Assembly: GCA_947501445.1 (NCBI GenBank)
Contig: CANMVS010000032.1
Location: forward strand, 1-41,131
Origin: an uncultured Rhizobiaceae group bacterium
Lineage (GTDB): Bacteria; Pseudomonadota; Alphaproteobacteria; Rhizobiales; Rhizobiaceae
DNA length: 41,131 nucleotides
Direction of reading: 5' to 3'
Of this stretch, positions 1 to 41,131 are shown piece by piece. How positions within the stretch are numbered: position 1 is the stretch's first letter; each line of letters starts with the position of its first letter. The position numbers were made by a program, and so were the translations under genes. The notes beneath the pieces are model-generated. The model searched no databases. It was given only the letters and a program-made list of their open reading frames with translations, and was not told the DNA's origin.

Positions 1-71
1 CTCTTCATCAGTGCTCTCCTTCTTAGTTAAGAAAATCACTAACTCAGCCGTGGATCAATTCCCGGGGAGAG

Positions 72-99
72 GGTCGGGTCCAGTGTACGGACTCAGACC
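72..99. other. Imperfect inverted repeat downstream of the XRE/ImmA gene
   Basis: An imperfect hairpin lies just past the stop of the minus-strand metallopeptidase gene. Its left arm is GGTCGGGTCC (72-81), its loop 82-88, and its right arm GGACTCAGACC (89-99), with one mismatch and one bulge. It could end transcription of the minus-strand pair, but there is no T-tract in the right place. The remainder of 1-125 shows no gene. Confidence 0.25.
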
Positions 100-125
100 A
101 GTTCAGTTTAAAGACTGTTGACAAA

Positions 126-1250
126 TCAACGAAGATTTTTGCTGCTGAATGGAACAATATTGGACATAGTGTGATCGCCTTCTGGAACTATGCCAGTCAC
201 AAGGCTCAACATATATGGCTCAATTGATAACACTTCTGCAATGTAGTTAAAGCTCATCCCAAGCTGTTCACGGAGAGCATCAAAAATGCCGTAAATCAGT
301 TCTGGGTTCTCTTTTGGGATCACCTCGTCATGACGCTCTTTTTTTGTTTGACCCGTCTTATTTAGCCACACGTTGCACCCACGAAACTGCTGAGCAGTTA
401 TAAGTTCATTTTGATGGGCTTTGTAAATAATTGCACGCGCACTAACTCCCCGCTTAATTTTCAATCGGTAGATCAAATTCCAGTCGATCCGGCGGCCGCT
501 AAAGTCTGGGAACTCTTTTAGAAAGGCTGAACGGGGATACAAGAAAGCACTCGCAAACTTGTCAGCTTCGCTTTCAGTTACATTGTCGCCGGTTTCCACA
601 CCTTCGTGAAGTACGAAATGTCCGCATTCATGAGACAAATCGAATCTAAGACGACAAACACTTTCTTTGGCATCGTTGCGAACAATAATTGGGTACTTGC
701 GGTTTAATGAAAGGGCGTCGACTTTTTCTGACACACCAGAAAATTGAGTAATCACAACACCTGCATTTTCCAAGACACGCGTTACGTTGGAGATTGGCCC
801 ATCACCTAACCCCCACCGTGACCGACACTCTTGTGCCGCTGACTCGATTTCAGCATTTGTATATTTTTCGCCAACTGGATGAGCTTCAGGAAAATTGGGC
901 GTAGGAAGTTCTAAGTGTTCATTTACGAAAGCGACAAGCTGTTCAAATATTGTACTGAATGCCAAAACACGGTTGGCTAGACCAACTGGGGTCGTTTTGC
1001 GTTTTCTAAAATGGCATTGTTCAAATTTGACATCGTTATTAATGGGAGATGAGAAGAAATCAGGTTTGACATGCAAAACTTCATTTAATGCCTGTCGAAC
1101 ATCTTCAGCAGGTGTGCGGACGTCACTTTCAAGCTGATGAACGAATTGCCGCGAAGCTGCAATCATATCGCCCAGTTCTTGCTGCGTGAGGCCATTGAGC
1201 AACCTAGCAAGTCGTAGTTTATCACCCACAAAGTCAGTTTTTGTTTCCAT
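126..1250 (-). CDS. XRE-family HTH plus ImmA/IrrE (M78) metallopeptidase
   Basis: The 374-aa protein has an N-terminal helix-turn-helix of XRE type (about residues 10-45, with TQQELGDMI and SRQFVHQLE). Its central M78/ImmA-IrrE-like zinc peptidase domain has the motif HECGH at 207-211 and a downstream ESEADKFASAFL segment (226-237) that can give the acidic third ligand. Proteins of this build act as DNA-binding repressors or antitoxins, or cleave a partner repressor. The start codon lies inside the end of the upstream gene (17-nt overlap), so the two are probably translationally coupled. A C-terminal region of about 75 residues after the peptidase domain is not recognised. The family call is firm. 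The role as antitoxin or defence regulator is inferred from the two-gene arrangement. A RosmerTA-like (RmrT-RmrA) pair is one possibility, recalled from the literature and not tested here. Confidence 0.88.
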   Translation of the reverse strand: METKTDFVGDKLRLARLLNGLTQQELGDMIAASRQFVHQLESDVRTPAEDVRQALNEVLHVKPDFFSSPINNDVKFEQCHFRKRKTTPVGLANRVLAFSTIFEQLVAFVNEHLELPTPNFPEAHPVGEKYTNAEIESAAQECRSRWGLGDGPISNVTRVLENAGVVITQFSGVSEKVDALSLNRKYPIIVRNDAKESVCRLRFDLSHECGHFVLHEGVETGDNVTESEADKFASAFLYPRSAFLKEFPDFSGRRIDWNLIYRLKIKRGVSARAIIYKAHQNELITAQQFRGCNVWLNKTGQTKKERHDEVIPKENPELIYGIFDALREQLGMSFNYIAEVLSIEPYMLSLVTGIVPEGDHTMSNIVPFSSKNLR

Positions 1251-1845
1251 TTTCGGCCGTTGTGTCTTTTCTTATTGTTTTGACCTTGATCGGTGCACTT
1301 TGAATTTCTACTGGCGCAGCAGATTCATCATCAATTGCGACAAGGGATACCGCTTTGCTTTCCAGTGGTATATCCCATTGGCAAATAATTTCACCATGTG
1401 GATTATACCCAACGAAATACATGTTATCGGCAACATTTTTATAAAACGTATCAATTACAAAAAACCAACGAACATTTGCATCTAAAGCGTCATCAGGAAA
1501 CAATGTCATTTGGTGCAATGTTTCCTCAGATGGAACCAATTTGTCGGATGGAAGCTGTTCTGGATCATTTCTTACAAATCTGACAGGCGTTCCATTTATC
1601 GCAAATGTGAATCGACCCGTGGCCGTCAAAATTGAAAGCCATGGCCATGTCGCATGGTTGGATTCCGCAATTATCCTTGACCGGCAACATTCATAGGCGC
1701 GCATGCCCAATGATAGACGGGTATCGCCAAGTGCTTCGTCGTGTAAGTCAATGACTTCGCCTCTAACGTCAGCGATTAGGTTGCCGATTTCAACAATCTG
1801 TTCCTCCTTCAGATCGGGATTTAGGTTCCATGGGTTTGTGCGCAT
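1234..1845 (-). CDS. Unknown 203-aa protein paired with the XRE/ImmA protein, possible toxin
   Basis: I do not recognise a family in this 203-aa soluble protein. It has no signal peptide or membrane segment. It begins with a polar helical stretch, has a Trp-containing middle (HATWPWLSIL) and ends in a Lys-rich tail. It is the first gene of the minus-strand pair. The start ATG at 1845-1843 is preceded by AGGAG (1862-1858) at a rather long spacing of 12 nt, and a good promoter lies just upstream. The 17-nt overlap with the following HTH/peptidase gene suggests matched production of two interacting proteins. By position it would be the toxin or the substrate of the peptidase. That is inference from gene order only. 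It could equally be a stress-response protein. Confidence 0.7.
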   Translation of the reverse strand: MRTNPWNLNPDLKEEQIVEIGNLIADVRGEVIDLHDEALGDTRLSLGMRAYECCRSRIIAESNHATWPWLSILTATGRFTFAINGTPVRFVRNDPEQLPSDKLVPSEETLHQMTLFPDDALDANVRWFFVIDTFYKNVADNMYFVGYNPHGEIICQWDIPLESKAVSLVAIDDESAAPVEIQSAPIKVKTIRKDTTAENGNKN

Positions 1846-1883
1846 ATTGATATTTATCTCCTGTCTTCATGTTGTGAAAACCA

Positions 1884-1911
1884 TTAATATGCCAATAACA
1901 TATTTTGTCAA
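1884..1911 (-). promoter_or_regulatory. Sigma70-like promoter of the minus-strand pair
   Basis: On the minus strand a consensus -35 TTGACA (1911-1906) is followed after 16 bp by TATTAA (1889-1884), or after 17 bp by ATTAAT. This lies about 40 bp upstream of the ATG at 1845. The surroundings are AT-rich compared with the neighbouring DNA. Confidence 0.65.
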
Positions 1912-2659
1912 GCAGAAGGATTTTTGTTAACATAAAACTGATTTGTATCCGAAATCTGGTAACAAGTGTCAATCGAGATTGCTCTGCAACCCTGCCTCGT
2001 GGCCGAACAGTGGGTGTGCTAGACCCTATGTCCCGCGCGGCTTGCACCAGTTATTAATTGGCGTCTGCCTTGTAATGTAAGATCGGGATGGCACCGTATT
2101 GGTGCGTATCCAGATACATGGGCCCACTTGCCAAGCTGTGACAGACGTCATCCTGTTCACGGTTTGCTTCTATGTTCGATAGGCGGTTTCCTACTGTGAT
2201 CAGAAGGCGTTTACAGCGGAGCGTTGGGTCGAGCTCGACCATGCGGCCCCAAACCGTTGGATGATAAAGTACTTCTCACTAATCGCGAAGGGCGTGCACA
2301 AACACACAAAATGAAGCGGCCTCCAATTGTTGTCCAAATTACACCTGATGCCTTTTCGGGTTCCAGTCCTTGATGCTGAGAAATGATGAAAAGTTGCATC
2401 CGAACCGGTGTTTCTACTTATTGAGGTAACCACCTCAACCTTAAGGGGAAAACCCCTGTGAAGCACGCTAAAAAACTGTTGCCACCCCCTTGAATTGAGA
2501 CTCTCATCCAACGACCGGCGTGGCAGGGTAAATTAGCCTGACCGTAGCGATCTATAGTCAATCCGTTTGCAAAGGGTGCCTGGCGCGGGAGAAGCGATAC
2601 CACGGCCAAATGCTGGCTGGCACCTTTGTTGTAAGCAATGCTACGCGAGGAACAGGGCC
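1912..2659. other. Intergenic stretch without a supported gene
   Basis: About 750 bases separate the minus-strand pair from the giant-gene unit. Several short overlapping open frames exist on both strands, including minus-strand frames of about 60 to 100 codons around 2054-2511. None has a convincing ribosome binding site or a recognisable domain, and frames overlap each other, as in decayed coding DNA. I see no tRNA. The one clear structure is the pair of hairpins at 2421-2457. Confidence 0.45.
2421..2457. repeat. Two adjacent perfect hairpins
   Basis: TTGAGGT (2421-2427) and ACCTCAA (2432-2438) form a 7-bp stem with a 4-nt loop. Five bases on, AGGGG (2444-2448) and CCCCT (2453-2457) form a 5-bp stem with an AAAA loop. 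There is no T-run directly after either, so a simple intrinsic terminator is not supported. Confidence 0.5.
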
Positions 2660-3166
2660 ATGGTAATGATGAACAGTTGGGACGACGGATGTTCGGTGCA
2701 ACCCAATGAAAGCGCGTTTCATTACGATGGGATGTTGGAAGAGCCTGAGCAAAGGCATCTGCGGGTCTGGAGCAATTCAGTAAACCCTGGGGAGGGCGCC
2801 AGACTTCAGAAAATCCTGTTAGCTGATGGTTTTATTGTGGGCGAGAGCTTGGATGAACCGGAAAATGCAGGAGTATTCAATACATCCAGCCAGGATCACC
2901 TATCACTGCTGACGTTACAACATGCGCCTGCCATGACGTGCAAACCGGCATGGGGACATTGTTTTCAGGGTCTGAACGAAAGCATCGAAAAAAACGACAA
3001 GCGCCTGCCTGGTATCAACGTTGAATTAGTAGTGGCGCAAGACGCGGTTCTTGGCCGGGTTGCGCCCCAAGTGGGAACTGCACCAGATGTTGACAGGCTA
3101 CCACGTGGCGATGTGCGGTTTTTCGAACCATGTACCACCCGGCGAAATCGGGGAGGGCACAAGTAA
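2660..3166 (+). CDS. Small hypothetical protein overlapping the giant-gene start
   Basis: This is a candidate 168-aa protein of no recognised family. It is rich in acidic and polar residues and has neither a signal peptide nor a membrane segment. ATG at 2660 is chosen because GAGG sits about 9 nt upstream (2647-2650). The frame is open back to 2567, but that start has no clear ribosome site. The best argument that it is real is its end: TAA at 3164-3166 shares a base with ATG 3166 of the giant gene (TAATG), the usual sign of coupled translation. Against it, the sequence is not recognised and the upstream DNA looks degenerate. If real, it may be co-produced with the giant protein, for example as a leader or chaperone-like factor. 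That role is a guess. Confidence 0.38.
   Translation: MVMMNSWDDGCSVQPNESAFHYDGMLEEPEQRHLRVWSNSVNPGEGARLQKILLADGFIVGESLDEPENAGVFNTSSQDHLSLLTLQHAPAMTCKPAWGHCFQGLNESIEKNDKRLPGINVELVVAQDAVLGRVAPQVGTAPDVDRLPRGDVRFFEPCTTRRNRGGHK
3151..3157 (+). promoter_or_regulatory. Ribosome binding site that sets the giant-gene start
   Basis: GGGAGGG lies 8 nt before ATG 3166. The earlier in-frame ATG at 3130 has no such site, so 3166 is the preferred start. Confidence 0.6.
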
Positions 3167-6100
3167 TGGGCATTCATCACCGAGACCCCGCACTTCACCC
3201 GGCATTGCATTTTGATACGTTAGAGCCGCGATATCTGCTTAGTGCGGATGCGCTCGTGTTTGACATGGCCCAGCTTGATCTCAATGGAGCCAGTCATCAG
3301 GTTCTGCTGCGGATGCTGGAGCAGGCGGATAGCACACAACAAACAGCGCAGATGAAACAACGGGTGCAGATCGTTGACCGGAATTCAGGCACGATTTTGG
3401 CAGAACGCGCAGTCGAAGATGTCACGTCCATCAGTATCATCGGCAGTGATCGCGATGAAACGCTAATGATTGACAGCGACAGCTTTGGTGCGCTGTCGAT
3501 CCCCAAAATCACGTTCCTCGGCGGCGGTGGTGCGGACACTCTGGCACTTGCATCAGGTGGCGATACGGATTGGCTCGTTGGAGCAGATGGCAATGGCAAT
3601 GCGGTATCGGCGTCTCTGTCCGTTGATTTCGCCGAAGTGGAGCGGCTGGTCGGTGCAGCGAACACCGACGATACATTTACCGTTCAATCGCTTGCGGCAC
3701 TGGCCGAGGTTGATGGCGGGGATGGCGGGTTCGATTCATTGATCGTTGATGCAGCTCCCGCAGGAACGATGACGTTTGGCGCGTCGGGCCCGCAATCGGG
3801 TTTTGTCAGCGTTGATGGTGACAGGCTGGAGTATTCGGGGCTGGAGCCGGTGACGTTGTCAGCGACCGATGAACTGGTGCTGGACCTCACGCTATTGGAT
3901 CTGATGCCTGGCCTCAACAACAAAAACGTTGCAACCTTGATGAATGCAACGGCGGAAGGGTTTTCGGTTCTGAAATCCGAGAACGGCACATTTGAGACTC
4001 CGACATTTGCCAATCCCACGAAGAGCCTGACAATCAAACTTGGCAATAACGACGACCTTCTGACGATCGAGGGTTTGGATGCTGGTTTTGACGGTTCGCT
4101 GAGCGTTAAGGGTCAAAAAGGCAACGACAAAATCGTGGTCACGGGGGATTTGACGACGCCGGGCGGGCTAAGCCTTGATGCGGAAACCATCGTGATCGGC
4201 ACCACTCTGGGCGGTGTTAATGAGCAAGGTGATTGGGAGGCAAACAAACAACACGAGATCGCCGCAACGGGTGGGTCGGGGACTGGACTAAGTGCCGACG
4301 TCCTGGTCGATGCAGATGGCAATACGCGCCTTGCGTTGGTTTCGGCGGGTACCGGTTACACGGTCGGCGACATTGTAACATTCGCCGACCCGGATAAGGT
4401 GGGCACGGCGATCACGGCGGCTGTCGCGTCGATTGGAGACGGCAACGTAACACTATCGACTATTAGCAATAGCGCGGCATCCGGTGACATTGAACTGACG
4501 GGCGTACGAATCACTGCGGGCGCGGACAGCGTCCTGACAGCGAGGGCGGGCTCAGGGTCCGTCGCTTTTGCCGGCGATGTGTCGATCAAGGCGGAAAGCA
4601 AAAGTTCGATAGTCGACGATATCGCACGATACATATCTCTTCCTTTCGGAGTGTCGTCGATCACCTCGGGTGTTGGTTTGTCAGGTGTGACAATTTCGGG
4701 CAATGATATTTCAATCACGTCCACAGCTAATGATAAACAGTCAGCGAATCAGGCACCTGCGTTCGTCAAGCAATTCGTCGGTAATTTACAAGGGTTGCTG
4801 AATACTTTGTCCGACATCGCGCTTTCCAGCTTCCTGGGTATCAATGCGTCGGTGCTGATCCGGGCCGCGGATGCGTCCGTGATTGCACATGACAGCAGTT
4901 TCACTGCGACGGGCTCGGTCAATGTGAGTTCGCTCAGTCAGGCGGATGCGACTGGCACTGCGCTTACGGCAACGCGCGGTCTTGATGCAACTGGCAACTT
5001 CCAGATTGCTGTGGGATTTGCCCGTGCAGCGGGGACAGCCCAGACGTTATTGACAGGCACGACCAAAATTGATGCCGTTAACTCGGTAAGTGTTACGTCT
5101 AACTCATCGACGATTGCAAACATAACTGCCAGCACCTCTAACGTGGCCGAAGCGATTGCCATTGCAACCGACGGCAAGTCGTCGTTCAAGGGTAATGGCA
5201 CGTCTCTATCGGTCGGCATTGCCGAATCGGATCTCAAATCGCGAACCGTGCTTGGCAAGGGCACCTCCATCACCTCGACTGCGGGCAACGTTAATGTGCG
5301 CGCAGATGGCACGAACAACACGAAGGCTACGGCAACGGTGTATTCCTCGCTGGTGAGCCGTGCCGGCGTCATAGTGGGGCTGACGTTTGACTCTTCTACG
5401 GTCGAGACATTGGTCGACGGAACGATCAAGGCCAAAGGCACCGGGGCAAAAAAGGGCAGTTTCGACCCAAGCAAGTCGTCGGAATTGGTACAAGAGAATA
5501 CCATCAAAATTCCGGGCCACGGGTATAGCGAAGGGCAGAAGGTTGTCTACACGGCGGGCGGTACCAATTTCAATCCGTTTGGAACGGATTTCAAACCAAT
5601 TGGCGGGCTGATGAGTGGCAGCACATACTACGTACGCGTGGTTGATGCCGATACGATACAACTGACCGAACAGCCAGCGATTGATCTGGATAACGAACAT
5701 GTCAGCGATTATGCAGAACACCGCCTGTTGACAGCAGGTGCGGTGCCTTTTTCATTAGGTGCGATCGATGCCGAGACAGACCGGATCCGTTATCTTGAGA
5801 ATAAACTGGCGAACGGCACTGATCCGGTTTTCGTAACTTATGACGCGTCTGGAAATACTGCGATCTCTGGTCTGACGGATGGAGCTGTGTACCGTGTCCT
5901 GAACGCCGATGATGAAGGTTTTCAGCTACAGGCCGCGGATGCGGCGGCTGATGATCCGGCAATAGAGATTTCGCAAGGTACGGCTATTGGGCAACACGGT
6001 TTCAAAACCGCCGATGGAACGTCACTTAAGATAACGCTTGGGCTCATTGACGTCGATGCAGACATAATAACAGTCAAGGACCACGGTTTTGACGTTGATG

Positions 6101-9100
6101 ACATTGGGCCAACAAGGGTTTTCTACTCGACCTCCGGACTGGCAGCGAACAAGATCAACGGTTTGAATATCAATCAAGAATATGTATTACATGCGCTGGA
6201 TGCAGACCGCTTTCAGTTGCTGGTCGTAGACGCCACGGGGGCGATCGGCGAAGCGGCGGACCTCAGCGAGCCTTTGGCCGCAGGTTTGCATTCGTTGGTG
6301 TTCCAGAAAGTTGACAATCGCTTTTTGGCGGATCTGGACGTCGACTCCGCCAAGAACACCATAAAGATTTTGGACCACGGTTACATGACCGGTGACGTCG
6401 TGATCTATTCGGTTGATCCCTTAGGGACGGAGCAGAGAGAATACCCGTCGTTCGATGAAAACCGCGTCAGAACAATCGAAACTGCGACCGCCAGTGACCC
6501 CGCCATTGGCGGCCTGGAGGATGGTCAAACCTATGGCATCGTCGTGCAGGACAAAGATACGATCCGGCTGATCGCTGATCCGCTGCTGGCAGCCGGCGCA
6601 AAGGCCATCGACTTTACATCGGACGGCAGTGGCGAAAAACACGCCGTTACAGATGGCGTGGAAACGCGCGGGATAGGGGTACACGCAACGCTTGACGCAA
6701 GCAGCTCCGTCGCGGCATCGTCTTTCCTTGGATTTCCGTTCAATCCCACGAAACTGGTCAATCTCGATAGCAACTCGGACGCGCAGACGGCGGCTCTGTT
6801 TGGTGGGCTTAATGCGGTTGGTCTTCCTAAAGCATTCACGCCGGCAGCGTCAAAGGCGCAGGATACTCTGTTCGGTAATACCAGCAACTCCAATTACTCG
6901 TTCGCTGGTGGAGTGGGAGTTAATTCGGTAAAACATAATGTCCGCGCAGTGGTTGGGGGTGCCAGCGCTGAGAGTGGAGACCCCGGGGTTGAACTGATAA
7001 GTGGTGCTGATATCGACGTGATTGCGAAAATAAAGCAGCGTTATCAGTTGGATACTTCAGCCGAGGTCGGCGCAAAGACAGAGTATGGTGAAAGAGGGGG
7101 CACCGGCTCGCTCGCAATCGGGGTGAATGTCCTCATCAATAATGCATTGGCTGAGATCGGTGGAAATGCACGGCTGGACGCGCCGGGGAAGATCACTGTG
7201 TCGTCTGACGTCACCTATCCTTTCATCAAGACCTTCAATGACCTGGCTAACGCAGAAAAGCTTCTCGCGAATGGCGCCAGCGGCATTCGCGGGTTCCTTG
7301 GCCAGGCCTTCGGACTGACCGGCATGTTCAATTCCTGGGTGTACGCCAGGGCAAGCGAGAAGGGATCAACAGACGGGGTGGCGTTGAGTGGTGCGCTTTC
7401 GGTCAACGTGATGGTGAACGCATCTGACGCCGTGGTGCGCACCGGTGCGAAGATTAATCAAAGGCCGGGCGGCACAGCGGGTGATGTGGTTGTGCAGGCC
7501 GATACGAAGATAGACCTGCTGACACAATCGGGCAATGTGTATTTCATTCAGCCTGATTTGTTGAGCCGCCAGAAGTTTTTTCAGCAGAAGTCGTGGGCGG
7601 ATGTGTTGTCGCGCGGAAACCTCGCGGTTAACAATAGTTCCGATGGCGATGTGATCGGCGGTGCGGTTCTGATCAACGTCATGAAGAATTCCACCAAGGC
7701 GATCATCGAAGGCGGGGTCCAGATTGCGGCCCGCGCCATGTTGGTGAAGGCCAAGGAAAAAATCTTTTCGGTACAACTGGGTGCTGCGGGCGGCGAGGGC
7801 GGTGCCACTGGCGAAAGGAACTTTGGTGGTTCCCTCAACGGTATGGTCCATCTGTCCGACACTTATGCCGGGATCGTGACCACACCGACCCGAAAGACCA
7901 GTATCGTCGCGACCAGCCTGGATATTCACGCCAATTCCGAGATGCTCCACGTCAATATCACGGGGTCGCTTAATATAAGTGCTGGTGGCAATTCGGTCGG
8001 CGTCTCGATAGGGCTTAATATTATCGACCGCGATACAATTGCATTCATCGGCAAGGGCCCCAATGGAGGCACGATCAATGACGGGGGAGTCGATCCGGAC
8101 ATCAAGGTGGACCGACTTGATATCAACGCGCGCGCGGATGGCGGATCATTTGTGTTTGCTATTGCTGGTAGCGTGGTGACCGATCAGACCGCAAAAGCGA
8201 CCCCAGACGACCAGTATCCAAATAATCTTCTTCTGCCTGAGGGGGCAAAACTCGGTGCAGAGATCGGGCCAACAGGTGGGGGGGTCGGCATTTCGGGGTC
8301 CGTGGCTATCAATGTTCTCACCGATAACACGCAAGCCTATATCGATACGCAAGGGACTATTTCAACGGCTACAGCCCGCATCGCTGCTGAGAACTTGACC
8401 AATTTGGTCGTAGCGCCCCTCGCTGGGTCGTTTAACTTCGACACCAAGTCAGATAACACTTCGGGGTCGAAGACCATCGGCGGTGTTTTAGCGCTGAACA
8501 ATAGCAAGAGCCGGACAGAGGCTTACCTTAAGCGCGGTAAACTGCTGTCACGCGCCAACGGCGCTGGCATCGCCGGCACGGCAGACGTTGAAATTGAAGC
8601 ATTGCGCGGCGGACGCATTTATTCGTTCTCTATTGCGACAGCGATTGACCCGTCTGCTGGTTCCAAGGCGTTTGCCGGATCGCTCGCGTTCAACCGGATC
8701 GAAGACAAAACGCTGGCCTATATCGACGGCGCGAAGATCACGGCGTTCGGGGGCGGTAAAGACAAATTGGGCGATGTGAAGATCTCCGCGAGAAATACGT
8801 CGCAGATGCTGGTCATCGGAGGCGGTGCCAGTTTTTCCGGCAAATTGGGTGTTGGCGGGTCGATCAGTTACAACCAGATTAGCAGCACCACCAAGGCCAG
8901 CATTCTGGGTACCACGATGCGCAGCGTCGTGACCACCGATGGTAAGCTGGACGTTCTCGCCGAAAACAGCAATGTCATTCGCGCGTTAGCCGTTTCGGCA
9001 GGGGTGCAGGCGGGCGCATCTGATGGTCAATCGAATGCGGGTGCCGTAACCATCGCGATCAATATCCTGTCCACCGATCCTGTAATATTCACGGACAAAG

Positions 9101-12100
9101 ACGGGCTGGAGCAGCACGCGGTCGCTGCAATCATCTCGAATTCTGGTGTGACGTCTGGTGGCAGTGTGACTGTGAAGGCAGAAGATAGTTCAGTCATTCA
9201 GGCGATTGGCGGCGCACTGGGTATCGGGCTGGACGCAAACGCATTTGGCGTGGGCGTGGGTTGGAATCAGATCAACGCCAGCCTGCGTGCGCGCATCGAA
9301 AATGGTGCCGTCGTGACTCTGACCGGGGCAAAAAGCGATCTGGTACTGCAAGCGATTTCCAGCGAAGAAGATGATGTGCTCGATGGCAAGATTTCGGCAG
9401 CCACAGTTGGTGGTGCGGTTGGGGGTGGCCGGGCCATTGGTGCCTCGCTTGCGATCAATGGGATTCTTATCAAGGTTGATGCTGAGATTGACGGTGATAA
9501 AACGATGGTTAAGGCCGATGGCAACGTAATCGTCAAGGCCGAGGATGAGGGGCAGATACGTGCGCTATCCGGGGGCGCTGGGATCTCACTAATTGGGGAT
9601 AGTGCTGGCGTTGGCGCTGGAATTTCTTCCAACTACATCTCAAATTCCATTTCCTCGGGCATCATCGGGGCAACCGTCACAGCGGGATCTGGCGGAGCCA
9701 GCAACAAAGACGTGCGTGTCGAGGCCTCAGAGAATGCCCGCATCGGTGCGTTGACTATCGGTTTGGCTGGGTCCAACGCATTGGCGGTCGCAGGATCGCT
9801 ATCTGTTGCGGTGTTCAACAATAAAGTGGAAGCAGAGATCAGCGGTTCTGCCAAAGTAACTGCAACGGGCGACGTTGCGGTTCTGGCAACGAACAACGTA
9901 AATTCCTTGATTATCGCAGGGGGTGTTTCGATCGGCAGCAGGGGGGCGTTCGGCGGCTCCATCAGCTCTCTCACCGTTGTAAACAAGACAAAAGCCTATG
10001 TCGACGGGGATGCGATTGTCACTGCACGCACAGTGTCTGCAGAGGGTATAGGTGTCACCGATACATTCGGGGCCGAGCGCAAGGGCGTAATTATTCAGGC
10101 GGTGTCTGACCATACGATCACCAACATCGCTGTCGGTGGCGCGGTCAGCGGCACCAGCGTGGCCGGTGCAGGTGCTTCGACGATTACGGTGGTTGATGAT
10201 ACCGTCGAGGCCTTTGTTTCGGCCCGGACTAACAGCAAAGGGAAAATCACGACAGGCGCAGACCTTGTGGTCCTGTCCAATAGTGATTTGTCGCTAACCG
10301 GTGTAGCGGGGGCTCTCGGGGGCAGCACCAGAGGTGTCGGTGTCGGGATCGGTACAGACGTGGGGGTTGTCACCCGGCGCAACCATGCGTACCTGGATGA
10401 AAACACAAAAACAGTCGCTGAAAATGACGTCGTGGTGGTCGCACGCGGATCTGAGCGGGTAATTGCGATTTCGGCGGCTGCCGGTGGCGGTCAAAAAGTT
10501 GGTGTTGCAGGGACCGCCGGTGTCGGCGTGATGAACCTGACAACCATGGCGTTGATAAAATCGGGTGCGACGGTTACCGCCCAAAATAATGTACTGGTGT
10601 CAGCGGATGATGACACACGTGTTGACCAGATCGCTGGCAGTGCAGGTGTAGCTGTCAAGGTTGCCGTAGGCGTTGCGGCTGGTATCGGCACGATCGATAA
10701 ATCCACTGTTGCCGAAATTCTGGACGGCGCGACTGTAACCGCACATGCGAGGGGTGACGGCATCACTGCCTTCTCGGGTGAGTTCGAGGCGACTAACCTC
10801 GCGGTTGGCTTCATCAACAGCGACGTCAATAATGGTGTCATCACAACGAAAACCAATCATGGTTTTGTGACAGGCGATCAGGTTGTTTATTCTGGGGATG
10901 CAAGCTTTCTGAACGACGGCAACGTCTACGGCGTGGAGCGCGTCGATGCTACGAATTTAAGGTTGACGAACGCTAAAAACGGCAAAGTTCTCATGTTTGA
11001 TGCGGGTAGCGGCAATGCGTTGCATACGCTGCGCAAGGTGAACAGCCAGTCCGTGGGAAGTCTTGCGGAATTGACAACCTCAGATGTCAACTTTGCCACC
11101 GATACGCTGCATACTGACGCGGCGCATGGCTTCGAGACAGGTCAAGAAGTTGTCTATACCGCCCAGAAATATTTTTTGGGGGGGCTGGCCAACGATGCAA
11201 CGTACTACGTGATTCGTGTATCCGACACTGAATTCCGCCTTGCCGTCAGTCGTGAAGATGCATTGAACGGCACGGGTGTATTGGATCTGACCAAAAATGG
11301 CGAGGCTGACGATGACAGCCATACATTTATATCTTTGGCATCCGGTGGTATGCCGCTACTGGACAATGAAAATCTGAACGACCCGGGCCTGTTTGCAGAT
11401 GACAACAGCAGGGCGGGGACGACCCTTTCACAGGGCGTGATCGTCACCGCAATCTCTACCAATGATGTGGTTTTGGCCGGTGCCGGTGCAGCATTGTCAG
11501 GCATAGGCTCGGTATCAATTGCTGCGGCTATCGCGGTGCATGATATCGATACGCGTGCAGCCATTGGCGAAAATGCGACAGTTAAGGCGACCGACCATGA
11601 CGTACGGGTTACAGCCGCGCGTAATTACGATGCAATCGGTGTTGCAGCAGGGCTGAGTGTTACAGGCAGCGTAGCAGTAACACCTGCTGTGTCTGTGCCG
11701 GTATTGAAGGGTGCGACAGAGGCCATTATCAATGGCAATGTCGACGCCGCAGGCAATGTTACGGTCAATGCCAATGCCCAATCTAAGATTATCAGCGTTG
11801 GTGCCGGCATCGCCGGGTCTCGTGAAGTATCAATCGCGGGCTCTGCTTCTGCGATTGTTATCGACACGACGACGCGGGCCCTGATCAGCGGCGATTTGAG
11901 GGTGTTAGCCGGGGGCAATGTCCTGGTTTCTGCGGTTGATGATACTGAAACCTATTCAATAGCAGGTGCGGTTGGTGTGGGTATCCTGGGGGGCGCTGGC
12001 GCAGGCGCACTGGCTGTGACAGACATCAACAAAACAACCGCGGCAAGGATCGAACAGGGTGCACGGGTCGATGCACATTCGGCAACGGCTGGCAGTATGC

Positions 12101-15100
12101 CGAACCTTCCCACAGGCGAAACAAGCGGCAACGCCTTTGCGCGTACCTCTGCCAAGGGTGTGGCGGTTTTGGCCGATAGCTCCGAAAAGGTCCTGAACGT
12201 CTCAGTCAGTGGCGGAATTGGCTTGTATTTGGGTATTGCAGGCGCGATCAATGCCAGCGTGATCGACAGTGACACCTCCGCTGCCATCGACAGCGGAGCA
12301 CTGGTGAACCAGAATGCGCCAACTGCAGCGACAGTTAACGTATCGGCCACAAACGACCTTGATATTGAATCGACTGCTGGCGGTGTGGGCGCCGGATTTG
12401 TTGGTCTTGGCGCTTCAATTGATGTCGGGGTAATCCGCAACGACACCAACGCGTTGATTGGCGGGGTCGGAACACGGGTTTCCGCGAGAGATGAAGTCGA
12501 TGTGAACGCACTTTCAGACTGGAAGATGAACAGCACTACGCTGGGCTTTAGTGGCGGCACTGTGGGCCTCAGCGGCGGCATCGTTGTTTACAGTATCGGT
12601 GGCAATTTTTCAGACGATTTCGCATCGGACACTGACAGCGCCAGGGCGCTGGATACAAATAACGGCAGCGTTGATACCTTCGTCAAAAATGAGCTCACTG
12701 CCATGATGGGCGAGGCGACGGGCAAAGAAGCGGGATCGGATGCATTCTCGCCGTTTGACAGTGCCGTTGTTGACACAACAAATGACACGATCACCCTTGG
12801 TGAGGACGTTAGTCTGACGACCGGGGATACAGTAATGTATGATGTGGGCACAAATGGCACACCAATGTCCGGTTTGGTCCATGGACAGACCTACTTTGTG
12901 ATCGTGGATGATAACAATCCTGGCAAGATCCAATTGGCCGAGACGCAAAGTGATGCGCGGTCGGGTACGGCGATCGATTTCGACACCGCGGGTGTCACGG
13001 GAACACAACACCGCTTTCTGAACGGCAGCGCAGACATTGGCAACGTAACACGCAATACGATCGAGGCGAATTCTGCTGCGGGTGGCGTCAATGGCGCGAT
13101 TGCGAAGAATACAAATGTAACCGCAGGCACTGTCGCAGCGATTGAAGAGGGGGCCGTCGTTCAAGGCCGCAATGTCGATATTGACGCACGCCAATTCTTA
13201 TCGCAAAGCGCTGTTGCAGGCGCGGCCGGGGTTGGGCCTGTGGCCGCTATTGGTGTTGGGTTGGCGGTTGTGACCGTTGATGCGGATGTTGCAGCTTACA
13301 TGGGGCCGAATGTGACGCTGATAGGTGACGGAACCGGTAACGTGACTATTAATGCTGCCTATGATGGCGATTTCAAGATTACAGGCGTGGCGGGTGCCGG
13401 CTCGACCCTGGCGTCGGCTGCTTCGGTAGCTTCGGTTGTAAATGACGCAACGCGGGTCGATGCGCTGATTGGCGCGCGCCCGGCCGGTAGCGGCATTCAA
13501 GGCGATATTGCCAAACCAGACAGCAACATGGTTTCCGGATTCCTGGATGTGACGGTCGATGCAAAAGCGGATGTGGCCTATGGTCTGATGAACATTTCGG
13601 CTGGGATCTCAACAGTAGGGGGGGGATTGTTTACGGCCATCGTGTCGGCGGATGTTGACGTCTCGGTGACGGCGGCTGTTGGCGAAAATACGCGGATCAA
13701 CGCAGACCGTGACGTCAAGATCAATGCTGACCGGACAGTGGACGTACTGCCGCGGGATGGCCGCGGGCGGGAAATGGGCATCGCCATCGGTATCGGCGCT
13801 GGCATCGCCGGCGTCAGCGCCGGGTTTGGCAATGTCTCGATTGGTGGTGATACGTTAGCGCTGGTGGACGAGGGGGCCCATATACTGGCGGGCGGTAATG
13901 TCAACGTCACAGCGAAGAATGATACCGAGCTGGAAATACGGTTGAGGGGTGCCACTGCAGGCCTTATTGCCGTTGGTTTGGTCTTCGGAAAATCTGAAGT
14001 CACTGGTGCCACGCAGGCCCGCGTTCTCGCTGGGGCGCGCATTCGCGGTTCGAATGTCGTCATTTCGTCGGACAACAATGCCGACGCTGATATCAAGGCG
14101 TCGCCAGCAGCTGGGGGGGTTATTGCCGGGAGTGGTGTGGTAATCAATGCGGTGATCACAACCGGGGCAGTGTCTGAAGTTGCGGATGGCGCTGTCGTCA
14201 CTGCAACATTGGACGATAAAGCCGATGTCTCTGCGTTGCGGGTCACCGCGACCTCGAAGGCAAATGCGGATGCTGACGCGGATGACACTGTTCTGGTCGG
14301 CGCAGTTGCCTTTGGCTCGAACGATGCTGATATCACAATCACCAATAGTGCCCAGGTTATCATTGGCGCGGTTGACGAGTCGGGCACACCCACCGGTGCA
14401 AAGCTGGAGGCTGAGCTGGGATCGATCGATGTGAAAGCCAGTGCTGTCACCACAGGCAAGGCCCATAGTGATGGTCAGGGCTTTGGCGGGATAGCGATTG
14501 CCTTGGGCTCTGCAAGCGGCGCGATCCAGAATGACACGATTGTCACCATTGGCAGCCTGTCGGAATTGACGGCCAAACGGGCTGTGCTGATTGATGCGAA
14601 CACCGATACCGACACATTCGTCGAAGTTAATACAAATGGCGGAGCCCTTGGTACAGGTGGTGCCGCAGATGCAACCCTGAATGTCACTGACACCACGTTG
14701 ACCGACCTGCGTAAAGGGGCAAAGCTGACGGGCGATATTGTCAAAGTACATGCACGTCAGGTGCAGGCCGAAGCAGACGCCACAACCACGGCGACCCTTG
14801 GCGCACTGATCGCTGGTACGAGGGCGGTTTCAACGGTGAATACAACGATAGACGTTGATGTCAGGGTTGCGACTGACGTGATTCTGACGGGCGAGACATC
14901 GGTTGAACTGATAGCCGATCAGGCAGATATCGACACGGGCGCAGCCAGCGCCGTTAAAGTCACCGGTGTTTGGCGGGTCGGAACGTTGTCCAAAGCCGTG
15001 TACACACTAACCAGTCATACCGACGTCAGTACTGCCATCGGTTCGGTGATTAGAACCCGTGATCTGGAAGTACACAGCAAAGCCCATACGTCGCCCGAGC

Positions 15101-18100
15101 TGACGAGCACAGCCAGGGTCTCTGGCGTGAGTATCAGTACGAATTCAAATGCAGTCCAAGGCGAAGCGATTAAAGCCTACAATCGCATGATCGACTTCAA
15201 CTCAAGGGTCGATTTTCTTGGGGAGGATCAAAGCCCGGAACTGACGATCAACGCCGATGGCAGCAAAACCATCATTGGTGACATTGACGCAACGCTGGTG
15301 AACGGCGTTTGGAATGTGACCGACATCCTGAATAACGGATCGAACGCAGGCATGGCGTCATTCTCCATCCCCGCCAATAGTCTGGACGCGGAAAAGAACC
15401 TCCCGGACAAGGATGGCAAGAGAAGGTACGAGGTTGTCAATAGCGCGGGAGTTATCACCGGTAAGCCTGTGTTTGATTTCCTGACCACGTTTGATCGGGT
15501 CACGATCAACAACCACAGCGATAACGATCTTCTGATTGGCGAGATCAATACGTGGAACAGCAGTTCTTTACTGAAGGCAAATATTGTCGTTAATGCGCCG
15601 GACAAAACTAAGTTCAATTATGATGTAGAGACCAAGCAGGGCAAGTCGGACGTTAGCATCAACGCCTTTGGTGCTGGCGATGTGCTGCTGAGTGATCGTA
15701 TTTTTGTCCCGAACGGGACGACGTCGATCGACGTGAAAAATGGTGATATTCTACAGACCGACACTGCCGCGCTTATTCACGCGCCACAGTTGTTCATGAG
15801 CGCTGGCGGATCGATTGGCACGGCAGCGAATGCGGTTCATACGCGAGTCGATTTTCTGGATATTGCGAAGGCGGCGAATGTTCGAGTGGACGAAGCCGAC
15901 AACTTGGTGATCCAGCAGGTAAATGCACCGGATGGGATTGTGCAGCTTCGCGCGGGGGGCAATATTGTCGGAACCGACGGTGTTGATATTACCGCCCAAC
16001 AGATCGATTTAACCTCTGCGGCAGGAAGCATTGGGACTGAGGCGGATGCGCTAAATGTGCAAACTGATCATCTGGACGCCACGGCCAAGGATGACATCGT
16101 TGTGTCTGACCTTTCAAGTGGGCTGACGCTGGGGCACCTTTTGTCCTATCGCGGGAATATTATTATCACGGCCGCCGAAGGTCCGGGAGCCAGCCAGGAT
16201 GACGATATTACACTTGCGGCGACGAGCCTTGTTAGGGCAGTTGCAGGCAATGTGACCCTTGCGGCGGGCGATGATTTTGCAGCTGCGCGCGGCAGTATTG
16301 TGCAGGGCAACCTGGTCACAATCAGTCTTGGCGATGCCAGCGGCGATGGCGGCATCGAGAGCCGTGGTGACTTTGCCGGCACGCTGACAGCGGGTTTGGT
16401 GACCTTGCGGGGCGGCGCGAGCTTTGATGCAATTGCACTGCAAAACGCGACGTCACGGACATTGATCCTGACGGGTGGTGGGCCGGACCGTGTTCTTCTG
16501 GGATCGGAAGCATCGGATGGCGCAATAAATGATGGCAACCTGCGCGGTATCCGCGCGATGGTGTCTATCCGTGACGACGATAACGACGACACTGTAGTAC
16601 TTGGCGCGCTTGCCGAGAGCGACGACCTAACCGGTACGATCAGCAATACGAGCATCACCGGTTTCCGCATGGCGGGCTCAGTGAATTATGACAATGTGGC
16701 CGTGGTGCAAGTGTTGTCGGGCGCAGGGTCAGACCTTGTCGATGTCGTGTCATCTGTATCTGCGACAGCGATTGACCTCGAGTTGGGCGGAGGCAATGAT
16801 CGTGTGCGGATCGGCTCAGGCGGATCTGTTGATAGGGTAGATGGCCGGATCATGGTTGCCGGAGGTGCCGGGAATAACACTCTGATCGTTGATGATAGCG
16901 CTGATAGCGATGATACGATTGGCGAAACCACCGATGTGTCTGGCAGAACATTAATCACCGGTCTTGGCATGGGCGGCGCTGATGGTCACGCGCCAAATCC
17001 AGATGCAGGTGTGATTTACGATGCCGTCAGCCGTGTGGAAATTCTTTTGGGGGCGGGTGCCGATCAATTCAATGTCGGCGCGACCTCGGCACAAAGCACG
17101 TCAACTCAGCTCGATATGGGTGATGGTGCCAACACGGTCACGCTTGGTCCGGACTTGTCTCGGATCGTCTCGCCACTGAGCGTAACAGGTGGCGCTGACC
17201 TAGATAGGATCAACATCGCGCCGACCGTGGCAGCCAATCTGAAACTGGATAGTGACGGCAACGACGGCATCCTGACAGGTGATGTCGGAGAGACACGGTT
17301 TGCCGGGTTCGAAACGCTGCTGGTGGAGTTGTCGGATAGTGCTGACCGGTTCGAAATCGCAGGTACGCCAACTGCCGTGAAACTGAATGCAAACGGCGGT
17401 GGTGACCTGATAATGATCAGCGGGGCCGAGGCGCTGGTTGATATTGATCTGGGCGAGGGCGAAGACACGGTTTTGATCACCGGCACGCGTGCAGAAATTG
17501 CAATTCATGGTGGGTCCGCCGACACGCTTACCGACAGGGTTACGCTCGATTTGTCATCGGAAACCGCTGAGATGATCGGCGCTATCCGGGGCGGCGGCGT
17601 TGATCCGACCAACCTTGGGGCCGGCTTCCAAGGCGTTGGTGCGGCAACCATCGAGATTGCGGATAACGCATTCCTGGACCTTGGGACTATCTATTTTCAA
17701 GACGTTGAGATCGCGGATATCCGACTGGGCACCAACAATGACGACTTTACCATTGACACCCATCTGGCAGATGGGCGCGACGCGCTGGCCGCCACACGGA
17801 TTGCTCTGAACACCGGCGACGGCAACGACATTGTGCGAGCCGTAACCATCAGTACAACCGTGACGACACAGGTTACAGGTGGAAATCATGACGACCAGTT
17901 GATCGTTGATATCGATGATTTCCCGGGAAATGCGGATTACACCAAACTTGCGCTCGATATTGAACTTCTGACCATCGACAACACAGACTACAGTGCCAGC
18001 GCAGTGGCGTGGACGCAGATCAACGGCGATCTTGTCACGGCACGCTTTGTCTCCGAAACCGCTGCGCAGGATCGTAGCGTGATCCGTACGGATGGAGCCG

Positions 18101-21100
18101 AGGTGGTCGAGTTGCTGAGCGGCACACAGGCCGACACGCTGGATGTGATCATGACGGGCAATGCAGATACGATCGGTCGGATCATTGACAACCGGGTCGA
18201 GCTGCGCACCGGACTGGAAGTCGCCACGTACAACAATGACACCCAATTCCAGAACTACAACGATGTGATCGACTTTTCAGCGCTGCCCGCATCGAGCAAC
18301 GGCTACTACAGCGAAGACGGATTCCTGATTTATGCGGTTGATACGGCAGCTAACAACGATGCAAGCGTCATTGGCGCCACGCCCGAGAGGTTGATCGCCG
18401 CCACCGCAGGCAGCCGTGCTGCGGCACCGACAGCCGCGCAGAAGCTGGTTATTCGCGCCGACGATGGCGATGCTTTCGCTCTTTACGGTCTTGATGTGTC
18501 AGGCGGTGCGGGGCTCACCATCACAGCGGTGTCGGTCAACGGGCAAACGGTGACAGTAAACAGCCTAGCGGAAATCAACAGTACCTTTACTGCGCTTAAG
18601 GCTGTTATCATCGACAGCCATGGCGGGACCGTGGACAACATTGAAGTCGCACGGATCGCAGGGCTGCTGGGCAGTGGTAACGCTGACGGTGGCGAAGTTC
18701 AGGCACTTACCCTGTCGGGTTCAGGCACCGTGACGCTGGACACGTCGACAGGTGATCGCACTTACAGCAGCGGTGTGACCCTCTCCGGTCCCGGAGGCAT
18801 TATCGGGGCCGGCTCTTCAAACGGTGTGTACAATTTTATCTATGACGGTGATCTGATCATCGATGGTAATGTCACCATCCGGTTCGTTGGTGACCTTGGC
18901 GGGGCGCTTGTGGTTACGAACGATCTGTTCGTCGGAAGCGATGTTGTTTTCGATGCGTCGGCTGCGGGCGCAACCTCGGGTGCTGGCGGTGGCGCTGCCG
19001 GTGGAGTGCAATCAAACGGTGGTGCTGGTGGAGCCGGTGAATACGGCGGCAGCAGCGGCTCAGGTGGCTTCAATCCAGGCCAGGGTGGCAATAAAAACGA
19101 GGATGGAGGCCACGGAGGTAGTGGTGACGCTGGCAGTAAAGGTGATGACGGCGCTTCGGGAGCGCGCGGTATTAAAGGAATTGATGGTGGAAACGGAATC
19201 AACAACGCTATTGGCACCGGCGGAAGTGGCGGTCACGGCGGTTCTGGCCTTGGCCAGGGAGGTTCTGCTCAAGAAGGTGGTGCCGGTGGCGCCGGTGGTG
19301 ACAGTGGTGAGGGCCGGGTGTTTGGTAATGGCGGAACCGGCGGAGCTGGAGGGGCCGGTAAAAACGGTAAAGATGGCGGGGCGGGTGTTCAGGGTGCTCT
19401 CGGTGGTACGGGCACTGGTGGTACCAACCCCCTGAATGGGCTGATAATTTCGGGCGGCGGCGGCGGCGGCGGCGGCGGAAGCGGTCAGGGCGGTGGTGGC
19501 GGCGCTGGCGGATCAGGCGGCGGCGGTGGCGGCGCTGGCGGTGGTGGCGGTGGCGCCGGTGGTGTTGGCAACGGTGGCCAGGGCGGTGCAGGCGGCTGGG
19601 GCGAAGGCGGCGGCCAGGGTGGCCGTGGCGAGGACGGTGGCATCGGCGGCAACGGCACGCCCGGTGGCGCAGGTGGCGGTGCGTTCGAGGTTGTGGCCGG
19701 TGGCAGGCTCACGATTGAGGGCGGAACGTTCGCCGCAAGCGGCGGTGATGCAGCGACTTCAGGTGTTGCGAATAAGGGAACACAGAATCCTGGTGTTGGT
19801 TCCGATGGGGTCAACCCAGAAGGAGAGGAATCAAATGGTCCTGGCGATGGAAAGGGATTTGGTACCTCCTTTGGCGCAGTCGGTGGAAGTGGCGGCGAAG
19901 GCGGTGATGGCGGCACTGGTGGTACGGGCGGCAATGGTGGCACAGGCGGCGATGGTGGTGTTGGCGGCGGCGGTGCCGGTGGTACTGTCAAATTGCAGGC
20001 GAGTGTGATCAACGGCGAATCGTACAGCACAATTGTCAATGCCTCTGGTGGTTTGGATGGCAACAACACGGTCCGGGCAGGCGAGGGCCGATTTATTCTT
20101 GTAGGTAATGACATCACGTTTAACGGTACAGTGCGACACTCCGGTGACAATTCGAACATTGCGGGCGTCTCTGCAAGGGAAAGCACTTTTGGCGGCATGA
20201 AGTTCGGCAATCATGTGTTCACCACGTCTGTGTACACACCGATAATTGCGGGTGTTCAGGGTGGTGCGGATGTGTACGGCATCCTTGACAATGTGTCTGT
20301 AGACGACCTTGCGACCCAGGTGTCGATCACACCGAGCCTAAACACTCTGGCTGCGGTTGTGCGTCTGGACAAGGTGCCTGCGCCGACAATTGGCGGGGCC
20401 GACAACGTTGATGATTACGCGGGCTATGACGCCATTGTCGTGGTTAACATGTCAGGTGTTGCGTTGAGCGATCCGGCGATTTCGCTTTCGGTTGGCGGTG
20501 TGATCACCGAGTTCCAACCCATGCAGACGCATTCTGGCAGTGGTGCGGTTGCCGATGTGTTGGGCAGCAACCAGATGTGGATAACGCTGGTGCCAGAGGC
20601 GGCATCGTCACTGAACGTTAACGTGTCTTTCTTTGGTGACGATCAGAAGGCAGTGCAGGATCAAACCGCAACCGTGTTCAGCGCGACGCTGAACACAAAT
20701 GGCGACGTATTCAACATTGATGCGAAGCTGCCATCCGCAGAGGCGGTTCCGGCGCAGGTGCCGGGGATTGACGCGCTGACAGTCAATGGTGACGGATCTG
20801 TGCTTTACGGCGTGGACCGTAATCTTGATGCAATTGTGGTGATGAACGAAGACGGCAGCCAGCGGCAACTGGTCAAACAGGGCTTTGGCACCACGTCCCT
20901 TGCGGGGATTGTTGATATCGCCTTTGCAGAGAATGTTGGCGATAACGGGTATCTTTATGCGGTTACAGTTTCTGGGGGTATTACCCAGTTCGTGGCGTTT
21001 GAGGTTCTCGACAGTGGCGAGATTGTCGAGGATGCAAGCAAAAGCTATGGCATTAGCCCTACTTCGGGCTGGGAGGATCTGCAGGCTGCGCCGGATGGGC

Positions 21101-24100
21101 AAAGCCTTTTGGTCAGTGGCAATTTAGGGATAGCGCGACTGCCGCTTGCGACGGATGGCACTGTATCGACGAATGTCGTGATCAATCGGGGGTATGTCAC
21201 AGACGCAGCCGTAAGCGCAGATGGAACGACAGTATTTACGGTTGACCGGAGCAGTCTGACGGCAATTGACATCAAGACGCTTGAAGCAAATCTGGACCAG
21301 GATCTGTTCACTGTCGGCTCAACACGTGCACCAAGCCTTGCGGGTGCCACGGACGTTGCGGTTGACGGCGATGGGTTTGTATATGTCACGTCTCGCGAAA
21401 GCGATACACTGAGCATCTTTGCCTACGATCCACTGAGCGGATTTACCCTTATCGATGTGCTGACCAACGGTTCGGACGGTGTGCGCGGAATGAACACACC
21501 GTCGGATGTGCAGGTTGCTCCTGGCGGCGAGTTTGTTCTTGTGACTGGCCAGGACAGCAACTCGGTTGCGGTGTTCCAGCGCATTCTTGACGCAAGTGGC
21601 AAGCCGACGGGCAAACTTGTGTTTGTGCAGGTCCTGCGCGACCAGACCGGCGGTAATGGTGGGCTTAACACGCCAAGTGCGCTGATCACCACAACTTTGC
21701 CAGATGGCACGACCCCGGTTGCCTATATCGCCAGCCTTGGTGATGCAGTCACGCCTGGTGGCATTGCACAATTTGTCCTCGATGAAGTTGCTGCCGAGCC
21801 GAAAAATAGCATCACGGTCTTTGAAAATATCACTGATCTGGGCATCTCGACAGGCGCAGGCGACGATTACATTCTGATGGCCCCGGACGCTGAATTGGAA
21901 AGCTGGCGCCTCTCGACCGGTGATGGCAATGATGTCATCACCATCCTTAATTTGGCGAGCGCCTCGCTTCCGACAATCGCTGGGGTCAACGGTCGTGCGA
22001 CCGGCGGCAGCAACGTCGACGCGGGCGGCGATGAAGATATCATCGATGTTCGTACCACGACCGTGGGTGGTGAACTGACGCTGACTGGCGGAAGCGGCGA
22101 CGACACGATCAATATCAGCCAATTGGGCAGCGGTCAGCGGATCGATGTTTCAGGTGGCGATGGCGACGACAGGGTTCACATTACCGGAACCGGGGTGCCT
22201 GCCGATATCGAAAAAGTCGCGCTACACGGGAATGATGATTCAGGTTCTCCAGGGGATGTGTTGACGTTCAACAGTGATGGCGCTGGATATACTTTGACTG
22301 GAAATCCTCAATTGGGGACGCTTCAAACCGACGGTTTTGGACTGATTGAGATTGATACGTTTGAGAATGTTGCTGTTGTTGCGCCGCCGAGGATCAACTT
22401 TGTCGGTGCCATCAGCACAGTAGAGGGACAAGGGGTCACGATTACCGTCGAAATCGAACCCAACGGCACTGGTCTGGTCGCACTTCCGGCGTTTGACTTG
22501 AATGGTGATGGCGTTTTCGATGACGCGAATGCGATATTGGTGGCGGACACCGGATTTGTTCAGACATATGAGTTGGTTATCGCGGACTGGGACGCACTGC
22601 GCGACTTTGGTATCGCCGATGATGGTAGTTATGCCATCGCAGTGCAGGCCGAGAACAACCAGGGTCTGACCAAGCAGGGCGCAACACTGACGGTGGCCAA
22701 CGTGTCACCTACGGTTACGGCCACGCCGCCTTTGGCAATTGTGGCAGTCGGCGATGAGTATACGATTATGTTTGATGCCATCGATCCTGGTGATGACACG
22801 ATACAGGATTGGAGCGTCGATTGGGGAGATGGAACTGTCGAGACGTTTGGCGCTGGTACAATCAGTGCCACCCATGTCTATCTCAACCCGCCGTACAGCC
22901 GGTCCAGGTCCGATATTGTCGACGTCACTGTCACGGGCACAGACGAGGACAGCGCCACCGGTTCGGACATGATCCAAGTGTTCCTCTGGACGCCGAACAA
23001 CGCAATAGCATTCCAGGACGATCAGATATTCATTGCTGAGGGCGAGCGGGCCGATTTCAAGATCACGGCGCTTGGCAACATCGATCTGAGCAACGTTACC
23101 CTGACGTTCGATACCGATAACGACGGACAGTACGATGATGCTAAATTTACCGGTGGACCTGAATTCGGCTTTGACTGGAACGCACTGCAAGCGATGGGTA
23201 TTGTCGATGATGGCTCCTATGGCGTCCGCATTTTAGGCACATATGCCAATGGCGTTCGGGTATCGAACCATGCCCAATTGCTTGTCAGCAATACTGCACC
23301 AACTGCAATTGCCACGGTGACATCACTTGCGGGCCGAACTCTATTGGAGGGCGACGCGGCGATGGTGACAATTACTGACGCTTTCGATATCGCGCTGGGC
23401 GATTTCGATCCGGCTGGCGTTTCCAACTTGACGTTTTCGTATGATTTCAACGACGACGGCGATTATGACGACCCGGGCGAACTTTCTGGCGTTACGCGGC
23501 AGAGTGTTATCATTCCCGCCAGTTTCCACAATGACAATGGGCTCAAAACCATACGCGTGAATGTGTCTGATGGTGAAGATTCCACCGACATTCTGGTTAA
23601 CTATTCGGTCGCGAATGTAGCCCCTGTATTGACCGTGATGCCTGTGGCGGGCACGAATGTGCAGGAAGGCGAGGAGTTCGCGCTGTCGCTAAGTGCCACA
23701 GATGCGGGCGATGATGCGGTCCAATACTGGCTGATTGACTGGGGTGACGGCACGGCGACTGAAAGGTTTGACGGGTCCGATCTGACCGTCAGCCACGCCT
23801 TTGTTGACGACGGCGTGTTCAATGTATCGGCGCAGGCTGTGGACGAGGATGGCAGATATATAGCCGCTCCTGTCAAGGTGGTCGTGAGTAATGTCGCACC
23901 GACAATTGTAACGCTGGATGCGACGGACACCATTGAGGGCGGCTTGTCTGTCCTGACCGGCACGATTGGCGATCCCGGCCTGGCTGATGACTTCTCGGTC
24001 ATGATCGATTGGGGCGATGGAAGCATTCAGGAGTTGATGCTGGTTACCGGTAGCAATGAATTCCGGTTCGAACATGCCTATATCGATGACGGCGCCTACA

Positions 24101-27100
24101 TCGTGACCGTCACGCCAGCCGATGACGATGCAGCAATCGGGCTTGCGCAGACCACAGAAGTCATGGTGGGCAACGCCGATCCTGTCATTCTTTCACTGGC
24201 CGTGTCTGAGAACACCGTAACCGAGGGTACAGCTGTAACGCTGACCGGCTTGTTAAGCGATCCGGGTGCTCTTGATACACATAGTGTCGAGATTTCCTGG
24301 GGTGATTTGACCGATAATACTGTTGTGACCGTCGATGCGGCTACGCGAACCTTTACGGCGGTGCATGTGTTCGATGATGACGATGCGGCGGGCGCATTTA
24401 CAATCGCAGAAGGCATTGGAAGATTTACGATCACGGCGGTTGCGTCTGACGACGATGGTGCATCATCGGTTGCTGAGGCGACACACGTCACAGTCGAGAA
24501 TGTCGCGCCAGGCTTTGTGCCGGTCATCAACGACCAGGATTTCTATGCGTTCGATTTGAATGCGACCAGCATAGCCGAGAATGGCCTGCTGACAGTGTCT
24601 GGCACGATCACGGATCCAAGCCTTGGTGACACCCATAGCCTGACGATCAACTGGGGTGACGGGTCCGCCAGCGAAACCGTCACGATCGATCCGGTCACGC
24701 GCAGCTATTCGGTCAGTCATCGCTACCTTGACGATGATCTTCTTTCGGACACAGTCAGCCTTGATGGTCCAAACGGCATCTTCACCATCACCGCCACTCT
24801 AAGCGACGATGACGGGGCCAGCGTGTCCGCCAGCCGTGACGTTGAGGTGGTGAACTCCGGTCCGGTGTTTACGACCGTCAGCAATACCGCCGACATTCCG
24901 GGCAACGTTTTCCCTGGTCAGACGGTTACGCTGAACGCCGAGTTTGCAGATAGGGGCAGTCTTGATGCGCACAGTGTCACTGTCGATTGGGGCGATGGCA
25001 CTGTACAGACATATCCGACACTTGCCACAGGTGAGCGTGCGTTCAGTTTTGATCACGACTATGCATCGCCGAACATCTACAATGTGACTGTGACGTTGTC
25101 TGACGATGATGGCGGGACCGTGGTGGCCAACTCGCAAGTGTTCCTGTCGGGTATATTTGTCGATGAGGACAACCGCCTGGGCGTTATCGGCACCAATGCC
25201 GATGAGGTCATAAAGCTGCGCGCCGTGAACCCATCCGAGCTGGTGCCGGAGCTGGTTTATCTTGTGGACGAGACCTTTAGCGATCACCGTTATCAGCGCA
25301 TAGCATCTGAGCTGTCAGGCCCAGGACCTGACCGTGTCGATCTGAATGTGGGTGATCCTGCCGGGCTCAAAGATATGAGGCTTAGCATCGACATCGTGAC
25401 TGACAACTGGCGTCGAAGCTACTTTGAAGGACCGAGATCGATCCACGAAGATACGATGAAAATCGAGGCGGTGACCGCTGATGGCACTGTCTATCTGATC
25501 GATAGTTTCACCATGGACGCTGCGCGTCAGGTGTTCGTTGGGAGCGGTGGTCAGGCGTTTGGCGAAAATCTGAGTACGCTGTCGTATGACCTGTCAATGC
25601 TTGGCCTCACCGAGGCATTCACCCTGCGGGTCGAAAGTGATTTCAACGACCACGGCGAACGGGTCCGGCTGGAGGCCGCACAGATCACGGCGTTGCGCCC
25701 TGCTGTGACCGATGCACCGCTGGATGGGATCGACACCTCCGTATTTACCGAGGGTTTTGATGCCCTTGGCGGCACAAAGGACTTTTCGCGTTACTCGCGT
25801 GGCAGCTTCGTCCTGGATATCGGAACGCTGAATGGATTGCGCAACGGAACTGTGACGCTCGACCTGGTAGCAAATGCAGGAACCAGCAGATCTTCCTTTT
25901 TGGAACCAGGAAGGCGAAGTACTGGTGACCAGTTCTCAGTCGAGATTTCCATCAATGGCGGATCCTACAGCACGCTTGATACCTTCATCTATGACAGAGG
26001 GCGCGATGCGTTTGTTGGCACCACGTCCGGCCAATCTTTTGACGCTGGTGGCGCGGTGGTAGGTTACGCTCTGCCCATTGGGGCTACATCTGCTGAGTTG
26101 CGGATATCGTCTTTCCTATATTCAAGAGGCACGGCTGTGGTGCTGGATTCGGTTGACGTCAGCGGTCAGCACTCTGTCGCTGTGTGGGAGTTGACCAACC
26201 GCGCAGATCTGCCGGAGGCGCCGACATTCGACGCGCTCAAACTGGCGGGCAGTGACGCTTCTTTGGACTACTTTGTGGCTTCCTCAATCCGCTCAATCCA
26301 TATCTCGGGTGTTGGTGGTGACGACACGATCGTGGTCGACACCAGCATCAGCGTTCCGGTCGAGATTAGCGGTGGTGACGGCAATGATCTGCTGGTCGCA
26401 GGGTCCGGCGCGGCGACGCTGATGGGCAACGATGGGAACGACATCCTCATCGGTTCGCTGCAATCTGACATAATCGATGGCGGCGCAGGCGATGACTATC
26501 TTGGCCCCTTGCAAGGTGGTGATATCGTAATAGGTGGAGACGGGTTCGACCAGGCTGGATTACCCAGCATCGTGCCTTCTCCAACGACGTATTTCGACAT
26601 GAACGAAGAGAGTGGCGATACAATGAGGGATCGCATAGGCGGTTTGGCCGCCGTCCATGTCGGACCACGTTCGCCGGACTTTAACGATGCCGGACCAGCA
26701 TCCGTAGACTTTGACGCGCAAACCGGTGTTCGTTTCCGTGGCAATGAAGCGCTCAAGGTCGATCATGACGGATCGCTTGCACTGTCGGAGGGAACGATAC
26801 AGTTCTGGGTAATGCGCGAAAGCGACGGTGACAGCGTATTGATCTCAAAACGCGATGGCGCTGAGAAAATGGAAGTTACCGTGCAAGGTGATGATCTGAC
26901 GTTCCGTATCGCCGATGCAACCAGCGTAGGCGTTTTGGAAGCGCAGGACGCTTTGGTGCAAGGCGTTTGGAGCCATGTTGCCGTGAGTTGGGGCAGCGAC
27001 GGGATGCAACTGTTCGTCAATGGTGTGCTGGAATCGAGCGTCGCCTACAATCGTGGTCTGTCGAATAATATGGCAGACATGTATGTCGGCGGTGAGTTCA

Positions 27101-29016
27101 ATTACGTTACTCGATCAGGAGATGTCCGTGTTCAAAATGGCTTTGTCGGTGTTGTGGATGAGCTGGCGGTGTACGACCAACAGCTCAGCGCCGACGAGAT
27201 AGTACTGCTTACAAAGCAAAGCCCGGTGGCGTCGTTCATTGAAATTTGCGGCAAGATCTACCCGAACAATGCTCTGCCGGGCCAGATCGCAGATTATGAT
27301 TTCTCAGACACAAACGGATCACTCGCAGTCACACATCCTGGCGCGTATGGCGGTTCGGTGATTGTGCATTATCCGTTCGAGGAAACCAGGCACGGTGGGG
27401 CGGAAGACGCGGCGGGCGCACCGCAGAATGCGATTGATTCCAACAATGGTGTCAACTTTGATGTGTCTGGCTCTACCGGGTCGGGGGCGCATTTTGATGG
27501 GCACCGCGATGCTCTGGTAACAGAACATGACACAAAACTGGAATTGACAGACGGGACCATTACGGCATGGATCAATTCCGGTCACACCGGTCGTCAGGCG
27601 GTGCTGTCGAAGACCGGTAACGGCTCCGATAACGGCTTTACCCTTGAGACGTTCAAGGGTGATTTGCGCGTGCACTACGAGATGGGTGGTCAAAAACACG
27701 CACTGGTTGCCGATGATGTAATCGCACGAAATCAGTGGCAGATGGTGTCGATGACATTTGGGGACCGCGGCGTGGAATTGTGGGTCGATGGACAGTTGGT
27801 CGCATCGGATGCAGATGCAATTTTTGATCTTACCGGCAACAGCGACAAACTGGTGATCGGCGCATCGCTTGCCAAGAGTCGCTACGATCGTGGGGGAGGC
27901 CTGAAACACCGTGATGAGTTCCGTGGGCGCATTGATGAAGTGTCAATCATCAATGGTCAGGCCAACGGGGCAGCAATGTCTGCGCTATTTGCAGAAGGTG
28001 TTTCCGGCTATGAGGCCGCGATAGCCGCACCGCCCCTCATCGATACGCTCACTGGGGTGGAAGGGATCAAATTCGGTGATGGCACCATCGGTATTGTTGT
28101 CGGTTCTGGCTCCGAAGTGCCCAGCACCTTCGGACCCGGTGATCTGGCCATGCTCAGCGACGACCCGGCGGCTATCGTTGGCGCAGAAGGCACGGCCCTG
28201 ACTCTTATGGGTGAGTGGGACGAATTGTTGAGTGAGGACAGGTTGCGCGTGTTTGCTCATGGCGGCGAAGTGATCCGTGTATTGGATACGCTGGCAGTTA
28301 CTATTGAGACCGAAGTGGTTCAACCCGTATTGCATTTGACGTTTGATGATCTTGACGGCCCGATTGTGACTGACGCCTCTGGCGTTCCGCAAAACGGTGA
28401 GTTCATTGGAAATGTTTGGAACGGCAGGGACCAGAACTTCGCAATTGCTGGCGCAACCACAGCCAGCGGCACCTCAGCGGAGTTCAGCCGAGGCGAGGAC
28501 ACTGCAGTTCTGGTGGATGCGGATGCAGCATTTACAACGCCAAACGGAAGTGTCCAATTCTGGGTGAACCCCGGCAATGACCGCCGTGATGGCGCGCTGG
28601 TGTCGGCCCATGGCGCGGAAGGTAACAGCTTCAATATCGGATTTAAAAACGGGCGGTTGAAGGTTTCCGTGACAGAGAATGACGAGAGGCATCGGATATC
28701 CGGCCCACGTCTTACCGAGGCCGCGTGGGAGCATATCGCACTGACGTGGGGCACGGGTGGTCTGCGGCTGTACGTCGGCGGGATCGAGGTTGGTTCCAGT
28801 AATCACACTGGCGGGCTTGGCAACATTACGAGCCAAATTGCTGTCGGTGCGCGTTGGGACAATGGCCATCATCATAACTCCAAGCCAAAATTGAAACAGC
28901 ATTTCGAAGGTAGGATGGACGAGTTGGCCTGGTATGATCGCGCGCTGAGCGCAACAGAGGTCAGACGTCTTATCCTGGAAGGTCCGATTGCCCTGCCACT
29001 GATTGCTGCAGAATGA
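3166..29016 (+). CDS. Giant LEPR-XLL repeat exoprotein (~8616 aa)
   Basis: One uninterrupted frame of 25.85 kb encodes a probable secreted or surface giant protein. The LEPR-XLL motif is at residues 19-29 (LEPRYLLSADA), with no classical hydrophobic signal peptide. Residues ~40-4700 are beta-helix/filamentous-adhesin-like repeats alternating Gly/Ala/Val strands with turns, into which HG-(F/Y)-x-TGD modules are inserted. Later parts, in approximate residues, are: a Gly-rich low-complexity block 5264-5615; a YVTN/lactonase-like propeller region 5860-6210; six PKD-like domains with WGDG/WGD cores and DxNxDGxxDD acidic loops 6405-7330; a duplicated unrecognised domain 7330-7670; RTX-like GGxGxD repeats 7710-7800; and three LamG-like domains up to the end. 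Many acidic loops suggest calcium binding. Proteins of about 8000 residues opening with LEPR-XLL are known as a family; I recall no proven function. Adhesion or matrix formation is inferred. Export would rely on the operon at 31105-37982. Confidence 0.93.
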   Translation: MGIHHRDPALHPALHFDTLEPRYLLSADALVFDMAQLDLNGASHQVLLRMLEQADSTQQTAQMKQRVQIVDRNSGTILAERAVEDVTSISIIGSDRDETLMIDSDSFGALSIPKITFLGGGGADTLALASGGDTDWLVGADGNGNAVSASLSVDFAEVERLVGAANTDDTFTVQSLAALAEVDGGDGGFDSLIVDAAPAGTMTFGASGPQSGFVSVDGDRLEYSGLEPVTLSATDELVLDLTLLDLMPGLNNKNVATLMNATAEGFSVLKSENGTFETPTFANPTKSLTIKLGNNDDLLTIEGLDAGFDGSLSVKGQKGNDKIVVTGDLTTPGGLSLDAETIVIGTTLGGVNEQGDWEANKQHEIAATGGSGTGLSADVLVDADGNTRLALVSAGTGYTVGDIVTFADPDKVGTAITAAVASIGDGNVTLSTISNSAASGDIELTGVRITAGADSVLTARAGSGSVAFAGDVSIKAESKSSIVDDIARYISLPFGVSSITSGVGLSGVTISGNDISITSTANDKQSANQAPAFVKQFVGNLQGLLNTLSDIALSSFLGINASVLIRAADASVIAHDSSFTATGSVNVSSLSQADATGTALTATRGLDATGNFQIAVGFARAAGTAQTLLTGTTKIDAVNSVSVTSNSSTIANITASTSNVAEAIAIATDGKSSFKGNGTSLSVGIAESDLKSRTVLGKGTSITSTAGNVNVRADGTNNTKATATVYSSLVSRAGVIVGLTFDSSTVETLVDGTIKAKGTGAKKGSFDPSKSSELVQENTIKIPGHGYSEGQKVVYTAGGTNFNPFGTDFKPIGGLMSGSTYYVRVVDADTIQLTEQPAIDLDNEHVSDYAEHRLLTAGAVPFSLGAIDAETDRIRYLENKLANGTDPVFVTYDASGNTAISGLTDGAVYRVLNADDEGFQLQAADAAADDPAIEISQGTAIGQHGFKTADGTSLKITLGLIDVDADIITVKDHGFDVDDIGPTRVFYSTSGLAANKINGLNINQEYVLHALDADRFQLLVVDATGAIGEAADLSEPLAAGLHSLVFQKVDNRFLADLDVDSAKNTIKILDHGYMTGDVVIYSVDPLGTEQREYPSFDENRVRTIETATASDPAIGGLEDGQTYGIVVQDKDTIRLIADPLLAAGAKAIDFTSDGSGEKHAVTDGVETRGIGVHATLDASSSVAASSFLGFPFNPTKLVNLDSNSDAQTAALFGGLNAVGLPKAFTPAASKAQDTLFGNTSNSNYSFAGGVGVNSVKHNVRAVVGGASAESGDPGVELISGADIDVIAKIKQRYQLDTSAEVGAKTEYGERGGTGSLAIGVNVLINNALAEIGGNARLDAPGKITVSSDVTYPFIKTFNDLANAEKLLANGASGIRGFLGQAFGLTGMFNSWVYARASEKGSTDGVALSGALSVNVMVNASDAVVRTGAKINQRPGGTAGDVVVQADTKIDLLTQSGNVYFIQPDLLSRQKFFQQKSWADVLSRGNLAVNNSSDGDVIGGAVLINVMKNSTKAIIEGGVQIAARAMLVKAKEKIFSVQLGAAGGEGGATGERNFGGSLNGMVHLSDTYAGIVTTPTRKTSIVATSLDIHANSEMLHVNITGSLNISAGGNSVGVSIGLNIIDRDTIAFIGKGPNGGTINDGGVDPDIKVDRLDINARADGGSFVFAIAGSVVTDQTAKATPDDQYPNNLLLPEGAKLGAEIGPTGGGVGISGSVAINVLTDNTQAYIDTQGTISTATARIAAENLTNLVVAPLAGSFNFDTKSDNTSGSKTIGGVLALNNSKSRTEAYLKRGKLLSRANGAGIAGTADVEIEALRGGRIYSFSIATAIDPSAGSKAFAGSLAFNRIEDKTLAYIDGAKITAFGGGKDKLGDVKISARNTSQMLVIGGGASFSGKLGVGGSISYNQISSTTKASILGTTMRSVVTTDGKLDVLAENSNVIRALAVSAGVQAGASDGQSNAGAVTIAINILSTDPVIFTDKDGLEQHAVAAIISNSGVTSGGSVTVKAEDSSVIQAIGGALGIGLDANAFGVGVGWNQINASLRARIENGAVVTLTGAKSDLVLQAISSEEDDVLDGKISAATVGGAVGGGRAIGASLAINGILIKVDAEIDGDKTMVKADGNVIVKAEDEGQIRALSGGAGISLIGDSAGVGAGISSNYISNSISSGIIGATVTAGSGGASNKDVRVEASENARIGALTIGLAGSNALAVAGSLSVAVFNNKVEAEISGSAKVTATGDVAVLATNNVNSLIIAGGVSIGSRGAFGGSISSLTVVNKTKAYVDGDAIVTARTVSAEGIGVTDTFGAERKGVIIQAVSDHTITNIAVGGAVSGTSVAGAGASTITVVDDTVEAFVSARTNSKGKITTGADLVVLSNSDLSLTGVAGALGGSTRGVGVGIGTDVGVVTRRNHAYLDENTKTVAENDVVVVARGSERVIAISAAAGGGQKVGVAGTAGVGVMNLTTMALIKSGATVTAQNNVLVSADDDTRVDQIAGSAGVAVKVAVGVAAGIGTIDKSTVAEILDGATVTAHARGDGITAFSGEFEATNLAVGFINSDVNNGVITTKTNHGFVTGDQVVYSGDASFLNDGNVYGVERVDATNLRLTNAKNGKVLMFDAGSGNALHTLRKVNSQSVGSLAELTTSDVNFATDTLHTDAAHGFETGQEVVYTAQKYFLGGLANDATYYVIRVSDTEFRLAVSREDALNGTGVLDLTKNGEADDDSHTFISLASGGMPLLDNENLNDPGLFADDNSRAGTTLSQGVIVTAISTNDVVLAGAGAALSGIGSVSIAAAIAVHDIDTRAAIGENATVKATDHDVRVTAARNYDAIGVAAGLSVTGSVAVTPAVSVPVLKGATEAIINGNVDAAGNVTVNANAQSKIISVGAGIAGSREVSIAGSASAIVIDTTTRALISGDLRVLAGGNVLVSAVDDTETYSIAGAVGVGILGGAGAGALAVTDINKTTAARIEQGARVDAHSATAGSMPNLPTGETSGNAFARTSAKGVAVLADSSEKVLNVSVSGGIGLYLGIAGAINASVIDSDTSAAIDSGALVNQNAPTAATVNVSATNDLDIESTAGGVGAGFVGLGASIDVGVIRNDTNALIGGVGTRVSARDEVDVNALSDWKMNSTTLGFSGGTVGLSGGIVVYSIGGNFSDDFASDTDSARALDTNNGSVDTFVKNELTAMMGEATGKEAGSDAFSPFDSAVVDTTNDTITLGEDVSLTTGDTVMYDVGTNGTPMSGLVHGQTYFVIVDDNNPGKIQLAETQSDARSGTAIDFDTAGVTGTQHRFLNGSADIGNVTRNTIEANSAAGGVNGAIAKNTNVTAGTVAAIEEGAVVQGRNVDIDARQFLSQSAVAGAAGVGPVAAIGVGLAVVTVDADVAAYMGPNVTLIGDGTGNVTINAAYDGDFKITGVAGAGSTLASAASVASVVNDATRVDALIGARPAGSGIQGDIAKPDSNMVSGFLDVTVDAKADVAYGLMNISAGISTVGGGLFTAIVSADVDVSVTAAVGENTRINADRDVKINADRTVDVLPRDGRGREMGIAIGIGAGIAGVSAGFGNVSIGGDTLALVDEGAHILAGGNVNVTAKNDTELEIRLRGATAGLIAVGLVFGKSEVTGATQARVLAGARIRGSNVVISSDNNADADIKASPAAGGVIAGSGVVINAVITTGAVSEVADGAVVTATLDDKADVSALRVTATSKANADADADDTVLVGAVAFGSNDADITITNSAQVIIGAVDESGTPTGAKLEAELGSIDVKASAVTTGKAHSDGQGFGGIAIALGSASGAIQNDTIVTIGSLSELTAKRAVLIDANTDTDTFVEVNTNGGALGTGGAADATLNVTDTTLTDLRKGAKLTGDIVKVHARQVQAEADATTTATLGALIAGTRAVSTVNTTIDVDVRVATDVILTGETSVELIADQADIDTGAASAVKVTGVWRVGTLSKAVYTLTSHTDVSTAIGSVIRTRDLEVHSKAHTSPELTSTARVSGVSISTNSNAVQGEAIKAYNRMIDFNSRVDFLGEDQSPELTINADGSKTIIGDIDATLVNGVWNVTDILNNGSNAGMASFSIPANSLDAEKNLPDKDGKRRYEVVNSAGVITGKPVFDFLTTFDRVTINNHSDNDLLIGEINTWNSSSLLKANIVVNAPDKTKFNYDVETKQGKSDVSINAFGAGDVLLSDRIFVPNGTTSIDVKNGDILQTDTAALIHAPQLFMSAGGSIGTAANAVHTRVDFLDIAKAANVRVDEADNLVIQQVNAPDGIVQLRAGGNIVGTDGVDITAQQIDLTSAAGSIGTEADALNVQTDHLDATAKDDIVVSDLSSGLTLGHLLSYRGNIIITAAEGPGASQDDDITLAATSLVRAVAGNVTLAAGDDFAAARGSIVQGNLVTISLGDASGDGGIESRGDFAGTLTAGLVTLRGGASFDAIALQNATSRTLILTGGGPDRVLLGSEASDGAINDGNLRGIRAMVSIRDDDNDDTVVLGALAESDDLTGTISNTSITGFRMAGSVNYDNVAVVQVLSGAGSDLVDVVSSVSATAIDLELGGGNDRVRIGSGGSVDRVDGRIMVAGGAGNNTLIVDDSADSDDTIGETTDVSGRTLITGLGMGGADGHAPNPDAGVIYDAVSRVEILLGAGADQFNVGATSAQSTSTQLDMGDGANTVTLGPDLSRIVSPLSVTGGADLDRINIAPTVAANLKLDSDGNDGILTGDVGETRFAGFETLLVELSDSADRFEIAGTPTAVKLNANGGGDLIMISGAEALVDIDLGEGEDTVLITGTRAEIAIHGGSADTLTDRVTLDLSSETAEMIGAIRGGGVDPTNLGAGFQGVGAATIEIADNAFLDLGTIYFQDVEIADIRLGTNNDDFTIDTHLADGRDALAATRIALNTGDGNDIVRAVTISTTVTTQVTGGNHDDQLIVDIDDFPGNADYTKLALDIELLTIDNTDYSASAVAWTQINGDLVTARFVSETAAQDRSVIRTDGAEVVELLSGTQADTLDVIMTGNADTIGRIIDNRVELRTGLEVATYNNDTQFQNYNDVIDFSALPASSNGYYSEDGFLIYAVDTAANNDASVIGATPERLIAATAGSRAAAPTAAQKLVIRADDGDAFALYGLDVSGGAGLTITAVSVNGQTVTVNSLAEINSTFTALKAVIIDSHGGTVDNIEVARIAGLLGSGNADGGEVQALTLSGSGTVTLDTSTGDRTYSSGVTLSGPGGIIGAGSSNGVYNFIYDGDLIIDGNVTIRFVGDLGGALVVTNDLFVGSDVVFDASAAGATSGAGGGAAGGVQSNGGAGGAGEYGGSSGSGGFNPGQGGNKNEDGGHGGSGDAGSKGDDGASGARGIKGIDGGNGINNAIGTGGSGGHGGSGLGQGGSAQEGGAGGAGGDSGEGRVFGNGGTGGAGGAGKNGKDGGAGVQGALGGTGTGGTNPLNGLIISGGGGGGGGGSGQGGGGGAGGSGGGGGGAGGGGGGAGGVGNGGQGGAGGWGEGGGQGGRGEDGGIGGNGTPGGAGGGAFEVVAGGRLTIEGGTFAASGGDAATSGVANKGTQNPGVGSDGVNPEGEESNGPGDGKGFGTSFGAVGGSGGEGGDGGTGGTGGNGGTGGDGGVGGGGAGGTVKLQASVINGESYSTIVNASGGLDGNNTVRAGEGRFILVGNDITFNGTVRHSGDNSNIAGVSARESTFGGMKFGNHVFTTSVYTPIIAGVQGGADVYGILDNVSVDDLATQVSITPSLNTLAAVVRLDKVPAPTIGGADNVDDYAGYDAIVVVNMSGVALSDPAISLSVGGVITEFQPMQTHSGSGAVADVLGSNQMWITLVPEAASSLNVNVSFFGDDQKAVQDQTATVFSATLNTNGDVFNIDAKLPSAEAVPAQVPGIDALTVNGDGSVLYGVDRNLDAIVVMNEDGSQRQLVKQGFGTTSLAGIVDIAFAENVGDNGYLYAVTVSGGITQFVAFEVLDSGEIVEDASKSYGISPTSGWEDLQAAPDGQSLLVSGNLGIARLPLATDGTVSTNVVINRGYVTDAAVSADGTTVFTVDRSSLTAIDIKTLEANLDQDLFTVGSTRAPSLAGATDVAVDGDGFVYVTSRESDTLSIFAYDPLSGFTLIDVLTNGSDGVRGMNTPSDVQVAPGGEFVLVTGQDSNSVAVFQRILDASGKPTGKLVFVQVLRDQTGGNGGLNTPSALITTTLPDGTTPVAYIASLGDAVTPGGIAQFVLDEVAAEPKNSITVFENITDLGISTGAGDDYILMAPDAELESWRLSTGDGNDVITILNLASASLPTIAGVNGRATGGSNVDAGGDEDIIDVRTTTVGGELTLTGGSGDDTINISQLGSGQRIDVSGGDGDDRVHITGTGVPADIEKVALHGNDDSGSPGDVLTFNSDGAGYTLTGNPQLGTLQTDGFGLIEIDTFENVAVVAPPRINFVGAISTVEGQGVTITVEIEPNGTGLVALPAFDLNGDGVFDDANAILVADTGFVQTYELVIADWDALRDFGIADDGSYAIAVQAENNQGLTKQGATLTVANVSPTVTATPPLAIVAVGDEYTIMFDAIDPGDDTIQDWSVDWGDGTVETFGAGTISATHVYLNPPYSRSRSDIVDVTVTGTDEDSATGSDMIQVFLWTPNNAIAFQDDQIFIAEGERADFKITALGNIDLSNVTLTFDTDNDGQYDDAKFTGGPEFGFDWNALQAMGIVDDGSYGVRILGTYANGVRVSNHAQLLVSNTAPTAIATVTSLAGRTLLEGDAAMVTITDAFDIALGDFDPAGVSNLTFSYDFNDDGDYDDPGELSGVTRQSVIIPASFHNDNGLKTIRVNVSDGEDSTDILVNYSVANVAPVLTVMPVAGTNVQEGEEFALSLSATDAGDDAVQYWLIDWGDGTATERFDGSDLTVSHAFVDDGVFNVSAQAVDEDGRYIAAPVKVVVSNVAPTIVTLDATDTIEGGLSVLTGTIGDPGLADDFSVMIDWGDGSIQELMLVTGSNEFRFEHAYIDDGAYIVTVTPADDDAAIGLAQTTEVMVGNADPVILSLAVSENTVTEGTAVTLTGLLSDPGALDTHSVEISWGDLTDNTVVTVDAATRTFTAVHVFDDDDAAGAFTIAEGIGRFTITAVASDDDGASSVAEATHVTVENVAPGFVPVINDQDFYAFDLNATSIAENGLLTVSGTITDPSLGDTHSLTINWGDGSASETVTIDPVTRSYSVSHRYLDDDLLSDTVSLDGPNGIFTITATLSDDDGASVSASRDVEVVNSGPVFTTVSNTADIPGNVFPGQTVTLNAEFADRGSLDAHSVTVDWGDGTVQTYPTLATGERAFSFDHDYASPNIYNVTVTLSDDDGGTVVANSQVFLSGIFVDEDNRLGVIGTNADEVIKLRAVNPSELVPELVYLVDETFSDHRYQRIASELSGPGPDRVDLNVGDPAGLKDMRLSIDIVTDNWRRSYFEGPRSIHEDTMKIEAVTADGTVYLIDSFTMDAARQVFVGSGGQAFGENLSTLSYDLSMLGLTEAFTLRVESDFNDHGERVRLEAAQITALRPAVTDAPLDGIDTSVFTEGFDALGGTKDFSRYSRGSFVLDIGTLNGLRNGTVTLDLVANAGTSRSSFLEPGRRSTGDQFSVEISINGGSYSTLDTFIYDRGRDAFVGTTSGQSFDAGGAVVGYALPIGATSAELRISSFLYSRGTAVVLDSVDVSGQHSVAVWELTNRADLPEAPTFDALKLAGSDASLDYFVASSIRSIHISGVGGDDTIVVDTSISVPVEISGGDGNDLLVAGSGAATLMGNDGNDILIGSLQSDIIDGGAGDDYLGPLQGGDIVIGGDGFDQAGLPSIVPSPTTYFDMNEESGDTMRDRIGGLAAVHVGPRSPDFNDAGPASVDFDAQTGVRFRGNEALKVDHDGSLALSEGTIQFWVMRESDGDSVLISKRDGAEKMEVTVQGDDLTFRIADATSVGVLEAQDALVQGVWSHVAVSWGSDGMQLFVNGVLESSVAYNRGLSNNMADMYVGGEFNYVTRSGDVRVQNGFVGVVDELAVYDQQLSADEIVLLTKQSPVASFIEICGKIYPNNALPGQIADYDFSDTNGSLAVTHPGAYGGSVIVHYPFEETRHGGAEDAAGAPQNAIDSNNGVNFDVSGSTGSGAHFDGHRDALVTEHDTKLELTDGTITAWINSGHTGRQAVLSKTGNGSDNGFTLETFKGDLRVHYEMGGQKHALVADDVIARNQWQMVSMTFGDRGVELWVDGQLVASDADAIFDLTGNSDKLVIGASLAKSRYDRGGGLKHRDEFRGRIDEVSIINGQANGAAMSALFAEGVSGYEAAIAAPPLIDTLTGVEGIKFGDGTIGIVVGSGSEVPSTFGPGDLAMLSDDPAAIVGAEGTALTLMGEWDELLSEDRLRVFAHGGEVIRVLDTLAVTIETEVVQPVLHLTFDDLDGPIVTDASGVPQNGEFIGNVWNGRDQNFAIAGATTASGTSAEFSRGEDTAVLVDADAAFTTPNGSVQFWVNPGNDRRDGALVSAHGAEGNSFNIGFKNGRLKVSVTENDERHRISGPRLTEAAWEHIALTWGTGGLRLYVGGIEVGSSNHTGGLGNITSQIAVGARWDNGHHHNSKPKLKQHFEGRMDELAWYDRALSATEVRRLILEGPIALPLIAAE
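5494..6650 (+). repeat. Four tandem HG-(F/Y)-x-TGD modules in the giant protein
   Basis: Four related segments of about 75-100 codons begin near 5494, 5770, 6055 and 6349. Copies 1, 3 and 4 open with a strand and then HGY/HGF (GHGYSEGQKVVY, DHGFDVDD, DHGYMTGDVVIY). All contain a GL-x-DG-like turn and Y-x-V/L, then a strand ending in L before an acidic stretch. Copy 2 has lost the HG core. DNA identity is low, so these are old duplications. Confidence 0.65.
10828..11330 (+). repeat. Two further HG-F-x-TG modules
   Basis: One copy runs from about 10828 to 11033 (core NHGFVTGDQVVYS) and the next from about 11098 to 11330 (core AHGFETGQEVVYT, followed by GGLANDATYYV). They match the pattern of the 5494-6650 cluster and are inserted between beta-helix repeats. 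Confidence 0.65.
12781..13020 (+). repeat. Single diverged TGD module
   Basis: This copy has LTTGDTVMYD, then SGLVHGQTYFVIV and a strand ending IQLAE. It lacks the HG pair but keeps the rest of the module pattern. Confidence 0.55.
18955..20010 (+). repeat. Gly-rich low-complexity block with GGC microsatellite
   Basis: About 350 codons are dominated by GG-A/S/N/T-GG triplets with occasional acidic residues. A pure (GGC)8 run occupies 19453-19476 and is in frame with Gly codons, so slippage there would change length by whole residues. A short ordered segment (about 19680-19890) interrupts the block. It resembles PE_PGRS or collagen-like low-complexity regions in composition only. Confidence 0.8.
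22380..25150 (+). repeat. Tandem PKD-like domains
   Basis: Six copies of a W-G-D core occur near 22815, 23740, 24010, 24298, 24652 and 24988. Most are followed by a (H/E)xY/xF segment and DDDG-type loops, as in PKD folds. Three acidic loops of DxNxDGxxDD/DxDNDGxYDD type lie near 22495, 23113 and 23447. The fold is known from surface and extracellular proteins and often binds calcium. Confidence 0.75.
25150..26170 (+). repeat. Duplicated unrecognised domain in the giant protein
   Basis: Two consecutive domains of about 160 codons share a pattern. Copy 1 has RSYFEGPRSIHEDTMKIE, then DSFTMDAARQVFVG and GQAF. Copy 2 has RSSFLEPGRRSTGDQFSVE, then DTFIYDRGRDAFVG and GQSF. Both end with a strand describing side-by-side edges before the next unit. 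I do not recognise the family; a jelly-roll fold is a guess. Confidence 0.55.
26290..26560 (+). repeat. RTX-like GGxGxD repeats
   Basis: Glycine/aspartate repeats such as GGDGNDLL, GNDGNDILIG and GGAGDDYLG are typical calcium-binding parallel beta-roll motifs of type I secreted proteins. Here they are not at the C-terminus but are followed by about 820 more residues, so they do not mark a classical C-terminal RTX secretion signal. Confidence 0.7.
26580..28990 (+). repeat. Three LamG/concanavalin-like domains
   Basis: Copies lie at about 26590-27200, 27358-28000 and 28318-28990. Each has a D/N-G-(T/S)-(I/V)-x-x-W strand (TIQFWV, TITAWI, SVQFWV), a W-x-x-(V/I/M) strand in the middle followed by G-(M/V/L)-x-L-(F/W/Y)-V-(N/D/G)-G, and a terminal G-x-(V/M/I)-D-E-(L/V). 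LamG-like modules bind glycans or proteins, which fits an adhesive tip. Confidence 0.75.
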
Positions 29017-29193
29017 ACACCGCGCGGATATCGATAAACATCTCGCCGGGTATCCAAAGCTGTGAAGTGGGGCAGGGATGCACAGCAGATGGCTGCCTGT
29101 CGTGGGCGTCATGTCCGGTTTCAGGCTTAACAGGCTACACGCCGAATTCGTCTGCTAAATTTTTTCGGTAACAATCCAAAAGGAGACTATTAA

Positions 29194-29931
29194 ATGGCCA
29201 ATCAACTGTTGTTCTACAAAAGTGCGGTTCCTCTATCAAGCGAAGAGCATCGCGATTTCAGTGTGCGCACAGATGGAACATATGGCTTTGCCGACACTGT
29301 CAATTCCGTACCGATCGTCGCTGCAGAGTTTCGTCCCGCAGCCAGTGATTGTGCGATTGTCTTTGCAGGCGAGGGCGATACTGTCTTTCCGGTTGTGATC
29401 CTTGGTCTGCAAGAGTCCGAAAACCTTTATGTTGATGCGGATAAAAGCTGGAATGGCCGCTATGTTCCCGCTTTCGTGCGTCGTTATCCTTTCGTGTTTG
29501 CAACCGGTGAGGATGAGAATTCATTCACCCTTTGCATCGACACCGAATATGAGGGTCTCAACAGCGACAATGAGGGCGAACGCCTTTTTGACAGCCGCGG
29601 TGAGCGCAGCAGCTACCTTGAGGGAATTCTGGGTTTTGCCAAGGATTATCAGGCTCAGTTCGTGCGCACGCAAACATTCTGCAAGCGTCTTTCGGAGCTC
29701 GAATTGCTGGAGCCGATGCAGGCGCAGTACCGCACCCCTGCAGGTGACACCGGCCGCCTCAACGGGTTTTCGGCGGTAAATCGCGAAAAACTCAAAGCAC
29801 TCTCGGGTGAAACAATTGAGCAGATGTTACAGACCGATGAACTGGAACTGTTGTTCGTACACCTTCAATCGCTCAGCAATCTTCAACCTCTTGCCGAACG
29901 GGTGGAGACGAAATCCGAGCAATTGAACTGA
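29194..29931 (+). CDS. SapC-family protein
   Basis: The 245-aa protein matches the SapC family pattern: an N-terminal PLSSEEHRDFSV-like segment, a VPIVAAEF strand, a GxNLYVD-like core (ESENLYVDADKSWNGRYVP), an FVRRYPFVF motif and a C-terminal helical region with LSGE. The family name comes from a Campylobacter S-layer locus, but a biochemical role is not established. The start is supported by AGGAG (29181-29185) 8 nt before ATG. It follows the giant gene by 177 nt in which I see no convincing terminator, so read-through from the giant gene is possible. A gene of this family beside a surface giant protein is suggestive of surface-layer or export work. That is inference. Confidence 0.85.
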   Translation: MANQLLFYKSAVPLSSEEHRDFSVRTDGTYGFADTVNSVPIVAAEFRPAASDCAIVFAGEGDTVFPVVILGLQESENLYVDADKSWNGRYVPAFVRRYPFVFATGEDENSFTLCIDTEYEGLNSDNEGERLFDSRGERSSYLEGILGFAKDYQAQFVRTQTFCKRLSELELLEPMQAQYRTPAGDTGRLNGFSAVNREKLKALSGETIEQMLQTDELELLFVHLQSLSNLQPLAERVETKSEQLN

Positions 29932-30230
29932 TGCTGAGGATGGTGTCGGTTTCCGACGTTTCATTGTGTCTTGGTCGTGGTGTCAGAAATTCCAATCTGG
30001 AGGAGCAACCCGCCAAAAACCATCAACGCAGGTATGGTTTTGGCTAAGATCATGAATCTTGATCGGTGATCTGCGGACAACACGTGTGCGGCGGGTTTGG
30101 AACACATGCATGCAACATGAAAGCCAAACCTGAAATACCTTGGAAATGCTGCAGATCATCCGATCAAGTCGGCTTGCTATCGTCTGAAAGGAGCACCGCA
30201 ACTTTTCTACTAGTGAAACGGAGGAGTGGA
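29932..30230. other. Convergent intergenic region with hairpin 30012-30044
   Basis: The region between SapC and the oxygenase gene has no supported gene. GCCAAAAACCAT (30012-30023) pairs with ATGGTTTTGGC (30034-30044) with one bulged A and a 10-nt loop. A short GTCGG/CCGAC hairpin sits at 29945-29957. Either could be the shared terminator of the converging genes, though the T-tracts are poor. Confidence 0.4.
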
Positions 30231-30899
30231 TTATCGGCTGTGCTGATACATGTTGAAGCTTACAATCACACGGTCGCCGGCTTCTCCGGCTACTTTGGTA
30301 AGGTTCGTCTCAACGCTGTGATACAGCCAGCTCGGGAACAACAACAAGCGTCCTGGCATCGGCTCAAAGAATACTTCGGCCCAATTGTCTGCTGTGCGCG
30401 GCGTGTTCGGGTCAAACTGCCCAGGCCGCATCAAATGTTGCGTGCGTGGATCGGTGAAACTGATACGTCCGGCACCTGGTGGCGATTGCACATAATAGAC
30501 GCCGCTCCATAGGCTGCCGGGATGAACATGCGATTTGTTGTGACTGCCTGCAGGATTGACGATAGACCACATGCTGCTAATCGCGAGCGGCCATTCTGCG
30601 TCATAGTTCTGTAACGTCGCAACCTCCTTTGAAAACGTGAGGATTTGCTCCGTCAATGCAGAAAATTTGGAGTTAAGATGCAGTTCATTTTTGCTATGCC
30701 AGCCACCCAAGCGTGGTTCATTCGAACGGGTTATTCCCTCAACGTCTACACTTTTTTCAAAGCGGATTGCCTCCAAAATCTTTTTATTGAGCGTCTCGGA
30801 TTCGGGCAGGTCCTGATAAAAAACAAATGTCGGAAAATATGCTTCGCGAAACACTGCTGGTGTGTGTTTCCAGCCACTCTCGGAAACGCTCTTAGTCAT
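30231..30899 (-). CDS. TIGR02466-type 2OG-Fe(II) oxygenase
   Basis: This 222-aa protein fits the putative 2-oxoglutarate/Fe(II) oxygenase family known as TIGR02466. It shows the strongly conserved N-x-x-G-x-x-N-x-x-H-x-H-P block (NPAGSHNKSHVHPG, with H124 and H126), SGVYYV, the ISFTDPR strand (146-152), a LFPSWLYHSV motif with H194, and R210 in RVIVSFN as the likely 2-oxoglutarate contact. The start is supported by TGAGGA just upstream with a 6-nt spacer. The protein is cytosolic. The substrate is unknown; some relatives in phage and bacteria hydroxylate proteins or small molecules. It stands divergent from the export operon and convergent to SapC. A role in modifying the giant protein's Asp/Asn-rich loops is speculative. 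Confidence 0.85.
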   Translation of the reverse strand: MTKSVSESGWKHTPAVFREAYFPTFVFYQDLPESETLNKKILEAIRFEKSVDVEGITRSNEPRLGGWHSKNELHLNSKFSALTEQILTFSKEVATLQNYDAEWPLAISSMWSIVNPAGSHNKSHVHPGSLWSGVYYVQSPPGAGRISFTDPRTQHLMRPGQFDPNTPRTADNWAEVFFEPMPGRLLLFPSWLYHSVETNLTKVAGEAGDRVIVSFNMYQHSR

Positions 30900-30972
30900 T
30901 GTTTTTCCTCAAGTAATTTGTTGATTTTGACGTAGGTGCAACGTATGATGAATTGGCATGGTTGTGGGGCAA

Positions 30973-31002
30973 ATTCTATCATTTTCTGACTGCAACCAGC
31001 AA
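30973..31002 (-). promoter_or_regulatory. Candidate promoter of the oxygenase gene
   Basis: On the minus strand TTGCTG (31002-30997) and TAGAAT (30978-30973) are spaced by 18 bp, some 75 bp upstream of the ATG at 30899. The match is moderate. No equally good promoter was found for the divergent plus-strand operon. Confidence 0.3.
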
Positions 31003-31104
31003 GAGGATTGGACATGTTTTCTGCTCGTTTTTTGGTTTTCGCGGGTGTTTGTTTTCCGAAGGAAGGTCCAATTTCCATATGGGCTTTAAATTATTCATGA
31101 GCAC

Positions 31105-33000
31105 ATGTTCAGCACCCAAGGTCAAAGCCTGATGGCGTCTCAACTTCAACGGAGAAGAATGCCGGCAAACGGCCCTGGTGTTGCGTCATCTGCGCGCGAT
31201 GTTGATGCTGCATGGCTGGCGTTGTCCGGCGCTTCCTCGCTCGAAGATTTGGCTGATCCCTGGCTCACTTTGCAGGTGCGAATGGCAGGTGCAGATGGTG
31301 GTGCCGTGTATCTTGTCAAGACGGATGTCAACGCAGAACAGGCACGAATGATTGCCACAAAAGGAAATGTGTCCGCGCCGGATCTGGATCCAATTGCAAC
31401 GCAAGTTTTCGAAACTGGGCGACCCGTTTTGTCGCGTCCGACGGATTCGCCTCAGTCAGCGTTTGTCGGCCATCCTGTAATGGATGAAACGGCGGTTGTT
31501 TCGGTTGCAGTGGTTCTGCTGATCAGCGACGCCAACCCTCAACGGGTGCGCAATGCTGCACGCGCGCTTGCGTGGGGATCGGTCTGGTTGCGCGAGTGCT
31601 TGGCACGGGAAGGTCGTCGCCAAAGCGATCAGAAGAAGAAGATAATGCGCGGTGCGCACGAAATATTTGCTGCGATGATTGAGGATCATCAGGCACATCG
31701 CGCGGCACTTGGAACTGTTACACGCCTGGCGCAAGAGGTGGGGGCGGAACGTGTATCTTTAGGGTTTCGGCAGCGCGGGCAGGTGCGATTGACGGCGATG
31801 TCGCACTCAGCTGAATTTCGCAAACAGATGAGTTTGTCCCGCCGCGTTGCAGCTGCGATGGACGAAGCGATAGACCAACGTGCTGCACTAAGTTATCCGC
31901 CGCCTGACAATGAGATAAACGCGACTCGCGCGCAAAAGGAGCTTGCCGGTGATGATGGTCGTTGTGCAGTTCTGACGATACCGTTCATGATCGGGGCAAT
32001 TCACCAGGGCGCAGTTACACTGCAACGAAATGAGGATCACCCATTTACAGCAGATGAGGTCGCGTTTCTGGATTTTACTGTCAGCCTTGTCGGGCCGGTT
32101 TTGTGGGATAAGAAACAAAATGATAAGTGGTTGATATTAAAGGTTACTGATACGATCGGGCGACAATTGATCAGGCTGTTTGGCCCTGGATATGCGTTGC
32201 GAAAGCTGATTTTTGCGACACTGATTGGGCTTGTCGTATTGTTTTCCATGTGGTCTCGCCCGTATCGGATCGGGTCCGATGCAGTCGTTGAAGGTGCGGT
32301 GCAGCGTAGCATTGTGGCACCCTTTGATGGGTTCGTACGTGATGCGCCCGTAAGGGCAGGTGACCTGGTTGCAAAGGGTGATCTGATAGCGGCACTTGAT
32401 GATCGTGATCTGGTTTTGCAACGCCTGCATTGGATGACAGAGCGTCGCCAAAAAGAGTTGGAATTTGGCCGTGCTATTGGCAAGCAAGATCGCGCCGAGA
32501 GCAAAATTTCCCGTGTGCAGATTGCGCAAGCAGAAGCTCAGATTGGTCTGATCGATGCACACCTTGATCGGGCAAAGCTTATTGCACCATTCGATGGTAT
32601 AGTTGTGTCGGGCGATCAAAGTCAGAATATCGGCGGATCTATTTTACGCGGCACGGTAATGTTTGAAGTGGCTCCTGTGGACGATTACCGAATTGTCATG
32701 AGTGTTGACGAAAGCCGTATAAGCGAAGTCAAAGTAGGTCAATCAGGCGATTTGGTGGTCACAGCGCTACCCGACACAGAATTTCCGTTTAAAGTGAATA
32801 AGATAACCCCGGTTGCCCAGGCCATTGAGGGCAACAACACATTTCGGATTGAGGCTGCTTTTGTCGGTCCGACAACAGCACTCAGGCCCGGGATGCGCGG
32901 TGTCGCAAAAGTTGATGTTGACGATCGACTGGTCGTTTCCATCTGGACACGCGAATTGACCGATTGGGTCAAACTTACACTTTGGTCGTGGTTCGGTTAA
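31105..33000 (+). CDS. HlyD-family adaptor with N-terminal GAF-like region
   Basis: The 631-aa protein opens with a soluble region of about 340 residues with GAF-like features (GGAVYLV, VGAERVSLGFRQRG, GAIHQGAVTLQR). One membrane helix follows at about 366-384. The C-terminal periplasmic adaptor part has a first lipoyl half (VAPFDGFVRDAPVRAGDLV, ~404-422), a short helical hairpin (~430-490), a second half (LIAPFDGIV, 492-500) and a beta-barrel (~525-605). Such adaptors bridge inner and outer membranes in export machines. A cytosolic GAF-type sensor fused to one is unusual and could gate export. Starts at 31105, 31132 and 31159 are all possible; AAGG or GGAG precede the later two. It opens a four-gene operon with 3 nt to the next gene. 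Confidence 0.82.
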   Translation: MFSTQGQSLMASQLQRRRMPANGPGVASSARDVDAAWLALSGASSLEDLADPWLTLQVRMAGADGGAVYLVKTDVNAEQARMIATKGNVSAPDLDPIATQVFETGRPVLSRPTDSPQSAFVGHPVMDETAVVSVAVVLLISDANPQRVRNAARALAWGSVWLRECLAREGRRQSDQKKKIMRGAHEIFAAMIEDHQAHRAALGTVTRLAQEVGAERVSLGFRQRGQVRLTAMSHSAEFRKQMSLSRRVAAAMDEAIDQRAALSYPPPDNEINATRAQKELAGDDGRCAVLTIPFMIGAIHQGAVTLQRNEDHPFTADEVAFLDFTVSLVGPVLWDKKQNDKWLILKVTDTIGRQLIRLFGPGYALRKLIFATLIGLVVLFSMWSRPYRIGSDAVVEGAVQRSIVAPFDGFVRDAPVRAGDLVAKGDLIAALDDRDLVLQRLHWMTERRQKELEFGRAIGKQDRAESKISRVQIAQAEAQIGLIDAHLDRAKLIAPFDGIVVSGDQSQNIGGSILRGTVMFEVAPVDDYRIVMSVDESRISEVKVGQSGDLVVTALPDTEFPFKVNKITPVAQAIEGNNTFRIEAAFVGPTTALRPGMRGVAKVDVDDRLVVSIWTRELTDWVKLTLWSWFG

Positions 33001-33003
33001 GAC

Positions 33004-35151
33004 ATGGGTGAGTCGGTTTTTAGTCAGAACTGGTTTAAAGTTGCAACAATGCAGCCGCGTTTGCGAAGCCATGCTCGAATCTATCGACAACGGTATCGCG
33101 GTGCCACCTGGTTTGTCATCCAGGATGATCAAACCGGTCGTTTTCATCGCATCGCACCTGCCGCCAATCGGATGATTGGTCTAATGGATGGCCACCGGAC
33201 ATTGGATCAGATTTGGAATGCCGCAAATGCCTGGGTTGGTGAGAAAGATGATCCTCCGACACAGGATGAAACCATCCGATTGATGGCTCATTTGCATCAG
33301 GCCGGCCTGTTACTGGGAAATTTCCCGCCTGACATCGAAGAACTGGCGTATCGGGCAGATAACCGGGCAAAAAAGGCGTTGATTGCTCGTTTTAAGAACC
33401 CATTGGCCCTGCGGTTGCCTCTATGGGATCCCGACAATTTTCTGGAAGCCACGCTACCGTTGGTTCGACCGCTGTTTACCCTGATGGGTGGGGTCCTGTG
33501 GCTTGCGGTCGTGATTGGCGCGCTGGTGGTTGCTGTGCTCCATTGGTCCGAGTTGACGACCGGATTTATTGATCGGGTATTTCTGGCAGAAAATTTGATA
33601 TTGATGGCACTTATTTACCCCTTTATCAAAGCATTGCATGAATTCGGGCACGGTTATGCGATAAAATATTGGGGCGGCGAAGTGCGTGAAATGGGCCTGA
33701 TGTTTCTGGTCCTGATCCCCGTGCCTTACGTAGATGCATCGGCCTCAAGTGGATTCCGAAGTAAATGGTCGCGCGCCATGGTTGGTGGGGCCGGTATTCT
33801 GGTTGAACTTTTTTTCGCGGCAATCGCAATGTTCGTTTGGATCGAGGCAGAGCCCGGCTATATACGTGCGGCTGCGTTGAATGTGATCCTGATCGGCAGC
33901 GTTTCAACGCTATTGTTCAATGGAAATCCACTATTACGTTTCGATGGCTATTATATACTGTCTGATCTGATCGAGATCCCAAATCTTGGCAACAGAGCTA
34001 ATTCGTACTTTTTTCATCTGGTCAAAAAGTATCTTTTTGGGATGGCAAATTTATCTTCTCCCACAACGGCACGCGGTGAGAGTGGCTGGTTCTTCTGGTA
34101 TGCTGTTGCGGCGTTCCTGTATAGGCTTTCAATAATGGTCGGGATCGCTTTGTTCATTGCGGGAAAGCTGTTTTTTATTGGAATCGGACTGGCGATTTGG
34201 GCGGTATTGAGCGCGTTGGTTTTCCCCATCGTTAAAGCCCTGTGGTGGCTATTCCAGGCCCCCGAATTACGCAACAAACGAATTCGCGCAGTGTTGGTCA
34301 GCGGTAGTTTTGCACTTGTTTTTTTTGTCGGGCTTCTGGCGGTTCCAATACCCTATGCAACAACAGTTGAGGGTGTGATTGATGTTCCTGAATCGTCTGT
34401 TTTAAGAACCAATTCCGGCGGGTTCCTGAAATCCCTTTCCGACGGCGGATATGTGGAGAAGGGGGCGTTGGTTGTCGTTTTGACCAACAGGGAGTTAAGC
34501 GCGCGGCGGGACTTGATTTTTGCTCAGCGGGCTGAAATCCGGTTGAGGATGGAACGAGAACTTGTTTCAGACCGGGGGAGCGAAAGCATCTTGCGACAGC
34601 AATTGGAACAGTCACAAGCGGCTCTTGCGCAAATTGAGGAACAGATAGCCGACCTGAACCTGTTCGCCGGCAAAAAGGGACGTCTCGTGGTACCTGACAG
34701 AGCGTCACTGCTGAACAGATTTGTCGAACGCGGTACGCTTGTGGGCTACATTGTGGATGACGATGATCTTGTCGTGCGCTCGATGGTAGAACAGGGCAAT
34801 TCGGATTTAGTGCGGCATCGCCTGCAAAAGGCAGAAATCATGCTGTCCAGCGACCGGAACAGCATAATCGAAGCACATCTGATCCGCCAAGTGCCCAAGG
34901 CAACAAAGCGGCTCGCATCTGTGGCTCTGGGAACTGAAGGGGGCGGGCGAATTGTAATCGACCCGACCGCAGGCGACGCGCAAACTGCTTTGGAACCGCT
35001 CTTCCAATTTGATCTCATAGCGCCACTTTCCTCAAGCAATCTGGAAATCGGGCAGAGGGTCTATGTTCGATTTAGTCACGGCAATGAGCCCGTATTCTTT
35101 CGAATTTTCCGTAACGTGCGGCAACTTTTCCTGAGTAAGTTTGATGTCTAG
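33004..35151 (+). CDS. PqqD-like / M50-type membrane protein with adaptor arm
   Basis: The 715-aa protein combines three parts. Residues ~20-105 look like a PqqD-type domain (FHRIAPAANRMIGLMDG, LMAHLHQAGLL). Residues ~150-450 hold about ten hydrophobic helices including the site-2 protease-type motif HEFGH at 212-216 and NGNPLLRFDGYY at 306-317, where the Asp would complete the zinc site. Residues ~450-715 form an HlyD-like adaptor with a coiled coil (~500-550) and lipoyl/barrel strands. Relatives are usually annotated as putative peptide zinc metalloprotease proteins and occur with adaptor and peptide-export systems. The motif residues are intact, so proteolysis of a membrane or signal segment is possible. 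It may also act mainly as a membrane scaffold. It starts 3 nt after the GAF/HlyD gene and overlaps the SecA gene by 8 nt. Confidence 0.85.
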   Translation: MGESVFSQNWFKVATMQPRLRSHARIYRQRYRGATWFVIQDDQTGRFHRIAPAANRMIGLMDGHRTLDQIWNAANAWVGEKDDPPTQDETIRLMAHLHQAGLLLGNFPPDIEELAYRADNRAKKALIARFKNPLALRLPLWDPDNFLEATLPLVRPLFTLMGGVLWLAVVIGALVVAVLHWSELTTGFIDRVFLAENLILMALIYPFIKALHEFGHGYAIKYWGGEVREMGLMFLVLIPVPYVDASASSGFRSKWSRAMVGGAGILVELFFAAIAMFVWIEAEPGYIRAAALNVILIGSVSTLLFNGNPLLRFDGYYILSDLIEIPNLGNRANSYFFHLVKKYLFGMANLSSPTTARGESGWFFWYAVAAFLYRLSIMVGIALFIAGKLFFIGIGLAIWAVLSALVFPIVKALWWLFQAPELRNKRIRAVLVSGSFALVFFVGLLAVPIPYATTVEGVIDVPESSVLRTNSGGFLKSLSDGGYVEKGALVVVLTNRELSARRDLIFAQRAEIRLRMERELVSDRGSESILRQQLEQSQAALAQIEEQIADLNLFAGKKGRLVVPDRASLLNRFVERGTLVGYIVDDDDLVVRSMVEQGNSDLVRHRLQKAEIMLSSDRNSIIEAHLIRQVPKATKRLASVALGTEGGGRIVIDPTAGDAQTALEPLFQFDLIAPLSSSNLEIGQRVYVRFSHGNEPVFFRIFRNVRQLFLSKFDV

Positions 35152-37147
35152 CACACACATGCCCGAGTTTAGAGCAGACAGAATTGCGCGACTTGCCTGG
35201 TTCGGCCATGAGGCAGAGCTTTCGCGATCAGAGGTTTTTGACAAAGGCGTCGTGGCCCTGCAGGCCGGGGCTCTGGCTGGATGGACACGCACACGTGGCT
35301 TGCAGACCCGTTCCATTGTGGATGCCGTTGCGCGTGCTGGCCGGGAACTGGGCGGCATGTGCGACGCTGAAATCATCCTGCAAGCACGCCAATCCGGCTA
35401 CGCTGCGCGAGGCGACGACCCTGCGAAACTCTGTCATGTTGCACCGCTCTTTGCATTGGTGAGTGAGGTTGCGTTTCGCAAGTTGGGAATGCGGCATTAT
35501 CCTGTTCAGTTGCGTGGTGGTTATGCGATGATGCGTGGGCAGATGGCCGAAATGCAAACCGGGGAGGGCAAGACCCTCACTGCAACACTGGCAGCCGGCG
35601 CGATGGCGCTTTCAGGTCGCCCGGTTCACGTTGTAACAGTCAATGATTACCTTGCTGCCCGGGATGCCGAGGAAATGTCCCCGGTCTATGAGGGCCTCGG
35701 ACTGACCGTAGGGTTGGTTGTTGAAGGCATGTCTGCTCAGGATCGCAAACGTGCCTATGCCGCAGACATAACCTATTGCACCAACAAGGAACTTGCGTTT
35801 GATTTTCTAAAGGACAGAATTGACCCCTCCGCAGGAAATGGTCATCTAACGCGGCGCGTACGGTCAATGTATGATGGTGTTTCAAATCAGAGTGAAACCG
35901 TTGGCGGCATGATGCGCGGATTGGCCTTTGCGTTGATCGACGAAGCCGACAGCGTCCTGATTGACGAAGCTCGGACACCGCTCATCCTGTCCGGAGAAGG
36001 CCCAGCGCTTTTCGATCCAGATCTGTTACACCAGGCAGAGCAACTTTCCCGGCGGCTGGGGCAGCGTGATTTTCGCATCATCGGTAAAGAACGGCGAATC
36101 GAATTGACCGCATCGGGCATTCGGCGACTAGAAGAAGCGAAGGTTGGTGGCCTACTCGCCAATCGTGCCGCAAGAGAAGATCTTGTAACAAAGGCGTTGA
36201 GTGCCAGGCACCTTTTTTTCCGCGACGAACAGTATCTGGTCCGCGATGGCAAAGTCGAGATTATCGATGAGTACACAGGACGTGTGATGACCGATAGGTT
36301 CTGGGTTGATGGGCTACAGCAATTGATCGAGCAAAAAGAAGGGCTTGAACTGTCAAAGGGCCGCATCACGCTGGCGCGAACAACGTACCAGCGGTTTTTT
36401 CGCCGATATGATCGTATCGCCGGAATGTCTGGTACAATACGCGAAGTTGCACCGGAACTTTGGCGAACGTACGGTGTCGCAGTCGCTACGATACCTACCA
36501 ATCGTAAAGTGCTGCGCCGGATGAGAACCACGCGGATTTTTTCAACACATGTTCAGAAATGGGCAGCAATTGCTGCAGAGGCAAAGCGCTTAAGTGAAAA
36601 TGGCAACCCTGTTTTGATAGGAACGCGAACAGTTGCCGGCAGCAAGTTGGCAAGTCGCGCGCTTGATAATGCAGGATTGTCGCATGTTGTGTTGTCTGCA
36701 GAGCATTTTGCTGAAGAGGCCGAGATTATCAGTGCAGCCGGACGCGCAGGGCAAGTGACCATCGCCACTGATATGGCGGGGCGCGGGGCGGATATTTCGC
36801 TTGATTCAGAAAGTCAAAAAGCAGGTGGTCTCTGTGTGGTTATGTCTGAAGCCCACGACAGTATGCGCATTGACCGGCAGTTGGCTGGACGTGCCGGGAG
36901 ACAGGGTGATCCGGGTCAGTTCCAGCCGTTTCTGGCGTTGGATGACCAGCTTCTGGCTGACTACGGTATCAATTGGATTTTACGCGCCGCTTCGTGGATA
37001 AAAACTCTGCGTTCGCCACTGGCACGGTACTCTTTCCGCCGAGCGCAATCGAAAGCAGAAGCCGTACACGTTCAAATGCGGCGTGATCTTCTCAAACAAG
37101 ATGAGGTGCTTAACGATGCAATGTCGTTCAGTGGTGATCCGGATTAA
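35144..37147 (+). CDS. SecA-like translocase ATPase lacking the C-terminal third
   Basis: This 667-aa protein (ATG 35144; a TTG one codon earlier is also open) is a SecA-family motor. With residues counted from that TTG, it has Walker A QTGEGKT (139-145), the DEAD box DEADSVLIDEARTP (267-280), a preprotein-crosslinking region (about 305-400, with DGKVEIIDEYTGRVM), GMSGT, motif TDMAGRGADI (543-552) and the arginine-finger motif GRAGRQGDPG (583-592). It ends about 75 residues later, inside what would be the long scaffold helix (QSKAEAVHVQMRRDLLKQDEVLND). The helical wing, the two-helix finger and the zinc-binding tail of housekeeping SecA (about 900 aa) are absent. The stop is natural and the next gene overlaps it, so this looks like a designed short form and not a fresh truncation. 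The upstream overlap is ATGTCTAG. It probably energises export with the neighbouring adaptors. Confidence 0.9.
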   Translation: MSSTHMPEFRADRIARLAWFGHEAELSRSEVFDKGVVALQAGALAGWTRTRGLQTRSIVDAVARAGRELGGMCDAEIILQARQSGYAARGDDPAKLCHVAPLFALVSEVAFRKLGMRHYPVQLRGGYAMMRGQMAEMQTGEGKTLTATLAAGAMALSGRPVHVVTVNDYLAARDAEEMSPVYEGLGLTVGLVVEGMSAQDRKRAYAADITYCTNKELAFDFLKDRIDPSAGNGHLTRRVRSMYDGVSNQSETVGGMMRGLAFALIDEADSVLIDEARTPLILSGEGPALFDPDLLHQAEQLSRRLGQRDFRIIGKERRIELTASGIRRLEEAKVGGLLANRAAREDLVTKALSARHLFFRDEQYLVRDGKVEIIDEYTGRVMTDRFWVDGLQQLIEQKEGLELSKGRITLARTTYQRFFRRYDRIAGMSGTIREVAPELWRTYGVAVATIPTNRKVLRRMRTTRIFSTHVQKWAAIAAEAKRLSENGNPVLIGTRTVAGSKLASRALDNAGLSHVVLSAEHFAEEAEIISAAGRAGQVTIATDMAGRGADISLDSESQKAGGLCVVMSEAHDSMRIDRQLAGRAGRQGDPGQFQPFLALDDQLLADYGINWILRAASWIKTLRSPLARYSFRRAQSKAEAVHVQMRRDLLKQDEVLNDAMSFSGDPD

Positions 37148-37982
37148 TCAACTTATTGCAGGGCTGCTTGCATTGTTTGCACTAAACCGGCCTGCAATTG
37201 CCAACGTGGAGTTTGACTGTGTAGTGCAGCCAAGTCGCACACTTGCCATTGGTAGCCCTGTTACCGGTATTCTAAGCGAAGTTATCGTGGAGCGGGGAGA
37301 TAGGGTCAGCAGAGGCCAGGTCCTGGCACGATTGGAGGCCGAATTGGAAACCGCGATCGTTGAGTTGAACACTCTGCGTGCCGCCGATGACACCAGCATC
37401 AAAGCGCAACGGGCTCGGTTGCGGCTCGCGCAGGATCGCATGGTTCGTTCGCAAAAGTTGTTTGAGCGCGGTGTCACCGCGGAGGAGGCGTTTGATCAGG
37501 CGACTGCAGAATTGAGCGTAAGCGAGGCTGAACTGGAACGACTAAGTGTACAGCAACAACTTGCGGCATTGGAATTGCAACGTGCAAAAGCAGCATTGGT
37601 TCGCCGCACGATCAAAAGCCCGATCGATGGTATCGTTGCTGCACGCCGGTTGTCGCCTGGTGAGTTCGTCACACAGGAGGCGTGGATTGTGCAATTGGCG
37701 GATCTTGATCCACTTTACGTCGAGGTATTTTTGCCAACTTCGTACTATGATCAATTGGCGGTAGGGCAACTTGCGGAAGTAGCACTGCGACAGCCTGCAA
37801 ACACGCGTCTTGAGGCGGAAGTTATCGTCGTTGACAGCGTTTTTGATGCTACTTCAAGCACGTTCGGCGTGCGTCTGGCACTACCGAATCCCGAAGCTGT
37901 GCTTCCAGCAGGCCAGCGATGCAAAGTGTCGATGGAAATCGAAGAAGTGGAGCAAGAAACAGGTGGTCTTGGCCTGGATTGA
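37116..37982 (+). CDS. Secreted HlyD/RND-type periplasmic adaptor
   Basis: The 288-aa protein has an N-terminal signal peptide (QLIAGLLALFAL, likely cut after AIA near residue 29), then a first lipoyl half (GSPVTGILSEVIVERGDRV), a coiled coil (~70-160), a second half (IKSPIDGIVAARRLSPGEFV) and a beta-barrel (~195-275). ATG 37116 is chosen over 37101 and GTG 37083 because GAGG (37103-37106) precedes it by 9 nt and the signal peptide then has normal length. The gene begins inside the end of the SecA-like gene, overlapping by 32 nt. With no inner-membrane anchor, it is a free periplasmic adaptor and would complete a periplasmic bridge made with the two anchored adaptors. It is the last gene of the operon. 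Confidence 0.85.
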   Translation: MQCRSVVIRINQLIAGLLALFALNRPAIANVEFDCVVQPSRTLAIGSPVTGILSEVIVERGDRVSRGQVLARLEAELETAIVELNTLRAADDTSIKAQRARLRLAQDRMVRSQKLFERGVTAEEAFDQATAELSVSEAELERLSVQQQLAALELQRAKAALVRRTIKSPIDGIVAARRLSPGEFVTQEAWIVQLADLDPLYVEVFLPTSYYDQLAVGQLAEVALRQPANTRLEAEVIVVDSVFDATSSTFGVRLALPNPEAVLPAGQRCKVSMEIEEVEQETGGLGLD

Positions 37983-38420
37983 TCCCACGTACACAGTCTT
38001 GGGTTTTGAATATCGCGGTTTTCAAACAAGAAGTTTTTGACTCGGTTCGAGCTGAGTATCTGTTCACGAATGGCCACATGATTGGATGAAAGGAGATAAT
38101 TGGGTTCTTCCTATTTTACCAAAAATATGGAGAGTTTGGAGGGGTTGGCACGTTTTACCCGTGCCAACCATGCACGGCATTGTCTGCAATATGCAAAGGA
38201 TGCGACGGACGCACAATGGCATTAGAATTTCCCGCCCAAAAGCATGGTTCACCACACTTTCAAGCGCTTTTCAAAAACAAGCCTTGTATTCATTCAAACC
38301 GCAATGATCAAACGTATGGCTAGAGCAATTCATGTTTTGACGGAATCGGCAAAGCCTGAATGCATCAACAAAATCAAAGGCCGACACCGTTGTCCCGTTT
38401 CTGACAAAACGTCAAACGGT
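37983..38420. other. Intergenic region after the export operon
   Basis: No supported gene. Short frames on both strands lack ribosome sites. The one strong structure is the perfect dyad at 38143-38169. Confidence 0.5.
38143..38169. repeat. Perfect 10-bp inverted repeat
   Basis: GGTTGGCACG (38143-38152) and CGTGCCAACC (38160-38169) are exact reverse complements around a 7-nt loop TTTTACC. It lies 160 bp past the export operon. The stem is strong enough to stop transcription, but no T-tract follows on either strand. A protein-binding site is the other option. Confidence 0.6.
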
Positions 38421-38563
38421 CTAATCAAGCTTAATTCCAAACGATGCAGTTATTCGATACTCCTGATCCGAAAACGACCCCAAATCGATCGTTGCGTCAT
38501 GTCCAAATGGAACCTCAATCCAGCGTTTTCAACACCCGTTAAGGGGCCTTGTGGTGTCTTCAT
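38421..38563 (-). pseudogene. Possible C-terminal remnant of an autotransporter barrel
   Basis: On the minus strand, codons from about 38522 to 38421 read WIEVPFGHDATIDLGSF, then YRITASFGIKLD and a stop. This has the alternating strand pattern of an outer-membrane barrel end. The frame is closed by a TGA at 38531-38529. Shifting by one base joins it to KTPQGPLTGVENAG upstream, which would continue the same kind of sequence. The natural C-terminal aromatic residue is missing. It lies directly after the AraC-type gene, with the autotransporter-like N-terminal fragment on the other side of that gene. The assignment is by pattern only. Confidence 0.3.
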
Positions 38564-38567
38564 TTTA

Positions 38568-39716
38568 TTATTGCATTATCCCGGTTCCACGGCATGAGCA
38601 TCCATCGATGCGGGTGGTTTCGTGATTTGGCAGTTTTTCACTCTGTGAAAACCGGGCTGCCCTGTTATTGTGCCCAATTTTATACAGTTCTATCAAAGGC
38701 GTTACAGCGCCACTGAAGCGCAAACCTTCACAGTGTTCGCCAGTATCTTCATGTGTCGAATGTTGCAGAGCAGTGCCAACAAAGTCGCTAGGTTTGCAGC
38801 CAAAAGTTTCACGAAACAAACGTGAAAAATGCGCCTGGTCTGAAAACGCCCAATATTGCGAAACGCGAGCGACAACGCCGCGGTGCGGTTCGGAATGCGA
38901 CAGTTCGTTGAGCGCATTTTCAAGTCGTTGCTTCAGTATCGTACGTTGCACCCCGCCTTCCGCTTCAAAAATGCGATACAAAACAGCTCTTGAAACGCCA
39001 ATTTCCATGCAAATCTTTTCTGCATCAAGCATCGGATCACATAGGTTTTCTGCTACGAAGCGGCGGATCGCCTGGGCTCGAGACAAAGTGAAGCGTTTCT
39101 GCATTGATTCTTTGCTCAGATCGCGGGCGGTCAATGCTTTTAGAAGCCCGCAGTACCCATCAGACAAAGCAATTGCGTCCTGAACAGCAGACCTGGGAAC
39201 CAGATGAAGCATCAACTCAAGATTGCTCTTCAAAATACGCCCGACCGGAGAGCCAACAGGCAAATGGAAGAGGCACGGGTGTCGCGCCGGATCGTAACCT
39301 ATCGTAGCGTATGGAAATGTGAAGCTGACATAATCGACATTCTCGGTATTGATATGAAGTAGCCGGTTGGAATCGAATATTGACAATTTAGACGAATTCA
39401 TTTCAAAGCTTTGACCACTCAAAACTCCCTTTGAGGACCCAGCGCGATGCATGATCAATACCAATTGATCTTCTCGTTCGACCGAATACATCTCGGCGTT
39501 GTGTTGTACGACATGTCCATTGATTGAAAATTCACCCAAAATCGTGTTGCCAACACGAAATGCGTTTCCTGCAGCAAGAAACTCCTTTTCAGGCGGGTTA
39601 TGGCGCTTTAATCGAAATAGGCCCGAATTGAATGATTGCCAAATCTCCCAGCGCCTTTGAGGTTCAAACATCGAGGTATCAAGGCTAACGCTTGGGAGAG
39701 TGAGTTTCGTCGTCAC
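38568..39716 (-). CDS. AraC-family transcriptional regulator
   Basis: A 382-aa regulator with an N-terminal AraC-binding-like region and a C-terminal double helix-turn-helix (about 208-314: AEKICMEIGVSRAVLYRIF in the first helix pair, VSQYWAFSDQAHFSRLFRETFGCKPSDFV in the second). GTG 39716 is preferred. The family's typical SLDTS-x-x-E-P-x-x-RW-E-I-W opening lies before ATG 39671, and the GTG shares four bases (GTGA) with the stop of the upstream fragment. The frame is open further back to 39872, but that part runs antiparallel in frame over the autotransporter-like DNA and is not expected to be protein. A 68-residue tail after the HTH, rich in polar residues and ending in an odd Cys-rich stretch, is longer than usual and may reflect a changed 3' end. 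The target genes are unknown. Confidence 0.85.
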   Translation of the reverse strand: MTTKLTLPSVSLDTSMFEPQRRWEIWQSFNSGLFRLKRHNPPEKEFLAAGNAFRVGNTILGEFSINGHVVQHNAEMYSVEREDQLVLIMHRAGSSKGVLSGQSFEMNSSKLSIFDSNRLLHINTENVDYVSFTFPYATIGYDPARHPCLFHLPVGSPVGRILKSNLELMLHLVPRSAVQDAIALSDGYCGLLKALTARDLSKESMQKRFTLSRAQAIRRFVAENLCDPMLDAEKICMEIGVSRAVLYRIFEAEGGVQRTILKQRLENALNELSHSEPHRGVVARVSQYWAFSDQAHFSRLFRETFGCKPSDFVGTALQHSTHEDTGEHCEGLRFSGAVTPLIELYKIGHNNRAARFSQSEKLPNHETTRIDGCSCRGTGIMQ

Positions 39717-40414
39717 GATAAAGTACCCGCAGTGAGGACACCGCCGCCAATACCTTGCGCCAAAAATCCGGCGGAGCCCGGCCCGCTCACCCGGATATTG
39801 GCACTTTGGCCGGTCGGGATTGTGACTTTGCCTGCGTTGCCACCATGTGCGCTGGGTTTGCCTTTGGTACAAAACAGACTGAATGTCGAGCCGCTTTGGG
39901 TGCCGCCACCTATACTTTGAACCCGGATTCTGTGATGATATTGTCGCTGCGCATGAACGGCACCATCGACCTGTAGGCCGGATGTGCCGACGGCACCGGC
40001 GAAGCTCAGGTTCCCCTTGGTGCTGTAGACATGGAGTGACTTGCCTGTTTTATCATTATTGCCGCCAGATGCATCGACATGAATGGAATCTGTGCCCGCA
40101 GCACCAGGATGGTTCCGGGGAACGCCACCGGACGATAAGTTGGTTTGTTGACTGTCTCTGCCCTGTTGACCCGGACTGCCGGTTGTGTTGGCGTCCGAAC
40201 CCGGACAACCGGCACCATCGCTTTTTTGGAGTAAGACAGTGATGTTTGGTGTGTTGTTAATGAATTTTGCAGTCGGCGGATCCAGCGACGGGTGCTGGCA
40301 CTGGCTGACTTGCCCTGCCGCTGATGTCGGCACAACAGCCAGAAGCGCTGTTCCCGGTAGCAGTGTGGCTGGAAGTTTGTTGTTCAACTGCACAGCCTTG
40401 CATGACCACTTCAT
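39713..40414 (-). pseudogene. Truncated autotransporter/adhesin N-terminus
   Basis: An open frame of 233 aa starts at ATG 40414 with AGGG 7 nt upstream. It begins with a signal peptide-like segment (LPATLLPGTALLAVVP, cut near TSAAG). The body has Gly/Asn/Thr-rich repeats of large autotransporters, such as VDASGG, VYSTKGN, VQSIGGG, HGGNAGKVTI and SGPGSAGFLAQGIGGG. Autotransporters of this kind normally run well over 1000 residues and end in a barrel, whereas this frame stops right after the second SIGGG-like repeat and runs into the AraC gene. Several repeats look worn. I read it as the surviving 5' end of a broken gene. It could still make a small secreted protein. Confidence 0.55.
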
Positions 40415-40519
40415 TTGAAAACCCTTTTCCCGGCGCTGCGATTTGGGAGATCTGGAATTCTTTCCGCCTGTGTTCAAAACAATGTTTCAAAGTCGCCAGA
40501 GCGCGACACGAAACCATCT

Positions 40520-40558
40520 TGAAACAAGTTGTTTCAGTCATGCTAAGGTCCCGACCTT
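40520..40558. promoter_or_regulatory. Paired palindromes upstream of the autotransporter fragment
   Basis: TGAAACAA-G-TTGTTTCA (40520-40536) is a perfect palindrome with 8-bp arms. AAGGTC-CC-GACCTT (40545-40558) is a second one, 8 bp further. A further TGTTTCAA at 40483-40490 is an inverted copy of TTGAAACA at 40519-40526. They sit 70-145 bp upstream of the minus-strand start at 40414, a suitable place for an operator. The binding protein is unknown. Confidence 0.4.
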
Positions 40559-41094
40559 GCCAATTTTTATAATACAGATATTCGCATATCCAGACTTGCC
40601 GCACAAAACGTGCAACGACGCTTAAAGGTGGGATTCATCCTGCTTGTTGGGAGTGGGTAAAACGGGACGTGAGTTGAAAGAAACAGGGTGTCATACCGCT
40701 GTTATGCGTTGTGACGTTGTTAGTCATCCATCCATGCAGCGGCTCTGGTCATGGCTATCCGGTGTGCTCCACGCGGAAATCATTTCATTCTGCGGCGTTC
40801 ACAGGATGTCTTTTCTGCGCCGCGCCTTGTGCCTGTCTTGATGTGCAGTGATTGACATTGCACAGATGTAATGGAGGCGCTGGTGTATGTTGTTGTCGTG
40901 CACCTTATATTGATTTTTGGGCGTTGAATTGTGCAGATGTTGTTGTGATGTGTGCATTTGGATTTGGTGGTTGCGTTTGGAGATGTGATGCTGGTTTGGG
41001 TTTGGGTTATGTGATTCAAAGAACTGATGTTTTTGGATTGTTTGCCGCTGTTCGAACTGAATCGAAAAAATGTTATAAAGATTACGATTGAGTG
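40559..41094. other. Non-coding leader region, G/T-rich on the plus strand
   Basis: No supported gene. From about 40850 the plus strand is strongly enriched in G and T with repeated GTTG/TTTGG words, unlike the coding DNA. Open frames here have very skewed composition (Cys, Val, Gly) and no ribosome sites. It appears to be the upstream region of the promoter at 41095. Confidence 0.5.
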
Positions 41095-41123
41095 TTGACT
41101 TGTTTTGGATTGGGGGCTTATAA
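41095..41123 (+). promoter_or_regulatory. Strong sigma70-type promoter, possibly of an rRNA operon
   Basis: TTGACT (41095-41100), a 17-bp spacer and TTATAA (41118-41123) are followed by a GC-rich discriminator (GGCGGCAC). An AT-rich stretch with an A-run lies just upstream (about 41060-41085), like an UP element. This set of features is typical of stable-RNA promoters. The transcribed gene is beyond the window edge, so the rRNA assignment is inference. Confidence 0.55.
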
Positions 41124-41131
41124 GGCGGCAC

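Follow-up and report, generated by a model that had tools for sequence, protein, structure and literature searches.

Giant LExR-tagged proteins as candidate cargo of an M50/HlyD export locus with a short SecA in one branch

Judged from its genes, the locus described here is probably a dedicated exporter for giant proteins with an N-terminal LExR leader. The best reading is that an exporter built from M50, PqqD-like, HlyD and TolC parts would recognize this leader, with a short SecA as the putative ATPase in one branch of the family. Comparison of predicted genes between genomes shows that the M50/HlyD fusion occurs together with the leader and the adaptors and, in one branch, also with the short SecA.

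The window, which is the whole stretch of DNA that was analyzed (41,131 nt), is one contig (C32) of a 6.8-Mb genome. It carries a giant gene and an export operon of four consecutive genes on the plus strand. The first of these encodes a GAF-domain/HlyD adaptor (31105..33000) composed of an N-terminal half with the GAF domain, one transmembrane segment and an HlyD part. It is followed by a fusion of a PqqD-like domain, an M50 intramembrane protease and an HlyD part (33004..35151), by a short SecA (35144..37147) whose gene overlaps that of the fusion by 8 nt, and by an HlyD/RND-type periplasmic adaptor (37083..37982) with a hydrophobic N-terminal segment. The 2.1 kb between the giant gene and the operon holds the genes for the accessory protein SapC (29194..29931, plus strand, matching Pfam PF07277) and a 2OG-Fe(II) oxygenase (30231..30899, family TIGR02466). 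The latter is on the opposite strand and probably lies outside the export system. A preliminary description had placed four export genes close behind the giant gene; the four-gene operon was found as described, but these two genes stand in between. Its statement that an ABC ATPase is absent held, as no match to ABC ATPase families was found among the window proteins scanned. The window yielded no TolC gene; two OEP/TolC-like genes occur on other contigs of the source genome. The window also encodes, on the minus strand, an XRE-type helix-turn-helix and IrrE-like peptidase M78 protein (126-1250), an AraC-family regulator downstream of the operon (38568-39872), and at the contig end a Gly/Ser/Asn-rich frame without a Pfam match (39713-40477) that resembles part of a surface protein.

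The giant protein, which is the presumed cargo, is encoded on the plus strand by a single open frame at 3130-29016, corresponding to 8628 amino acids if translation begins at the first ATG. A start at the ATG of position 3166 is likelier because a GGGAGGG stretch lies directly upstream of it, which places the gene at 3166..29016. With 27.4 bits against a curated cut-off of 17, the protein passed the LEPR-XLL model NF012209, in agreement with its earlier assignment. Its domains include repeats (NF012206, LktA_tand_53), PKD and laminin-G-like (Laminin_G) domains. The leader motif LEPRYLLSAD (3205..3258, plus strand) conforms to the pattern found among the giants, which is LExR, hydrophobic residues and then SA(D/E) or D(A/G)A. 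Leaders were classified as S type or D type by the residue after the hydrophobic pair, and the window leader is of the S type. Giants without a match to NF012209 also bear the LExR tag. A first composition rule for recognizing giants flagged 33 of 47 loci and missed some; 7 of the 14 unflagged loci contain a plus-strand ORF of more than 2,000 aa just under the composition threshold.

The LExR leaders appear to lack a signal-peptide-like stretch, as does that of the window protein. Over 12 residues, the hydropathy of 36 leaders ranged from 0.32 to 1.81 (second highest 1.44), whereas 42 secreted-type adaptors gave values of 1.70-2.91. A 15-residue window, which was the first measure used, did not separate the leaders from secreted proteins, and in the longest uncharged run the leaders overlapped with the secreted-type adaptors (two leaders at 24).

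The M50 part of the fusion has the expected catalytic residues. H212, E213 and H216 of the HExxH motif and the second Asp, D314, lie in the membrane domain and were invariant in two alignments. The window protein itself matched the M50 and PqqD families below the Pfam cut-offs, with 18.1 bits (cut-off 27.2) and a weak 18.2 bits (cut-off 23.4), respectively. Among 27 aligned relatives, M50 was matched in all 27 and PqqD in 19, with a best E-value of 9.5e-9 (E <= 0.1). Residues 18-406 also matched the daptide protease model NF041824 with 159 bits, below the cut-off of 300. The fusion thus resembles the M50 proteases of daptide and RiPP pathways in combining a PqqD-like domain with an M50 membrane part; unlike these, it is fused to HlyD and linked to giants rather than to small peptides.

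A TolC gene adjoins the operon in some relatives. Of the 47 loci with 9 kb of sequence to either side, however, phmmer detected TolC in only 6, which counts against the exporter model. Two loci (L071:3834-5930 and L075:13888-15957) have an outer-membrane protein of the ShlB/FhaC type, known from two-partner secretion, by the operon, and no TolC match. TolC-type proteins with TPR matches are found beside mid-group operons (L091:10445-13033 and L088:4149-5753). SapC and DUF3467 were considered as SecB-like chaperones and rejected, since neither predicted structure (pLDDT 87.8 for SapC; pLDDT 71.7 and pTM 0.47 for DUF3467) gave a PDB match at E <= 0.001.

The short SecA matched SecA_DEAD with 305 bits and SecA_SW only over positions 4-38 of 200, under the cut-off. 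It covers the two nucleotide-binding domains as well as the preprotein-binding domain (PPXD) and breaks off where the scaffold begins. The wing, the two-helix finger and the C-tail, as these parts of SecA are commonly named, are missing. Relatives have the same length and the same end. Walker A was found in 67 of 68 intact copies and DE[AV]D in all 68, and 51 of the 68 carry an xFSG-like tail, as scored with a loose pattern. In a SecA tree, 36 short and 16 housekeeping SecAs fell on opposite sides of one branch with a support of 100; the tree contained no SecA2 rows and therefore separates the short SecA from the housekeeping SecA only. Normal-length SecA-like copies with none of the four motifs searched for (Walker A, DEAD and two others) occur at five loci (L080, L086, L169, L172 and L188), and three of them keep the usual C-terminal tail. 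Such copies are perhaps partners of an intact one.

A second SecA with conserved ATPase motifs is also a feature of SecA2 accessory Sec systems. The short SecA might aid the housekeeping SecYEG in moving the giant, with the adaptors forming the outer half of the pathway only. It is 42-46% identical to housekeeping SecA and matches SecA2 structures, and kinship with actinobacterial SecA2 is reported in the available text of Kamneva et al. 2015 (PMC4452313). We nevertheless consider this route improbable. The combination of scaffold and two-helix finger that characterizes a SecA2 translocase is not found in the short SecA, the gene sits among M50/HlyD genes, and the giants offer nothing that resembles a signal peptide.

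Co-occurrence of the giants and the export genes was surveyed in genomes of the class and of the phylum. A first scan of genome contigs with a single window protein as query gave no match. Among 190 genomes of the class, LEPR was found in 4 and the M50 fusion in 10 (E <= 1e-10), and no further short SecA frame was seen. The phylum survey of 299 genomes yielded the M50 fusion in 84 (E <= 1e-20), a LEPR match in 50 (E <= 0.01) and the short SecA in 29 (E <= 1e-110). LEPR and the fusion occurred together in 48 genomes, LEPR alone in 2, the fusion alone in 36 and neither in 213; for the short SecA and the fusion the corresponding numbers were 29, 0, 55 and 215. The correlation between LEPR genes and the operon that the preliminary description called for is thus borne out, with the fusion in 48 of 50 LEPR genomes as compared to 84 of 299 overall. 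Fisher p values serve as a guide only, since the surveyed genomes are related and not independent. LEPR was present in 28 of the 29 short-SecA genomes. The two LEPR genomes without a fusion are G384 and G451, and the match in G451 is in a 64-aa frame. At least 36 of 77 LEPR places were on the same contig as an M50 fusion and at least 34 within 20 kb of it; for the 62 places whose frame spans 1000 aa or more, at least 33 were within 20 kb. The short SecA lay directly downstream of the M50 place in at least 33 of 36 cases. That the giants and the export module are linked is very likely.

The operon could in principle serve another substrate, such as a modified, daptide-like peptide, and have the giant as a neighbor by chance or for reasons of regulation. 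The match of the fusion to NF041824 would fit this, and no LEPR match was found in 36 of the 84 M50 genomes. The explanation is very improbable in view of the co-occurrence of LEPR and the module, the pairing of leader and M50 types described below, and the tag on giants that the LEPR-XLL model misses.

The same arrangement was found in named records, in which 551 stretches encode a relative; the best 80 were kept by likeness to the alignment of SecA-type fusions, and the numbers that follow refer to these. The closest named relative among them is Puniceibacterium sediminis, with 76% identity over the M50 fusion. A GAF/HlyD relative was located upstream of the M50 gene in all 75 loci that offer 1.5 kb or more of sequence there. 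A SecA-like gene was present in 72 of the 74 loci that extend 1.5 kb downstream, and three of these genes (L169, L172 and L188) are motif-less. Where 4 kb of downstream sequence was available (66 loci), an HlyD relative was seen in 55. At 45 of the 80 loci the operon has SapC and/or DUF3467 nearby. An ABC exporter consistently beside LEPR-XLL genes would have spoken against the proposal; an ORF with ABC motifs was found close to the operon in no more than 2 of the 47 loci with 9 kb to either side, and in 3 of all 80. The two loci without a SecA gene are L157 and L174. In four of the five exception genomes (L157, L174, L169 and L172) an intact short SecA is encoded elsewhere, and the fifth (L188, Seongchinamella) has only the motif-less copy and a full-length SecA. 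Gene order is kept in annotated plasmid records, for example those of Methylosinus, with TolC, of Pseudosulfitobacter, with a LEPR-XLL gene of 38.7 kb, of Pontibrevibacter, and of Thalassospira, whose locus is without SecA. Besides Alpha-, Beta- and Gammaproteobacteria, the locus was found in records with the titles Desulfobacterota-type, Nitrospiraceae, Rokubacteria and Omnitrophota.

A sister branch of the family does without SecA. Its 26 loci have the M50 fusion and HlyD genes, often with TolC, and gave no SecA match. In a tree of the fusions, 39 SecA-type and 26 SecA-less proteins were on two sides of one branch with a support of 100; L079, L095 and L105 grouped with the SecA type though their loci show no SecA. 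The SecA-less loci include one of 18 matching Escherichia plasmid records. In an E. coli plasmid (NZ_CP081687, L101), a SecA-less operon is accompanied by a 13.4-kb Ig-like giant with a leader-like tag at its N-terminus. In the phylum survey, 35 genomes were counted as having SecA-type fusions (34 at E <= 1e-89 plus G197), and 28 of these contained the short SecA at E <= 1e-110. With a looser threshold, G301 and G277 also carry a short SecA beside the M50 fusion, and incomplete ones are found in G248, cut by the contig end, and G462, with an internal stop. The SecA copy of G191 is motif-less. G359 and G197 have a SecA-type M50 protein and a leader, and only full-length SecA, no short SecA, was found in them. 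Since 26 loci are SecA-less and five SecA copies are motif-less, SecA does not drive the family as a whole; G359, G197 and the Seongchinamella genome are further exceptions. The original idea of a SecA-driven exporter is partly supported, in that LEPR giants are associated with the module.

Leader type follows the M50 branch. For this comparison 40 of the 77 LEPR places were retrieved, at least 32 of them within 20 kb of an M50 fusion. Beside SecA-type fusions there were 18 S-type leaders and one D type, and beside other fusions one S type and 12 D types. The sole S-type leader in the latter group belongs to G197, whose fusion (E = 2.3e-89) is just outside the SecA-type threshold. In genome G194 leader type and M50 branch agree in all three pairs. 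ORFs of at least 250 aa in further loci were then scanned for the leader pattern, with the expectation derived from shuffling. SecA-less loci gave 14 matches in 338 ORFs (0.0 expected), all of them giants and all of the D type; SecA-type loci gave 14 in 1944 ORFs (0.95 expected), of which 13 were giants, all of the S type. At L079 and L105 the leader type follows the M50 fusion though these loci have no SecA. Pairing of leader and fusion even without SecA fits recognition of the leader by the fusion, which we think likely on these sequence correlations. Common descent of the two could produce the same pairing without contact.

These observations also bear on the role of SecA. It may be a docking or regulatory part of an M50/HlyD/TolC core that uses another energy source, a reading that we rate as unlikely. 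It is in line with the SecA-less sister branch, with the five copies that have lost the ATPase motifs, most of them retaining the C-terminal tail, and with the leader type tracking M50 at L079 and L105. Conservation of the ATPase motifs in 67-68 of 68 intact copies argues against it, as does the intact copy elsewhere in four of the five exception genomes. A motor function of SecA within its own branch is on balance favored.

In the exporter that we propose, the PqqD-like domain of the fusion would bind the leader in the cytoplasm, as domains of this kind do with leader peptides in RiPP pathways. The M50 membrane part and the GAF/HlyD protein would form the entry at the inner membrane. We give an even chance to cleavage of the leader by the M50 part, which would take place near LLSAD. 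The short SecA, with ATPase motifs and no two-helix finger, would feed or ratchet the chain into the M50 entry and not into SecYEG. The chain would cross the envelope through the HlyD adaptors and a TolC-type protein whose gene lies elsewhere in the genome, and SapC (DUF3467 in relatives) would be an accessory protein. Such a system would be like type I secretion (HlyB/HlyD/TolC) in its HlyD-type adaptors, the TolC gene of relatives and the very large repetitive cargo. Type I cargo has a C-terminal signal; the window system differs in the N-terminal tag on its cargo and in having no ABC ATPase.

The proposal of SecA in place of an ABC protein is not new. According to the available text of the in silico study of Kamneva, Poudel and Ward 2015 (PMC4452313), a secondary SecA_DEAD or T1SS-like locus comprises GAF/HlyD, Peptidase_M50/HlyD, SecA_DEAD without SecA_SW and HlyD genes, sometimes with OEP, and no ABC gene; SecA_DEAD is proposed there as the ATPase and M50 as the pore. 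One operon that the study names is META1p2402-2399 of Methylobacterium extorquens AM1. The window operon corresponds to this locus in both respects, with a SecA_DEAD protein without a full SecA_SW and with M50/HlyD, GAF/HlyD and HlyD neighbors and no ABC gene. That text assigns no biological role to the locus. Its main text nowhere uses "giant", "LEPR" or "PqqD", and we did not find LExR giants, leader types, the SecA-less branch or motif-less copies there. A later paper, in the part available, cites the study in passing, and no account of the cargo of this module was found in the open-licence literature.

New here is the link of giant LExR cargo to the published module. Tentatively, with a probability just short of even, the giants and their operons could constitute a class of secretion system of its own. 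In it, the M50 protein would take the place of the ABC transporter as both leader receptor and membrane gate, the two branches would have matching leader types, and one of them would use a short SecA without two-helix finger as its ATPase, independently of SecYEG. Through the giants and their leader, the question of what the secondary SecA_DEAD locus exports becomes open to direct tests. If the proposal is true, some of the largest bacterial proteins would be exported by a trimmed SecA and a membrane protein of protease origin in place of an ABC exporter.
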